From Bacteroidaceae bacterium (GTDB taxonomy: Bacteria > Bacteroidota > Bacteroidia > Bacteroidales > Bacteroidaceae), in the NCBI GenBank assembly GCA_017521285.1, contig JAFXDG010000004.1, forward strand, positions 1 to 56,779: a stretch of DNA of 56,779 nt. Reading direction: 5' to 3'. Position numbers and translations under genes: made by a program. Numbering within the stretch: the stretch's first letter is position 1; the number at the start of each line of letters is the position of its first letter. Shown here piece after piece: positions 1 to 56,779 of the stretch. A model generated the notes under the pieces. That model was not told the DNA's origin. It did no database searches and saw only the letters and a list, made by a program, of their open reading frames with translations.

Positions 1-1333
1 GAATGCAGCAAAAGTTTTGGAAGACTTGAAGCGTCGTTTTCCCAATGAACCTGAGTATCATCAGGCAGTAGAAGAAGTACTTGGTACTATTGAAGAAGAA
101 TACAACAAACACCCCGAATTTGATAAAGCAAACCTGATTGAACGCCTCTGCATCCCCGACCGTGTATTCCAGTTCCGTGTGACATGGGCTGATGATAAAG
201 GCGAAATCCGCACCAATATGGGTTACCGCGTGCAGCACAACAATGCCATCGGTCCCTACAAAGGCGGTATCCGTTTCCACTCATCTGTAAATCTCGGTAT
301 CTTGAAGTTCCTTGCTTTCGAGCAGACTTTCAAGAACTCACTGACTACCCTGCCTATGGGTGGTGGTAAGGGAGGTTCAGACTTCTCTCCCCGCGGTAAG
401 AGCAACGCTGAGGTAATGCGTTTCTGCCAAGCTTTCATGCTGGAACTTTGGCGTCATGTAGGTCCCGATATGGACATCCCTGCCGGTGATATCGGTGTAG
501 GCGGTCGCGAAGTTGGCTACATGTTCGGTATGTACAAGAAGTTGACCCGCGAATTTACAGGAACATTCACAGGTAAAGGCCGCGAATTTGGTGGTTCACT
601 CATCCGTCCCGAAGCTACCGGTTACGGTAACGTATATTTCTTGATGGAGATGTTGAAGACCAAAGGCATGGACTTGAAGGGCAAGACAGTCCTCATCTCA
701 GGTTCAGGAAACGTGGCTCAGTACACCGCAGAAAAAGTTCTCCAATTGGGTGGTAAGGTACTCACTATGTCAGATTCTGACGGTTATGTGTACGATCCCG
801 ATGGTATCGACCGCGAAAAGCTCGACTACATCATGGAGTTGAAGAACCTCTACCGTGGACGTATCCGCGAATATGCCGAGAAATACAATGTGAAATATGT
901 AGAAGGTGCCAAGCCTTGGGGCGAAAAGGCCGATATCGCTCTGCCTTCAGCCACTCAGAACGAGTTGAACGGTGAACACGCACAGATGTTGGTTGACAAC
1001 GGTGTCATTGCCGTGAGCGAAGGTGCCAACATGCCCTCTACCCCCGAAGCCATCAAGATATTCCAGGATGCCAAGATTCTCTACGCACCGGGTAAGGCTG
1101 CTAACGCCGGTGGTGTGTCAGTATCAGGTCTGGAAATGAGCCAAAACTCTGAGCGTCTCTCATGGAGCAGCGAAGAGGTTGACAACAAACTTCACTACAT
1201 CATGGAGAACATCCACGAAAACTGTGTGAAGTACGGTACCGAAGAAGACGGCTACGTAAACTACGTGAAGGGCGCCAACATCGCCGGTTTCATGAAAGTA
1301 GCTAAGGCTATGATGGCTCAAGGTATTGTGTAA
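1..1333 (+). CDS. gdhA: NADP-type glutamate dehydrogenase, 5' end cut by the window edge
   Basis: Converts 2-oxoglutarate and ammonium to glutamate with a reduced nicotinamide cofactor in the cytoplasm. The frame is open from base 2 and reads N-A-A-K-V-L-E-D, so base 1 is almost certainly the G of the ATG; the TTG at 17 is internal. That gives 444 residues, the usual length of the hexameric Bacteroides enzyme. The substrate-binding lysine segment PMGGGKGGSDF lies near residue 110. The Rossmann motif GSGNVAQ is in the second half, and the NAGGVSVSG segment near the C-terminus is typical of the family. A strong terminator follows the stop, so this is the last gene of its transcript. NADP rather than NAD use is inferred from similarity to the Bacteroides GdhA type. 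Confidence 0.96.
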   Translation, partial: NAAKVLEDLKRRFPNEPEYHQAVEEVLGTIEEEYNKHPEFDKANLIERLCIPDRVFQFRVTWADDKGEIRTNMGYRVQHNNAIGPYKGGIRFHSSVNLGILKFLAFEQTFKNSLTTLPMGGGKGGSDFSPRGKSNAEVMRFCQAFMLELWRHVGPDMDIPAGDIGVGGREVGYMFGMYKKLTREFTGTFTGKGREFGGSLIRPEATGYGNVYFLMEMLKTKGMDLKGKTVLISGSGNVAQYTAEKVLQLGGKVLTMSDSDGYVYDPDGIDREKLDYIMELKNLYRGRIREYAEKYNVKYVEGAKPWGEKADIALPSATQNELNGEHAQMLVDNGVIAVSEGANMPSTPEAIKIFQDAKILYAPGKAANAGGVSVSGLEMSQNSERLSWSSEEVDNKLHYIMENIHENCVKYGTEEDGYVNYVKGANIAGFMKVAKAMMAQGIV

Positions 1334-1370
1334 GACTCCTTTTTTTACACCATAGTGATTTAATTGTGAA

Positions 1371-1410
1371 CCTGCGCTTCTCTGTGAAAGAGAGGCGCAG
1401 GTGTTTTTTA
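1371..1410 (+). terminator. Rho-independent terminator of gdhA
   Basis: A 13-bp GC-rich stem (CCTGCGCTTCTCT pairing with AGAGAGGCGCAGG, one G-T pair) with a four-base loop is followed by a run of six T. It lies 38 bases after the gdhA stop codon. Confidence 0.9.
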
Positions 1411-1753
1411 TGAAAGTGGTTTAGCTACAAATGACGAGCTACCGGCGACTAATAGGGTATCATATATAGCCGTTTGAATTATTAACTCGGTTCGGGAACG
1501 GAGTTAACAGTTTAGAAGAATAGTATTCGTAGTGATGAAAGAATGCTATTCTTTCGACAATGTCACTGCATTCTTTCCTGCAATATAACTTAAATGGCAA
1601 AGTATCTTAAGATGCGGACGATGGGCATGAAAGATTCAAATCTTCAGCGCTCATCGTCCGTATCTTTCGACGTGAATGAATATACGATTGAAACGTACAA
1701 TATAGAGGATTCTCAGGCATACTATATAGTTTCAAGGCGCAAACTATATAGTG
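1411..1753. other. Non-coding spacer with several hairpins
   Basis: I see no convincing gene between gdhA and the convergent operon. The spacer holds three dyads: a near-perfect palindrome at 1482-1507 (TTAACTC...GAGTTAA), a hairpin at 1516-1553 (AAGAATAGTATTC against GAATGCTATTCTT) and a 15-bp inverted repeat at 1609-1623/1652-1666 with a smaller hairpin inside. ACTATATAG recurs at about 1720 and 1742. The 68-codon reading frame at 1594 is made largely of the inverted repeat and is probably not a gene. Confidence 0.6.
1609..1666. repeat. 15-bp inverted repeat forming a long hairpin
   Basis: AAGATGCGGACGATG (1609-1623) pairs with CATCGTCCGTATCTT (1652-1666) with one mismatch, and AAGATT/AATCTT pairs inside the loop. 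The left side begins with AAAGTATCTTAAGAT (1599-1613), which matches 14 of 15 bases of the arm of the hairpin at 50070. The two may belong to one repeat family. Confidence 0.65.
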
Positions 1754-3049
1754 TCACTTCACCACCAACGTTCCACCCGTGCGGTTTTCGGTTCCTTTGA
1801 CGACGAGGGGGGTGGCGTCGGTGCTTGTTACGGTAAGGGTTATGTCACCGGCTGTTTGGGTGAGGTCGCGGTCGGCACGGATACCTACGCAATCAGTAGC
1901 GTCGGCCGCATAGGTTTTACCGCTGATGTTCATGTTGACATTTGTACCACGGAAGTAGAGGAATCCACCATTGAGGACAGTGTCGGTAGTCTTGCTGCAA
2001 CGCTTGGCACGGATGCCTTTGGTGCCATCAGCTTTGACGTCCATGCTGATGTTTCCACCATCGAAATAGGCAGCATAGTTGGCGCGAATGCCTTCGCTGA
2101 GGGGGCCGTTGACGGTGATGTTCACATCGCCTCCAGTCATATAGATGACGCTGTCACACTTCAAACCCGTACCATCCGAGGCGGTCACATTGAGATTGAG
2201 TACACCACCTTTGATAATCATACAACCGTAGTCGTCGGCATCGATGCAGTCACTACCGGCATTGTTTACGGTGATGACACCACCATTTATCTGGAAGTGG
2301 CTGTTATCGTCGTTCTTCTTTCCTTTACCGCAATGAATGCCGTCGCTGACTGCTCCCAAGATATTTACAGAACCTGTTGACTTCTTGAACTGCAAGTACT
2401 CTTTCGCACAGATGGCGTGCTTGGTATTACCCGTGACATTCAAGGTGCCACCACCTTCAAACTCGGGATGTCCTTCGGTGTAAAAAGCACCCTTATGTGT
2501 ACCTCCCTTACCATCGGCCAAGGTGTTGACCGTACCTTCTTTCAGTATGACACCAATACGCTTACCACATTCCACATCGATAGCGGGACCATTAGGATTG
2601 GTCAAGGTAAGACCTGCCAATTCTACGGACAGTTTATACTCGCCATTGATGACCAGCGAACCATTAGTGGAAGTTCCCGAAACAGAGTAGAGATACTCTT
2701 CTGACGTAGTTGTCGAGGTCAGTGCCACATTGGCTCCTTGAATTTTATAGGTCACTCCCTTCACTCCTACTCCCACATTGACTGTGGCCGAAGCGCCATC
2801 GAAACGGATGTCCACACGTGGGAATTGGGGCTCGGCAAAGGTGATGGAGTCAATATCATCCAATTCATACGTATCGAGGTCACCGATGCTCAGTTCCAAT
2901 CCATCGGCAGAAAAGACTATATCGTCGGTAGAACGCACCTCGTGAACATCGTAACGGAAGCCTTCACATACATATATACGCTGTTGGGCAACAGCTTGTG
3001 TGGCGAAAAGTATGCCAAACGAAATAATAGAAAGTATCAGTTTTTTCAT
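1754..3049 (-). CDS. Secreted beta-helix carbohydrate/polyanion-binding protein (Cthe_2159/DUF4353 type)
   Basis: A 431-residue exported protein with an N-terminal signal peptide (cleavage near ATQAVAQ). Residues about 25-75 form a short module ending DIDSITF that resembles the N-terminus of the protein encoded just upstream. From about residue 85 the sequence is a right-handed beta-helix of the Cthe_2159 family, with repeated turns such as NVTGNTKHAICAKE, GSDCIDADDYG and SEGIRANYAAY. Aspartate- and glycine-rich turns suggest calcium sites. The Clostridium thermocellum prototype binds cellulose and acidic sugars. It is the last gene of a five-gene operon, nine bases after the previous stop. 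The natural ligand is unknown; a cell-surface role is inferred from the export signal and the neighbours. Confidence 0.8.
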   Translation of the reverse strand: MKKLILSIISFGILFATQAVAQQRIYVCEGFRYDVHEVRSTDDIVFSADGLELSIGDLDTYELDDIDSITFAEPQFPRVDIRFDGASATVNVGVGVKGVTYKIQGANVALTSTTTSEEYLYSVSGTSTNGSLVINGEYKLSVELAGLTLTNPNGPAIDVECGKRIGVILKEGTVNTLADGKGGTHKGAFYTEGHPEFEGGGTLNVTGNTKHAICAKEYLQFKKSTGSVNILGAVSDGIHCGKGKKNDDNSHFQINGGVITVNNAGSDCIDADDYGCMIIKGGVLNLNVTASDGTGLKCDSVIYMTGGDVNITVNGPLSEGIRANYAAYFDGGNISMDVKADGTKGIRAKRCSKTTDTVLNGGFLYFRGTNVNMNISGKTYAADATDCVGIRADRDLTQTAGDITLTVTSTDATPLVVKGTENRTGGTLVVK

Positions 3050-3058
3050 ACAGCCGAA

Positions 3059-3517
3059 TTACTTTTTAATGGTTTTGAAGACTTTTCCGCCAACGTTCAC
3101 AATATAAAGTCCTGAGGGTTGGTTACGAAGGTCAACTATGCCTCCCACCAATGCTTGACGCACGACAGGTGTGCCGGCCACATTATAAATAGTGACAGGT
3201 GTACCGTCCGTTGCCTGAATACGCAAGAATCCTCCCTCCCAAGTGCAAGGCAACGCATTTTTTACCTCCCCAACACCCTCAACAGAAGGCGTACTGATGT
3301 ACATGCGCTTGACAGTAGCGATAGGAGCATAAGCCGTTGTACCATCTTTCTTGGTCAAGACCACCTGACCATCTTGAAAGGTCATCTTCTGTAACGTGGG
3401 GACACTCCACACAAGAGTTTCACCCGCATTGGGTTGGATGTAAAGATGATTGTCCTCAGCCAATAGAGCTGTATTGACAGAGGCCAACATTATCGAGAAT
3501 AGTAGAATCTTTTTCAT
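3059..3517 (-). CDS. Small secreted protein with a C-terminal sorting-domain-like end
   Basis: About 152 residues, starting at the ATG at 3517 (the in-frame GTG at 3520 is one codon earlier). A signal peptide ends near ALLAED. Residues about 25-75 carry the pattern KMTFQDGQ...DGTTAYAPIATVKRMYIS, a beta module also found at the start of the next protein. The C-terminal 70 residues read VTIYNVAGTPVVRQ...LRNQPSGLYIVNVGG and end in lysines. This resembles the type A C-terminal domain of proteins sorted by the type IX secretion system. Such domains also occur in Bacteroides that lack a full type IX system, so I infer export but not the route. It is the fourth gene of the VTC operon. Confidence 0.65.
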   Translation of the reverse strand: MKKILLFSIMLASVNTALLAEDNHLYIQPNAGETLVWSVPTLQKMTFQDGQVVLTKKDGTTAYAPIATVKRMYISTPSVEGVGEVKNALPCTWEGGFLRIQATDGTPVTIYNVAGTPVVRQALVGGIVDLRNQPSGLYIVNVGGKVFKTIKK

Positions 3518-3532
3518 CACAATTCGTTTTAT

Positions 3533-4384
3533 TTAAAATTTGATTTTGTATCCCAATCCCAGCATGTGGCCATTGGGTTCATCATCGTCATCCTCCGTTT
3601 GGAAACGGTAGTAGAGGGTCAACTTATGTTTCTTCTGGATGGTATAGTCAGCTCCCACGGTGTATTTCCATTTGTTGGCCGTATAATTGAGCCCACATCC
3701 GTAGTCAACAGCAGCAAAGGGATTGAGGGGAATGCCCTTGACATTGTACTCTACCGTGAACTTTGAACGAAGCACAAAACGATCTTTGGGGTCAACAGAC
3801 TTCAAATCCCTCTTTACTTTATAGTCGCCCGCCACATCATCATCTTCATCATAACGATACTCCAATTGATTGATGGAGTCTTCGCGACAATAGTGATTGT
3901 ACTGCACGGTCTCCTTCAATTGGAATGACCAACGTTTGTTTGGTGAATACTCAGCAGAAAGGCCAAGTGAAGTACGGTGACGATTACGCCAATAGCGCTC
4001 GTTGACATTGTATTCATCGATACTGATAGTCCCCAAATTCGGATCATCCCAATCAACGGCTTCAACAGTTTTTTTATACTTCGTCTCCTCCATCTTCTGA
4101 TTCCACATGTATTCGTAGCCTCCGCTAACCTTCATGTCGAACTTCTTGGTATTAAAGAACTTGTAAGAAAGTTCAGCGCCAAGTACGTATCGTTCGATGC
4201 GCTGGGAGTTTTCCTGTGTACGCAAGTCTCCTTCCACACTGATTTCCAAGTCGGGAAGCAATTCTTTCTCGGCTCCAAGCGAGATATCCAACCCAAAGTC
4301 ATCATCGATATCAAAGTTCTGCGCCGTGGCCACCACTACGGTTGAGACCATAAAGCCAGCAACCAATAATATTCTTTTCATCAT
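3533..4384 (-). CDS. DUF2490-family outer-membrane beta-barrel protein
   Basis: 283 residues with a signal peptide (MMKRILLVAGFMVSTVVVATAQ). After it come alternating beta-strand segments with aromatic ends, such as YVLGAELSYKFF, RTSLGLSAEYSP and KHKLTLYYRFQTEDDDDE, and the last residues are LGLGYKIKF, a typical outer-membrane barrel C-terminus. DUF2490 proteins are predicted barrels of unknown cargo. Acidic loops (EDDDD) would sit outside or in the periplasm. Third gene of the operon, 14 bases after DUF4956. In this context it may provide the outer-membrane part of a surface system, which is inference only. Confidence 0.75.
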   Translation of the reverse strand: MMKRILLVAGFMVSTVVVATAQNFDIDDDFGLDISLGAEKELLPDLEISVEGDLRTQENSQRIERYVLGAELSYKFFNTKKFDMKVSGGYEYMWNQKMEETKYKKTVEAVDWDDPNLGTISIDEYNVNERYWRNRHRTSLGLSAEYSPNKRWSFQLKETVQYNHYCREDSINQLEYRYDEDDDVAGDYKVKRDLKSVDPKDRFVLRSKFTVEYNVKGIPLNPFAAVDYGCGLNYTANKWKYTVGADYTIQKKHKLTLYYRFQTEDDDDEPNGHMLGLGYKIKF

Positions 4385-4398
4385 AACGTATTACGTTC

Positions 4399-5055
4399 TT
4401 ATTTTCCCGGCTTCGGGAAGTTAAAAATGTTGTTGATAGAGTTTCCCCTCTCGCCTTCATAGAAGACCTTTACCATGGCAATATCTTTCAAGAAATCCAC
4501 GGCACCCACTTCGAAGCGGATGATAGGAATACCTAAGCGCTTTTCCAGATCGGCCTTCATCTCGTCATAGTGTTCGGGAGTTATCAAATCTATGCGATCG
4601 TATTTGACCAACTTTTCCGACACGTGCTTGATCCAAGGAATGTCCTCGAACAACCAAATGAAGCAGACAAAAAGGCAGTTGGTCAGAAGCAGTTCGGCGT
4701 AGGTCAACGTAACAGCCAAGGCATTGATGACCGACACGGCAATGAGGATGAACAGATAGGTCATCTCACGCACGGGCATCTGCTCTGTCCTGTAACGGAT
4801 GATACCGAAGATGGCAAAAAGTCCCAAAGCAAAACCGACCTTAATCTTCACACTTCCCAACAAGAATATCATAAAGAATATACTCAAGCTGATGAGAGCG
4901 AAGGTAAAGTAATAGTCTCGTCGTTTGCTTTTGGGATAATACAGTTTGTGAATGATGAATCCACAGAAAATCAGGTTGATGGCAAGGTGTAGCAACAATT
5001 GCCCCATGCTGGCAGCATCGACCATCGGTGTGTCAAAGAGTTCAAGTTCTTCCAT
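4399..5055 (-). CDS. DUF4956 inner-membrane protein
   Basis: 218 residues with about four hydrophobic segments in the first 140 residues (around LLLHLAINLIFCGFII, YYFTFALISLSIFFMIFLL, VGFALGLFAIFGII and YLFILIAVSVINALAVTL). A soluble C-terminal part of about 75 residues follows. The motif GIIRYRTEQMPVREMTYLF between helices is the conserved core of DUF4956. The family is commonly found beside VTC-domain proteins, as here (31 bases from the VTC stop). The membrane protein may anchor or gate the polymerase product, but no activity has been shown that I know of. Second gene of the five-gene operon. Confidence 0.82.
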   Translation of the reverse strand: MEELELFDTPMVDAASMGQLLLHLAINLIFCGFIIHKLYYPKSKRRDYYFTFALISLSIFFMIFLLGSVKIKVGFALGLFAIFGIIRYRTEQMPVREMTYLFILIAVSVINALAVTLTYAELLLTNCLFVCFIWLFEDIPWIKHVSEKLVKYDRIDLITPEHYDEMKADLEKRLGIPIIRFEVGAVDFLKDIAMVKVFYEGERGNSINNIFNFPKPGK

Positions 5056-5086
5056 GATAACTATTCTTTTAATTATTAATTCTGAA

Positions 5087-5857
5087 TTATAAGTTTTGAA
5101 TTATAAAGGGTGCATCGTAATCAACACGACACATTTTACTAATCATCCGCAAGCGGGGTTTGAAGCAGTTTTTCTTCAATTCACTGTCAGTTAATGCCAT
5201 ACCCATGCAATATTTGCTGAATCCTGAAGGTTGGATGCGCAACTCCCTCAGCAACTCCAGAATGGGAGAATAGGTCAGTCCGTCGCGCTTCAGCTCGATG
5301 ATGACCAATCCGTCGAGACTGCATACCGTGTCGGTCGTAAAATTGTGGAAACGCAGATTAGTGTCGATAGTCAGGCGCTCAGTCATGTTGCGGTTGACCA
5401 GTGTGATGCGGGTAAAACGGTTTTCAATTCTGTCCCTCAGTCTGTCTGGCGCATAGTGCAGGTGCGAAGCGATGAAGTCGGTGTGGTTGTCCTTTTCACC
5501 CACAGTACATTCCACCCGCTTCTTAGCAGTGCGGCCTTTGTTGTTCTTGTTCTTCACCTCCAGGAAAGATACGCCCGAATGTTCGTAGGCACGGATGCGG
5601 ATTTTTTGTCGCGTTTTCCGTCCGCGCAAGTGCTCCAGATACATGTCGCACCGTTCGGTGTCGTAGTACAGTGTGTAGTAGGGCATGTTGCGCCGGCCAT
5701 CAATCTCCTGCACCCAATATTGCTCGCGTGCCATCTCCAGCAAGCGGACGAGTTTAGGTAACGTTGTCACATACTTCGTGTCAATGCGATTCATCAATCG
5801 CACTGCTTTCATCTGCTCCAACGATACGGGTGTATAAGACTGCAACGTTTTTTCCAT
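5087..5857 (-). CDS. VTC-domain protein, predicted polyphosphate polymerase
   Basis: 256 residues from the ATG at 5857; the TTG two codons before is less likely because the predicted -10-type box ends just upstream. The VTC triphosphate-tunnel fold is recognised by RIDTKYV (residues 24-30), the basic strand KTRQKIRIRAYE (about 81-92), FLEVKNKNNKGRTAKKR (about 98-114), the strand RLTIDTNLRF and VIIELKRDG, ending in KYCMGMAL. These basic and acidic residues line the tunnel that makes polyphosphate from ATP in yeast Vtc4. There is no SPX domain. It heads the operon with DUF4956. A true polymerase activity is inferred from the family, and the bacterial members may use another phosphate substrate. 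Confidence 0.82.
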   Translation of the reverse strand: MEKTLQSYTPVSLEQMKAVRLMNRIDTKYVTTLPKLVRLLEMAREQYWVQEIDGRRNMPYYTLYYDTERCDMYLEHLRGRKTRQKIRIRAYEHSGVSFLEVKNKNNKGRTAKKRVECTVGEKDNHTDFIASHLHYAPDRLRDRIENRFTRITLVNRNMTERLTIDTNLRFHNFTTDTVCSLDGLVIIELKRDGLTYSPILELLRELRIQPSGFSKYCMGMALTDSELKKNCFKPRLRMISKMCRVDYDAPFIIQNL

Positions 5858-5863
5858 GGTAGG

Positions 5864-5871
5864 CAAAAATA
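5864..5871 (-). promoter_or_regulatory. -7 box of the VTC operon promoter
   Basis: Read on the minus strand the sequence is TATTTTTG, matching TAnnTTTG, seven bases before the VTC ATG. A transcript starting there would have almost no leader. The -33 TTTG is not at the ideal distance, so the call is tentative. Confidence 0.45.
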
Positions 5872-5988
5872 TTTTTTCAGGTTACAAAGAAAAAGAAAAA
5901 AGATTGAATAAAGAAATTTATTCAGCAAATATTCAATCTCTGCCTATCAAATAGACGAATAATGAATAAAAAGAGACATTTTCCGTCC

Positions 5989-7818
5989 CTATTTCCACAC
6001 TTTCATCTGACAATTGTGGCAATCGAACTCCAAACGGAAACGACGTCCGTCAGCAGAAACTATATAATAAGGTTCGCGGAAAGGCGACGGTTTGCGATGG
6101 TGCACCGGACACCACCCCATACTGTAGCGCAAACAATGACGACAGGTCATCACCACCTGTTCGCCCACTGGCTTTACGGTCTCGAAAGCCGGTTGGATGT
6201 CAGTCACCCCATGCGCACGGTAAAAGGTTTCGGCTTCGCGATTCATCACATTGCCCATATAGGTCAAGCGGGTTGTGGGGAAAGGATGACTCTCCTTCCC
6301 TACCCCTACGGGCAGACGGCGGTGATTGATGCGGCGGGCACTGAGGAGCAGCTCTACCACCCGACGACGCCATTCGGCCACCACCGATGAGGGGATGAAC
6401 CAATTGTCCATCCACTCCACTTTCAAGTCCGTCAATTCAAACGGAGTGTTTCCCAATTTCCCTAATTGGGTGCGCAAGTTCTCTGCTTGCGGTGTGCGGG
6501 CCGTCTCCTTCTTATACTCTACAGCTATGCTCACGCTGGTGTCATCCTCATCCGTCAGTGTCAGCGAAAAGCCAAAGGGAGTTTCACCCAACAAAGCCTC
6601 CACCCGAATGCGACGTTCGGCCGATTTGCGCGAAAGCAGTTGTTCAAATTTCTGGTCAAAGTTACGGTATATCTTCGTGCGGGGCATCAGGCGAGGCGGC
6701 ATCTCCTGAGGGAAAAGGCGGTTTCCATCCACCCGATTGACGCGGAAGCCCTGCAAACGTCCCACATTATCAATATAGCAAAGGCCATCACCATTGCTGA
6801 AGGGCTTCACACCAGCTACGGTGAAGCTGTTTCCGCGCACCTCCTTCACAGTGCCCATCTCCTCACCCAACGATTTGGGCGTATCAAAAGAAAAGATGTC
6901 AGGTGTGCGTCCCTCCAGGAAGTAGTGGGTGAATCCCCGATTAAAACTCTTGTCGAGTTGGGGATTAAAATCGAGCGTCACTCTGCCCGACGAAGCCCGA
7001 CGATACTCCTTCCGACGCTTGATGACACTGTCGAGCTGGCGACGATAATAGGCCACCACATTCTTCACATAGGTCACATCCTTCAACCTTCCCTCAATCT
7101 TCAGCGACGAGGCACCGGCATCCAGCAACTGCTCCAGACGGTCGCTCTGATTCAAGTCCTTCAATGAAAGTAAATGTTTGTCGCGGGCAATCAACCGTCC
7201 GTCAGCATCTTCCATATTGAATGCCAAACGGCAGAATTGGGCACACTCTCCCCGGTTGGCACTACGCCCGTAGCAAGCTTCGGACACGTAGCATTGGCCA
7301 CTATAGCTCACACAAAGAGCGCCGTGCACAAACACCTCCAACGGTGTCTGAGGCACAGATTGATGAATTTTGGAGATTTCTTCAAGCGACAATTCGCGTG
7401 CAAGCACCACTTGCGTAAAGCCCGCCTCAGAGAGGAACTTCACCTTCTCCACCGTTCGGTTGTCCATCTGCGTGCTGGCATGAAGGGCAATGGGCGGCAA
7501 GTTCATGCGAGTGATGGCCATGTCCTGCACAATCAGTGCATCCACACCAGCCTCGTAGAGTTGCCATATCATCTGCTCCGTCTCAGCCAACTCCTCATCG
7601 CGCAGGATGGTGTTCACCGTCACATAGACGCGGGCATGATAAAGGTGGGCATAGTCGGCCAGTGTCCGTATATCATTCACCGAGTTTCCTGCCGATGCAC
7701 GGGCACCGAATCGGGGCGCACCAATGTACACAGCATCAGCACCGTGGTCAATAGCCGCGATGCCGCACTCCAAATTCTTCGCAGGAGCAAGCAGTTCGAT
7801 AGGACGTTGGTGAAGCAT
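5989..7818 (-). CDS. U32-family protein, RlhA-like 23S rRNA hydroxylase or related
   Basis: 609 residues. The family signature EVFVHGALCVSYSGQC spans residues 161-176, and Cys169, Cys176, Cys182, Cys192 and Cys196 are available for an iron-sulphur cluster. U32 members once called collagenases include RlhA, TrhP and UbiU/V, which hydroxylate RNA or quinones using prephenate-derived or oxygen-independent chemistry. The length and C-terminal extension are closest to RlhA (about 650 residues in E. coli). The last 70 residues contain CRHC, a further cysteine and CHNC, a zinc-ribbon-like set. It follows metA in the same direction across a 113-base spacer that holds a paired palindrome. The exact substrate cannot be told from sequence. 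Confidence 0.8.
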   Translation of the reverse strand: MLHQRPIELLAPAKNLECGIAAIDHGADAVYIGAPRFGARASAGNSVNDIRTLADYAHLYHARVYVTVNTILRDEELAETEQMIWQLYEAGVDALIVQDMAITRMNLPPIALHASTQMDNRTVEKVKFLSEAGFTQVVLARELSLEEISKIHQSVPQTPLEVFVHGALCVSYSGQCYVSEACYGRSANRGECAQFCRLAFNMEDADGRLIARDKHLLSLKDLNQSDRLEQLLDAGASSLKIEGRLKDVTYVKNVVAYYRRQLDSVIKRRKEYRRASSGRVTLDFNPQLDKSFNRGFTHYFLEGRTPDIFSFDTPKSLGEEMGTVKEVRGNSFTVAGVKPFSNGDGLCYIDNVGRLQGFRVNRVDGNRLFPQEMPPRLMPRTKIYRNFDQKFEQLLSRKSAERRIRVEALLGETPFGFSLTLTDEDDTSVSIAVEYKKETARTPQAENLRTQLGKLGNTPFELTDLKVEWMDNWFIPSSVVAEWRRRVVELLLSARRINHRRLPVGVGKESHPFPTTRLTYMGNVMNREAETFYRAHGVTDIQPAFETVKPVGEQVVMTCRHCLRYSMGWCPVHHRKPSPFREPYYIVSADGRRFRLEFDCHNCQMKVWK

Positions 7819-7827
7819 ATCATTCCG

Positions 7828-7921
7828 ACCCCATCCCTTACCTCCCCCTGAATGGGAAGGAGTAAAATGCCATTCGAAACATTCTACTCCCCTCCATACA
7901 GGGAGGGGTAAGGGGGAGGGT
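7828..7921. repeat. REPIN-like paired GC-rich palindromes between metA and the U32 gene
   Basis: Two inverted copies of a roughly 35-base palindrome (left 7828-7863, right 7886-7921, the right one containing CTCCCCTCC and GGGAGGGGTAAGG) face each other across a short spacer. The same module recurs at 35405 and 36542 and, as single copies, near 26361 and 28981. Confidence 0.75.
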
Positions 7922-7931
7922 CCCTTTCTCT

Positions 7932-8849
7932 TTATTTAATTTCATTAATATCAAACGGAGTTTCCTGATACACATAGTAGTTCAACCAATTCTGGAAGAA
8001 GAGGTTGGCATGAGCCCGCCAGCGCACCACGGGACCTTTCGCCGGGTCGTTGTCACGATAGTAGTTGATCGGCATTTCGATAGGAAGCCCTTTGTCAAGG
8101 TCGCGACGATACTCCGTGTCGAGTGTCAAGGGCGAATATTCCGAGTGGCCGGTAACGAAGATTTCCCTTCCGCCACGCGCCATCACCATATATACACCCG
8201 ACTCGTCGGACTCTGAAATCAAATCCAACTCCTTCACCTTCAGTATGTCCTCACGGTGCACCTCAGTATGACGACTGTGCGGCACGTAGAAAACGTCGTC
8301 GAACCCACGGAAGATGGGCAACAGGGGATTGTTCGTCCGATGTTCGAAGATACCGAACATCTTCTTGTCCAATTTATACTTGGGCACCCCATAGTGGAAA
8401 TAGAGCCCCGCCTGTGCTGCCCAACATATATATAAGGTAGAGGTCACATGCGTGCGTGCCCAACTGAAGATGTCCGAAATCTCGTCCCAATAGGCCACCT
8501 CTTCGAAATCCATGTGCTCCACGGGCGCTCCGGTAATAATCATACCGTCAAACTTCTCGTTGCGCATCAGTTCAAAATCGCGGTAGAAAGCCTTCATGTG
8601 CTCCACCGGCGTATTCTTCGACGTATGGCTCTTCACCTTCATGAACGAAATTTCCAACTGCAACGGCGTATTCGACAACAGGCGGATGAGGTCCGTCTCC
8701 GTCGTAATCTTCAGCGGCATCAGGTTCAGCACCACAATGCGCAACGGACGTATATCCTGCTGTGTGGCACGCGAGTTGTCAATCACAAAGATGTTCTCCT
8801 GCTTCAGCAGTTCAATGGCAGGCAGTCTGTCAGGTAAATTCAGTGGCAT
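7932..8849 (-). CDS. metA: Homoserine O-acyltransferase (MetA family), predicted acetyl-specific
   Basis: Activates homoserine for methionine synthesis in the cytoplasm. 305 residues, full length. The catalytic Cys142 sits in YICWAAQAG, and His235 and Glu237 sit in GHSEYSP, the numbering known for the Bacillus cereus enzyme. Residue 111, in GAPVEHMDF, is glutamate; this residue is known to favour acetyl-CoA, whereas the E. coli succinyl enzyme has glycine. The product is therefore probably O-acetylhomoserine despite the usual label homoserine O-succinyltransferase. A promoter lies at 8876-8906. No SAM riboswitch is visible in the short leader. Confidence 0.95.
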   Translation of the reverse strand: MPLNLPDRLPAIELLKQENIFVIDNSRATQQDIRPLRIVVLNLMPLKITTETDLIRLLSNTPLQLEISFMKVKSHTSKNTPVEHMKAFYRDFELMRNEKFDGMIITGAPVEHMDFEEVAYWDEISDIFSWARTHVTSTLYICWAAQAGLYFHYGVPKYKLDKKMFGIFEHRTNNPLLPIFRGFDDVFYVPHSRHTEVHREDILKVKELDLISESDESGVYMVMARGGREIFVTGHSEYSPLTLDTEYRRDLDKGLPIEMPINYYRDNDPAKGPVVRWRAHANLFFQNWLNYYVYQETPFDINEIK

Positions 8850-8860
8850 GTTTTTCTCCT

Positions 8861-8927
8861 TTTTTATTCAGTCGGCGAAGGTAGTACAAACTTAGCGGAA
8901 TACAAAATAAAATCGGATTTATTTTCA
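8861..8927. repeat. 67-bp direct repeat, copy A
   Basis: Matches 10541-10607 at 62 of 67 positions in the same orientation, exactly 1680 bases apart. The two copies bracket the ATPase gene. Copy A is the metA promoter region. Confidence 0.9.
8876..8906 (-). promoter_or_regulatory. metA promoter
   Basis: On the minus strand TTTG (8903-8906) is followed after 19 bases by TACCTTCG (8876-8883), one base from TAnnTTTG. The promoter lies inside the 67-bp direct repeat whose second copy is at 10541. Confidence 0.6.
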
Positions 8928-8956
8928 AATGCCGCATTGTTTGTACTTTCCTGCTT

Positions 8957-10399
8957 TTATTTGAACAAATCCTCCAAGGTGACCTGTTTTTGCACTATAC
9001 CACTGTGCTTTCCATAAGAAACTCCATAAGTAGTGACCATCGTCAGATGTACTGTCTGTTTGGGTGATAGCGAACTTTTAAGAGTTTCTATTCTATTTCT
9101 TAGCTTCATCTCTTCTTCTTTGTCTATGGCATAAGGGCCTCCGACAAATTTCATTTCGCACAGATTCACGACATTGTCATTTCTGATAATAAGAAGATCA
9201 ATTTGTGTTCCTTCTGTCTCATCTGTACCTTTTACCCCCCAAGCTGATAGGGATGAAGCAACACCCGTAATACCAAGGGCTTGTTTGATTTGCCCAATAT
9301 GTTGCCAACACAATTCCTCGAAAGCAACTCCTCTCCACGACTTCATGATATTTGAAGCCATATTTTCTGTCATAAAATGGGTATCAGACTGATAGGGCTC
9401 TACATACTTCAACCAAAATAAAGAGAAATTGTCTATCAATTTGTATAGTGTTGTTTTACCGCTTTTGTCATAAGGATTATACCGTTGGATGAAATCACTT
9501 TCGGCCAAAGCATTAAGCGTGTCAGTCAGTCCACCGCCCAATGGCAACCCTGTTTCTTTAGCAATCTCTTCACGGGTAAAACCGACATGCTTCTTTGCAA
9601 GCAGACTAATGATTTTCTTGCAATCCTCCGAGTTAGAGAATATTGCATTAAACAGACGGTTAAATTCATCCTTAAGTCTCGGATTTCTTCCAAAAACTAT
9701 ATTATCCACATTTCCTTCAAGACTTAACCCCTTCTTGAAGTAGCTCAAATAATAAGGGATTCCACCAAAGACCATATACGATTGTGCGATGTCATAACTT
9801 GACAGCTCAATGTCTTCGCTCGCGAAATACTCTTCACTCTCTTTTAACGTAAAGGGAGAAAGTTTGATTTCATCAGTCAATCGGCCATACAAGCCCCCTT
9901 TGTTGCGAGAAAGATTTCCAAGAATCCAAGAAGTTGCACTGCCGCATACGACAAGCATGATGTTGTCTCTGCCACTGCACCAACCATTCCAAAAACTTTC
10001 AAATGCAGATAAAAAGCCAGAGCGAGGCGTATCCATCCAAGGAAGTTCATCCAAAAACACAACTTGTCGGTAACCATTATCCAACTTCACCAACAACTGT
10101 TCCAATTGATAGAATGCTTCCAACCACGATTTAGGTTTGGCACAACCTTCCAGTCCATGACTCAACAACGTGTAATAGAAACTTTCCAACTGGGTTCTCA
10201 TCAGATTCTTCTCACCTTCTTGATCTACAGGTGACACTCCTGTATGTTGAAATGTGATACGACCTTTCAGTGCCTGCTTTATCAAAAACGTTTTTCCTAC
10301 ACGCCTTCTTCCATACACAGCGACAAACTCTGGCCGTCCACTATGATACAACCTCTCAAGTTCTTCCTGCTCGTTTTTTCTTCCGATTATCTTGCTCAT
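8957..10399 (-). CDS. AAA ATPase with C-terminal DUF234 (PD-(D/E)XK-like) domain
   Basis: 480 residues from the ATG at 10399; upstream in-frame codons lie within the promoter. Walker A is GRRRVGKT (residues 30-37), Walker B is VVFLDELPW, and a sensor-like strand VVCGSATSW follows. A winged-helix section (GFTREEIAKETGLPLGGG) links to a C-terminal domain with QIDLLII...NLCEMKF, a nuclease-fold D...ExK pattern typical of DUF234. These archaeal-type STAND-like ATPases are abundant in Bacteroidales and their function is unknown. The gene is more AT-rich than metA beside it and is bracketed by direct repeats, which suggests acquisition as a unit. It has its own promoter. Confidence 0.85.
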   Translation of the reverse strand: MSKIIGRKNEQEELERLYHSGRPEFVAVYGRRRVGKTFLIKQALKGRITFQHTGVSPVDQEGEKNLMRTQLESFYYTLLSHGLEGCAKPKSWLEAFYQLEQLLVKLDNGYRQVVFLDELPWMDTPRSGFLSAFESFWNGWCSGRDNIMLVVCGSATSWILGNLSRNKGGLYGRLTDEIKLSPFTLKESEEYFASEDIELSSYDIAQSYMVFGGIPYYLSYFKKGLSLEGNVDNIVFGRNPRLKDEFNRLFNAIFSNSEDCKKIISLLAKKHVGFTREEIAKETGLPLGGGLTDTLNALAESDFIQRYNPYDKSGKTTLYKLIDNFSLFWLKYVEPYQSDTHFMTENMASNIMKSWRGVAFEELCWQHIGQIKQALGITGVASSLSAWGVKGTDETEGTQIDLLIIRNDNVVNLCEMKFVGGPYAIDKEEEMKLRNRIETLKSSLSPKQTVHLTMVTTYGVSYGKHSGIVQKQVTLEDLFK

Positions 10400-10405
10400 A
10401 ATTGC

Positions 10406-10453
10406 TATATTTTGCCGCAAATATACAAAAGTATTACAATACGGCAAAATATA
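10406..10453 (-). promoter_or_regulatory. ATPase promoter framed by a 12-bp inverted repeat
   Basis: On the minus strand TTTG (10445-10448), 19 bases and TATATTTG (10418-10425) match the Bacteroidetes promoter exactly. TATATTTTGCCG (10406-10417) and CGGCAAAATATA (10442-10453) are perfect inverted repeats at the two edges of the promoter, a likely operator. Confidence 0.75.
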
Positions 10454-10540
10454 ATAATACATATTCTGCCGAATCCATAAAATTTAATCAGATTCGGCAG
10501 ATTTGATGCAGAAATATTTATTGGTTTTGTAACGGGTAGT

Positions 10541-10607
10541 TTTTTATTTAGTCGGCAAAAGTTGTACAAACTTAGCGGAATACAAAATAAAATCAGATTT
10601 ATTTTCA
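10541..10607. repeat. 67-bp direct repeat, copy B
   Basis: Second copy of the repeat at 8861-8927. Five substitutions separate them, three of which fall in the region of the metA -7 box. Confidence 0.9.
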
Positions 10608-11185
10608 GAAGACATGCTTGCGACAACGGTCAGAATCCCTTTTCAAGGACTCACAGGACATTGTCTGCAGAATGCAAATTCGCAATTGGTCGCATACTTA
10701 TAAAGAGAAAATTCAAAGATTAGGAAGTTTTTTTAAGTCACGCTGTTATTTGTTGTTAACAGGATGACAGGGTATTTGGTGTATTCAACTTTCGCAAAAT
10801 ACAATCTGCTTATTACATTAAACAAAATTTATTCAGATTTGCTTATTACATTAAGCAAATTATTGCAATCTGCTGTATGCGCTTTCGCTCTTTTATCTGT
10901 GCCATATTTCTGAAATATATTTTCGACCCGCTTCGCGGGTTGTATGAAGAGCGGGCTCCATTTATGCCCGCTCAAATAAATTAAATAATTAAAGGTGAAA
11001 CGGCTACGATGGAGTCTGGACGTCAAGGTTTGGATTATGGAAGTGCAACGATGGACTATGGAAGTGTACAAAGCCATGGCTATTAGTCATAGCTAATAGC
11101 CATGGCTTTGTCGCTTTCTTTTACATTCATCAGTAATAAATCCTGTATTCCTTTTTCGTTTCTATTTCATCAGAGGGCAACACCT
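10608..11185. other. Non-coding region with repeats and hairpins
   Basis: No gene is supported here. GCTTATTACATTAA occurs twice 33 bases apart (10808 and 10841). Hairpins lie at 10926-10940 (ACCCGC/GCGGGT) and 10950-10972 (AGCGGGC/GCCCGCT). TGGAYTATGGAAGTG occurs twice near 11031 and 11053. A perfect 17-bp hairpin follows at 11070-11109. Confidence 0.6.
11070..11109. repeat. Perfect 17-bp stem hairpin
   Basis: AAAGCCATGGCTATTAG (11070-11086) and its exact reverse complement (11093-11109) are separated by six bases. There is no clear T run on the plus side, so it is not a standard terminator. Confidence 0.85.
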
Positions 11186-11492
11186 CGTGATGGGTACTTT
11201 TTTCGTATATATATGCAATGTGCAAAGGTCGGAAGAGTGGAAACGGGAAGGGCATGTGCACACGTGCCGCTGACCGTGTGCACACGGTCGGCGGAGTTTC
11301 TTCAGACACTCTGCTATAAATTGTGCTTACGGCCAATAGAGGGTGTGCACACGGACAGGAGAGGATGTAACTAAGAACAGGTGAAATGCATAATTATACA
11401 ATCCGACTGTATAAATATGCAAAGCTGACCGCGTGAGAATCGCGTATATGTGCGCAACTTTTCTTTCGGACGGAAATATGCGAAAATCAGGA
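11186..11492 (+). repeat. Unrecognised ~300-bp element, copy A
   Basis: Aligns along its length, at roughly 85 percent identity by eye, with the reverse complement of 29161-29470. It holds three palindromes with core TGTGCACA (near 11254-11263, the perfect 18-bp GACCGTGTGCACACGGTC at 11272-11289, and 11343-11352). It also holds a dyad TGCATAATTATACA / TGTATAAATATGCA at about 11388-11420. No conserved reading frame is seen in either copy, so it appears non-coding. I do not recognise it. Confidence 0.85.
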
Positions 11493-11880
11493 ACCGCTAT
11501 TAAGTGACTGATATTCAACCATGAGACAGATCAACATTAACCCATAAATAAAGGCCCATTCATCCCAAGACTGTATAGAGAAGAGGAAGGCATATTTTCT
11601 ATTTCTTTACAAGAGGTGCTCTGAAATATTAACAGGAAAACATCTATTGAAAACAAAATTCAAGGACTAAACCTTCATTACCAATGAATATTTTCAAGAA
11701 AATCATTCATCATCAATGAAGAATACGGCAATGAATCAGGCAACCAAAGCACCATTTTCTTGGAAAAGTGGCAAAAATAAAGCTTTTTTCCTTGGAAAAG
11801 TGGAAGAAATACGATATTTTTGTATTGGAAAAGTGGAAAAAGTATGCAAAAAAGGAAGATAAGCAGCTATATATAATAAG
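11493..11880. other. AT-rich non-coding upstream region of the beta-helix gene
   Basis: Nothing gene-like is visible from 11493 to 11750. The last 130 bases carry the triple TTGGAAAAGTGG array annotated separately. Confidence 0.55.
11760..11843 (+). promoter_or_regulatory. Three TTGGAAAAGTGG sites at three-turn spacing
   Basis: TTGGAAAAGTGG begins at 11760, 11792 and 11825, that is at 32 and 33 base steps, each followed by an A-rich stretch. The array ends about 40 bases before the start codon at 11881. The spacing of about three DNA turns suggests a regulator binding one face of the helix. Confidence 0.6.
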
Positions 11881-14409
11881 ATGAAAAGACGTTATACCCT
11901 CATGCTGCTGCTTGCCACATGGGCATGGTTGGCAACGGCACAGACAACCTTCCGATACGGAGAGAAGGAGTTGAAGACCCATTCGCACACATGGCTGGTG
12001 AAGCCGCGGGCGACACAGGCCGAAGTGGAAAGCGGCACGGTGTTCCGTTCGGTGAAAGAGGCTATGCTGGCGGTGGACAGCATCCAGCTGACGGTGTTTG
12101 ACGAGGTGTTTACCGAGGCGAAACCGCTCAATATCTACATCACACCATGGGTCTATTGGATGGACAACCCCGACGACCCGACCGTGCGACATCCGCAAAA
12201 GGGCGAAGGCATACCCTACGGACTGAAGGTGGAGATGAGCCACACACGACTCATCGGCTTGGGCGACAAACCCGAACACACCATTCTGGCCTGCAACCGC
12301 GGACAGACACAGGGGGCGGTAGGCAACTTTACCATGCTGCACCTGACGGGAGAGAATATCGAGTTCGAGAACCTGACAATGGGAAACTATTGCAACGTCG
12401 ATCTGGTGTATGAGCCGGACACTACGCTGAACCGCAAGCGACGGGCCGATGCCATCGTACAGGGTCAGTTGGCCATCTGCCACGGCGACCGTGTGGCGGC
12501 ACGCAATTGCCGCTTCATCAGCCGGTTGAACACCTGTCCGCTGGTGGGAGCACGACGCACCTATTTCGAAAACTGCTACTTCGAATGTACCGACGATGCC
12601 CTGTGTGGCACGGGTGTACACCTAAACTGCAGCTTCACGCTGTTCAGTGGAAAGCCTTTCTACAACACACAGGGGACAGGCGCGGTCTTCCTGAACTGCG
12701 ACCTGCACTCCCTGACCGAGGGCACACAATACCTGACCAAAGTGGGAAGTCCCGTGACGATGGTGGATTGCCGATGGACAAGCCAGGACACCGAATTGAA
12801 AGTGAACTGGACACCCTCGCCCACGGACGACCTGCGGTGTTACCAATACAACCAGACATTGAACGGTGCTCCGCTGACGATTGACGGACAACGGCCACAC
12901 ATAGGCATTGCATTGGAGGGGAAGCCCTTGCTGGAAGCATTCCGCCTGACATTCCCCAAGAGCCTGTTCACCAAGGGGGCTACGGGCGACACCATCGTCT
13001 ATAACCTGCGCAACCTGTTGGGAGGGAAGGACAATTGGAATCCGGGCCATCAGCCTGATTTCATGGAGAACTGTACCCAGCGCCCCGTAGGCATGACCCT
13101 GAACCGACGGAAAGCCAACATCGAAACGGGCAAAGAGGAACTGACCCTGAAGGCATCGCGCATGACATTTGGTGAGCGCCCGGACTTCGCCCAACCATTG
13201 AAAGGACTGGATTGGCGCGTAGTGGGAGAAAATCCGGCCTGCATCAAGATAGCCCCCCAATCTGACGGGAGTCTGCAAGTGACGCCTGACAATCAGGGAG
13301 AAGAGCCACAGAAAGTGACCCTCATCGCTACCGACCCGATGGGATTGGAAGCGGCTTGTGTAGTGACCGTTTACCCGAGCGAACTGCCTCCACCCGAGTT
13401 CACCCGCCAACCGACTATGACACGCGAAGGGGATACCTTGAAGATTGACTACGAACTGGACCTTCAGGGACGAGCCGACCACTCCATCATCAGTTGGCAC
13501 CGGTGCACCAATCTCGATGGTAAAGGCGACATACAGGTGGCCACCTCGCACTACCCCGACAGGCCCATGCGTACCTATGTACTGACTGCAGCCGACAACG
13601 GATACTACATACGCGCCGTCATTGCGCCCAAGAATCCGAGAAGCCCCGTAGGAGACATCCAGATGGTGGGTTTCGGTGAACCTGTACAGACCAACCAACA
13701 GACCGTCAGCCGAATACATACCCACTTTGAGAACTTCCCCACTACCCGACAAACGGCCATTCTCCCCGGTTTCTGGACGGTAGATGCCTATAAACCTGCC
13801 GACACCCAGGAGTACGAATGGCAACCTGCTCCCTTCGGCGAGACCTGGACCTTCGGCGAAGGCGTGGATGGTGCTGCCGGTTTCCACGGACTGTTGCAGA
13901 GCACACGCGGTGCCCGCCTGCTCTACACACCCCTACCCCGCGAGTATGGCAATATGAGGCTGACCCTCGACGTGGTTCCCTGCAAACCTGCCGGACAGGG
14001 ATTCGGCAGTGCCACGGGACAATATATGGATGTCTATATCAAAATGGACACCCGCACCCTGACAGGCTATGCCCTACGCATTGTCCGCACCACCAAGTAC
14101 GACCGCGCAGTGGAGTTCATGCTGATGAAATATACCGACGGAAAGGCCGTACCCATCACTCCCGCCGTATCCTCGAACTGCTACCGCAAGGGATGTGTCA
14201 TCCGCCTGCAGGCCGAGGGGGACACCCTGACTGCTCAGGTAAAGAATGTGCTGCCCCTTCCAAATCCGAACAATCCCGACATTGTGCGCGAAGTGAACCT
14301 GTCGGCCACCATCGAGCCTAACACGTTCGGCGGCATCGGAGTGCAACACACCGGTTCCACAGGTGCCAGTGCCACGATGCTGAGAGGGTTGAATGTACGA
14401 TGGGAATAG
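11881..14409 (+). CDS. Secreted pectin-lyase-fold (beta-helix) protein
   Basis: 842 residues with a signal peptide (about 1-20, ending ATAQ). Residues about 45-330 form a right-handed beta-helix with asparagine-rich turns (FENLTMGNYCNVD, AARNCRFISRL, FENCYFECTDDALCGTG, GAVFLNCDLHS), the pattern of pectinesterase and pectate-lyase folds. The canonical pectinesterase QDT and LGRPW motifs are not clear. An Ig-like region follows (about 410-560). A C-terminal beta-sandwich of about 200 residues (GFWTVDAYKPADTQ onward) may bind carbohydrate. It stands alone, preceded by the three-site array and convergent with tamL. A role in plant or host glycan breakdown is likely but the reaction is not fixed. 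Confidence 0.72.
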   Translation: MKRRYTLMLLLATWAWLATAQTTFRYGEKELKTHSHTWLVKPRATQAEVESGTVFRSVKEAMLAVDSIQLTVFDEVFTEAKPLNIYITPWVYWMDNPDDPTVRHPQKGEGIPYGLKVEMSHTRLIGLGDKPEHTILACNRGQTQGAVGNFTMLHLTGENIEFENLTMGNYCNVDLVYEPDTTLNRKRRADAIVQGQLAICHGDRVAARNCRFISRLNTCPLVGARRTYFENCYFECTDDALCGTGVHLNCSFTLFSGKPFYNTQGTGAVFLNCDLHSLTEGTQYLTKVGSPVTMVDCRWTSQDTELKVNWTPSPTDDLRCYQYNQTLNGAPLTIDGQRPHIGIALEGKPLLEAFRLTFPKSLFTKGATGDTIVYNLRNLLGGKDNWNPGHQPDFMENCTQRPVGMTLNRRKANIETGKEELTLKASRMTFGERPDFAQPLKGLDWRVVGENPACIKIAPQSDGSLQVTPDNQGEEPQKVTLIATDPMGLEAACVVTVYPSELPPPEFTRQPTMTREGDTLKIDYELDLQGRADHSIISWHRCTNLDGKGDIQVATSHYPDRPMRTYVLTAADNGYYIRAVIAPKNPRSPVGDIQMVGFGEPVQTNQQTVSRIHTHFENFPTTRQTAILPGFWTVDAYKPADTQEYEWQPAPFGETWTFGEGVDGAAGFHGLLQSTRGARLLYTPLPREYGNMRLTLDVVPCKPAGQGFGSATGQYMDVYIKMDTRTLTGYALRIVRTTKYDRAVEFMLMKYTDGKAVPITPAVSSNCYRKGCVIRLQAEGDTLTAQVKNVLPLPNPNNPDIVREVNLSATIEPNTFGGIGVQHTGSTGASATMLRGLNVRWE

Positions 14410-14444
14410 AATAATCCACAAAAAAATCAGTGCAGCATGGCCCT

Positions 14445-14494
14445 TCTTCATTCTTCATTCTTCGTTCTTCACTCTTCCCTCTTCGTTCTTCCCT
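14445..14494. repeat. Degenerate 7-bp tandem repeat between convergent genes
   Basis: About seven units of TTCTTCA or close variants fill the gap between the beta-helix gene and tamL. Confidence 0.75.
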
Positions 14495-16864
14495 TTAGAA
14501 CGGATACCCTACGGCGAGGTGAAGACCTAATCCATCCTTGAAACGGGGAATGTTGTAATAGCCACTCTTGCCTGTATCGTAAGGCACATGGAGGGCTATG
14601 CCGAGGTCGAGACGAAGAACAAGAAACTCAAGGTCGTAACGCAATCCCAAGCCGGTGCCGAGGGCAATGTCGTTCCACACATCCTTCAGAGTAAGTTCTC
14701 CACCCGGACGGTCGGACTGGGGACGAAGCAGCCATACATTTCCGGCATCGAGGAAAGTGGCTCCGTAAAGATTGCCCACAATGGGAAAACGAAGCTCGAC
14801 ATTGGCTTCCAACTTGACGTCACCCGTCTCATCCAGATAAGAATAAAGCCCTTCGTCGGGACGGTAACTGCCCGGCCCGATGGTACGTGCCGTAAAAGCG
14901 CGGATGCTGTTGGCACCACCGATGTAGAACTGCTCGCTATAGGGGGCGTATTGGGAATTGCCATAGGGGACAATCACTCCGGCCATCAGGCGGGTGGCAA
15001 CATGGGTGCGTCCCTGCACCTTGAAGAGGTTGCGCAATTCGGTTGTCACCTTCAGGAATTGGGCAAAGGGATTTCCCAAGAGGGATTTGTCATGTTTGTC
15101 AAACGGTTCGCCGCAAAGAGCATAGATGCCCGAAGTGACGTTTCCAGCCGAGGTCACCGTGGTGCTCCACCATGTGTGGTGACGCCGCGAAGTGATGCTG
15201 GCATCATCGAACGTGTAGGTATAACTCATGGCGGGGATGAACTGGTCGCGGAAGCTGACAGCCAAGGCACGGTTCTGCTCCATGATGGAGTCGAACTTGG
15301 CCGTATGGTCCTGCAGCATATTGAAGGTCAAGCGGAATGGGGTGAACGTATGCTTCGATGTGCGTGTCGGTTGGAAGGTATAGACAGCGCTACCACCAAA
15401 CGAGAGCAGACGGAAGAATCCGGCGCGATTCAATTGGTTGGCATAGAGTTTGAACTCTGTCTGAGCCGGAAAGCGGAAACGACGGGTGTCCAGCCCCGGA
15501 AACATCAGGCGCGGATAAGTCAGAGCGGTGGAAAGTCCCAATTCCCACGAATTGATTTCGGCACTCTTTCCTGTAGCCGTCCCACCCGTCTGCCATTCGT
15601 AGGAAGCATCCAATTTCACTGAAAAAGTCTCTCCCCCACGGAACACATTCTTCTTGGCAATGCCGAATGAAAGGCCGGGCCCCACCTGATCGTTGCTCTT
15701 GCTGGTGGCATTCACTTCCAGCTCCACATCCAAAGGCTTGTCGAAGGTGGCGCTGAGCACCACATCCAGTGTGTCACATGTGGCCGAAGTGTCGCGGGGG
15801 ACAAACTGCATATCCACGGAACTGAACACACCCATGCGAGCCATATTCTCTTGGCTTTGCCGCTGTTTTTCCTGCGAATAGAGATCACCGTGGCGCAAGC
15901 GGAAGTTGTGGAACAGTACCCCCGGACGCAATGGAGGTTTCTTCCCCGTAAAGTTTATCCTCAGATGACGGATTTGCAACGTATCTTTCAAGGTATAATC
16001 ATTGTTCTTGCGCAAATTCACCGTCGTCTTCCCTATATACCATTGCTTGTTTACCGCAGGAGGTAGCCCTTCCTGAGGCTGAATCTGCAGCCATACCCGA
16101 CCGGGCTGTTGGATGGTGTCGGCACGAAACGTTATATAGTTGCTCCGATAATAGTAATAACCGTTATTACGGAAAAGGGTGGAAAGACGGTTACGCTCAG
16201 CCTCCAGCTGCACCACACTGAAGGGGTCGCCCACCTTCAGCAGTCTATCCTTCGTAGTGAAACGTATCAGTGTGTCGGCCACATAAGGAAAACGACGGTA
16301 TCGGATGGAGTCGAGTACAAACAGATGGCCTGCATCCACACGATAGGAGACTTTTTCTTTCCGGGGATTCTTTTGAGGAATGACGCGACTCGTCACCTTT
16401 CCACGAAAAAAACCAAAATCGTGCAACAGATTGGTGGCCACCTTGCTGCGCACCTCGGGATTGACGGCTGACATATAGACCGGCTCGCTGGCAAAGGTGT
16501 TGAAAATCCACCGGCCGATACCCTTCTGATGATTGACAAAAGCATTATATACCCACAAGCCGAAAGGAAAAGGGAACTTGTAGGTAGAACTTCCGAAAAT
16601 GGCATTGTTCGGAGGATATGCCAAGGCTGCCTCCACCTCGTCAAGGGCTGCTTCAGTCTTTTGCAAGGCACTGTCATTCACATATTCGATGCGCTTAATG
16701 CCGGTGTAAAGCGTCTCCTCTTGTGGTAAATTACGGGTAGTACTACAGGCAACAAACAATAGGGATACAATGATTGTCAAAATGCTACCATGCAATTTTT
16801 CAGACGCACCTTTTACATATCCGAGCACACTACCAACGTTGGTTTTCTTCTTATTATATCTCAT
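14495..16864 (-). CDS. tamL: TamL, lipid-modified TamA/BamA-family outer-membrane protein
   Basis: 789 residues. A long positively charged N-region leads to a lipobox (LLFVAC, Cys at about residue 40), as expected for TamL, the lipoprotein form of TamA in Bacteroidetes. POTRA-like domains span roughly 45-380 and a 16-strand Omp85 barrel follows, with IRAFTARTIGPGSYRP as the conserved loop region and LGLHLAVGYPF at the C-terminus. With TamB it forms the translocation and assembly module that moves proteins or lipids to the outer membrane. Its ATG overlaps the tamB stop (ATGA), so the two are translationally coupled. Confidence 0.9.
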   Translation of the reverse strand: MRYNKKKTNVGSVLGYVKGASEKLHGSILTIIVSLLFVACSTTRNLPQEETLYTGIKRIEYVNDSALQKTEAALDEVEAALAYPPNNAIFGSSTYKFPFPFGLWVYNAFVNHQKGIGRWIFNTFASEPVYMSAVNPEVRSKVATNLLHDFGFFRGKVTSRVIPQKNPRKEKVSYRVDAGHLFVLDSIRYRRFPYVADTLIRFTTKDRLLKVGDPFSVVQLEAERNRLSTLFRNNGYYYYRSNYITFRADTIQQPGRVWLQIQPQEGLPPAVNKQWYIGKTTVNLRKNNDYTLKDTLQIRHLRINFTGKKPPLRPGVLFHNFRLRHGDLYSQEKQRQSQENMARMGVFSSVDMQFVPRDTSATCDTLDVVLSATFDKPLDVELEVNATSKSNDQVGPGLSFGIAKKNVFRGGETFSVKLDASYEWQTGGTATGKSAEINSWELGLSTALTYPRLMFPGLDTRRFRFPAQTEFKLYANQLNRAGFFRLLSFGGSAVYTFQPTRTSKHTFTPFRLTFNMLQDHTAKFDSIMEQNRALAVSFRDQFIPAMSYTYTFDDASITSRRHHTWWSTTVTSAGNVTSGIYALCGEPFDKHDKSLLGNPFAQFLKVTTELRNLFKVQGRTHVATRLMAGVIVPYGNSQYAPYSEQFYIGGANSIRAFTARTIGPGSYRPDEGLYSYLDETGDVKLEANVELRFPIVGNLYGATFLDAGNVWLLRPQSDRPGGELTLKDVWNDIALGTGLGLRYDLEFLVLRLDLGIALHVPYDTGKSGYYNIPRFKDGLGLHLAVGYPF

Positions 16865-19800
16865 TCCTTTCTTCTAAATATAAACAATTCTCCCAACTTG
16901 TTCACCTTGCGGCGAAGTACAAGACCGACACCCGTTTCGATAATTTCACCTTCAAGGATGCTCTCATAGTTGCGGGTATGGAACAATCGTACATAACGTG
17001 TACCGCTGTCATCCAACCGCCACTCCAACGAAATGTCGTCGATGAACGAACTGCCCTCGCCTTCAGCCACAGCTTCATTACCCGTAGAGATACGCCCCCC
17101 AACAATAACGCTCAAACGATTGTTCCAAAATCGTTTGGCAAAACGGAAGGAGTAGTCGGTTCCGCCTGGAGTGGTACCGTCAGCGGCATAATTGTCCTCC
17201 ACACCAATGCTGACATCCACTGTCTTCAGAGCACTGCCGGCAATGTTGGTAATTTCGCTTTGCAAGAATGAGTTCAGGGCATTTCCCGTGTTGAATCCAC
17301 CACCATTCCGTCCCTGTCCACCGGCATATATACCTGTCACCAGCATAGTCACAGCCAGCTTGCCCCGCTCCTCGTCTGACATGGCAGCCAACTGGTTCTG
17401 CACGGTCACGTCTTCTGGAGCATCGAGCAAGAAGGCTATACCCATATTGTCCAGCGTATTCGTAATGGACACCCCCACATCGAAATTCACATAGCGCGAA
17501 CTGTTGTCCTCGCTCACCGAGGTACGCATCCGTTCCGTAGCGGTGATATTCAATAATGGATTGGCCGGATTTCCGGTAAACTCCACATAACTGCCATTGG
17601 CAATATTAAAAGTTTTCAGCGGGATAACCGGAAGCGAATATTTCATCTCCCCACTGTTGAGTGTATAACGGCCCGTCAACAGGAAATCGCCTTGTGGAGT
17701 GTATCGCATCGACAAGTTGCCTCCACCCTGTACCTCTACGTAATTATCGTTTCCCAAATCGACCTGCACTTCTGCCCCTTGGTCTATCTGTACGTTCAAC
17801 AATACATCAATTCCTCCGAGAGACACCTCTTCGTTGACCTTGGGTACATCAGTGGAATCGTTGAAATTCACGAAAGTGACCATACTGCCCAACCGGTCTT
17901 CCACCGTCAGGGCAGATTCTTTCAGCACATAGGTCACATCCGTATTCCCCAACACATTCATCGAACCCCGCACCACAGGGTTCGTCAGTTCCCCTTTAAT
18001 GGTAGAGTTGAGGGTGACGAAGACTTTGCCGTGCAACACCGAATGTTTGTTCTTCTTGGCATTCAGCAATTCGTACTCCACCGCCCGCATCTGCAAATCG
18101 GCCGTCATATGGGAAAAATTTTTCAGATTCACGTCTCCCGTCAAAGTGAAAGGATTCTTCCCCTTGGCATAGAGGGGAAAATCATCGAACTGTACGCGAT
18201 TGTCTCCGATAGTCACCGATGCCTGATCGGTATGCAAATCCACCGCATAGAGGGGAGAGTGGAGACGCACTGAGTCGAAGCGGACTTCCCCATCGATACG
18301 CGGAGCTGAAACAGAACCATCCACCGTCAGTTCGCCCTCTACCAAACCAGTCATAGTCACCACGTCGCGTGGCACAAAAGCATTGGCCATCTCCAAAGGC
18401 AGACGGTGCAAGCTAAGGGTTGCATCCAAGCGGTCATCGTCTTTTCCCTCTCCGCCAGCTGTGGGCGATGCATACTGTCCGCCCGCCGTAACAATCTCCT
18501 CTCCGTTGCGCATCAGTTGCAGGTCCACTAAATGCTGCCCCACCATCGTGGGCAAGTAAACGGCCTCCAATCCGAGCGTGCCTAAAGGGTATCCGTCGTA
18601 GGCCAGGCTGTCCACTTGCACAGTTCCACTAAAGGTATTATTCTCTGTATCCTTCACATAGTGCAATTCGGCATTCAATCGGCCTGCAATATCGGGGGCA
18701 TAAGGCAACACTGTCAAAATTTCCGCCAAATTCAAGTGAGTCAGATCGGCCGTAATATCCTGTAGTGCCTCTTCATTGGGCGACGAGTAAAGGCGCAATC
18801 CCGTACCGGCCCGATCGAGCAAAGTCACATTAGCCGTAACACGCCCCGAATCGCTGAGAGCGATATAGTTACTATCGTTCAACGTAAACGTGCGGAAGCC
18901 GATGACCGGATGGTCGGGGAAAAACGACAAGCGCATCCCCTCTTCCTCCCAAACGACACGCGCCCCCAATTCCAATCCTAAATCCTTCTTCCCATTGCGG
19001 AAATGTATCAAGGTGTTCCCCTCCCGATTGCTGAGAAGGGTGGTCAGATTGGCAGCAAACACCGGTTTCCGCTTGCCGGGCGCATTGCTCACCCCAAGGG
19101 TGGCAACGAGCGTCGTGTCATCCTTCATGGTCACATCCACCTTCACGGTATCAAACTCCAGACTATCTGTGCGGAAACTCAGAATGTCACCATCGACAGA
19201 CACCCCATTGAGGGGCGACGTGCGGATATCCACCATAGCCGACTCCATACTGAATCCGTTTGTGTGGTACAGATAATTGGCCACGGGATTCTCATGTCCC
19301 GCCGTCAGCGTCATGTTCATATCGGGCAGTTGATGTTTCATTTGACCTATATCAGCCCCCCGTTCCAACCACTCTTGTGCTTGAAGACATTGCAAAAAAA
19401 GGTCTGTCTGATTTATCAATGAACCGAGGCTGGCCGCTCCGTTCATCGTCACATCGAGGTCACCAGTCTCCACATGGGCATACAGGGAATCAGACCTCAT
19501 ATCCACCTGCATGGCAACAGCCAGCGGCACTTCCGTCAGCTGCAGGGCCTGTATATTGCTTTCCATCACCTCCACTACAGCCTCAGCTTTCAGGGAGTCA
19601 CGATGTAGCAATCCCTCTGCACGAGCCTGCATTTCAAGAGCTGGATTACGACTTTCCAAAGTCAGTTGTGCCCGATGCTCTTCCAATGAAGCCAATAGAG
19701 CGACATCCGAAACCAACTGGACACCATATTGCAAACTGTCAACCCTCACGTCGGCCGTCAGATGCGTAGCCTTGGCATAGAGGTCTGTGCCTCGTCCCAT

Positions 19801-21333
19801 AGCCTCAACGCGAGCAGTCAGGTGTCCCAATGAATCTTTGGGAAGAAAGCGATGCAGCGCCAAACTGTCAGTGCGGATCCTCAAGGCATACTCCTCCGAA
19901 CGGATATCGTAGTGTGCCCGTGCCCGCAGCCATCCATCGCGTTCATGCAGAGAGAGGCGGGCTTCGTATCGTGTTTTTTCAGCCCCAAGGGTACCTTTCA
20001 GTGCCACCCCCCGGGGTATCTGTATAGAGGAACTGTCTGCCACAAACAGGGGCAACAAGGAATTGACATCGTACGCCACAGCCTGCCATGCCACTTGTCC
20101 CGTGCGACGTCCATCGTCCATCAAGTGACGGACCTCACCGCTGGCATTCACCCGAGCCACACTGTCCTGATGTAGTTGCAGAGTGTCCAATAACAACCGC
20201 TCCGTATTGCCCCGCAAGGCTACACGCAATTCCAACGGTGATTTGTAGGCTACAGCCATCGGATAAAACAGTGACACATCCGTCGGACTGACCTGCCCCT
20301 CAATCTCTACGTCCAACCTCTCCTTTCCACTTTTCTTCAAGGCATTCCAGGGAAGATCAATCGCAGCCTGCAAACGCGACGAAACCGTTTGGGCCAACAA
20401 ATCAGGCAGCCTGATGCCCACACTGTCCATCCGTAAGGTTCCTTCAGTGTGCTTCAACCAAAGTCCCGAACGCTCGCGCAAAGCCAATTGACGGACATGT
20501 CCCCGTACCTCTTTTCCTTGGTAAAAAATAGAATCCAGTTCCGCATCAACCTTGGAAGCGGCTATATGTCCTAAGTCAAATCCCATCCGAGGCATTTGAG
20601 TGTTGGTATCGTAAGAGATACGGCCATTGGCCAGTGCAAAATGAGTTGCTCCGTATGCCGAAGCAGTCAAATCAAAATGTGCTCCTACAACTTCAGCCCT
20701 CTCCCACCCGGCCATCAGCGTCAAGGTGTCGGCGGGTATCTGCAGGCGGAAATCCACCTGTTCCAATTCGGCTTTGCCCACACGAATTTTCCACTGCGCA
20801 GGTACAGAGGAAGAATCCTGAGAAACCGTGTCAGGACGCAGAACGATGGATACATCAGCCCCTTGCAACGACAGGCTTCTGACCTCCACCTCTTCGCGAG
20901 TAAGGTCCACCTCTCCTCTCCTCAGACGCAACTGTCCGATGCGTCCGTCAATCTCAGCTGTAGGAATCAGATGCCCCGTGTGGGCCACCATGTCAGTCAA
21001 ACCTATGCCGTCAACCTCCACCTCGCCACGTAGCAGCGGCCACAGAGCCACGCCCGCACGCAATTCGCCGACGGAAACCAACGTGTCCCCCCTCAGGCTG
21101 TCCATGGCCACCACCCCCCTCAGCGCCAGGTCCAATGGAAATGCCAACCGGATACGTTCCACACGAATATCCATGCCTGTAGCGTCGGAAGCCACACGAG
21201 CCGCCCGCTCCACTGCCCAATGTTGCACTTGTGGCAGATAGAGCAACGTAAGCAAAGCCGTGAACACGACAAACGGAGCGGCAAACATCAGCGCCACCAC
21301 ACGTCCTACATATTTCCGTTTATGATTTTCCAT
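16861..21333 (-). CDS. tamB: TamB-like translocation and assembly module protein
   Basis: 1490 residues from the ATG at 21333 (the in-frame TTG at 21381 falls inside the predicted promoter). One N-terminal membrane anchor (about residues 9-32) is followed by a very long beta-rich AsmA/TamB-like region. It ends in the DUF490 domain with the features TGRYTLNSGEMKYS, ITATERMRTSVSED and RFAKRFWNNRLSVIVGG. It spans the periplasm as a lipid-conducting bridge between the inner membrane and the TamL barrel. The order tamB-tamL with a four-base overlap is the usual Bacteroidetes arrangement. Confidence 0.92.
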   Translation of the reverse strand: MENHKRKYVGRVVALMFAAPFVVFTALLTLLYLPQVQHWAVERAARVASDATGMDIRVERIRLAFPLDLALRGVVAMDSLRGDTLVSVGELRAGVALWPLLRGEVEVDGIGLTDMVAHTGHLIPTAEIDGRIGQLRLRRGEVDLTREEVEVRSLSLQGADVSIVLRPDTVSQDSSSVPAQWKIRVGKAELEQVDFRLQIPADTLTLMAGWERAEVVGAHFDLTASAYGATHFALANGRISYDTNTQMPRMGFDLGHIAASKVDAELDSIFYQGKEVRGHVRQLALRERSGLWLKHTEGTLRMDSVGIRLPDLLAQTVSSRLQAAIDLPWNALKKSGKERLDVEIEGQVSPTDVSLFYPMAVAYKSPLELRVALRGNTERLLLDTLQLHQDSVARVNASGEVRHLMDDGRRTGQVAWQAVAYDVNSLLPLFVADSSSIQIPRGVALKGTLGAEKTRYEARLSLHERDGWLRARAHYDIRSEEYALRIRTDSLALHRFLPKDSLGHLTARVEAMGRGTDLYAKATHLTADVRVDSLQYGVQLVSDVALLASLEEHRAQLTLESRNPALEMQARAEGLLHRDSLKAEAVVEVMESNIQALQLTEVPLAVAMQVDMRSDSLYAHVETGDLDVTMNGAASLGSLINQTDLFLQCLQAQEWLERGADIGQMKHQLPDMNMTLTAGHENPVANYLYHTNGFSMESAMVDIRTSPLNGVSVDGDILSFRTDSLEFDTVKVDVTMKDDTTLVATLGVSNAPGKRKPVFAANLTTLLSNREGNTLIHFRNGKKDLGLELGARVVWEEEGMRLSFFPDHPVIGFRTFTLNDSNYIALSDSGRVTANVTLLDRAGTGLRLYSSPNEEALQDITADLTHLNLAEILTVLPYAPDIAGRLNAELHYVKDTENNTFSGTVQVDSLAYDGYPLGTLGLEAVYLPTMVGQHLVDLQLMRNGEEIVTAGGQYASPTAGGEGKDDDRLDATLSLHRLPLEMANAFVPRDVVTMTGLVEGELTVDGSVSAPRIDGEVRFDSVRLHSPLYAVDLHTDQASVTIGDNRVQFDDFPLYAKGKNPFTLTGDVNLKNFSHMTADLQMRAVEYELLNAKKNKHSVLHGKVFVTLNSTIKGELTNPVVRGSMNVLGNTDVTYVLKESALTVEDRLGSMVTFVNFNDSTDVPKVNEEVSLGGIDVLLNVQIDQGAEVQVDLGNDNYVEVQGGGNLSMRYTPQGDFLLTGRYTLNSGEMKYSLPVIPLKTFNIANGSYVEFTGNPANPLLNITATERMRTSVSEDNSSRYVNFDVGVSITNTLDNMGIAFLLDAPEDVTVQNQLAAMSDEERGKLAVTMLVTGIYAGGQGRNGGGFNTGNALNSFLQSEITNIAGSALKTVDVSIGVEDNYAADGTTPGGTDYSFRFAKRFWNNRLSVIVGGRISTGNEAVAEGEGSSFIDDISLEWRLDDSGTRYVRLFHTRNYESILEGEIIETGVGLVLRRKVNKLGELFIFRRKE

Positions 21334-21378
21334 TCCTACACACGTCAGAGAGAGGGGGAGACATCCTCTTTTCGGAAG

Positions 21379-21386
21379 CAAAGATA
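21379..21386 (-). promoter_or_regulatory. -7 box upstream of tamB
   Basis: Reads TATCTTTG on the minus strand, matching TAnnTTTG; a good -33 box is not evident. A start a few bases downstream would exclude the TTG at 21381 and supports the ATG at 21333. Confidence 0.5.
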
Positions 21387-21520
21387 GTGCAATCCCTTCA
21401 GAAAAAGGCAGAATCCCGAAGTATTTAATACTTCTTTATACGAAAAACAGAAGAATCCGCTAAAAGTTTTCCGAAATCTGACAGAATCCCGTCCGTTCCG
21501 TACTCAAGTTTTGCCCAATA

Positions 21521-21574
21521 GAAAAAATGCAACTTGCAAAACAGGTAAATGAGCACTGCATTTCAATCAAAAAC
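21521..21574. repeat. Short dispersed repeat related to 38752-38805
   Basis: AAAAAATGCAACTTGCAAAA, then AGGTAAATG and CTGCATTTCAA, matches the sequence at 38752-38805 with few changes. It lies between tamB and btuF and codes for nothing visible. Confidence 0.7.
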
Positions 21575-21622
21575 AAAGTTAGGCACGAATTACACGGATA
21601 ACCAGCCCCCTACAGAGCGGGG

Positions 21623-22771
21623 TCATTCCACCAACGGAGTATAGTAGTGCAAAGAGACGAGGGAATCGGCACAAAGTTCGGGATGAAAGATACCGGCAAA
21701 CTCAGCCAACAGACGCTCGGGATGGAAAGGCACTTCGTCGTAAAAATGACTACGAGCCGTATTGCAACCGTACATACGACGGTTTTTATAAGCATCAAAA
21801 TGGGTATAAGGTTCATACTCAACAGCCAACGAGCGATACGTCCAGTCTTGCGGAGCATGGTAGCGGATGAGCCAGATGTCGGCACCGCGCGCCTTTTCAT
21901 AAATGGTCTCGAATGAATAGGGAGTTGAACCGCTATTAGTATTGTCGGCAAACAGATAACGGGCACCGGCATCAGCATACATACGGCCGATGGTGCTACC
22001 CCCACCCGACACATACCAAGCCGAAGGGCCTGCAGGCAGGTCAGCAAACACAGTAGGGCGCTCTGCACAAGCCTGTGCCCTGTGCTTCCATGCCAAATAA
22101 TCACTTTCAACAATGGCAAACAGCGAATCGGCTTCAGCAGCCCGACCATACAGGCGGCCATAGAAGCGCATCCACTCGGCACGCCCTAAGGCTGAAGTCT
22201 CCATATAGTCGGCACACTCAATGATAGGCACGCCCAATCTGTCCACACGTCCATATCCGCCACTATTCTCAAAGGGTGAGAGCAACAGGGCATCGGGCAT
22301 CAGGTCAATCATGCGCTCAATGTCGGGGCTTTGTCCGTTTCCCAAATCCACCATCTCCCCTTGTTGAAGGCGTTGTTGAACCTCCGGCTGATGGATATAT
22401 TTCGCATCACACACACCGGCCACGGCATCCAATGCCCCCAGCTCTGTCACCAATCCGCCATGCACCGCCGTATAGATGACCGAACGCTGCAGAGGCACCC
22501 TCACCACTGTTCCCTCGGGCAGGGTATCAGTGTCAACCTCCTTTCCTCGCGGCACAAGCACATAGGAGTGCAACGTCTTCAGTGTGTCCCACGGATTGCG
22601 CAAGGTGACAAGGGTGTAACCGGGACACTCCACCACCTGCAAGTGGGAAGCATGACGGATGTCCAGCGTATCGCCCGCAGGCAGGGGTGCACGATTCCCC
22701 TCCCCGTCACACGACGGGAAGAGGAAGGCAAATGTGCAAACAGCTATGATAGTAAAAACAAAGCTTCGCAT
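21623..22771 (-). CDS. btuF: BtuF-like periplasmic cobalamin-binding lipoprotein
   Basis: 382 residues with a lipobox FLFPSC (Cys20). The class III solute-binding fold is seen in RSVIYTAVHGGLVTELGALDAVAGVCD (split here by the lipid-anchored N-part), DIERMIDLMPDALLLSPFE and VPIIECADYMETSALGRAEW. These match the BtuF/FepB type that carries B12 or siderophores to an ABC importer. Placement third in a riboswitch-controlled operon with btuB and btuG argues for cobalamin. No btuCD genes follow in the window; the next gene on this strand is tamB, after 240 bases. Confidence 0.85.
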   Translation of the reverse strand: MRSFVFTIIAVCTFAFLFPSCDGEGNRAPLPAGDTLDIRHASHLQVVECPGYTLVTLRNPWDTLKTLHSYVLVPRGKEVDTDTLPEGTVVRVPLQRSVIYTAVHGGLVTELGALDAVAGVCDAKYIHQPEVQQRLQQGEMVDLGNGQSPDIERMIDLMPDALLLSPFENSGGYGRVDRLGVPIIECADYMETSALGRAEWMRFYGRLYGRAAEADSLFAIVESDYLAWKHRAQACAERPTVFADLPAGPSAWYVSGGGSTIGRMYADAGARYLFADNTNSGSTPYSFETIYEKARGADIWLIRYHAPQDWTYRSLAVEYEPYTHFDAYKNRRMYGCNTARSHFYDEVPFHPERLLAEFAGIFHPELCADSLVSLHYYTPLVE

Positions 22772-22774
22772 GAC

Positions 22775-23866
22775 TTATTCAAAGAACACCATCGCATTAG
22801 GTCCCTGCCCGCCACTCTCGAACTTTCCGACAAAAGTGCCGTCGGCCTTGAAGCGGTAGATGTCACCCTCACCGGCAGCGTAATGGGTGATGCCCACATA
22901 GATGTCGCCATTCTCGGGATTCACCTCCAGCATATAGACATTGCCAGTGGTCAGTTCCGCAGGAGCATCTTTCAGGAAAGAGGTCTCGCTCTTCTGCCTT
23001 GTACGGGTATCGTAGGTGTAGAAGGTGGTGGTGTAGTTCACCCAGTCGGCCGTACTGCAATAGACCACATAGAGTTTGTTGCCATACTCGGCCATGTGGG
23101 TACCCTGTCCGATGTTGCTGACGGTCTTTGTCTGACAGTCGTAGAGCTGCACAGGATAGGTGTAGGGGTCGGGATAAGCAGCGCCATAGCCTTGAATGAA
23201 GATGCAGTCGTTCACCTCGATGATGCGTTGGGGATTGGTCATGATAGTGACATGTTCGGCAGACTCAAAGGTGCGCAGGTCGATGATGGAGAGGCGGTTG
23301 TCGTAGCCCCAGCCACTATTGACCACGTAGAGCTTGCCATCTTCCTCCACCAACTGTTCGGGATTGTTGCCCACGGCCACCATCTTTTCGAAGGCCAATG
23401 TCTTGGCATCCAAGCGGGCCACATTTCCACTGTAAAGGGTCACATACACCTTTCCGTCTTCAGCCACTGCATAGCGGGGCTGTCCCTGCTCTTCGGTGAA
23501 AGCATAGCGGGCCAACTCCACACCGGCACCACTCAGACGGGTGATGTAGCTGGAGCCGTTCACAATGACGTAGATGTCGCCATTGTACCCAATCATATCC
23601 TGCGCTGTGTCGCCCAACTTCAGGCCACCATTCTGCTTGGCATAGATGTCAGTAATCACCTCGCCCGTAGCAGGATTGTAAAACGATACATTGGCATTGT
23701 TCATACCATAGATTCCTTCGTTCAGAACAAACGCACGCTGCTTGGGCAATACCACTTCAGCATTCTCGTTCCACTTGTCGTTGTCATCATCGTCCTCACA
23801 GGCGGTGAACACTGCACCCGTTGCCATCAGGCAGAGGGCACTCAAGAAAAGACTTCTAAGTTTCAT
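22775..23866 (-). CDS. btuG: BtuG-like surface cobalamin-capture lipoprotein
   Basis: 363 residues with a lipobox (FTACEDDDDND, Cys at about 23); the acidic residues after the cysteine are a surface-export signal in Bacteroides. The rest is a seven-bladed beta-propeller of the DUF5074/YncE type, with repeated strands such as GDIYVIVNGSSYITRL, GKVYVTLYSGNVARLD and KLYVVNSGWGYDNRLSIID. BtuG is known to sit on BtuB and bind B12 with extreme affinity. The gene lies between btuB and btuF, three bases before btuF. Confidence 0.9.
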   Translation of the reverse strand: MKLRSLFLSALCLMATGAVFTACEDDDDNDKWNENAEVVLPKQRAFVLNEGIYGMNNANVSFYNPATGEVITDIYAKQNGGLKLGDTAQDMIGYNGDIYVIVNGSSYITRLSGAGVELARYAFTEEQGQPRYAVAEDGKVYVTLYSGNVARLDAKTLAFEKMVAVGNNPEQLVEEDGKLYVVNSGWGYDNRLSIIDLRTFESAEHVTIMTNPQRIIEVNDCIFIQGYGAAYPDPYTYPVQLYDCQTKTVSNIGQGTHMAEYGNKLYVVYCSTADWVNYTTTFYTYDTRTRQKSETSFLKDAPAELTTGNVYMLEVNPENGDIYVGITHYAAGEGDIYRFKADGTFVGKFESGGQGPNAMVFFE

Positions 23867-23920
23867 TCTTTTTTTGTTTTAGGTTTTACATTCTATGATT
23901 TTATTAACCGATTAATCTTT

Positions 23921-25918
23921 TCAGAAAGAGAGAATCATTCCCACCCGCCACGAACGGCCGGGCATGGGATAATACTTGATGACCTCGTACTGCCGGTCGG
24001 TAAGGTTCACCACATCGGCCTGCAGGCGCAACGTAGCGGACTTTCCCAATTGGAAGCTGCGCGAAGCGGTAAGGCCATGCTCCACATAGCCCTCTATCTC
24101 GTTCGACGGGATATTCTGATCCATGAAGTAGCGCTTACCAACGGCCATCAGGTTGTACCCCACGTGCAGCCACGGAGTCTTCAGCACAGCCGAAGCATTG
24201 CCACTATGGCGCGGTGTATAGGGCAGTTGGTCCTTGTAGTTCTTGGCCGACGGATTGGTCAGGTCGAGTGCCTGCTGGAAGGTGTAGGCACCCGTCACAT
24301 CCACCTCACAGCCCCCAATGAGGGGAAACGAAGCGCCCAACGTAGCATCCACACCGTGAATCTCCACCTCGCCATAGTTGGCCATACGCCACACATACAC
24401 CGAGGGAAAGGCCACAATCTTGTCTTCCACCTTGTTATAATAGGCATCCACCGTCAAGGAGAGGCTATTGAGCCAATCCACAGGGCGGGCACTCCACGTC
24501 AGCCCCACGTTGTACTCCGTGGCATCTTCAGGACGCAGCGCAGTGTTGCCCGAGCGGCGGTAATAAAGGTCGTTGAAGGTGGGCACACGGAACGTATTCT
24601 TGTAGAGGGCACGCAAGTAGAGTGCCTCGCTGCTCCACGGCCTCCACGACAAGGAGAGGGAGGGGGAAAGATGACGGCGGTCGTCGGGCGTTGCACCCGA
24701 ACGGACTTCATCGGTCGTATAAGTGCCAGTCAGATTGGCCAGCAGATGCCATCCGCCCCATCGGAAGTCGGCATTCAAGGCCGTCAGCGAGGTCAGCCGC
24801 ACGGGGTTGGGACTGTCATCAATGTTGTTGCGCAAGGTGTTGACAAAGCCATCCTGTGCCAACGAGAGGGCCACGTATGGGGAGGGTTTCCAACAGACAG
24901 TGGCCGAAGCGTAATACTCATCCTGGCGGTGCACATCCACCTGACGGCCACCCTCGTACTTCACATTGGTATCCTCGTAACGGTTCCATGCATGGTTGTA
25001 CTTGGCCAAAGCACGCATCTTCCACTGGGGAGAAAATTGTTTTTCGTAAGCTATCTGGGTAAAGAAATTCTCATCCCACAGGCGTTCGCGTGCCGTAGGG
25101 TTGTAGAGGATGACACTGCCCGGCAATCCGCGCTCCGACCGATAGAAATAGCCCTTTCCCGTCAAGCGGCTCTCATCCCTGAAGGTATGATAGAGATTTC
25201 CCTCCACATGCCAGCTGCTGATGTCGGAGTTACGTCGGCGTTCGGTCGTCTCTGTCCGGCCATTGTCGAGAGTGAAGGGATAGATGCCGTCGGCACGCAT
25301 GTAGTCGCCCTCCACCATCAGAGCGGTGCGCGAAGCCACCTTACGGGCATAGCGCAATGACGGGGTGATGTATCCGAACGAACCGCCACTCACCCGGGTA
25401 CGCCACATGTCTTTTTCTCCTTCGGCAAAGGTTGGTTGCTGGGTGCGTATGCTCAAGATGCCTGCCGAGGCATAGGCACGGGCCGACTGGAGAAGGTCGC
25501 TCCCCTGCCCTACGGCCAACGAGACTTCCTCCACATTGTCCAAGGCAAAGCGCCCCACGTCAATCTGTCCGGCTTGCGCGTTGCTCACCGCCACCCCATC
25601 GTAACTCACGGCCGTATGGGCTACTCCAAGGCTTCGCACCGACACGGTCTTCAGTCCCCCGATGCCGCCATAGTCGCGCACAGTGACTCCGGCAAAGCGC
25701 TTCACGGCATCGGCCACACTCTGTGCTCCCAAAGCCTCCAGCTGCTCGCGCCCCATGGATTGCACCGGTTGGGCCGAAGCCACCTGCAAGGGAGTCCGAC
25801 GCGCCTTCACCGTCACTTCATCAATCGTGTGCAGGGTGTCAACCACCGACTGGGCACATACAGGAATGTTCAGCAAGCCACCCAACACCAACAGGTTGAG
25901 TACATAGCGTACACTCAT
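23921..25918 (-). CDS. btuB: BtuB-type TonB-dependent cobalamin receptor
   Basis: 665 residues. A signal peptide ends at VCAQ, then a TonB box (IDEVTVKA) and a plug domain (about 45-150, with SVADAVKRFAGVTVRDYGG). A 22-strand barrel ends in RSWRVGMILSF. It transports B12 across the outer membrane using TonB energy. It is the first gene after a complete cobalamin riboswitch, which fixes the substrate better than sequence alone. btuG starts 54 bases downstream. Confidence 0.93.
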   Translation of the reverse strand: MSVRYVLNLLVLGGLLNIPVCAQSVVDTLHTIDEVTVKARRTPLQVASAQPVQSMGREQLEALGAQSVADAVKRFAGVTVRDYGGIGGLKTVSVRSLGVAHTAVSYDGVAVSNAQAGQIDVGRFALDNVEEVSLAVGQGSDLLQSARAYASAGILSIRTQQPTFAEGEKDMWRTRVSGGSFGYITPSLRYARKVASRTALMVEGDYMRADGIYPFTLDNGRTETTERRRNSDISSWHVEGNLYHTFRDESRLTGKGYFYRSERGLPGSVILYNPTARERLWDENFFTQIAYEKQFSPQWKMRALAKYNHAWNRYEDTNVKYEGGRQVDVHRQDEYYASATVCWKPSPYVALSLAQDGFVNTLRNNIDDSPNPVRLTSLTALNADFRWGGWHLLANLTGTYTTDEVRSGATPDDRRHLSPSLSLSWRPWSSEALYLRALYKNTFRVPTFNDLYYRRSGNTALRPEDATEYNVGLTWSARPVDWLNSLSLTVDAYYNKVEDKIVAFPSVYVWRMANYGEVEIHGVDATLGASFPLIGGCEVDVTGAYTFQQALDLTNPSAKNYKDQLPYTPRHSGNASAVLKTPWLHVGYNLMAVGKRYFMDQNIPSNEIEGYVEHGLTASRSFQLGKSATLRLQADVVNLTDRQYEVIKYYPMPGRSWRVGMILSF

Positions 25919-25997
25919 CTACTACAAAAAAGATGTTTGTTTTACACAATTTCAATTCCCAGCACCTTTCCTCGAAGCACGGGGATTTTTGACTCTG

Positions 25998-26190
25998 TTT
26001 TGCAGGTCTTCTGACTTACTCCGTCGTTTGCTTGGCCTTCCCATACCTTATTATATAGAAGGAACAGTGGCTTTCGTGCTTAAGCAAACGTCCTGAAAGA
26101 ATTGGAGCTTACAGCAGCGGGACTGTTCGGGACTTTCACCCGATTCCCTTTTCATCCTACCCAGCCGCAGGGGCTTGTCGGAACAAAACG
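25998..26190 (-). promoter_or_regulatory. Cobalamin (AdoCbl) riboswitch
   Basis: On the minus strand the conserved parts appear in order: GGGTGAAAGTCCCGAAC, CCCGCTGCTGTAAGC, GCCACTG (26065-26071), GGGAAGGC and the final AGTCAGAAGACCTGC (26002-26016). Ligand binding should reduce expression of btuB-btuG-btuF. Confidence 0.95.
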
Positions 26191-26193
26191 GTG

Positions 26194-26224
26194 CAAAGGT
26201 AACGATTAAAATGATACGCGCAAA
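26194..26224 (-). promoter_or_regulatory. Promoter of the btu operon
   Basis: TTTG (26221-26224), 19 bases, then TACCTTTG (26194-26201) on the minus strand: a full match to the Bacteroidetes consensus, directly before the riboswitch. Confidence 0.8.
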
Positions 26225-26360
26225 GAAAATGACAGAAAAATGATAAAAAGAATAATAAGACAAAAGAACAAAAGAGGAAACCTTGTGTACTTATCCCCTT
26301 ATGTTCTTATATCTAAAAAACTATCGTTCTTTTATCTAAGAGCCTCACCTCTCTGCTCTT

Positions 26361-26384
26361 CCCCCTCGGAGGGGATTGAGGGGG
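26361..26384 (-). repeat. GC-rich hairpin after the permease stop codon
   Basis: CCCCCTC (26361-26367) pairs with GAGGGGG (26378-26384), beginning directly after the stop. It looks like a single copy of the REP-like palindrome and may act as a terminator or mRNA stabiliser. Confidence 0.55.
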
Positions 26385-26385
26385 G

Positions 26386-28716
26386 CTATCCCTTACAAAT
26401 CTCATCCGCCGGATGGGCCTTGGCCGTGCGCCACACGCGCCAACCGATGCAAAGGGCGACCAGCAGGGCCACACTAACGAAGATGGCGGGACAGAGCCAC
26501 AAGGGAATCTCCACCTGATGAATGTATCCCTCCAACCACGGTTTGACGCAGACGTAGGCCACGGGGAAAGCCACCACAGCCGCAGCCACGAGCACCACTA
26601 ACTGCTCGGTAAAGAAAAGCCGCAGGATGTCGCCCACTTTGGCACCGAACACCTTGCGTACAGCAATCTCCTTGCGCCGCTGTTCGCAACTGATGGTTAT
26701 CAACGAATAGACCCCGAACAGGGCTATGAGTATGCAGACGGCCGTCATTACGTAGAACAGCCCCAGCAGTGTATCCTCAGAGTGGAGCAGGCGGTTGAAT
26801 GATTCGTCGATGTTATTCAGATACATATAGGGAATGCGTTCACTGAAACGGCTACGGATGGAATCGCGTAAAGCCGGCCATGAATCAGGACGATAACAGA
26901 AACTGAGATAATTTTTGTTTGTCTCCCTTTCTTCTTTAGGAATGTAAACTATCGGTTCCTGTGGCACGATGAACGATTTGGAACTGACGTTACGCACCAC
27001 ACCGACAATGCGGTAATGGTCTCCAAAGAACAGTGGCAATACTGTGTCTACCGGATGATCCAAGTTATAGTACTTTACAGCCGACTCGTTCAGTATGGCC
27101 ACATCCTTCTCATAATCTTCCATCCAACGGCCTTCCAACAGTTCCACCCCCCAGAAGTCAATTTCTTCGCGGGTCATACTTTTCCCGTTGGTAAAAACCA
27201 TATTCCCATTTTTGTCATTGGAAACAGTGCGATAGTTTGCCTGTCCTATTTCATCGCATCCCATTATCACCTGCTCCACATCGGGGTGGTTACGCAGATA
27301 GTGCGCCATCTCTTCCATCAACTCGGGCTCATTGTAGTTACTGATTGTAGTCCGGTTCTCATGGATGAATCCCGTTATGGTGTTGGTCCGCAAGTAGTGG
27401 AGTTGCAGGATGATGACCGAAGTGAAGAAAACCAGTCCCATACAGATGACTAATTGCAGCCATTGGCTCATAGGGCGGAACAGGTTGCGGCTTACAGTGA
27501 CCATGTCCTTGTGTAACGTTTCGTTCAGCGACCGCCGTTGCATCCACCAGGTGACACATACCAAAAGGGGGATGGTGCATAAAGCTACTGCCAGCATATA
27601 TACTCCCATTTCGACAAAAAAGTAGGCGTTTTCTTCTTTTATTCTTGTAACTTCCCTGAACTCGGGCAATGCAGCGTGAAAGAACAGCATTCCCAAGAGG
27701 CAGGCAGCACAGAGCAGTAACAGGAATTCCGTGATAAGTAACATCAGCAATTGCCTGCGCGACGAACCGCACACCAACCGCAGAGCCAGCTCGCGTGACC
27801 GCATACGGATACGGATGACGTATAGAGAAAGATAGTTGAACACGGCGCATACCACCACTATCAGCCCCAAGAGGGCAAAGGTGCGGATGTGCTCGATTTT
27901 GACAAGATTCAGGTAGGATTGTGGAAATTCCGTGCGAACAGAATCCAGACGGACAAGCCGTGTATCTGAGGTGATGAAGGAGGGATGTCTGTTGATGATG
28001 GCCGACACCGTATCGGGGGTGGCCGTAGGGTGCAGGCGCATGATGGTGTGCCCCATAAACATAAATTCACGGCCATGCCACTCGGCTATCTGACCGCTTT
28101 TGAATGGTATGATGCAGTCAAAGGGAAATTCGGTATGCGCCCTCCAATCTTTCACCACAGCCGCAACCGTATAAGTGCCATTCTCCCATATCTTGCCCGT
28201 AAACTTCTCAGGGTCGGCTGGTTTGTTTTCCAACGTCAGTTCGCGTCCGAGGCAATCAATCGTACCGAACAGTTTCATGGCCAGCTTGTCCGTCACCACT
28301 GCCTTTGTCCCATCGGGGTGCATCTGCGGATAACTTCCCGCCACCAATTCGGGTTGCAACGTAGGAAGAAAGAGCGTATCCACCACACAAAGCCATACTC
28401 CTACATCGTTGGCTCTTATGGTATGATGGCGGAACGAGGTAGCCTTATCTACATGAGGGATTTCCCTCATGGCCCAAGTAGCCGTTCCGTAATCGGTAAA
28501 AAATGATACCGTCGCCCACTTGTCTTGCGACGTCACCTGCAGATACAGATTCTCCGCCTCAGGATGAAACGCGTCATACGTCGTCTCGTACCTCCACCAC
28601 AGGGAGGAGAGGGCAAAGCAGGTGAATCCTACGGCCAGGCCTACGAGGCTCAGCAGGGTCTGCAACTTGTACTTCGTCAGTTGGCTCAGGGCCATGGTCA
28701 AATTGTGTAGCAGCAT
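26386..28716 (-). CDS. FtsX/MacB-type ABC transporter permease
   Basis: 776 residues with two FtsX units. The first helix is at about 18-36 (LLSLVGLAVGFTCFALSSLW), followed by a large periplasmic MacB-PCD-like domain. Core helices start near residue 275 (LLGLIVVVCAVFNYLSL) with RSRELALRLVCGSSRRQL, and the second set near the C-terminus has EIAVRKVFGAKVGDILRLFF. This is the Bacteroides type of mechanotransmission permease often linked to peptide or lipoprotein export or antimicrobial resistance. No partner ATPase is adjacent, so it must share one or be expressed alone. Confidence 0.85.
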   Translation of the reverse strand: MLLHNLTMALSQLTKYKLQTLLSLVGLAVGFTCFALSSLWWRYETTYDAFHPEAENLYLQVTSQDKWATVSFFTDYGTATWAMREIPHVDKATSFRHHTIRANDVGVWLCVVDTLFLPTLQPELVAGSYPQMHPDGTKAVVTDKLAMKLFGTIDCLGRELTLENKPADPEKFTGKIWENGTYTVAAVVKDWRAHTEFPFDCIIPFKSGQIAEWHGREFMFMGHTIMRLHPTATPDTVSAIINRHPSFITSDTRLVRLDSVRTEFPQSYLNLVKIEHIRTFALLGLIVVVCAVFNYLSLYVIRIRMRSRELALRLVCGSSRRQLLMLLITEFLLLLCAACLLGMLFFHAALPEFREVTRIKEENAYFFVEMGVYMLAVALCTIPLLVCVTWWMQRRSLNETLHKDMVTVSRNLFRPMSQWLQLVICMGLVFFTSVIILQLHYLRTNTITGFIHENRTTISNYNEPELMEEMAHYLRNHPDVEQVIMGCDEIGQANYRTVSNDKNGNMVFTNGKSMTREEIDFWGVELLEGRWMEDYEKDVAILNESAVKYYNLDHPVDTVLPLFFGDHYRIVGVVRNVSSKSFIVPQEPIVYIPKEERETNKNYLSFCYRPDSWPALRDSIRSRFSERIPYMYLNNIDESFNRLLHSEDTLLGLFYVMTAVCILIALFGVYSLITISCEQRRKEIAVRKVFGAKVGDILRLFFTEQLVVLVAAAVVAFPVAYVCVKPWLEGYIHQVEIPLWLCPAIFVSVALLVALCIGWRVWRTAKAHPADEICKG

Positions 28717-28755
28717 GTCTGTTCTTTTATTTTATGGTAAATAATTTTGCGGTGG

Positions 28756-28786
28756 CAAATGTATGCAAATCAGTCCATCCGACAAA
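28756..28786 (-). promoter_or_regulatory. Promoter of the permease gene
   Basis: TTTG (28783-28786), 19 bases, TACATTTG (28756-28763) on the minus strand, a full consensus match about 40 bases before the start codon. Confidence 0.75.
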
Positions 28787-29160
28787 GGAATGTATGCGGA
28801 AACCGCCTGATAATAACCTTTATAAATAGTAGGTAACAATATTTAACGAGTTGACAAGGCATGAACCTTGGGCGATGGCTGATAGCAATGGCTGATGGCT
28901 TCGACCTTTGACCTTTGACCTTAGACATTTGACCTTAGTCCCATCAACATCTCAACGAATCACTCTTCATTACAGCTTTGCTCCCTCCTCCTTTGGGGGA
29001 GTTGGAGGGGACCATCCTCTTCTGTCAAGAATTTTACTTTCCCCTTGTCAAGAAATCGAAAAACGTCATCTGTATTCCTCCCCCATCCCAAGGATGGAGT
29101 GACCTTAATCCCAAGATGACGTGCATCTATTTACCAACTGATGCTCAACAACTTATCAAC
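28787..29160. other. Non-coding region with heptamer repeats
   Basis: No gene is supported. About five units of GACCTTT or close variants lie at 28902-28938. A REP-like palindrome (CTCCCTCCTCCTTTGGGGGAG) lies at about 28981. ACGTCATCT/AGATGACGT form a 9-bp stem between about 29064 and 29122. Confidence 0.55.
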
Positions 29161-29470
29161 CCTCTGATTTTTTCGCGTATTTTCATCCGAAAGAAAAGTT
29201 GGGCACATATACGCGATTCTCATGCGGTCAGTTTTGCATATTTATACAGTCGGATTGTATAATTATGCATTCCACCTGTTCTTAGTTACATCCCCTCCTG
29301 TCCGTGTGCACACCCTCTATTGACCGTAAGCACAACCTATAGTAGAGTGTCTGAAGAAACTCAGCCGACCGTGTGCACACGGCTAGCGACATGTGTGCAC
29401 ACGCACTTCCGACTTTCAGTCTTCCGACCTTTTTACATTGCATATATATACAAAAAACGTCCCGTTACGA
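29161..29470 (-). repeat. Unrecognised ~300-bp element, copy B (inverted)
   Basis: Reverse-complement partner of 11186-11492. The three TGTGCACA cores (near 29304, 29371 and 29393) and the TATACAGTCGGATTGTATAA dyad near 29245 are kept, while the bases between them differ more. The two copies enclose about 17.7 kb. Confidence 0.85.
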
Positions 29471-29670
29471 ACCTTTTCCTTTTGATGGAATAGAGAGAAA
29501 ACAGAAAAGTGGGAATTATTACCAGTGGATGTAAAAGAATTGTAAAAAAGAGCTGTCAACACCAACACCTCAAAGGGGGAGAGAGCAGAGAGGAGGAAGC
29601 GTTGAGATGTCAAAAGGTTGAATACTGCTTACTCAAGCCCGTTGATGCGTTGAAGAATTGGGGGAGCCGT

Positions 29671-29812
29671 AAAAGCACAGCAGCCCGCTTCACCAAGAAG
29701 CGGGCTGCTGCATTACCATCAAAACTTTAAAAACAGAATCGTCAAAACATATAACCTATGCGTCATTGTCCGTCCGTTCGAGGCATCAGAAAAGCCTCAT
29801 TTTCGAACTCTG
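29671..29812 (-). ncRNA. Candidate small RNA with its own promoter and terminator
   Basis: On the minus strand a promoter (29819-29849) should start transcription near 29812. The predicted RNA of about 140 nt begins with a hairpin (GAGGC/GCCTC, flanked by GTTC/GAAC) and ends with a perfect 13-bp stem (29679-29709) followed by GTGCTTTT. No reading frame of note is present. It lies in a 1.3-kb gap between the permease gene and ppk. Existence as an RNA is inferred. Confidence 0.55.
29679..29709. terminator. Perfect 13-bp hairpin, probable terminator of the sRNA
   Basis: AGCAGCCCGCTTC and its exact complement are separated by five bases. On the minus strand a short T run follows, on the plus strand none. 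Confidence 0.65.
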
Positions 29813-29818
29813 ACACTG

Positions 29819-29849
29819 CAAAGGTATATGTTTTATACGATTCGCGAAA
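29819..29849 (-). promoter_or_regulatory. Promoter of the candidate sRNA
   Basis: TACCTTTG (29819-29826 on the minus strand) matches the -7 box exactly. TTTC (29846-29849), 19 bases upstream, is one base from TTTG. Confidence 0.6.
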
Positions 29850-30072
29850 ATAATTTGAATGGTTTTTTGTACAAATTATATGCATCAAATGTTGCATCAT
29901 GCATGAACAAAGGGTTTGAAGCGTACATTATTGTACTTTATACAACATAAAGAATTTTTACACCTTAAACTATCGTACAAAGTACAATAAGGCAAATCCA
30001 CCCTTTTCTTCCATCATAAGATATTCAACAGTCTATTTTTCAATATCTTACTTTTACACAACAAACAAAACA
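29850..30072. other. AT-rich spacer with a perfect inverted repeat
   Basis: TTATTGTACTTT (29928-29939) and AAAGTACAATAA (29979-29990) are exact complements 39 bases apart. TGCATCA occurs twice at about 29881-29900. No gene is seen. Confidence 0.55.
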
Positions 30073-32169
30073 CTACTCATTTTTATCTTTCAGATAATCA
30101 TAGAAGGCGTACTGTGACCTGATTTGATTTTCGTCGGAAGGGGATTTGAAAATATTCCGCAACTGATTATCCACCCGGCAGGCTTTCTGGTTGTCGGTAA
30201 GCTGAATGTGGAGCATATCGATGAGCTCGCGCTTGAGATTTTTGTCCAGCACAGGAACCACCACTTCGATACGTCGGTAGAGGTTGCGCCGCATCCAGTC
30301 GGGCGAGCCGATGAAGAGGCGCGGATTGCCATTGTTGCCGAAGAACCACACGCGGGAGTGTTCGAGGAAGCTATCGACAATACGGGTAACACGGATGTTG
30401 CGGCTGTACTCCTCTCCAGGGATAAGGCAACAGATACCGCGCACAATGAGGTCAATCTGAACACCGGCCATGCTGGCCTTGTAGAGTTCGTCAATCATGG
30501 CGGGATCCTGAAGGGCGTTCATCTTGAGGATAATGTGTCCGCTCTTACCCTTACGAGCCAAGTTTTTCTCTGTCCGTATCATTTTTATCAACATGGGAAC
30601 CATATTGAATTGTGAAACCAGCAAGCGCTTGAAATCAATCTCTTCCCTCTCTTTCTCAAACTCTTCCCCCTCTTTCTGCAAGCAGGCAAAGAGATTTTCA
30701 AGGTCGTAAATAACGGCGCGATTACTGGTAAAATAGCCTATGTCTGCATATTGGCGGGCGGTCTTTTCATTGAAATTACCGGTGCTGACATAGGCAAAGC
30801 TCTGCGAATGCTTGCCTTGCCTGCTCCGGCGAAGGAAAAGAGCCACCTTGGCATGAACCTTCAAGCCCTTGATACTGAAGATGATGTTAATGCCAGCAGC
30901 ACGCATCAACTCGGCCGTTTCGAGATTGTTTTCCTCGTCGAAGCGAGCCTTCAGTTCGACAAAGACGGTGACGCGCTTGCCACCCTTTGCCGCAGCTATA
31001 AGGGAACTGATGACGGCAGAGTTTTCGGCCACACGGTATTGGGTAATCATGATGTCGGTGCAGAAGGGATCGTTCACCGCTTCGTAGAGGAAGTTGATGA
31101 AATAGTTGAAGGAGTGGTAAGGATAGAAAAGCAGCAAATCCTTTTTGGACACATACCGGTAAATGGAGCCTCTCTTCTCCTTCTCCACCGGACGGTAGAG
31201 CATGGAGGTGGGGCGCTCTTCCTCTTGTCTGAGCATGGGATTGGGGCAAGGCAGGCGACGAAGGTCTTCCAGATTGAGGTGACGGTCGCCCACCACCAGT
31301 TCGTCAGACGTGATGTCATACGCATCCATCAGGAAGGCCAGGAAATCGTCGGGCATCTCTCCGTCGTAGAGGAAACGGCTGATAGCCCCGTTCTTGCGGT
31401 GTTTCACCTTCGTCTTCAATTGCTGGAGGAGTTCGTTCGTACCAATGTTATCAACCAGGATGTCGGCATCGCGCGAAATCTTGAAACAATAGCAACTGTC
31501 CCACTCGTAACCGGGAAACATCTGGCGGACATACATACGGATAATGTCCTCCATATATATAATGTAATCTTTTTCGCCCAAGCGGGGCAGTTCGATGAAA
31601 CGGGGCACCTTGCTATAGGGCAGCTTCAGAAGGAAATATTCGAATTGCCCCTCACGACGCAGACGCATAGCCATATAGAGGCGGTTGTCGCGCAGGAAAG
31701 TGCTCACCACCCCACGCTGGATGGGCATAGGTTGCAGGTAGGGAAAGATTTCGTCGGTGAAGTAACGACGAAGATACTCCTTGTGCGCCTCCTCCACTTC
31801 GTCCACATGCTGGTAGAAGACAATGTTGTTGCGACGGAGCGTGGGGACAATCATCTGTTCAAAGATGCGGGTTCGTTCGGACAATTGGCGGGTTGTCTCG
31901 GAGATAATCTGCCCAAGCAGGGCTACGGCCTCTTCGCGGTCGGCATCTTCAGACACCTTCGCCCCCTGAGCCACAGCACGATGCTCGGCCACTCGCACCT
32001 TGTAGAACTCCTCCAAGTTGGAGGTGTAGATGGCGATGAAATTGATGCGTTCATAGATGGGCAATTGCTCATCAGCAGCCTCCAGCAACACGCGGTAGTT
32101 GAAGGAGAGCCAACTCAAGTCCCTATTGAAATAGCTGAAAATCGGGGTCTTATTTTTCTTTCCTTTCAT
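30073..32169 (-). CDS. ppk: Polyphosphate kinase 1
   Basis: Makes polyphosphate reversibly from ATP at the membrane face of the cytoplasm. 698 residues, normal length. The N-domain starts FSYFNRDLSWLSFNYRVL. The autophosphorylated histidine is His439 in GLKVHAKVALF, and the second conserved histidine is in FLEHSRVWFFGN. The basic residues of GSPDWMRRNLYRRIE complete the phospholipase-D-like site. It is divergent from the phosphodiesterase gene with overlapping promoters. A VTC-domain protein at 5.1-5.9 kb gives this organism a second candidate polyphosphate enzyme. Confidence 0.96.
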   Translation of the reverse strand: MKGKKNKTPIFSYFNRDLSWLSFNYRVLLEAADEQLPIYERINFIAIYTSNLEEFYKVRVAEHRAVAQGAKVSEDADREEAVALLGQIISETTRQLSERTRIFEQMIVPTLRRNNIVFYQHVDEVEEAHKEYLRRYFTDEIFPYLQPMPIQRGVVSTFLRDNRLYMAMRLRREGQFEYFLLKLPYSKVPRFIELPRLGEKDYIIYMEDIIRMYVRQMFPGYEWDSCYCFKISRDADILVDNIGTNELLQQLKTKVKHRKNGAISRFLYDGEMPDDFLAFLMDAYDITSDELVVGDRHLNLEDLRRLPCPNPMLRQEEERPTSMLYRPVEKEKRGSIYRYVSKKDLLLFYPYHSFNYFINFLYEAVNDPFCTDIMITQYRVAENSAVISSLIAAAKGGKRVTVFVELKARFDEENNLETAELMRAAGINIIFSIKGLKVHAKVALFLRRSRQGKHSQSFAYVSTGNFNEKTARQYADIGYFTSNRAVIYDLENLFACLQKEGEEFEKEREEIDFKRLLVSQFNMVPMLIKMIRTEKNLARKGKSGHIILKMNALQDPAMIDELYKASMAGVQIDLIVRGICCLIPGEEYSRNIRVTRIVDSFLEHSRVWFFGNNGNPRLFIGSPDWMRRNLYRRIEVVVPVLDKNLKRELIDMLHIQLTDNQKACRVDNQLRNIFKSPSDENQIRSQYAFYDYLKDKNE

Positions 32170-32269
32170 GGCTTTTTTAAGGAGTTAAAGGAGATAAAGG
32201 GAGATATCGCTTTGCTCTTTTTCTCCATTTTTCTCCAGAAACAATTTTGGATTGTTTTCTTTTTCTCGT

Positions 32270-32277
32270 CAAAAGTA
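32270..32277 (-). promoter_or_regulatory. -7 box for ppk
   Basis: Reads TACTTTTG on the minus strand, a full TAnnTTTG match. It sits two bases from the oppositely directed -7 box at 32279, so the two promoters probably compete. Confidence 0.5.
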
Positions 32278-32278
32278 G

Positions 32279-32286
32279 TACATTTG
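32279..32286 (+). promoter_or_regulatory. -7 box for the YfcE-like gene
   Basis: TACATTTG with TTTC 19 bases upstream. Start codon follows 22 bases later. Confidence 0.65.
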
Positions 32287-32307
32287 CACCACAAAGCCAA
32301 GAAAAAG

Positions 32308-32799
32308 ATGAAAAGAATTGGATTATTATCGGATACACATGCATTTTGGGACGAAAAATACCTGAAATACTTCGAAAATTGCGACGAAATATGGCACGCG
32401 GGCGACATCGGCTCGTTGGAAGTGGCCGAGCGGTTGGCAGCCTTCCGTCCCCTACGGGCGGTGTATGGCAACATCGACGGACAAGACATCCGCCGGCTCT
32501 ACCCACAAACGCTACGCTTCACTGTGGAGGAGGCCGAGGTGGTGATGAAACACATCGGTGGCTATCCGGGCAAATACGACCCCTCGATTGTGGGAAGCCT
32601 GATGGTGCGCCCGCCCAAACTCTTCATCAGCGGACATTCGCACATCCTGAAGGTGAAGTATGACAAGACGCTCGACATGCTCCACATCAACCCCGGTGCA
32701 GCGGGCAACTATGGTTTCCACAAGGTGCGCACTCTGGTGCGCTTCACCATCAATGGCGCCAAGTTCGAGGACATGGAGGTGGTGGAGTTAAGCGATTAA
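32308..32799 (+). CDS. YfcE/MJ0936-family metallophosphoesterase
   Basis: 163 residues from the ATG at 32308. The two-metal calcineurin-like site is complete: LLSDTHAFWD (Asp, His), WHAGDIG (Asp), YGNIDG (Asn) and ISGHSHI (His pair), with a late His in HINPGAAG. Small enzymes of this type hydrolyse phosphodiesters such as cyclic nucleotides or model substrates; the natural substrate is not evident. It is divergent from ppk, and a long hairpin follows it. A much longer open frame on this strand reaching back to 30751 is only the shadow of ppk. Confidence 0.88.
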   Translation: MKRIGLLSDTHAFWDEKYLKYFENCDEIWHAGDIGSLEVAERLAAFRPLRAVYGNIDGQDIRRLYPQTLRFTVEEAEVVMKHIGGYPGKYDPSIVGSLMVRPPKLFISGHSHILKVKYDKTLDMLHINPGAAGNYGFHKVRTLVRFTINGAKFEDMEVVELSD

Positions 32800-32809
32800 G
32801 AAGTTTTTA

Positions 32810-32888
32810 TAGAACACAGAGACACGGAGACACAGAGGGCCTCTTTTTTGACATAAGAACCTCTGTGCCTCTGTGTCTCTGCGTTCTA
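32810..32888. repeat. Long intergenic hairpin, 29-bp arms
   Basis: Left arm 32810-32838 and right arm 32860-32888 are complementary at 26 of 29 positions. The sequence is of the widespread type GAGACACGGAGACACAGAG. It may stop transcription after the phosphoesterase gene. Confidence 0.8.
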
Positions 32889-32923
32889 AATCCCCAAATG
32901 CATTCAAAAAAAGCAGGAATCTC

Positions 32924-32954
32924 TTGCTCATCTGAGCATCTTTCACTATATTTG
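32924..32954 (+). promoter_or_regulatory. Promoter of the nitroreductase-like gene
   Basis: TTG (32924-32926), 20 bases, TATATTTG (32947-32954), 34 bases before the ATG. Confidence 0.7.
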
Positions 32955-32988
32955 CAAGCGTATTCACACAATAAAAACAATTAATCGT

Positions 32989-33627
32989 ATGAAAAAATTT
33001 GCATTGACATTAGCTGCTATGCTAATTGCTTTTACCGTAGCAATGGGACAGGAAGCCCCGAAAGTAATCAAGTTGAACACCCCGACATTCAACGAGGGAA
33101 TGAAACTCATGGAGGCATTGAAGAACCGCCAGTCGTCCAAAGGTTTTACCGAAAAAGAGATTTCCCTGCAAGACATCTCCAACCTGATGTGGGCGGCCTT
33201 GGGAATCAATCGTCCCGATGGCAAGCGCACGGCCCCTACGGGTTCGAACAGACAGGAGATTGAACTGTACGCCTTTTTCAAACACGGTGCCTACTACTAC
33301 AACTACAAGAATCACACCTTGGAGCTGGTGGCCGAAGGCGACCATCGCGCCATCACCGGACGCGCTGATGCACAGAAGGCTTACTTGAACCTGCTCTTCA
33401 TAGCCGACACAGACAAGACAGGCCCCGGCCACAAACCGGGCGATGCCAACACGGTTTCGTACGTCAACGTAGGCTATGTGTCGCAAAACGTCTATCTCTA
33501 TTGCGCCAGTGCAGGCATTGGAAGCCGGGCGCGTGGCGGATGGAATCAGCAGAAGGTGGTGGAGACACTGAAGCTGAAGGACTCCATGATTGTAGTGCTC
33601 GGACAAACCGTAGGGTATTGCGAATAA
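32989..33627 (+). CDS. Exported nitroreductase-like (SagB/ThcOx-type) protein
   Basis: 212 residues with a signal peptide ending AVAMGQ. The mature part has the flavin fold of the nitroreductase family: LKNRQSSKGFTEKEISLQDISNL (in part), NLMWAALGINRPDG, RTAPTGSNRQEIELYAF and VGYVSQNVYLYCASAG. FMN-binding residues are the R-S of NRQSS, the T-x-P-S-like APTGSN stretch and a C-terminal glycine run. The export signal is unusual for a flavoenzyme but common in Bacteroides, and the substrate is unknown. It has its own promoter and stands between two hairpin-rich spacers. Confidence 0.8.
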   Translation: MKKFALTLAAMLIAFTVAMGQEAPKVIKLNTPTFNEGMKLMEALKNRQSSKGFTEKEISLQDISNLMWAALGINRPDGKRTAPTGSNRQEIELYAFFKHGAYYYNYKNHTLELVAEGDHRAITGRADAQKAYLNLLFIADTDKTGPGHKPGDANTVSYVNVGYVSQNVYLYCASAGIGSRARGGWNQQKVVETLKLKDSMIVVLGQTVGYCE

Positions 33628-33705
33628 AAGACGACCCGTGTGTTAATCTTTTATAAAAAGTACACAACTACTATTAATTCGTGGCGCGGGTGTGTAGGAA
33701 TTCGT

Positions 33706-33713
33706 TACTTTTG
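33706..33713 (+). promoter_or_regulatory. -7 box of the PLDc_N gene
   Basis: TACTTTTG, 26 bases before the start codon; no clear -33 box. Confidence 0.5.
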
Positions 33714-33739
33714 CGAAAAAATATTAAACACATTGAATT

Positions 33740-34117
33740 ATGGAATTTATTCTTCTTTTGCTTCCTCTTGCCATACTATTGATGATGGCATTTGCGATAA
33801 AAGACATCTTCACACGGCCGATGGAACAGACTCACCAAATTCTGTGGTTGCTTGTCATCTTGGCTTTCCCCTTCTTGGGAGTATGCGCCTATTATTTCGC
33901 CAAAGCACTGGGTGCTCACCAAGACCCCCGCACCACCTATCGCGAGCGCTACGAAAAGAAATTTGATGAAGTTGTAGAAGGAAAAACTGGAGAAAAAGAG
34001 AAACCGAAGAAATCAAAATTCCCGATGACCAATCTTGTTCTTATCATCATCGCAGTTTACGTGACCCTTATCCTGCTCGTGAAAGCTTGGACAACAATAT
34101 ATTGGACAACAATATAA
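33740..34117 (+). CDS. PLDc_N-type small membrane protein
   Basis: 125 residues. Two N-terminal helices (about 1-20 and 33-55) surround KDIFTRPMEQTHQILW and resemble the phospholipase-D nuclease N-terminal membrane module (PLDc_N). A charged cytosolic stretch (about 60-92) and a third helix follow. The catalytic HKD domain is absent. The last codons are a perfect 15-bp duplication, so the protein ends WTTIYWTTI. Role unknown. Confidence 0.7.
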   Translation: MEFILLLLPLAILLMMAFAIKDIFTRPMEQTHQILWLLVILAFPFLGVCAYYFAKALGAHQDPRTTYRERYEKKFDEVVEGKTGEKEKPKKSKFPMTNLVLIIIAVYVTLILLVKAWTTIYWTTI

Positions 34118-34126
34118 ATATAAGGA

Positions 34127-34192
34127 AAGCCTACATCATCCCAAGGATAAGCCTACCTTATCCCAAGGGTAAGCAGGCCTTACCCGCTGGCT
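34127..34192. repeat. Three degenerate 22-bp tandem units
   Basis: Units at 34127, 34149 and 34171 start AAGCCTAC or AAGCAGGC and end CCAAGGAT or similar. They lie directly after the PLDc_N gene. Confidence 0.6.
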
Positions 34193-34243
34193 AAGGTTTA
34201 TTAACATCTAGGGAACGTGTCAAAATGATGCCATTCCCAATTC

Positions 34244-34330
34244 TTAGGCGCGGATTGCGCGGATTACACGGATTTATATTTCAGTTCATAGAATAAATTT
34301 ATCCGCGAAATCCGCGTAATCCGCGCCTAA
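34244..34330. repeat. Long intergenic hairpin, 30-bp arms
   Basis: Arms 34244-34273 and 34301-34330 are complementary at 27 of 30 positions and begin TTAGGCGCGGATT; a T-rich stretch follows. A related, more decayed copy lies at 42836-42915. Confidence 0.8.
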
Positions 34331-34407
34331 AATTATTTTTTGACGCACCTTCCTTTCTCAAGCAATGAAGAAAAACAGGCTTGCACGCGAAAAAAGGGCG
34401 ATTTCTT

Positions 34408-34438
34408 TTTGTAAAGAACACAAATTGCACTATTTTTG
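34408..34438 (+). promoter_or_regulatory. phoH promoter
   Basis: TTTG (34408-34411), 19 bases, TATTTTTG (34431-34438): full consensus match, 27 bases before the ATG. Confidence 0.8.
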
Positions 34439-34464
34439 CCACTTAATTCGCGAAAAACAGAAGC

Positions 34465-35463
34465 ATGATAGAAAAACATATCGTACTGGAGGATGTGGAT
34501 CCCGTGATTTTCTACGGAGTGAACAATGCCAACATGCAGATGATAAAGGCGTTGTACCCCAAACTGCGCATTGTGGCCAGAGGAGACACCATACGAGTGA
34601 TGGGTGACGAAGAGCAGATGTGTGCCTTCGAAGAGCATATCGTGGCCTTGGAGAAGCATTGCGCCAAGTACAATTCGCTGAAGGAAGAGGTCATCCTCGA
34701 CATCATCAAGGGCAACAAGCCACAGGTGGAGAAGACGGGCGACGTCATCGTCTATAGCGTCACCGGCAAGGCCATCACGCCACGAAGCGACAATCAACTG
34801 AAGCTGGTGAAGGAGTACGAGAAGAACGACATGGTGTTCGCCATCGGCCCTGCCGGCTCGGGAAAGACCTACACGGCCATCGCCCTGGCGGTACGTGCAC
34901 TGAAAAACAAGGAGATAAAGAAAATCATCCTCTCGCGTCCGGCCGTAGAAGCAGGCGAAAAACTGGGCTTCCTGCCGGGCGACATGAAGGAGAAGATCGA
35001 CCCCTATCTGCAACCCCTCTACGACGCCCTGCAGGACATGATACCCTCGGCCAAGCTGAAAGAATACATGGAGCTGAACATCATACAGATAGCCCCCCTC
35101 GCCTTTATGCGCGGACGTACGTTGAACGACGCCGTAGTCATCCTCGACGAGGCACAAAACACCACTTCGGCTCAAATCAAGATGTTCCTCACCCGCATGG
35201 GCATGAACACCAAAATGATTGTGACGGGCGACATGACGCAGATTGACCTCCCCCACTCGCAAACCTCGGGCCTGGTGCAAGCCCTGAAAATCCTGAAAGG
35301 GGTGAAAGGCATCAGCTTCGTAGAGCTGAACAAGAAGGACATCGTGCGCCACAAACTGGTGACAAAGATAGTGGAGGCGTATGAGAAGTATGAGAAAAGG
35401 GAGTCCCTCCCCCTTACCCCTCCACAAGGGAGGGGAGTAAATACTGTTATCAATGATAAGTGA
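34465..35463 (+). CDS. phoH: PhoH-family ATPase
   Basis: 332 residues. The N-terminal KH-like part spans 1-110; the P-loop is GPAGSGKT (about 131-138), Walker B is VVILDEAQNT, and GDMTQIDLP acts as a sensor motif. PhoH/YbeZ proteins are cytoplasmic RNA-linked ATPases thought to act with YbeY in ribosome or RNA quality control; no ybeY is adjacent. The last 20 residues (ESLPLTPPQG onward) are encoded by a REP-like palindrome at 35405-35438, so the natural end was probably near EAYEKYEKR. purC follows 125 bases later. Confidence 0.9.
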   Translation: MIEKHIVLEDVDPVIFYGVNNANMQMIKALYPKLRIVARGDTIRVMGDEEQMCAFEEHIVALEKHCAKYNSLKEEVILDIIKGNKPQVEKTGDVIVYSVTGKAITPRSDNQLKLVKEYEKNDMVFAIGPAGSGKTYTAIALAVRALKNKEIKKIILSRPAVEAGEKLGFLPGDMKEKIDPYLQPLYDALQDMIPSAKLKEYMELNIIQIAPLAFMRGRTLNDAVVILDEAQNTTSAQIKMFLTRMGMNTKMIVTGDMTQIDLPHSQTSGLVQALKILKGVKGISFVELNKKDIVRHKLVTKIVEAYEKYEKRESLPLTPPQGRGVNTVINDK

Positions 35464-35565
35464 AAAGCAGGATAAGTTAAAAAGAATAAGTAAAAAGAAT
35501 ATCAAATAACAAAAAATAAGCAAGACATTCCACTCCCCTCCCTTGTGGAGGGGCAAGGGGGAGGG
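35405..35565. repeat. REPIN-like palindrome pair at the end of phoH
   Basis: The 34-base unit at 35405-35438 is the reverse complement of 35532-35565 at 33 of 34 positions. The left unit lies within the phoH coding sequence. The 93 bases between them are AT-rich and hold nothing recognisable. Confidence 0.85.
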
Positions 35566-35588
35566 TCTTCTTCTAATAACTAAAACAT

Positions 35589-36527
35589 ATGAAAGCATTA
35601 ACAGCAACAGAGTACAACTTCCCCGGACAAGTGGGAGTGTATCACGGAAAAGTACGTGACGTGTATAACATGGGCGACAAACTGGTGATGGTGGCTACTG
35701 ACCGCATCTCAGCCTTCGACGTTGTATTGCCCAAGGGAATCCCCTTTAAGGGACAGATGCTGAACCAGATAGCAGCCAAGTTCTTGGATGCCACCACCGA
35801 CATCTGCCCCAACTGGAAACTGGCTACTCCCGACCCCATGGTGACCGTGGGCGTGATGTGCGAAGGTTTCCCCGTAGAGATGATTGTGCGCGGCTACCTG
35901 TGTGGCTCGGCTTGGCGTGCCTACAAGAGCGGTGTGCGCGAGATTTGTGGTGTGAAGTTGCCCGAGGGAATGCGCGAAAATGAGCGTTTCCCCGAACCTA
36001 TCATCACTCCCACCACCAAGGCTGAAATTGGTGAACACGATGCCGACATCAGCAAGGAGGAAATCCTCGCTCAGGGACTTGCCACTCCCGAAGAATATGC
36101 TCTGTTGGAGCAATATACGCTGGCACTGTTCAAACGTGGTACCGAGATTGCCGCTGAGCGTGGCCTCATCCTCGTAGATACAAAGTATGAGTTCGGCAAG
36201 CACGATGGCAAAATCTATCTGATGGACGAAATCCACACTCCCGATTCAAGCCGCTACTTCTATAGCGAAGGCTACGAAGAGCGCTTCGAAAAGGGCGAAC
36301 CTCAGAAGCAACTCTCTAAGGAGTTCGTGCGCGAATGGCTGATGGACAACGGTTTCCAAGGCAAGGAAGGCCAGCAGGTGCCCGAAATGACGGACGAAAT
36401 CGTGAACAGCATCAGCGAACGCTACATCGAACTGTACGAGCACATCACCGGCGAAAAGTTCATGAAAGAAGCTACCGACGACATCGCTGCCCGCATTGAA
36501 AAGAATGTAACGGAATATTTGAAGTAA
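35589..36527 (+). CDS. purC: Phosphoribosylaminoimidazole-succinocarboxamide synthase
   Basis: Joins aspartate to CAIR with ATP in purine synthesis. 312 residues, the longer yeast-like type usual in Bacteroidetes. Marks are YHGKVRDVY at the N-terminus, the ATP/substrate stretch [23 protein letters not shown] and [15 protein letters not shown]. It lies between two palindrome pairs, co-directional with phoH and aroE. Confidence 0.96.
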
Positions 36528-36541
36528 AGAACTCAAAAGGA

Positions 36542-36632
36542 GACCTACCTAATCCTCCCTGCAAGGGAGGACTTGAAAAGAATGCTTAGCCAAACAAGTC
36601 CCCTCCCTCACAGGGAGGGTTAGAGTGGGTCT
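36542..36632. repeat. REPIN-like palindrome pair between purC and aroE
   Basis: Left unit 36542-36575 and right unit 36595-36632 are inverted relatives (CTCCCTGCAAGGGAGG and CTCCCTCACAGGGAGG cores). Confidence 0.8.
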
Positions 36633-36649
36633 CTTAATTATAATCAAAC

Positions 36650-37396
36650 ATGGACAAATACGGACTTATCGGATACCCGTTGGGACATTCGTTCTCTAAG
36701 GGATTCTTCAACGACCGATTCAGAAACGAAGGTATTGATGCCGAGTATTTCAATTTTGAAATTCCCACTATCCACGACTTGCCGGGCGTAGTGGAGGAAA
36801 ACCCCGATTTGCGCGGTTTGAACGTAACCATCCCTTACAAGGAAAAGGTGTTGGATTATTTGGACGAACTGACGCCCAACGCTATGGCCATCAAAGCCGT
36901 AAATGTGATAAAAATTGTCCGTTCAAAGGATGGTAAGGATTACAAGCTCATTGGTCACAATACTGACGTAATTGGCTTTACCCAATCCATCGAAGGATTG
37001 CTGAAGCCGCACCACAAGAAAGCTCTCGTATTGGGCACCGGTGGCGCATCTAAAGCCGTTTGCCATGGATTGGAGATGCTGGGATTGGAACACCAGTTGG
37101 TGTCGCGCACCGAGACGGAAGTTGCCCTCTGCTATGAGCAGCTGACTCCGCAACTGATGGAGGAATATACCGTCATCGTCAACACCACCCCATTAGGGAT
37201 GTATCCTAACACGGGCAAGTGTCCGGCCATACCGTATGAGTGTCTCACTTCGCAACACCTGCTTTACGACCTGCTCTATAATCCCGATGTCACCCGATTC
37301 ATGCGCAAAGGAGCCGCACAAGGTGCCACGGTGAAGAACGGCCTTGAAATGCTGCTCCTGCAAGCCATGGCAGCCTGGGACATTTGGACGGAATAA
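36650..37396 (+). CDS. aroE: Shikimate dehydrogenase
   Basis: Reduces 3-dehydroshikimate in the aromatic pathway. 248 residues, a little shorter than the 270-residue norm. The substrate serines are in YPLGHSFSKGFFN, the catalytic lysine in NVTIPYKEKVL and the aspartate in GHNTDVIGF. The cofactor loop is GTGGASKAV, and NTTPLGMYPN is kept. The end is nine bases from the convergent lipoprotein gene. Confidence 0.95.
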   Translation: MDKYGLIGYPLGHSFSKGFFNDRFRNEGIDAEYFNFEIPTIHDLPGVVEENPDLRGLNVTIPYKEKVLDYLDELTPNAMAIKAVNVIKIVRSKDGKDYKLIGHNTDVIGFTQSIEGLLKPHHKKALVLGTGGASKAVCHGLEMLGLEHQLVSRTETEVALCYEQLTPQLMEEYTVIVNTTPLGMYPNTGKCPAIPYECLTSQHLLYDLLYNPDVTRFMRKGAAQGATVKNGLEMLLLQAMAAWDIWTE

Positions 37397-37405
37397 ATAA
37401 ATAAT

Positions 37406-37960
37406 CTATTCCCCTCCGCCAGGGATGGATTCTTCAAGGACACTGCCTTTCTCGACACGGATGCTACCGTCCGTGCCCACAAGAATGCAGAGCGGCACAA
37501 AAAGGTCGGTCTGTGGATAGCATACGCTGGCTGCAAAACGCAATCGGCCATCTACCACACGGTCGAAAACCAAACCCTCCAAAATGGAATTGGAGAGGAA
37601 CTTCGCATCGACGTGCGACGCAAAATCACGCTTCGTAAAACGTTTCGAAGCGACCTGTTTCCCATCACCACGCGAAATTTCCATCTCTATCACATTATCC
37701 ACAAAGCGGTTTCCCTGCTCATCCTTCACCAAAGGAAGTTGGCGCGACGGTTTCCGATGAATCCGATAGCGATATTCCGCTCTATTCACCGTTGCACTTC
37801 CCTCAGCAGATGATTCCTGCATTTCGAACTCGCCAATCTCCGAGGTTTCAGTAGGTTGATAGGTCTGTTCGTTCACTTTCTCTTTTTGCTCACCTCCTCC
37901 GCCACACGACATCAAGCCGGCACAAAGGCAGAGCATTCCTATTATATACAATTTCTTCAT
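37406..37960 (-). CDS. DUF4738-like lipoprotein
   Basis: 184 residues from the ATG at 37960 (an ATG two codons earlier is possible). Lipobox LMSCGGGGEQ places the lipid on a cysteine near residue 19. The mature part contains KPSRQLPLVKDEQGNRFVDN and SKRFTKRDFASHVD, which I associate with the Bacteroidales family DUF4738, of unknown role. A -7 box (TACCTTTG on the minus strand, 37994-38001) lies upstream. Envelope location is inferred from the lipobox. Confidence 0.7.
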   Translation of the reverse strand: MKKLYIIGMLCLCAGLMSCGGGGEQKEKVNEQTYQPTETSEIGEFEMQESSAEGSATVNRAEYRYRIHRKPSRQLPLVKDEQGNRFVDNVIEMEISRGDGKQVASKRFTKRDFASHVDAKFLSNSILEGLVFDRVVDGRLRFAASVCYPQTDLFVPLCILVGTDGSIRVEKGSVLEESIPGGGE

Positions 37961-38084
37961 GTACATGCTTTCTTCATTCACGTCTTTACGGGGCAAAGGT
38001 ACAAAAAACGAACAAAAAAAGAGCTTGTACGGCATTCTTTCATGCCGACAAGCCCTAAATTCTCCTTTTTACACTAAAATTCTA

Positions 38085-38618
38085 TCAATTACGACCACCG
38101 AAGTTGCCACCTTGGCCACCACGGTTACCGCGCGGACCACCTTGACCACCGGGACGACCTTGACCGCCCTGACCACGCTGACCGCCTTGACGGAAACCTT
38201 GCGGACGCTCATTCTGCATTTTCTCGAACTCCTTGTACTGCTCGGCTGTAAGAATGGCTTTCACACCTTTATTATATTTCTCACGAGCCTGAGTCATTCT
38301 GGTCTCCATAGCCTTGCGCTGTGCTGCGCGGTCTTCGCTGCTCATTTCGCGGCGGGGAGTGTTGTTGCGCTGTCCCTGACCAAATCCGCCCATCATCGAA
38401 CTCATCAAGCTGTCATTCAAGACCTGCATTTTGGCTGTCTGTTCCTTATTCAGTTTCAATCGCTTCACCTGATTGTCCGTCATATTCTTCACCATCTGCT
38501 CGCGATTCATACGACCCATTCCACCTCTTTCACCACGTGCAGGGCGACCTTCATTCTGTGCCATAGCACACACACTCATTGCCAAAAAGGCAAACAACAT
38601 CAATCCAATTTTTTTCAT
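38085..38618 (-). CDS. DUF4890-like periplasmic protein with a Gly/Arg-rich tail
   Basis: 177 residues, signal peptide ending CAMAQ. Residues about 35-130 are a helical, Spy/CpxP-like segment (REQMVKNMTDNQVKRLKLN and ILTAEQYKEFEKMQNE, the LTxxQ-type repeat). The last 40 residues are made of glycine, arginine and glutamine (QGGQRGQGGQGRPGGQGG). Spy-like proteins act as periplasmic chaperones or stress sensors; here that is inference from the helix pattern. Confidence 0.72.
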   Translation of the reverse strand: MKKIGLMLFAFLAMSVCAMAQNEGRPARGERGGMGRMNREQMVKNMTDNQVKRLKLNKEQTAKMQVLNDSLMSSMMGGFGQGQRNNTPRREMSSEDRAAQRKAMETRMTQAREKYNKGVKAILTAEQYKEFEKMQNERPQGFRQGGQRGQGGQGRPGGQGGPRGNRGGQGGNFGGRN

Positions 38619-38931
38619 TGTACTTTCTCCTTATTTACAGTTAATAGTTATTTTTGTTGCAACTGATAATAAGACTATCCCATAGAGCAAAAGGTTTAAT
38701 CTGAAGTGAAAAAAAATTATGGGAGAACAACTAAAAATGCGACTTGCAAAATAAAAAATGCGACTTGCAAAATAGGTAAATGCAGCGCTGCATCTCAAAA
38801 AATGCGGCTTGCATTTTGAAAATAGCAAGCCGCATTTTTTACACAGGTATTCTCACTGGAGCCAATCACTGACAGAAATCCATCCCAACATCGGAAAATA
38901 TCCGCAATGAGGGAATATAAGAATCTGTGAA
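38619..38931. other. Spacer with tandem short repeats and a terminator-like hairpin
   Basis: Two direct copies of AAAAATGCGACTTGCAAAATA lie at about 38733 and 38754. A palindrome GCAGCGCTGC follows and then the hairpin at 38799-38840. There is no gene here. Confidence 0.65.
38799..38840. terminator. Bidirectional terminator-like hairpin
   Basis: AAAAAATGCGGCTTGC and its exact complement (16 bp, ending TTTTTT) are separated by ten bases. It lies after prfC on the minus strand; the stem is itself built from the local repeat unit. Confidence 0.7.
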
Positions 38932-40500
38932 TCAGAATTCACTGGTAAAATGGAAGCGGATATTCTCGAAATCATTCTGTGCCATCTGGAGAACATAACC
39001 ACTATCAGCCAAAAAGACATCACGCCCTTCGCGATCCTTGGCCATGTACTGGTACTTGCGCTTCTTGAAAGCTTCCAATTGGGCAGGGTCATCACTCTCA
39101 ATCCAACATGCCTTGTAAAGGCTTACCGGCTCCCAACGACATTTGGCATTGTACTCGTTCTCCAACCGATACTGGATGACTTCAAACTGAAGTTGCCCCA
39201 CAGTACCAATGAGCTTGCGCCCGTTGAACTGGTTGACAAAAAGCTGGGCCACGCCCTCGTCCATCAGCTGGTCGATACCTTTGGCCAACTGCTTCTGCTT
39301 CATGGGGTCAGCATTCTCGATGTATTTGAACATTTCAGGTGAAAAGCTGGGAATACCACGGAAATGAAGTTTTTCCCCTTCGGTAAGTGTGTCACCAATT
39401 TTGAAAGTTCCATTGTCGGGCAAACCTATAATATCGCCTGCCCAAGCTTCATCAACGGTCGTTTTACGCTGAGCCATAAATTGGGTAGGACTGGAAAAAC
39501 GCATCGTCTTGTCGTGGCGCACATGGTAATAAGGCGTATTACGTGAGAATTTACCTGAACAAACCTTGCAGAAAGCGATGCATGAACGATGGTTAGGGTC
39601 GATGTTAGCCGTAATCTTGAACACAAAACCTGTGAATTTTTCTTCATCAGGATTCACTTCACGCTCTTCTGTCTTCGTCGGACGAGGACTGGGAGCAATT
39701 TCCACAAAAGTATTGAGCAGTTCCTCCACACCAAAGTTGTTCAGTGCCGAACCAAAGAAGACTGGTGCCAACTCGCCTTTGAGATATTCTGTTGTTTCAA
39801 ATTCAGGATAAACACCCTCCAACAACTCCAACTCGCTACGCAAACGGTCGGCCAAATCAGTACCTATCTGATTGTCCAATTCCTCGGTGTTGATATCGAC
39901 AGCAATCTTTTCGGCCACCACCTGCTTCGAAGGTTGGAACAGGTTGAGGTTGTGTTCGTAAAGGTTATAAACACCTTTGAAACGCTCACCGCTTTCAATG
40001 GGCCACGTAAGGGGACGAACATGAATCTGCAATTCTTCCTCCAGCTCGTCCAGCAAATCAAAAGGATCCTTCGCTTCACGGTCCATTTTGTTAACAAAAA
40101 TGATGACGGGTGTCTTGCGCATACGGCAAACCTCCATCAGCTTGCGTGTCTGAGTTTCCACACCCTTGGCTCCATCAACCACAATTATAACCGAATCCAC
40201 AGCCGTAAGCGTACGGTAGGTGTCTTCAGCAAAATCCTGGTGACCGGGAGTGTCGAGAATGTTGATTTTATAGTCATGGTAATCAAACTCCATCACAGAA
40301 GTTGTCACTGAAATACCACGCTGCTTCTCGATATCCATCCAGTCAGACGTAGCAGTTTTCTTAATCTTATTACTTTTCACAGCTCCAGCCACTTGAATCT
40401 GGCCACCAAAGAGCAAAAGCTTTTCTGTCAACGACGTTTTACCCGCATCCGGGTGCGCGATAATCGCAAAGGTTCTTCTTCTTTCTATTTCCTGATTCAT
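38932..40500 (-). CDS. prfC: Peptide chain release factor 3
   Basis: GTPase that recycles RF1 and RF2 from the ribosome. 522 residues. G motifs are [12 protein letters not shown] (G1), the switch-1 region [23 protein letters not shown] (G3) and [11 protein letters not shown] (G4); the C-terminal RF3 domains are complete. First of a co-directional group on its strand with rfbD, DUF4924 and LysE upstream of it (23 bases after the rfbD stop). Confidence 0.96.
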
Positions 40501-40522
40501 ATTTTCATTTTTTAGGCACTGA

Positions 40523-41374
40523 TTACAATTGCGCCATACACACTCTTAGGCTTTCCTCCCAATACGGGATTTCAATACCCAAAGTTTCTTTTATCTTAGT
40601 TTTATCAAGTACAGAATAATGCGGACGAGCAGCCGGAGTTGGATATTCTTCGGTATGAAGCGGACGCACACGACAAGTGGTAATACCGGCTATGCGATGG
40701 ATGGTGCGAGTAAAATCATACCATGAGCAAACGCCTTCATTACTGAAATGGAATACTCCCACAGGCACATCTTTACCAATGGCAACGTAAATGGCACGAG
40801 CCAAATCACGAGCGTAAGTGGGTGTGCCAATCTGGTCGAAGATGACACCCAACTGTTCCTTTTCGTGTCCCAAGCGAATCATGGTCTTTACAAAATTATT
40901 GCCAAAGGTTGAATAGAGCCATGCTGTACGGATAATCATTGTACGTGTACAGAGTTTCATAGCCTCTTGCTCCCCAGCCAACTTGGTACGGCCATAAACT
41001 GAATTAGGACAAGTAAGCTCTGTTTCACGATAAGGAATATGGTTTGTTCCATCAAACACATAATCCGTAGAAACTTGAATCAAAGCAGCACCACGCGAAG
41101 CTGCCGCCTTGGCCAAATATCCCGGTGCAAGATGATTAAGTTTATCGCACAATTCCACATTCTCCTCAGCTTTATCGACAGCTGTGTAAGCTGCACAATT
41201 GACAATGCAATCAATGGCATTCGCCTGCACAAAGTCCATCACAGCCTGTTCGTCGCAAATGTCCAACTCCTCTACATCAGTAAAGAAGTAGGTGTATTCG
41301 GGATGCCCCAATGCAAGCACCCGCATTTCATTCCCTAACTGTCCGTTAGCTCCTGTAATCAAAATATTCTTCAT
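40523..41374 (-). CDS. rfbD: dTDP-4-dehydrorhamnose reductase
   Basis: Last step of dTDP-rhamnose synthesis. 283 residues from the ATG at 41374, the usual start ([14 protein letters not shown]). The Rossmann motif is at residues 7-13, STDYVFDGT and the catalytic YGRTK follow, and the C-terminal [10 protein letters not shown] is typical. No rfbABC genes are nearby. The link to prfC and DUF4924 is a known Bacteroides neighbourhood. Confidence 0.94.
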
Positions 41375-41463
41375 CACGATTCCTTTATTTATTTTAGGTT
41401 CAAAGTCTAAAGTCCGACATTCCATCTCTTTCGACATCGCACTTCAAACATCGTCCTTAATTC

Positions 41464-42009
41464 TTAATCCAATTCCAAATCCCCTGCCTTATCCTTTTTA
41501 TAATAGTCGCTCAGCAAGCCGAGCAACTGACTGATGGCTTTGGTAGCCTGAAGGGTTCCTTCGCTGATATCGCGCTTCTGCAATTTGAGGAGCAGAATTC
41601 CATAGAGCGCTTCGAAACAATTCTCCAACTCTGACAGATTGCGATTTTCGCCTTGAGTGCGCAATTCAACAATGAATGGCAGCGCTTTGTAATAGGCCGC
41701 ACTATAAAAAGGGAACTTGGTAGATTTCAACAATTGCAGGTGTAGGTCTGTCAACATGACAATGACATTCTTATTGATCTGCAAGTGACCACGCTCGGAC
41801 ACTCCCTCCAAGCGCATCATTTCCACCAAGTTTTCGTACCATTCCATCAGTTCCGCTTGGTTTTCAGCATCCAGCCGAGAAGGGGCGACAAGGGTCTCAC
41901 GGATTCTCTCCAAATCCATACCGTTGGCGCGAATCAGATCTTCCACCTGCCACATATAGAGCAGGTATTCGGCTATATTGTTTTCTTTGAGTTGCTTTGA
42001 GACAAACAC
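41464..42009 (-). CDS. DUF4924 family protein
   Basis: 181 residues, starting with GTG (MFVSKQLKENNIAEYLLYMW is the typical family N-terminus, so the GTG at 42009 is preferred). All-helical and cytoplasmic with no recognised motif. DUF4924 is confined to Bacteroidetes and has no known role. It sits 89 bases before rfbD. Confidence 0.82.
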   Translation of the reverse strand: MFVSKQLKENNIAEYLLYMWQVEDLIRANGMDLERIRETLVAPSRLDAENQAELMEWYENLVEMMRLEGVSERGHLQINKNVIVMLTDLHLQLLKSTKFPFYSAAYYKALPFIVELRTQGENRNLSELENCFEALYGILLLKLQKRDISEGTLQATKAISQLLGLLSDYYKKDKAGDLELD

Positions 42010-42106
42010 GTTTTAATTATGAATTTTGAATTATGAATTTGATTTATGAACAAAAGACGTTCTTTCGCTAATGCAAAGAGAAGCAAGGAATGTACAATAT
42101 CCCCCG

Positions 42107-42772
42107 TCAGTACAAAGTCTTTCCTATCAATGTAAAAACAGCACTCACGACAGAGGCCAACATTACCACAACACCAATAATGCGGTTCAGAATCCAAATG
42201 CCCCGCAAATCGAAACGAACGCGGAGTTTGTCCACAAGATAAGTAATCATGAACCACCATGTGAGCGCTCCGCCCACAATGGCCAAATATCCCAACGACT
42301 GTTCGTAGGCAAACTCGTCAGGGAAGACAAACGAGAAACGGGCGAACAGACCGATAAACAGCAAAATAATGAACGGATTGGACAATGTAACGAAAAATGC
42401 CGTCACAAAATTGCGGACAAGACTGCCCTTGGTGGCCGAAACGGGACGGATACTGGCCGCCGGATTACTACGGAAAGTATATACTCCAAAGCAGAAGAGC
42501 ATCACACTACCGATAAGTTGGAAATAATACATGGTTTGGGGATTCTCGATGAACTCAGCCACAAAGTTCATACCATAACCGGTAATCAACGCATAGATAA
42601 TATCACTGAGCGCAGCACCCAAACCAGTAACAAAACCATACCACCTACCTTTGTTGAGTGTGCGCTGGATACAGAGCACCCCCACAGGCCCCAAAGGAGC
42701 CGACACCACGACTCCAACGATAAAGCCTTTTACAATAATATCCAGTATTGTGATATGTTCAAACCAATTCAT
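42107..42772 (-). CDS. LysE-family translocator
   Basis: 221 residues from the ATG at 42772. About six hydrophobic helices are visible. The first has the family motif PLGPVGVLCIQRTL, and later helices include VTALFVTLSNPFIILLFIGLF-like sequence with the conserved NP. LysE-type exporters move amino acids or small metabolites outward; the substrate is unknown. A CATCTTTG box lies four bases before the ATG, which would give an almost leaderless mRNA if used. Confidence 0.85.
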   Translation of the reverse strand: MNWFEHITILDIIVKGFIVGVVVSAPLGPVGVLCIQRTLNKGRWYGFVTGLGAALSDIIYALITGYGMNFVAEFIENPQTMYYFQLIGSVMLFCFGVYTFRSNPAASIRPVSATKGSLVRNFVTAFFVTLSNPFIILLFIGLFARFSFVFPDEFAYEQSLGYLAIVGGALTWWFMITYLVDKLRVRFDLRGIWILNRIIGVVVMLASVVSAVFTLIGKTLY

Positions 42773-42835
42773 ATTGCAAAGATGATACTTTTTTATGAAA
42801 TGCAAAGCATCTATTGACACTTTTTTACTTTTTTA

Positions 42836-42915
42836 GGCGCGGATTATACGGATTACGCATTCTTCAGTCTCAATACAACCAAAAAACTCAACGCAATCTA
42901 CATAAGCCGCGCCTA
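42836..42915. repeat. Decayed copy of the TTAGGCGCGGATT hairpin
   Basis: TTAGGCGCGGATTATACGG at the left and a CCGCGCCTAA end at the right match the arms at 34244-34330, but the inner part has diverged. Confidence 0.65.
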
Positions 42916-42921
42916 AAAGAA

Positions 42922-44313
42922 TCAGTGTTTGTTCTTGCCCAAGATGATGTTCACACCCATTGAGACATTAGCGTTCGAGTTCAACGGGATAAACTGAGAA
43001 TTCACCTCACTCAACATATAATCGGTACCAACGAAGAAGTTGATTCCTTTGGGATGAAAATTAAGGACAAAGCCCATAGACGAACCAAAAGTGGAGAAGG
43101 CGTAGTTAACACCAGCTCCAAACCAACGGGTAGGGTTTACATTGGCCGACACGCGAGTCTCTTGCCAACTGAACACATCGTCGAACCGTTTGGAGTACAA
43201 CAGACCGAACTTCAGTTTGTCATACAAGGGGAATACATATTCGGCACCCAAGTTCAATGTGGTTGCCAACGACGTGCGGCGACTGCCAACCTTACCATCA
43301 GTATGTACATTATAAAGTTTTTCCAAATCATCGACAAGGTCATCGGCTTGGTCTTCCAATTCACGACCACCATTTTCACTGTTAATGGCTATATCTTGGA
43401 ATCCGTCGAATACAAAATCTTCGCCCTCATTGTAAGCCGTAACATTGTCAGACCAATTGATGAATCCCAAATCAAGAACGGCTGCAGATAAAGTCAAGCC
43501 CTTCAACAAACCTTCATCAAACTGATAAGTGGCACCCAAATCGGCTCCGAAGCCCAATCCTCCCAATCCGGGAGACTCAACCTCCATACCATCTACCAGA
43601 CCATCCTCATCTTCAGTAAAGTACGCTCCCTTCATCGATGCATTCACTTTGGCATGAGCACGCACCATCCATTGCTGTTGGGTCATACTGATGTCCATAT
43701 CCTCCACCGTAGCGTCGAATGCCGCTCCACCAAACAGCACTTTGAGTTTGGCTCCTACTGTCAAATTGCGATTAATCCGATGAGAATGTCCCAAAGCTAA
43801 CTCTGCATAGCCACGAGCACGGACAGAGAACTCATCAAGACTGTAGTGAGTATCGCCCTGCATTCCATTTTTAGCAAAAGCAAACAAGCCGTAAGGCATG
43901 TTCAACCCCGTGTGTACATGCAAGTTCAATCCTAACGTATTATATCCTCCCCATCCACGGAAACCCATAGAAAAGATGGACGTTTTCAGACTAAAGGACA
44001 AGTTATTCTCGTCTTCCAAATCATTCAGAAACTGACTACTACTCACATCTGGATTCATGAATGTGGTAAGCCCATAGCGGTCTGTATTGAACAAGAAATT
44101 TTCTAATCCAACATTTCCACGGGTACTCATATTCAACTGTCCCAAAACAGGAAAACTGAAGTAGGAATCCCCCATATAGGCAGGATTCATTTCGTGACGA
44201 TAAGTGAAATCGTCCAAAAAATAAGCAGAATTGAGTGTCTGCTGCGCCACAGCTCCTCCCGCGAAAGAAGCCAAAATCAAAGATAACGCGGTTTTCTTTA
44301 TTATCGATTTCAT
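42922..44313 (-). CDS. DUF5723 outer-membrane barrel protein (PorV-like)
   Basis: 463 residues from the ATG at 44313; signal peptide ends GAVAQQ. The N-terminal AYFLDDFTYRHEMNPAYMG followed by many amphipathic strands (GLNLHVHTGLNMPYGLFAF, AELALGHSHRIN, LGADLGATYQF) is the DUF5723 type, related to FadL/PorV barrels. The end SMGVNIILG is a barrel C-terminus. The upstream lipoprotein gene stops 40 bases before this start. Function unknown. Confidence 0.8.
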   Translation of the reverse strand: MKSIIKKTALSLILASFAGGAVAQQTLNSAYFLDDFTYRHEMNPAYMGDSYFSFPVLGQLNMSTRGNVGLENFLFNTDRYGLTTFMNPDVSSSQFLNDLEDENNLSFSLKTSIFSMGFRGWGGYNTLGLNLHVHTGLNMPYGLFAFAKNGMQGDTHYSLDEFSVRARGYAELALGHSHRINRNLTVGAKLKVLFGGAAFDATVEDMDISMTQQQWMVRAHAKVNASMKGAYFTEDEDGLVDGMEVESPGLGGLGFGADLGATYQFDEGLLKGLTLSAAVLDLGFINWSDNVTAYNEGEDFVFDGFQDIAINSENGGRELEDQADDLVDDLEKLYNVHTDGKVGSRRTSLATTLNLGAEYVFPLYDKLKFGLLYSKRFDDVFSWQETRVSANVNPTRWFGAGVNYAFSTFGSSMGFVLNFHPKGINFFVGTDYMLSEVNSQFIPLNSNANVSMGVNIILGKNKH

Positions 44314-44353
44314 AAGATTGCCTTTTTTTGTTCTTTCGTTCATATGGAAACAA

Positions 44354-46228
44354 TTAGTTCAAATCAGCCACAACACCACCAATGATACCCACACTGACAT
44401 CAGTCAGTTGAATCGTAGTCTTGGCGCTCAGCGGAGCCGCATTGTTTTCCGTCACTTTAGCTGCAACTTCAAACGTAAGTGCATCCAACACCTTCATGGC
44501 ACCCTCTTCACAAGTCAGATTCAACTCAATCGTTTCACCACTACTCACATTCTCCAAAGGAGTCACAACAATACCCTTGATAGGATTACCATTCAAGTCC
44601 AAAGCCTTTACATCCAAATCCAATTTGTCGAAAGGAACAGTACCGCCACGAGGACTTTCTACCAACAATTTGGCCGTAATCTTCAGTGCCTTCACTTCAA
44701 AGTCTTCCAAGTCCTTATGCAAGTCATCCACTGTCTCGGTATATACAATCTGAGAACCGGCAGCCAAAGCTAACGGACACTCTACCTTGTAATCGATGAC
44801 AGCTTTGTACGAAGTACCTAATGCCAAAGTTACATACTCCGGCTTCACACGGGCATCAAAGTTCAAATCAATCTGATTAGGAATCTCTTCTATAATATTT
44901 GTCAACCCCTTGGCTTGATAATAAGAATAACCTTCGTATGAAGATTTTTGCTCACCGTCCCAAATATACCAATCAGACTTGACAGTCGGATAGCCAATGG
45001 TGATTGCAGGCTCCGCTTCGTTACCTAACTCAACACGGATACCCTTGTCGGTATTCAATTCGCCCCAGCACTCAACTTGCACAGGAAGAGGCGAGCTGAA
45101 CGTCTTCTCTTTAGCCTCAATGTTCAAATGAATGGCCGGCTGTTGCAATACGACGGTCACATCATTCTCCGTCAGGAAATCAGGCAAGTCATTCAATTCA
45201 ATCGTAGTCGATTCGGGATTGATATTGGGATTCACCACAACGGTCACATCACCAATTTCAGGTGCTTTCATTTGGATGGTTGCCGTCAGAGTAAACGTTT
45301 CACCTGCCAACGAAAGGAAGTCAAGGATAGAACCTCGTACCGTAACAGTACCATGCATACCCACCTCTTCGGCAATGGTCAACATGCCGTTGGGATGTGC
45401 CGCTCTCTCCCACGGATTGGCCGTCATGTCAATACCTACAAACTCCAGTTCAAGACGGGTATGCTCTCCGCGTTTCATCCACACATCTTTAGGCAGATTG
45501 TACTGGTGGCGTCCATTCTCATTCAAATGTCCCAACCAAGTTCCACCGAAAGTAATGTTGTCGTGATTCAATAAGGCGGGAAATTCAGCATTCACATCGT
45601 GCAAACCCAATTCACCGGCAGGCATATCTGTAGTCAAATCAAAATCGGGCTGCATCGGCACGGAAAAACCAATTTCCTTCAAGCATTCCACTTCCTTCGG
45701 CATCGTAAAGTCATAGCCCAACACATTGAATCCCTTATTCAATTCGATGGCCGGAGATTCTCTCACCACAGTAGCATCATCACCCAACAAAGTTTTCAAC
45801 AATTCAACATTATTTTTGTTAGCTATCACTTGATTGGCTATTCCCTCGGACAATCCGAAAGAATTCAGCAGAGATTCAAGAGTAGGAACTGAGAAGGTCA
45901 ATTTGAAAGGAGCCAGCGTCGGATCATTCACCGTAATATCGGGAAGATCAAACTCAAATGTAGAAGGGCTGTCCGCATTCTTAATCAGGTAATAGACACT
46001 GTCCGCCCCAACTGGTTTTATGATTCCATCCTCGTCCAAGTCCAAAACATCCTTCATTTTCATTTTCACCGTACCACTTGTGGGCAATGTCAAATCACCA
46101 CCGGCAGCGATAGTCATATCGATATCTCCACTCAAATCATAGTCGTCGTTCACTTCCACACACGAGGGAAAAAGCATAAATCCCCCAGCGATATACAACG
46201 CCATAGAATGCAATGTTTTCTTTTTCAT
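44354..46228 (-). CDS. Large lipoprotein paired with the DUF5723 barrel
   Basis: 624 residues. Lipobox FMLFPSCVEVNDDYD (Cys about 23) with acidic residues after it suggests surface display. The remainder is beta-rich with several similar sandwich-like segments (for example MKMKDVLDLDEDG, DLPDITVNDPTLAPFKLTF, LPDFLTENDVTVVLQQP), and no catalytic motif is visible. I do not recognise a named family. It is transcribed with the barrel gene from a consensus promoter at 46319-46350. Confidence 0.7.
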   Translation of the reverse strand: MKKKTLHSMALYIAGGFMLFPSCVEVNDDYDLSGDIDMTIAAGGDLTLPTSGTVKMKMKDVLDLDEDGIIKPVGADSVYYLIKNADSPSTFEFDLPDITVNDPTLAPFKLTFSVPTLESLLNSFGLSEGIANQVIANKNNVELLKTLLGDDATVVRESPAIELNKGFNVLGYDFTMPKEVECLKEIGFSVPMQPDFDLTTDMPAGELGLHDVNAEFPALLNHDNITFGGTWLGHLNENGRHQYNLPKDVWMKRGEHTRLELEFVGIDMTANPWERAAHPNGMLTIAEEVGMHGTVTVRGSILDFLSLAGETFTLTATIQMKAPEIGDVTVVVNPNINPESTTIELNDLPDFLTENDVTVVLQQPAIHLNIEAKEKTFSSPLPVQVECWGELNTDKGIRVELGNEAEPAITIGYPTVKSDWYIWDGEQKSSYEGYSYYQAKGLTNIIEEIPNQIDLNFDARVKPEYVTLALGTSYKAVIDYKVECPLALAAGSQIVYTETVDDLHKDLEDFEVKALKITAKLLVESPRGGTVPFDKLDLDVKALDLNGNPIKGIVVTPLENVSSGETIELNLTCEEGAMKVLDALTFEVAAKVTENNAAPLSAKTTIQLTDVSVGIIGGVVADLN

Positions 46229-46318
46229 AATAAACGTTTAAGTTTTGTTCGTTTAAGATTTTCTGTTCTCTTTACGTAACAATCAATTATAAGTATCACA
46301 AAAATTCATAAAATTTCG

Positions 46319-46350
46319 CAAAAATAGATAATATTTCTTACCGAAACAAA
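46319..46350 (-). promoter_or_regulatory. Promoter of the lipoprotein/DUF5723 pair
   Basis: TTTG (46347-46350), 20 bases, TATTTTTG (46319-46326) on the minus strand. Confidence 0.72.
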
Positions 46351-46400
46351 AGGTTTGAAAACTTTTTTATCGCAATCTGCCAAAATCAAAGAAGTTGCAT

Positions 46401-46408
46401 TATCTTTG
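46401..46408 (+). promoter_or_regulatory. -7 box of the kinase/RapZ gene
   Basis: TATCTTTG, 39 bases before the start; the -33 box is weak. Confidence 0.5.
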
Positions 46409-46447
46409 TGCCCGATTACATCTCTTCTTCTATAATATATAAGGAAT

Positions 46448-47953
46448 ATGATGACAACAGACATAAAGCATATCATACAGACATACTTGCCGGATTACCA
46501 AGGCACGGCAGAACTCATCACCGGCTCAGGAAGCAACCGCGTGTATCTGCGATTGACAGATGCGGAAAAAGGCTCACTTATCGGAGTCTATGGCTCATGC
46601 TTAGCCGAAAACCGTGCATTTGTAGAAATGGCCAAGCACTTCGGACAGAAAGGTCTGCCTGTGCCAAAGGTGATAGGCGACTTGAGCGCCGACGGACATT
46701 TCTACCTACAGGAAGACCTTGGCAAACAGGCACTCTACGATGCCATAGCCGAAGGACGCAAACGTGGTGGCGACTACAACGAAGCGGAGCAAGCCCTGCT
46801 ACACCGCACCATGGCCGAACTGCCACGCATGCAATTCCTTGGTGGCGAGGGACTGAAGGATGAATGGTGCTATCCCAAGGCCAAATTCGACCGCGAAAGC
46901 ATCATGTTCGATTTGAATTACTTCAAGTACTGCTTCCTCAAGGCCGTAGTAGATGACGTAGATGAGATACGTTTACAAAGGGAGTTTGAACAGCTGGCCG
47001 ACGACCTGTTGTGTACAAGTGGCAAGGAAGAGCAACCCTCCTCCTCGTCAACCCGTCAACCCGTCAACTTGTCAACCCAAAGGACTTTCCTCTATCGCGA
47101 CTTCCAGGCACGCAACGTGATGCTTACTCCTGAGGGCGAACCCCGCTTCATCGATTTCCAAGGCGGACGCATAGGCCCTGTCTATTACGACCTTGCCTCG
47201 TTCCTCTGGCAAGCAGCAGCCCGCTATCCACAAACGTTGCGCGAAAAGTTGGTTGACACCTATCTGACCCATGCCAAGCCATTCATTGGCGAGGTGGACA
47301 GGGCGGCTTTCAACGGACGGTTGCAACTGTTCGTGCTCTTCCGCCTGATGCAAGTGCTGGGTGCATACGGCTTCCGCGGATACTTCGAGCGCAAGGCCCA
47401 TTTCCTCACCAGCATACCCCCTGCCATCGAGAGCATAAAAACACTGTTGGAGGATGAGAATAGTGTAATAAAAAATTTTCCCTACCTGAAAGAAATATTT
47501 TCCTCGTTGTGCAAAAATCCACGCTTCCAATCCCGCGAAAAAGCTGAAGGATTGGTGGTGCGCGTCTTCAGCTTCAGCTACAAGCGTGGCATCCCCGAAG
47601 ACCTCAGTGGCAATGGTGGAGGCTACGTGTTCGATTGCCGCAGCACACACAATCCCGGCCACTACGAACCTTACAAGAAACTTACAGGACTCGACCAACC
47701 GGTAATTGACTTCTTGGAAAACGATGGAGAAATACTGACATTCCTCGACAGTGTCTATAAGTTGGCCGATGCCCATGTGGAGCGTTACCTCGAACGCGGA
47801 TTCACCGACCTCATGTTCTCCTTCGGATGCACAGGAGGGCAACACCGTTCGGTATATAGTGCCGAGCATTTGGCCCATCACTTGCACGAGAAATATGGTG
47901 TGAAGGTGGAGCTGACGCATAGGGAGCAGGGAATCTTTTCAACTCTGAATTAA
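46448..47953 (+). CDS. MurNAc-kinase-like (APH fold) and RapZ C-terminal domain fusion
   Basis: 501 residues. The N-terminal half is an aminoglycoside-phosphotransferase-fold kinase with YRDFQARN (residues 216-223, catalytic Asp) and FIDFQGGRIG (Mg-binding Asp about 236), as in AmgK sugar kinases. Residues about 365-500 match the RapZ C-terminal domain, with VFSFSYKRGIP, DCRSTHNPG and FGCTGGQHRSVYSAE. With the following MurU-like gene it suggests recycling of N-acetylmuramate to UDP-MurNAc. The stretch 191-211 is a low-complexity insert encoded by four 8-bp repeats at 47047-47078. The kinase substrate is inferred from context. Confidence 0.82.
   Translation: MMTTDIKHIIQTYLPDYQGTAELITGSGSNRVYLRLTDAEKGSLIGVYGSCLAENRAFVEMAKHFGQKGLPVPKVIGDLSADGHFYLQEDLGKQALYDAIAEGRKRGGDYNEAEQALLHRTMAELPRMQFLGGEGLKDEWCYPKAKFDRESIMFDLNYFKYCFLKAVVDDVDEIRLQREFEQLADDLLCTSGKEEQPSSSSTRQPVNLSTQRTFLYRDFQARNVMLTPEGEPRFIDFQGGRIGPVYYDLASFLWQAAARYPQTLREKLVDTYLTHAKPFIGEVDRAAFNGRLQLFVLFRLMQVLGAYGFRGYFERKAHFLTSIPPAIESIKTLLEDENSVIKNFPYLKEIFSSLCKNPRFQSREKAEGLVVRVFSFSYKRGIPEDLSGNGGGYVFDCRSTHNPGHYEPYKKLTGLDQPVIDFLENDGEILTFLDSVYKLADAHVERYLERGFTDLMFSFGCTGGQHRSVYSAEHLAHHLHEKYGVKVELTHREQGIFSTLN
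47047..47078 (+). repeat. Four 8-bp repeats inside a coding sequence
   Basis: GTCAACCC, GTCAACCC, GTCAACTT and GTCAACCC in tandem, in frame within the kinase domain. The complement (GTTGACAAGTTGAC-like) also appears at about 28850 and 48797 between genes. Confidence 0.85.
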
Positions 47954-47988
47954 TAATTATGAATTCTGAAAAATAAAAGAGACCGTAC

Positions 47989-48723
47989 ATGAAAGCACTC
48001 ATCTTTGCTGCGGGTCTTGGCACTCGCCTTAAACCATTGACGGACAACAGACCAAAAGCCTTGGTCGAAATATACAACGAACCGCTGCTTGCACATGTGT
48101 TGCGCAAGTTGTCACAAAGCGGTTACACCGAAGTGGTCATCAACGTGCACCATTTTGGAGAGCAGATAATCGACTACGTCAGCCAACATCCCATTGAAGG
48201 AATGACCATCCACATCAGCGACGAACGCGCCGAACTGCTCGACACCGGTGGAGGCATCCGTCAGGCAGGCAACCTGTTCACCAACGATGGCCGTCCCTTC
48301 CTGATCCACAACGTGGACATATTCAGCAATCTCGACTTGAAAGAGTTTTACACAACCCACCCCACAACCGAAGGTGCCACACTGCTTGTGAGCGAACGGA
48401 AAACATCGCGCTATCTGCTGTTTGACCCCTCGGACAACCGCCTGGTGGGATGGACAAACATACAGACGGGTGAAGTGAAGTCGCCCTACCCCAACCTGCG
48501 GGTGGAAGATTGCCGCATGTATGCCTTTGCGGGCATCCATCTTTTCAGTCAAAGTCTGTTGCAACTGATGACGGATTGGCCTTCGCGTTTCTCCATCATC
48601 GACTTCTACCTCAGTGTGGCCGACCGCGTGCCCATCATTGGTGTGCCCAAAAGTGATTTGCAATTGATTGATGTGGGCAAGCCCGACACATTGGCGCAAG
48701 TGCCTAAAGAACTTATTTCTTAA
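47989..48723 (+). CDS. murU: MurU-like sugar-phosphate nucleotidyltransferase
   Basis: 244 residues. The nucleotide-binding signature is FAAGLGTRLKPLTDNRPKAL (residues 5-24); HNVDIFSNLD supplies the metal-binding aspartate, and GIRQAGN and SIIDFYL follow. It matches MurNAc-1-phosphate uridylyltransferase (MurU) and related GlmU/RmlA-type enzymes. It begins 35 bases after the kinase/RapZ gene, the arrangement of amgK-murU in Pseudomonas. UTP and MurNAc-1-P as substrates are inferred from that context. Confidence 0.82.
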   Translation: MKALIFAAGLGTRLKPLTDNRPKALVEIYNEPLLAHVLRKLSQSGYTEVVINVHHFGEQIIDYVSQHPIEGMTIHISDERAELLDTGGGIRQAGNLFTNDGRPFLIHNVDIFSNLDLKEFYTTHPTTEGATLLVSERKTSRYLLFDPSDNRLVGWTNIQTGEVKSPYPNLRVEDCRMYAFAGIHLFSQSLLQLMTDWPSRFSIIDFYLSVADRVPIIGVPKSDLQLIDVGKPDTLAQVPKELIS

Positions 48724-48773
48724 TAAATGCTAATAAACAGAAAACACTTGATACACCCAACGGGAATAAGTCG

Positions 48774-48781
48774 TATATTTG
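48774..48781 (+). promoter_or_regulatory. -7 box upstream of purT
   Basis: TATATTTG, 78 bases before the start; the leader between them is filled by short repeats. Confidence 0.45.
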
Positions 48782-48789
48782 GCAAATCA

Positions 48790-48857
48790 TAAATCAGTTG
48801 ACAAGTTAACGAGTTGACAAGGATAAATCATAAATCATAAATCAAAAATCATAAATA
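48790..48857. repeat. Short tandem repeats in the purT leader
   Basis: TTGACAAGTTAACGAGTTGAC (8-bp steps) followed by four or five AAATCAT units (7-bp steps), up to the start codon. Confidence 0.7.
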
Positions 48858-48859
48858 CT

Positions 48860-50029
48860 ATGACCAAGAAAATTCTTCTTTTAGGCTCAGGCGAACTCGG
48901 TAAGGAGTTTGTGATTGCCGCACAACGCAAAGGACAGTACGTTGTTGCATGCGATTCGTATGCCGGTGCACCCGCTATGCAGGTGGCCGACGAGTGTGAA
49001 GTGTTTGATATGCTCGACGGCGATGCCTTGATGGCTGCTGTGGACAAGCACAAGCCCGACTTAATTGTACCCGAAATTGAAGCCATCCGCACCGAACGTC
49101 TCTACGATTGCGAAAAGATGGGCATACAAGTGGTACCCAGTGCACGTGCCGTCAATTTCACTATGAACCGCAAGGCCATCCGCGACCTGGCCGCCAAGGA
49201 ACTCGGATTGAAGACAGCCAAGTACTTCTATGCCAAGAGTTACGAAGAATTGGTAGAGGCCAGTAAAGAGATTGGCTTCCCCTGTGTGGTAAAGCCCTTG
49301 ATGTCCTCATCAGGCAAAGGCCAGTCACTGGTAAAGACCGCCGACGACCTTCGTCATGCTTGGGAGTATGGTTGCGAAGGCAGCCGTGGCGACATCAAGG
49401 AGATGATTATCGAAGAGTTCATCAACTTCGATAGCGAAATCACCCTGTTGACCGTTACACAGAAGAATGGCCCCACCCTCTTCTGTCCCCCAATCGGACA
49501 CATCCAAAAGGGTGGCGACTATCAGGAGAGTTTCCAACCCGCCCCCATCAGCGACGAACACCTGAAGGCTGCCCAAGAGATGGCTGCCAAGGTGACCGAA
49601 GCCCTTACAGGTGCCGGCATCTGGGGAGTCGAGTTCTTCCTCAGCAACAAGGACGGTGTTTATTTCAGCGAACTCTCACCTCGTCCGCACGACACAGGTA
49701 TGGTCACATTGGCCGGCACTCAGAACCTGAGCGAATTTGAACTTCATTGCCGTGCCGTACTCGGTTTGCCCATCCCCGGCATCACCCTTGAAAGAATGGG
49801 TGCCAGTGCCGTCATTCCTTCACCCATAGCCAGCCAGGAGCGCCCCAACTACCGTGGTGAAGAAGAGGTATGCGCCATGGAGAACACCTACCTCCGCATC
49901 TTTGGCAAGCCCACCACCCGCCTGAAACGCCGCATGGGTGTAACCCTTTGCTATGCTCCGCTCGGAAGCGACCTCGATGCCTTGCGCGACAAGTGCAAAG
50001 CCGCAGCCGCCAAGGTAGAGGTCTATTAA
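48860..50029 (+). CDS. purT: Formate-dependent phosphoribosylglycinamide formyltransferase
   Basis: Third step of purine synthesis, using formate and ATP. 389 residues, normal length. The N-terminal [12 protein letters not shown] glycine loop, the ATP-grasp stretch [28 protein letters not shown], and the metal-binding [13 protein letters not shown] are all present. Convergent with the toxin gene across a long hairpin. Confidence 0.96.
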
Positions 50030-50069
50030 TAACGAATCTCCTGCCCCTAAGGCGCAGATTCGCCGCATA

Positions 50070-50133
50070 AAAGTATCCTAAGATAGTTGCCCATTCCTCT
50101 TAAGATGTTTGGCAATTTATCTTAGGATACTTT
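50070..50133. repeat. 64-nt hairpin with perfect 16-bp outer stem
   Basis: AAAGTATCCTAAGATA (50070-50085) and its exact complement (50118-50133); inside, after one mismatch, TTGCC pairs with GGCAA. It separates purT from the toxin gene. No T run on either side, so it is not a classical terminator. Confidence 0.85.
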
Positions 50134-50173
50134 GCATTTGAAGGTATATTGTCGGGGAGATGTAACATCATAT

Positions 50174-50833
50174 TTATTTCCCTACAATATCCATTAAATC
50201 CAATTTGATGTCATCCCAATCCTTGTTAAGCAAACATATGGGATCCATTTCGTAGTCAGCTATGTTGAAATTTGTACACATGTCCATCAATTCATCGTGA
50301 TTGTGTTCCCATTCATAACGTTTAGCATGGAAAGCAAACATTTCGGATAAAGAGAATTCCTTTAATAATAAATGAATATCCCAAAAGTCCTTTTTACGTC
50401 CCCCATGAGATATCACATTCATTTTCATAGCGATAATATCTTTCACTGTAGCCAAACGGATTCCATCAATGAGTTCTGAATCCTCTAAAAATGGGTCAGT
50501 GTACATCAAGTCAAGTTTGACATATTCGTCAGATGAGTTACCAATGTAATAACCGCGCCCAAAACCGACAATAGAAGTCTTGTCACTACATTCATAATAT
50601 GCGAAGTGTTCTTTCAAAAACTTTTCAAAAGCATGAAAATCCAAACTTCCATACACTGCATCCGTAAATAAATCTATGTCAATTGATATTCTATGGCCAT
50701 AACGCAAACTTAAATTGGTTCCTCCCACCAATCTGAATGGAGTAAACAATTCTGCAGACATTAATGTCTCAAGAATTTGTTGCAGCAGAGGGTTTACTGT
50801 TTCATAATGCAATTTCTTGGTGTGTGCGTCCAT
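50174..50833 (-). CDS. AbiEii-type nucleotidyltransferase toxin
   Basis: 219 residues. The nucleotidyltransferase site is FRLVGGTNLSLRYGHR and SIDIDLF (two aspartates), with KLDLMYTDPF supplying a third. KDIIAMKMNVISHGGRKKDFWD is the typical AbiEii/AbiGii C-part (K-D-x-D). Such enzymes are toxins of type IV-like toxin-antitoxin or phage-defence pairs. It overlaps the regulator gene by 32 bases (50802-50833), so it is co-translated. AT-rich compared with purT. Confidence 0.85.
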   Translation of the reverse strand: MDAHTKKLHYETVNPLLQQILETLMSAELFTPFRLVGGTNLSLRYGHRISIDIDLFTDAVYGSLDFHAFEKFLKEHFAYYECSDKTSIVGFGRGYYIGNSSDEYVKLDLMYTDPFLEDSELIDGIRLATVKDIIAMKMNVISHGGRKKDFWDIHLLLKEFSLSEMFAFHAKRYEWEHNHDELMDMCTNFNIADYEMDPICLLNKDWDDIKLDLMDIVGK

Positions 50834-51329
50834 GTTTGTTGTGCGTTTGGTTTACAGAATATGTTTTAGGTCTTCTATAGCTTTCCAACATAGCAATTTC
50901 CATGTCGTAGAAACGGGCAATCTCTGCTATCTCTTCATCGTTTCCACGTTCAAGTACCCTATTGATAATGAATGTCTTGTATTTCCCCCAATCTATCTTG
51001 TCAAAGTCTGTGTCCCAAAAGAGGCAACGACGTACATTAGGAATACCCGAAACAGAATTACTATCACATAGGTTTTTATATTCGGCAATATCGTGATACA
51101 CTTGCAACGTCAGCAGGAACCCCTCGTCAAAGTCCAAAGCAGACTCTATCTTCAAAGCCATTTCTGTAGTCATTCGTCTTCTACCGGTAATGATGGCATT
51201 GAGAGTTTGACTATGTTCCTGTATGGCAGAAGCGAACGCACGCTGACTGATATCACGTCGTTTCAATTCCCTGCCAATGATTTTTCCTGGAGGGATACCC
51301 TTTAGCATGTCAATCTTACTTCTTTCCAT
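50802..51329 (-). CDS. HTH antitoxin of the AbiEii-type pair
   Basis: 175 residues from the ATG at 51329. An XRE-type helix-turn-helix lies at about 18-65 (IIGRELKRRDISQRAFASAI and LNAIITGRRRMTTEMALKIE), as in HigA. The C-terminal half (about 100-175) with RRCLFWDTDFDKIDWGKYK is a family-specific extension present in the antitoxins paired with nucleotidyltransferase toxins. Likely binds the palindrome at 51381-51394 to control its own operon. Confidence 0.82.
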   Translation of the reverse strand: MERSKIDMLKGIPPGKIIGRELKRRDISQRAFASAIQEHSQTLNAIITGRRRMTTEMALKIESALDFDEGFLLTLQVYHDIAEYKNLCDSNSVSGIPNVRRCLFWDTDFDKIDWGKYKTFIINRVLERGNDEEIAEIARFYDMEIAMLESYRRPKTYSVNQTHNKHGRTHQEIAL

Positions 51330-51364
51330 ATGCAAACCTTGTTTTTATTTCCTTATAACGGTTG

Positions 51365-51394
51365 CAAAGATACATATTATAAACAAATTTGTTT
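51365..51394 (-). promoter_or_regulatory. Promoter and probable operator of the toxin-antitoxin pair
   Basis: TATCTTTG on the minus strand (51365-51372) is the -7 box. AAACAAATTTGTTT (51381-51394) is a perfect 14-bp palindrome just upstream, where a repressor would block the polymerase. Confidence 0.6.
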
Positions 51395-51819
51395 GCACTT
51401 TAGCCGTTTTTTTGTCAGAATCGATAAAATAATAGGTTGAGTGGCACAATTTACTTTCATTAACTGAATCAATAGACACATCTTTCGGAGGTCAACTGAA
51501 AGTCTTTACACTTTCCCTGTTTCCGTACTGATATTGTTTACACTTTTATCATCATATTGCATACTTCTGCACTTTCATACTCCACGCTTGGATTTCCATA
51601 TCGTAAGCGTGCACTTCCATACTATACAGCTTTCGGCTTTGCACTATATTCGTTGCGTTCTCGCACTATATTGTCTTCGCCTGAATAGAATTAACTCCGC
51701 TCGCGTGCCGTGTTTGTTTGGTTCGCGAACGGAGTTTGTTATTCAGGAACACTATACACTAATGCACATCATAAAGCAAAGTATATTTCGCAATCGCGAG
51801 ACATACTCATACACATTCA
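51395..51819. other. Non-coding AT-rich region with degenerate repeats
   Basis: Degenerate units resembling GTATGGAAGTGCA (minus strand) recur about every 20-25 bases between 51530 and 51670; the same motif is at 11036. A long hairpin lies at 51680-51747. No gene is supported. Confidence 0.5.
51680..51747. repeat. Imperfect hairpin related to 1482-1507
   Basis: CCTGAATA, AACTCCG and TCGCG in the left arm pair with CGCG, CGGAGTT and ATTCAGG in the right. GGTTCGCGAACGGAGTT (51720-51736) matches 16 of 17 bases of 1489-1505. Confidence 0.7.
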
Positions 51820-52293
51820 TCAATTAAAAATATTACCTAAAATTTTTTTATACCAAGGTTGAGAGACCCGATAAACATTCTTCTCATGCGGTGGTGTCAC
51901 CACTTTCAAAGCTTCTAAATCTTCGGATGTCGCCTTACGGAAATTCTTGAACGATGCAGGATACCCTGTAATAGTCAATGTACGTAATCCATACGGTTGT
52001 TTGGTATAAATAATCTGTGGTTCTAACAAAACATCAGCTCCTTTGGATTTGATTATATCTGCTGTTAGGTTCTCTTTTCTTTGTTGCAAAGGAGGTTGTC
52101 CCCAATTAAAAGGAACAAAACCCCATGAAATAGTAGTTTCAACTTTCTCATGCACATCCAAATCAGCAACTGTAGGATATTGTTTCACACTCGAATCTAT
52201 AGCCAATATGGTAGATGTACTTCTACGAGTGGTAGTACAAGCAGAAAACATGACTATTGCACACGCTCCGATAAACAAATATTTCGTTTTCAT
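51820..52293 (-). CDS. Small lipoprotein, paralogue 2
   Basis: 157 residues from the ATG at 52293 (an ATG two codons earlier also fits). Lipobox MFSACTTTRRST. The mature part has GADVLLEPQIIYTKQ and TLTITGYPASFKNFRK, a pattern shared with the next gene upstream. No known family. Second of the two small lipoprotein genes, ending in an AT-rich spacer; envelope location inferred from the lipobox. Confidence 0.7.
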   Translation of the reverse strand: MKTKYLFIGACAIVMFSACTTTRRSTSTILAIDSSVKQYPTVADLDVHEKVETTISWGFVPFNWGQPPLQQRKENLTADIIKSKGADVLLEPQIIYTKQPYGLRTLTITGYPASFKNFRKATSEDLEALKVVTPPHEKNVYRVSQPWYKKILGNIFN

Positions 52294-52310
52294 AACCATT
52301 CTATCTATAT

Positions 52311-52688
52311 TTAATTTGATTCTTGAACTTTGAAATTCCGATAAGTGGCAGGATAACCACTAACTGTCACTTGGCGAATCTTCTTACTGAACCACAATTT
52401 CTTCTTGATGATTGCATTATATTGCATATGCACCAACACATCGGCATCTCCATTTGCCTTCAATGCTGCAGAAACTGCATTGTTCAACACTTGATTCATT
52501 CCTGCTTTACGTTCCTTCTTGTTGGGATAATAATCATACGAAATTTTCCGCTCAGATACAATCATATCAGCAGTTGTTTTACTTGTCAACGAACTTTCTA
52601 CATCCATTGTCTTAGCAGTTGACATCTTCATTGTTGTGCACGATGCAGCCATCATTGCCACCATTGCCATTAAAAAAATCTTTTTCAT
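52311..52688 (-). CDS. Small lipoprotein, paralogue 1
   Basis: 125 residues with lipobox MMAASCTTMKMS. The segment GDADVLVHMQYNAIIKKK and QVTVSGYPATYRNFK aligns with the end of the neighbouring lipoprotein (shared A-D-V-L and G-Y-P-A-x-x-x-N-F). They are probably a tandem duplication that has diverged. Function unknown. It follows the C10 protease gene on the same strand after 51 bases. Confidence 0.7.
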   Translation of the reverse strand: MKKIFLMAMVAMMAASCTTMKMSTAKTMDVESSLTSKTTADMIVSERKISYDYYPNKKERKAGMNQVLNNAVSAALKANGDADVLVHMQYNAIIKKKLWFSKKIRQVTVSGYPATYRNFKVQESN

Positions 52689-52739
52689 AGTTTTTCAATT
52701 AATAGTTTTACATTCCAATTACTGTATTTTAGGTTGATA

Positions 52740-54902
52740 CTATTTCACGATTTTCTTTACACCCTTTTTGTTTCTTAAAATGTAAATACCAGATGGCATA
52801 TTGTCTAAATCTGATATTCTTTTAAGGCCGATGAAAGTACCATTTATTGTATAGACATCGAAGAATTCATCTATCTTTGAAACATCCTTATGTATCGGAT
52901 ATATCAGTGTTGGTATCACTTTATACACATTATCTTTTATGTACACAACACCATCCTCTATTTTTACATTCAAATATAATTCCCGTGGCACTGTTCCCCA
53001 AACAGTCCAATCAAATAGGGCCATATAATTGTATTCACCTTCATTCATGCGACGCACTCCTATATACAAGCGATATTCACCATCAGGTATGTCACCGACC
53101 AAACAACCTTTCAAACTTTTATGTCTGCTTTGAACTTCTTTATAACTCATCTCTTCCAATAGAACGGAGTCCCCAAATGCAGTTATGGCATTACCCACAT
53201 TGTCTGCTAATAACATTCTCACATAACCTGTAAATCCTTTCTCTTGCAGATTTATCAATTCATACAGATAGACCTGAATATTTAGAGAATCCTGATTGCT
53301 CCTAAGTTCCAGTTCCGAACACCCCAACGTAAAAGAATCTTCATATTCTTTAGGTGTTTCTTCTTTTGTCTCTTCAGAAACGTTTATTGTGATACGATTC
53401 TTTACTATCAATTTATTTGTATTTCCAGAAGTAGCGTCTATAGAGCGTAGTTCAATATTATATTTTCCTTCCGGTATGGAATCCGGTACATTCATCTTTA
53501 TATTAAGTCCTGTATGTTCATCCAAAAAGGTCATTGACATCTGTTCTTTAGACCCGACAAGATACTCCGTGCTGTCAACTGTTGACTGCAACACCGCATT
53601 CAACGAACCATTAAACGGTTGATAGGACATATTGGTGTAACTTCCAATTGTCAAAGTTGCAGACTTACCAGTTTTTACAGAAGAACTTGAAAGTTGAATG
53701 TCTGAAGCCACTATGTAGGAACCCGATTGTGAAATTCCGTCCTCTGGTTGTATTCCGATTACCATTTCTTGACCTACATTGAATCCATCGGTCATACCTT
53801 GCAATCCTCCTTCCGTTGGAGTTAAATCAACAATCTGATAGTAACCATCACATTGCCCGTCCCATCCCCAATTGACATGATAATCGGGAAAAGAATTTTC
53901 TTCAGACATTCGATAACCGTCAATAACAAAGGAATGTCCACCAGAAGATAAACTTTGACCAGCATAATTAATGGGCCGTCCATTTTGAAGTTCGTTTATC
54001 ATTATCAGATGCCAATCTTTAGTTGAGCATTGATTCCGCATAAGATATGTAGCATCTTTATCATAACCAAAATTGTGTACATAAGCCTTCACCAAAGAAT
54101 ATTGATAGGCACCACTTCCTCCTTCAGATTCTACATCATAATCCATATTTACCGAAACACCACAGCAATACATTAATTGCGCGACCGCATCAGCTTGCAT
54201 TTGTGAATATGATTTACTATAAGTATCTAGCATATTATCCCATTCAAATCTTCTTTTTGATAAATCTTCATTTATCTGAATATGATTCGTGTTTGTTACA
54301 TATTGTATTGTTCCTGATGCAACCTCGGGATACTCATAATATTTCATTACTTGTGCCATTCCCGTTGCCACACATCCCGTCAAAGTTTTACCCCTTCCTT
54401 TTATTGGGCATAAATTGTTATACGGAATATCTTGTCCCCATTGAATTTTTCCTAGCAACGGAAAAACCTCATCTGTATTTAGCTTTAAGGATAGAACATC
54501 TTGCATACACGTATTCCTATTCAACAGTTGATAAAAATCTGCATAACAGGAGAGCCAATAACTTACATTAGAAGGTATATTTTCAATATCAAAATTGCCT
54601 TGATCTGAATAGGCCAAAATTGCAGGCATTCGTTTGTCTGCAGAGACTATAATAAAACCTCCATTTTCATTTTTAGAGGAGTACAAATAAAATGCAGTAA
54701 ACTTCTTATACTTCTCTTCATGTAAAAGCATAGAAGAATTGGATTTCAAATTAAAGTCTCCAACCTTTCGATTAAATGACTTTTTACAGAAGTTCTTTAT
54801 AGTTAATGCAATATCCTCTTTGCTACGAACTTGGGAATATGCAGAAATATTAAGCAAACCGCAAAGCATAAACAATGCGGTTTGCTTTAAAATGAAATTC
54901 AT
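52740..54902 (-). CDS. C10-family (streptopain-like) cysteine protease
   Basis: 720 residues from the ATG at 54902; signal peptide ends AYSQ. A propeptide-like section (about 30-150) precedes the C10 core: catalytic Cys177 in TGCVATGMAQVM, His323 in SGGHSFVIDGY and NWGWDGQCDGYY. Two Ig-like stretches follow, and the C-terminus (VYTINGTFIGLKRI...GIYILRNKKG) resembles a type IX sorting domain. It is similar in plan to the Bfp proteases of B. fragilis and SpeB. It probably cleaves host or competitor proteins outside the cell; self-activation by removal of the propeptide is expected from the family. Confidence 0.9.
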   Translation of the reverse strand: MNFILKQTALFMLCGLLNISAYSQVRSKEDIALTIKNFCKKSFNRKVGDFNLKSNSSMLLHEEKYKKFTAFYLYSSKNENGGFIIVSADKRMPAILAYSDQGNFDIENIPSNVSYWLSCYADFYQLLNRNTCMQDVLSLKLNTDEVFPLLGKIQWGQDIPYNNLCPIKGRGKTLTGCVATGMAQVMKYYEYPEVASGTIQYVTNTNHIQINEDLSKRRFEWDNMLDTYSKSYSQMQADAVAQLMYCCGVSVNMDYDVESEGGSGAYQYSLVKAYVHNFGYDKDATYLMRNQCSTKDWHLIMINELQNGRPINYAGQSLSSGGHSFVIDGYRMSEENSFPDYHVNWGWDGQCDGYYQIVDLTPTEGGLQGMTDGFNVGQEMVIGIQPEDGISQSGSYIVASDIQLSSSSVKTGKSATLTIGSYTNMSYQPFNGSLNAVLQSTVDSTEYLVGSKEQMSMTFLDEHTGLNIKMNVPDSIPEGKYNIELRSIDATSGNTNKLIVKNRITINVSEETKEETPKEYEDSFTLGCSELELRSNQDSLNIQVYLYELINLQEKGFTGYVRMLLADNVGNAITAFGDSVLLEEMSYKEVQSRHKSLKGCLVGDIPDGEYRLYIGVRRMNEGEYNYMALFDWTVWGTVPRELYLNVKIEDGVVYIKDNVYKVIPTLIYPIHKDVSKIDEFFDVYTINGTFIGLKRISDLDNMPSGIYILRNKKGVKKIVK

Positions 54903-54927
54903 TCTATACATGATAGAATATATGTGA

Positions 54928-56397
54928 TTATAATTGGACTTTATAAACTTTCATATTTTTGCGAAGTTTTTCAACTTCTGAACGAGGTATAATACGACGT
55001 GGCTTATTCCAAGAAGAATTGTCATTTTGAACTCTTGAATATTGAGGAACGAATGTATTTTCATCATCATCAGGAGAGAGATCTTCGTGAAGAATCGTCA
55101 ATTCTGCTGAAAATTCCTTAGAATCTCTATCCTTTCCCCAACAAGCAAAAAATATCTGATCAGAATTTCGAGAATAATTTATATCTTGTGGTCCATATTT
55201 ATAACCATCATTGGGGTCTTCTGCTATTTGGGGTTTAAACACAAGATGTGCAAATAGTGCATATGTGTATTTTGACACCATGTCTTTATAATATGAAGCA
55301 TAATAATCCCCTTCCACACAGAAAATGTAATACTCGTCACAACGTTGTCCATATTGTCCAACACGACTTGTATTCACAGTCCAACGAGAACTGGTATAAG
55401 TCAAATTAAGATACATGTCTGCATATAATGTTTCTTCTTTAGTTGTTATTTCCATTTTGTTCATTGGGCCGTATTTATGACTTCCATCTTCATTGTTTTC
55501 ACTGCCATAAGCAGCAACACAATAAATAATTTTTGTGTTTTCATCAACCCATCCTGGCAAAAAGGTGTAATCAGTACTTTCATCATATTCATACTGTTTC
55601 ATCAATAAATTGTAAATATCCCTGTCTGTCATACCCTTTATGTCATTTTCGGTAAAGAATGCCTCACGATAACCAATCGCTCCATTTTCAAAAGCTAAAT
55701 CTGCAGCAAATCCATCCCACATAATAGTTTTATTGCTCAATGTCACACGACAATTTTTGGCTAATTTTGCAGCTTGAAGAATATTAAGATTTGCACTAAT
55801 ACCACTACCTTCAATAACAAGAGTTGCTTCTCTATCTTCATCTGAGAAATTCTCCTTATCAATAGTTACTGTAATCGTTGAATTTTTTGAACCATTAACA
55901 GGAGATACACGAATCCAATCGGGAATGGATGTTATAGTCCAATCAGAATTGGCCGTAATGTTGATTTGCTGCTTCTCGCCACCATCAGCTCCAAAGCTCA
56001 AAGAAGCGCTGGTTGAACCATTCACACGAAGTTCACCTTCTGCACCGTCCTGAACCACCTTTACCGTTTGTGAAACACCTCCATCTGCCGACATGATGGT
56101 CAGTAGGCAATCCCGATTCCCGACGTTAGTGTTTTGCTGAGCGGTGAGCACCACGGTTGCGTCTTTTTTACCCATTGTTGGTGAAACAGAAAGCCAACTC
56201 TTGTTTCCTGTAATAGTCCATGACACATTACTGTCAATTGTGAATGATTGTGTTTCACCTTCAGCATCAAGCGTAATTTCATGTGTACTTACTTCCAATT
56301 TAGGATCTTCTGGATCAGGATCACACATAGAACTTGTAAATAACGACAATCCCATTAATAACAGAGATAAGAATCTCCAAAACTTTTGTTTTTTCAT
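54928..56397 (-). CDS. BACON-domain lipoprotein
   Basis: 489 residues from the ATG at 56397. Lipobox LFTSSMC (Cys about 25). Two BACON beta-sandwich domains follow at about 34-118 and 122-212, each with the W-x-x-V/I-x-x-S/P pattern (NVSWTITGNKSWLSVSPTMG, SDWTITSIPDWIRVSP). BACON domains bind carbohydrate or mucin or act as spacers. The C-terminal 270 residues (AFENGAIGYREAFFTENDI and further) are of no family I recognise. It is 25 bases before the C10 protease gene and probably in one operon with it; together they look like a surface protein-degrading module. Confidence 0.85.
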   Translation of the reverse strand: MKKQKFWRFLSLLLMGLSLFTSSMCDPDPEDPKLEVSTHEITLDAEGETQSFTIDSNVSWTITGNKSWLSVSPTMGKKDATVVLTAQQNTNVGNRDCLLTIMSADGGVSQTVKVVQDGAEGELRVNGSTSASLSFGADGGEKQQINITANSDWTITSIPDWIRVSPVNGSKNSTITVTIDKENFSDEDREATLVIEGSGISANLNILQAAKLAKNCRVTLSNKTIMWDGFAADLAFENGAIGYREAFFTENDIKGMTDRDIYNLLMKQYEYDESTDYTFLPGWVDENTKIIYCVAAYGSENNEDGSHKYGPMNKMEITTKEETLYADMYLNLTYTSSRWTVNTSRVGQYGQRCDEYYIFCVEGDYYASYYKDMVSKYTYALFAHLVFKPQIAEDPNDGYKYGPQDINYSRNSDQIFFACWGKDRDSKEFSAELTILHEDLSPDDDENTFVPQYSRVQNDNSSWNKPRRIIPRSEVEKLRKNMKVYKVQL

Positions 56398-56474
56398 TGT
56401 AACAAAAAATATAAATGTCTTGAAGCTCCCCGACAAAACGGATTCTGTTGATTATTGTTTTTGTTACATCCATA

Positions 56475-56514
56475 TAAAAAAAGCGCGGGAGCCTGTATCA
56501 TTACCCGTCCCGCG
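56475..56514 (-). terminator. Rho-independent terminator on the minus strand
   Basis: CGCGGGA and TCCCGCG form a 7-bp stem followed on the minus strand by CTTTTTTTATATGG. It ends a transcript that comes from beyond the right edge and isolates the BACON gene from it. Confidence 0.75.
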
Positions 56515-56740
56515 TTTCGAGGCCTTCGCATTGCCCACAGTAGTCTGAACGAGCAATGCAGAGCCCCACGCCGATATGTATATATGTAACCACAGAGTCC
56601 GCACTATGTTCGTACGGATACAATATGGGCATATTACACACCTTGGGGCATCCATCATTGCAATGTTCATTGGCTACTGTTTGAGAGTTTGCGAAGTTCT
56701 GAAACGCCAAGAACAAAGCGTTGATAAACGCCTTTTTCAC
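56501..56740 (-). CDS. Possible small cysteine-rich reading frame
   Basis: 79 codons, ATG start, with HCNDGCPKVCNM and YCGQC motifs; its last codons lie inside the terminator stem. It may be a real small protein, part of a repeated element, or chance. I do not recognise it. The rest of the sequence to the right edge (56741-56779) shows nothing. Confidence 0.3.
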   Translation of the reverse strand: MKKAFINALFLAFQNFANSQTVANEHCNDGCPKVCNMPILYPYEHSADSVVTYIHIGVGLCIARSDYCGQCEGLETRDG

Positions 56741-56779
56741 ATGTCTGTGTTTCCCACCCTACCTCCTTCCCGCGAAGGC

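Follow-up and report, generated by a model that had tools for sequence, protein, structure and literature searches.

A family of composite intergenic repeats with a fixed frame and a variable central array in one ruminant-gut genus of Bacteroidaceae

Introduction

Porphyromonas gingivalis is a member of the order Bacteroidales. Its BrickBuilt repeats are described as intergenic, non-coding elements made of a leader, a 23-nt tandem array and a tail; 19 copies are reported in one strain, the host range of the element is narrow, the array has one repeat type in variable number, 8 of the 19 copies lack the leader, the tail or both, the terminal inverted repeats are small and like those of IS5-family elements, and the authors interpret the element as a MITE (Klein et al., 2015, PMC4596501). 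The BIME/REP elements are described as mosaic intergenic arrays of palindromic units, for which binding of DNA gyrase, IHF and DNA polymerase I has been reported (PMC2817692).

In this work we analyzed a 56,779-nt stretch of a Bacteroidaceae genome (the window), which carries two copies of a composite repeat. As described, BrickBuilt is the closest known kind, a class resemblance set beside our element by description only: both have a leader and a tail around a tandem array (units here 21-24 bp apart), a narrow host range and a host in the Bacteroidales. Unlike BrickBuilt as published, the element has no terminal inverted repeat that we could find, accommodates five array types instead of one in the same frame, and holds 4-6 counted units in 88 of 94 typed cassettes instead of a variable number; most unpaired leaders and tails lie at contig ends, in contrast to the partial BrickBuilt copies, and two array types (B and D) also stand free. 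To the BIME/REP elements as described it is alike in its mosaic intergenic arrays, and they offer a functional model for a possible role of the array. No description of the element was recognized among the papers listed by searches of the open-access PMC literature.

Results

Two copies of the element in the window

The inverted similarity that the initial annotation had reported was confirmed: positions 11193-11486 and 29170-29463 show 90% inverted complementarity over 294 nt and are separated by 17,683 nt, and the next entry in the window's list of inverted repeats has 37 nt. The proposed element size of ~300 bp was too small. A whole-element profile built from 33 copies of the own genome covers ~535 bp at each place, composed of a leader (~120 bp), a central array and a tail (~265 bp). 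The parts are as follows.

11109..11645, + strand: copy A, whole element with type A cassette (profile match, 504.5 bits)
11113..11231, + strand: copy A leader, from TTTACA (11120-11125) to the left AT-rich dyad (model R1, 92.2 bits; letters)
11204..11217, + strand: copy A left AT-rich dyad CGTATATATATGCA, the cassette border (letters; conserved in 41 type-A copies)
11255..11262, no strand assigned: copy A array site 1, TGTGCACA (letters)
11277..11284, no strand assigned: copy A array site 2, TGTGCACA, centre of GACCGTGTGCACACGGTC (letters)
11298..11305, no strand assigned: copy A array site 3, degenerate TTCTTCAG (letters; register 21 bp)
11322..11329, no strand assigned: copy A array site 4, degenerate TGTGCTTA (letters)
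11344..11351, no strand assigned: copy A array site 5, TGTGCACA (letters)
11383..11643, + strand: copy A tail (model R2, 175.6 bits; letters)
29008..29545, - strand: copy B, whole element with type A cassette (profile match, 537.2 bits)
29425..29541, - strand: copy B leader (model R1, 98.9 bits)
29394..29401, no strand assigned: copy B array site 1, TGTGCACA (letters)
29372..29379, no strand assigned: copy B array site 2, TGTGCACA (letters)
29351..29358, no strand assigned: copy B array site 3, TTCTTCAG (letters)
29327..29334, no strand assigned: copy B array site 4, TGTGCTTA (letters)
29305..29312, no strand assigned: copy B array site 5, TGTGCACA (letters)
29015..29272, - strand: copy B tail, with AT-rich dyads 29256-29269 and 29235-29248 (model R2, 182.1 bits; letters)

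The tail of copy A runs through two AT-rich dyads (11387-11400 and 11408-11421, spaced 21 bp), GAGAATCGCGTATATG, a variable zone and TTTACA (11606-11611). The palindromic cores of the initial annotation are present and well kept, but its three TGTGCACA cores are in fact part of five sites in register (spacings 22, 21, 24 and 22 bp), two of which are degenerate. At the place matching site 3 of copy A, locus L048 has TTTGTGCACACA. Open reading frames inside the copies change place and strand between loci, in agreement with the earlier view of a non-coding element, and no Rfam family reaches the gathering score at the copies. As to the refuting conditions named in the initial annotation, no tRNA was found in the window, and matches in other genomes extend well beyond the palindromes. 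The earlier statement that no transposase is nearby was checked on six neighbouring proteins only.

A dispersed family in one genus

Of 51 matches in the own genome (3.38 Mb), 40 were copies, 78-90% identical to copy A, and 11 were short self-matches of palindromes; the count of 40 is a lower bound (40 of 61 candidates scored), and copies A and B are thus two of at least 40 and not a pair. Seven of the 40 lie at a contig end. Within a single Bacteroidaceae genus of the ruminant gut, 7 of the 15 genomes have clear copies, and full-length matches are confined to this genus among 251 family genomes; the best score in the 236 sampled genomes outside the genus was 35.6 bits (candidates scored per genome: 132 in the tail search, 150 in the leader search and 7, under stricter filters, in the family-wide search). 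Tail matches of at least about 37 bits numbered 46 in G000, 38 in G014, 20 in G002, 12 in G005, 7 in G012, 2 in G013 and 1 in G011. The phage and plasmid collections gave no match to the element, and the one matching IMG/VR contig (L157) carries it beside an apparent bacterial lipoprotein gene; a phage or plasmid origin was rejected on these grounds. Enrichment between convergent genes was also rejected: 36 tail matches in the examined part of G014, short weak ones included, fell into 7 convergent, 10 divergent and 19 tandem gaps, against 120, 137 and 369 among background gaps of at least 50 bp (ORF-based gene calls).

Cassette types and their probable exchange

Five motif families (A-E) occupy the central cassette of the one frame, mostly as 4-6 units at 21-24 bp, and the units are partly degenerate and partly inverted. 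Spacings (with counts) were 22 (70), 21 (32), 24 (30), 23 (5) and 44-46 (6) bp in type A; 22 (8), 43 (7) and 21 (2) in type B; 23 (63) and 46 (1) in type C; 22 (38), 21 (28), 66 (16), 44 (10) and 14 others in type D, where motif matches partly overlap; and 22 (8) and 23 (2) in type E. Start-to-start distances of 110 leader-tail pairs, drawn from 124 leader matches (all but the two weakest of 126) and 126 of 199 tail matches (at least about 37 bits), group by cassette type: mostly 259-272 for A, 281-288 for C, 292-302 for E, 326-344 for D and 360-392 for B. Outlying distances were 178, 222 (a pair truncated where its contig ends) and 297; a type A with an insertion also stood out, at 284.

Copies at one locus in different species can differ in cassette type, as assigned by 7-mers shared with one reference per type. 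L042 and L053 share the right flank (98%) and the tail (91%) and carry cassettes A and B, respectively; L041 and L056 likewise have A and B at one locus, and L004 and L064 have A and C. On a leader-plus-tail tree built from 88 of the 99 elements in the catalogue (those with short ends and five without a type excluded), 14 cassette-type changes were counted regardless of branch support values (minimum 4, shuffled mean 42). Three of the five untyped elements resemble A or D by eye. The elements lie on MAG contigs as far as these are named, and chimaeric joins at repeats could mimic some of the junctions.

Sites are conserved as sequence

In an alignment of 41 type-A elements from loci up to L064, mean identity was 92.4% in 70 site columns and 80.5% in the 97 columns between, a difference that none of the 166 circularly shifted site masks reached; the analyst had chosen the mask from the consensus. 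This bears out the earlier observation that the palindromes are the best-kept parts. The suggested selection on binding sites or RNA structure fared differently in its two halves, the best-kept parts being like binding sites and the palindromes showing no pairing covariation: pairing at palindromic positions was no more frequent than expected if columns vary independently, and for both strands the energies and covariation terms from RNAalifold on 33 copies were weak. A tail hairpin proposed by the analyst was 79.4% paired versus 79.5% in letter shuffles; an excess over slid versions (33-57%), which it does show, is expected when the structure has been taken from one of the sequences. Single copies (types A-D, five per type, 12 dinucleotide shuffles each) fold more stably than the shuffles on both strands, with mean z of -3.7 to -7.7. 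An RNA family or covarying RNA was rejected for want of covariation and of an Rfam family at gathering score. Since the dyads are conserved as sequence without covariation, the alignment favours putative protein-binding DNA over RNA.

Free-standing arrays

Arrays of types B and D also occur without the frame, and seven such arrays were seen in G014; they looked convergent-biased and are too few to claim it. All five type-B arrays selected for inspection have five CTTAAG sites at 21, 22, 22 and 22 bp or the mirror order, and two of the five are near-identical. The intergenic DNA of G014 has a repeat-lag peak at 21-24 bp, lags of 10, 14, 18 and 53 being likewise above shuffles, and 78 of 624 intergenic regions in its examined part contain arrays of 19-26-bp period. 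Perfect palindromes alone gave only a weak 22-bp spacing signal, and dyad scores of folded units were barely above shuffles (4.32 vs 3.98 of 6); single letters were shuffled in all these tests. The palindrome and folded-unit results speak against a general dyad claim for the arrays, and units outside the read cassettes therefore need not be dyads.

Empty sites, gene order and element ends

At all three loci with both flanks colinear in examined G014 DNA the element was absent. G014, G005 and G011 lack copy B, and the stretch missing there, between the btu genes and ppk, also holds a MacB/FtsX gene. Such presence and absence at orthologous sites resembles MITEs, with gain versus loss unpolarised; no target duplication was seen, the flanks of the empty sites being too diverged to judge. 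The initial annotation had proposed that the inverted copies drive inversion of the 17.7-kb block between them. The cobalamin riboswitch and btu genes lie inside this block and ppk outside, and in the three species where both aligned on one stretch (G014, G005 and G011) the btu stretch and ppk keep the order and orientation seen here. We concluded that inversion of the block by the copies is not supported.

At the ends of the type-A consensus the best inverted 12-mer matched at 9 of 12 positions, and 67 of 200 shuffles reached at least 9; no terminal inverted repeat of the kind that MITEs have was thus found there. The ends share a direct word (11 of 12, reached by 0 of 200 shuffles). No gene-carrying relative was seen. 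A gene of PF01797 (RAYT-like) does not track the element, being present in 3 of 7 carriers and 2 of 8 other genomes, many of them incomplete; the examined flanks of five PF01797 genes (in 5 of the 15 genomes, incomplete ones among them) contain no element, unlike those of RAYT-mobilised REP/BIME. Mobilisation by RAYT/IS200 was rejected for these reasons.

Discussion

The composite-repeat description, a leader and tail framing a cassette of mostly 4-6 units two helical turns apart, is very probably correct. We also consider it probable that these dispersed intergenic repeats form one family in which the arrays serve as protein platforms and the copies spread and recombine. For protein binding by the array taken alone the chances are about even, and for recombination between copies as the cause of cassette swapping they are somewhat better than that. 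Each array would be a platform for a dimeric DNA-binding or DNA-wrapping protein that binds cooperatively on one helix face, and bound arrays may form compact nucleoprotein structures between genes. The copies would spread as non-autonomous repeats and recombine through their common leader and tail, which would yield swapped cassettes and may place copies at the borders of transferred DNA. In plasmid origins, iterons form arrays of about five to seven sites, two turns (~22 bp) apart and next to AT-rich DNA. The cassettes resemble these arrays, and resemblance is all that is meant, in site number, spacing and AT-rich neighbour, and differ in that dozens of them are dispersed through a single genome.

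The element could instead be a plain MITE-like parasite, that is, a non-autonomous transposon remnant with a functionless internal minisatellite whose copies persist only through their recent origin and continued copying. The dispersed intergenic copies, their absence at some orthologous sites, the restriction of full-length matches to one genus among the 251 genomes and the authors' reading of BrickBuilt as a MITE (PMC4596501, as described) agree with this account, which we nevertheless regard as unlikely: no terminal inverted repeat or gene-carrying partner was found, lengths are tightly grouped at only 78-90% identity to copy A, and the sites are kept better than the DNA between them. Transcription of each copy into a non-coding RNA or an RNA-structured regulatory region would explain the stable folding of single copies; it is quite improbable, however, as both strands fold alike, which is expected of dyads, copies differ by replacement of the entire centre, and covariation and an Rfam assignment at gathering score are missing. 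Reversible inversion of the 17.7-kb block is the least credible of these accounts and very nearly dismissed. An inverted repeat of 294 bp at 90% could support occasional homologous recombination, but the btu-ppk arrangement is unchanged in three species that all lack copy B, and no copy pair is special because there are at least 40 copies.

Returning to arrays as protein platforms, a broader and rather doubtful form, slightly less likely than the parasite, would be a genome-wide intergenic array system of this genus, with many unrelated site sequences, in which geometry (about five sites, 21-24 bp) and not sequence is conserved, the leader-tail frame being one carrier of exchanged cassettes. 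It would imply paralogous co-evolving DNA-binding proteins or a nucleoid protein that reads geometry, and the arrays would be modular chromosome-organising sites.

One unannotated repeat family makes up about 0.7% of the own genome (46 tail matches at ~535 bp). Selfish or not, the element explains some of the breaks in the assembly, as seen from the copies at contig ends, and it may mark junctions left by recombination between species. Should the arrays prove to be protein platforms, gut Bacteroidaceae would provide a system of exchangeable binding cassettes on the chromosome that is open to testing.

Copy number, limits and anatomy of the element

The repeat listing of the window contains an inverted repeat with arms at 11193-11486 and 29170-29463 (294 nt, 90% complementary), and the inverted similarity described in the initial annotation is thus real. 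It had been taken as a pair of ~300 bp, which is too few and too short: an own-genome search with the element gave 51 matches, comprising 40 copies and 11 short self-matches of its palindromes, and the copy number is at least 40 because 40 of 61 candidates were scored. Seven of these 40 copies lie at contig ends. Conservation extends on both flanks beyond the limits first drawn, and a profile built from 33 own copies spans:

11109-11645, forward strand: copy A
29008-29545, reverse strand: copy B

The element is non-coding, as initially proposed: ORFs within copies differ between loci and none is common. In the Rfam search of the window no family reached its gathering score within the element, and a tRNA search, relevant to the tRNA spacer that the initial annotation named as a contrary identity, found none. 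The parts of the element are as follows.

Parts of the element and cassette types read from leader-tail pairs
Leader, ~120 bp: TTTACA...GTAATAA, CTATTTCATCA, then the AT-rich dyad TGTATATATATACA
Cassette, between leader and tail: array of units
Tail, ~265 bp: dyads TGTATAATTATACA and TGTATAAATATGCA with 21 bp spacing, then GAGAATCGCGTATATG, TTTTCTTTCGGACGAAAA
Tail, distal part: variable zone, then terminal ATTTCTTTACA...TTTACA
Cassette A: unit GTGTGCACAC
Cassette B: units CTCTTAAGCGTTA/TAACGCTTAAGAG
Cassette C: unit GTCAGCGGCTAA
Cassette D: units TCCTAAACATCCG/CGGAYGTTTAGGA
Cassette E: unit GTTGTGCACAAC, related to A

The nearest published kind found is BrickBuilt of P. gingivalis, an intergenic repeat of 19 copies with a leader, 23-nt repeats and a tail (PMC4596501). 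The element has the same leader-array-tail layout but differs in that the terminal inverted repeats of BrickBuilt were not found at its ends. Both ends carry a TTTCTTTACA-like word in direct orientation (matching at 11 of 12 positions; 0/200 shuffles reached 11); the best inverted word matched at 9 of 12, but 67/200 shuffles did as well or better. We therefore classed the element as a variant of the BrickBuilt kind and not a member. Searches of one open-access library turned up no description of interchangeable cassettes or genus-wide arrays.

The type-A cassette has five sites, spaced 22, 21, 24, and 22 bp in copies A and B. With a site mask chosen by the analyst from the consensus, identity among 41 type-A copies was 92.4% in the sites vs. 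80.5% between them, a difference matched by 0/166 circular shifts. At one locus (L018) a single site (GAGTTTCTTCAGACACTC) is flipped in place. Immediately 5' of the copy A leader, at 11068-11111, lies an inverted repeat (20/22 bp, ACAAAGCCATGGCTATTAG..CTAATAGCCATGGCTTTGT), and related AATAGCTGTATTTGTC words also precede other copies.

Cassette types and their exchange

In 110 leader-tail pairs the lengths are mostly discrete and the contents differ on reading. The catalogue of 99 elements holds 41 of type A, 28 D, 18 C, 5 B, 2 E, and 5 untyped, with median element lengths of 538 (A), 553 (C), 605 (D), and 639 bp (B). Counted units are mostly spaced 21-24 bp apart, or multiples thereof, and number four to six in 88/94 typed cassettes.

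Unlike cassettes were found at the same locus. L042 (type A, genome G014) and L053 (type B, G012) are 98% identical in the right flank and 91% in the tail, with a leader at 66% and different left flanks; L041/L056 and L004/L064 are also such pairs. At L044/L047 the left flank is 100% identical over 600 bp, the element 90-93%, and the right flank 74-80%. As read from the alignments, and with caution for MAG chimaeras, these same-locus comparisons show cassette exchange. A tree built from the leaders and tails of 88 elements (branch support unchecked) has 14 cassette-type changes (minimum 4, shuffled mean 42) and 17 genome changes (minimum 5, shuffled mean 45). Taken with the same-locus comparisons, and with the same caution, these counts indicate that cassette types are mostly inherited yet repeatedly exchanged, apparently inside a single genome too (L023, A, beside L111, D).

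Distribution among genomes

Fifteen genomes of the genus, the window's own (G000) among them, were searched with the models, and seven have clear tails (~37 bits or more): G000 46, G014 38, G002 20, G005 12, G012 7, G013 2, and G011 1. Leaders were detected in all of these except G013. G006 has weak tail matches and no others, and G001, G003, G004, and G007-G010 have no tail matches. Among 251 family genomes (seven candidates scored per genome, stricter filters) strong matches are confined to this genus. Twelve genomes of other genera have weak matches (19.7-35.6 bits, mostly at model positions 50-150), which on inspection look like a small hairpin built around CGCGTATTT..AAATACGCG, in many cases with CTGATAATCAG after it. 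On this reading of weak matches, a small repeat older than the element may have served as the base of the tail. Where records carrying the tail motif are named (19 stretches), they are Bacteroidaceae MAGs from ruminant hindgut, and the phage and plasmid collections searched gave no match.

Free-standing arrays and periodicity

Type B and D arrays also occur outside any frame (1.55 Mb of G014). The pattern CTTAAGCGTTAN{6,14}CTTAAGCG matched 33 times in G012, 25 in G011, 8 in G014, 5 in G005, 2 in G002, and once in G000, with 0 in the remaining nine of 15 genomes and 0 for the reversed control in all 15. Some matches sit within frame elements (G012 C35, C73, C133; G002 C22, C123). Five loci outside a full frame were inspected, and each carries exactly five CTTAAG, spaced 21, 22, 22, and 22 bp or in the mirror order; two (L289, L290) are near-identical, with a tail-like fragment near L290.

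After masking of the frame elements, the recurrence of 7-mers in G014 intergenic DNA has its peak at lags of 21, 22, 23, and 24 bp (331, 602, 590, and 142; single-letter shuffles 11-16), and lags 10, 14, 18, and 53 are likewise elevated (119, 151, 182, 156). A 22-bp lag peak occurs in G008, which has no frame element (78 vs. 2), and a weaker one in G019, of another genus (16 vs. 1). Arrays at lag 19-26 occupy 78/624 G014 regions (24 at 27-34, 33 at 11-18, 0 shuffled), 6/80 in G008, and 1/68 in G019. Further intergenic arrays of 22-24-bp period with unrelated units lie in G014 at L218:11412, L205:7353, L213:9583, and L221:977. A short tandem array like those of G014 (22-bp period, ATCCCAAGGATAAGC...) is at 34122-34182 of the window, and the profile matches weakly there (34130-34207, 21.8 bits). 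Units resembling GCGCGGATT form inverted repeats at 34244-34330 and 42831-42918, and a similar ACGGATTACACGGATT hairpin adjoins a type-B array at G014 L225.

Mobility and the question of inversion

Both flanks were colinear in the examined part of G014 at 3/40 own loci, and the element is absent at all three. At three further loci a single flank matches, next to a copy in G014; for all others no informative match was obtained. The proposed inversion of the 17.7-kb block is argued against by the btu stretch (named after the initial annotation; a cobalamin riboswitch was identified there), which lies inside the block and keeps the same order and orientation relative to ppk, outside it, in G014, G005, and G011. 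There the two adjoin, with alignment spacers of ~190, 37, and 60 bp; the window has 3.4 kb between them, with a MacB/FtsX gene and copy B. This permease and copy B segment (26227-29669) has no counterpart between btu and ppk in the three related species.

A RAYT-like protein (~345 aa, PF01797 match) is encoded once each in G000, G012, and G014 (L094, L095, L096), and the element is absent from the examined flanks of these genes. A 68-bp direct repeat lies at 8860-8927 and 10540-10607 (93% identical). Matches to its second copy were also obtained in five other genomes of the genus (G002, G011, G012, G013, and G014), and it is judged from these to be a second dispersed repeat. Stretches at ~10788-11009, just upstream of copy A, with scattered matches of up to 92% in several genus genomes, are possibly a third.

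Proposed protein binding and spread

The initial annotation left the choice between binding sites and RNA structure. The type-A dyads are conserved in sequence, which points to protein binding; compensatory change is absent and fold stability is raised equally on both strands, which argues against RNA. Together with the two-turn register of the array, these features suggest that proteins would bind cooperatively on one face of the DNA. A general dyad claim is opposed by the weak 22-bp spacing signal of perfect palindromes and by unit dyad scores that only slightly exceed shuffles. The nearest functional precedent is gyrase binding by BIME-2 (PMC2817692). The element would spread as a non-autonomous repeat, and its cassettes would be exchanged by recombination through leader and tail.
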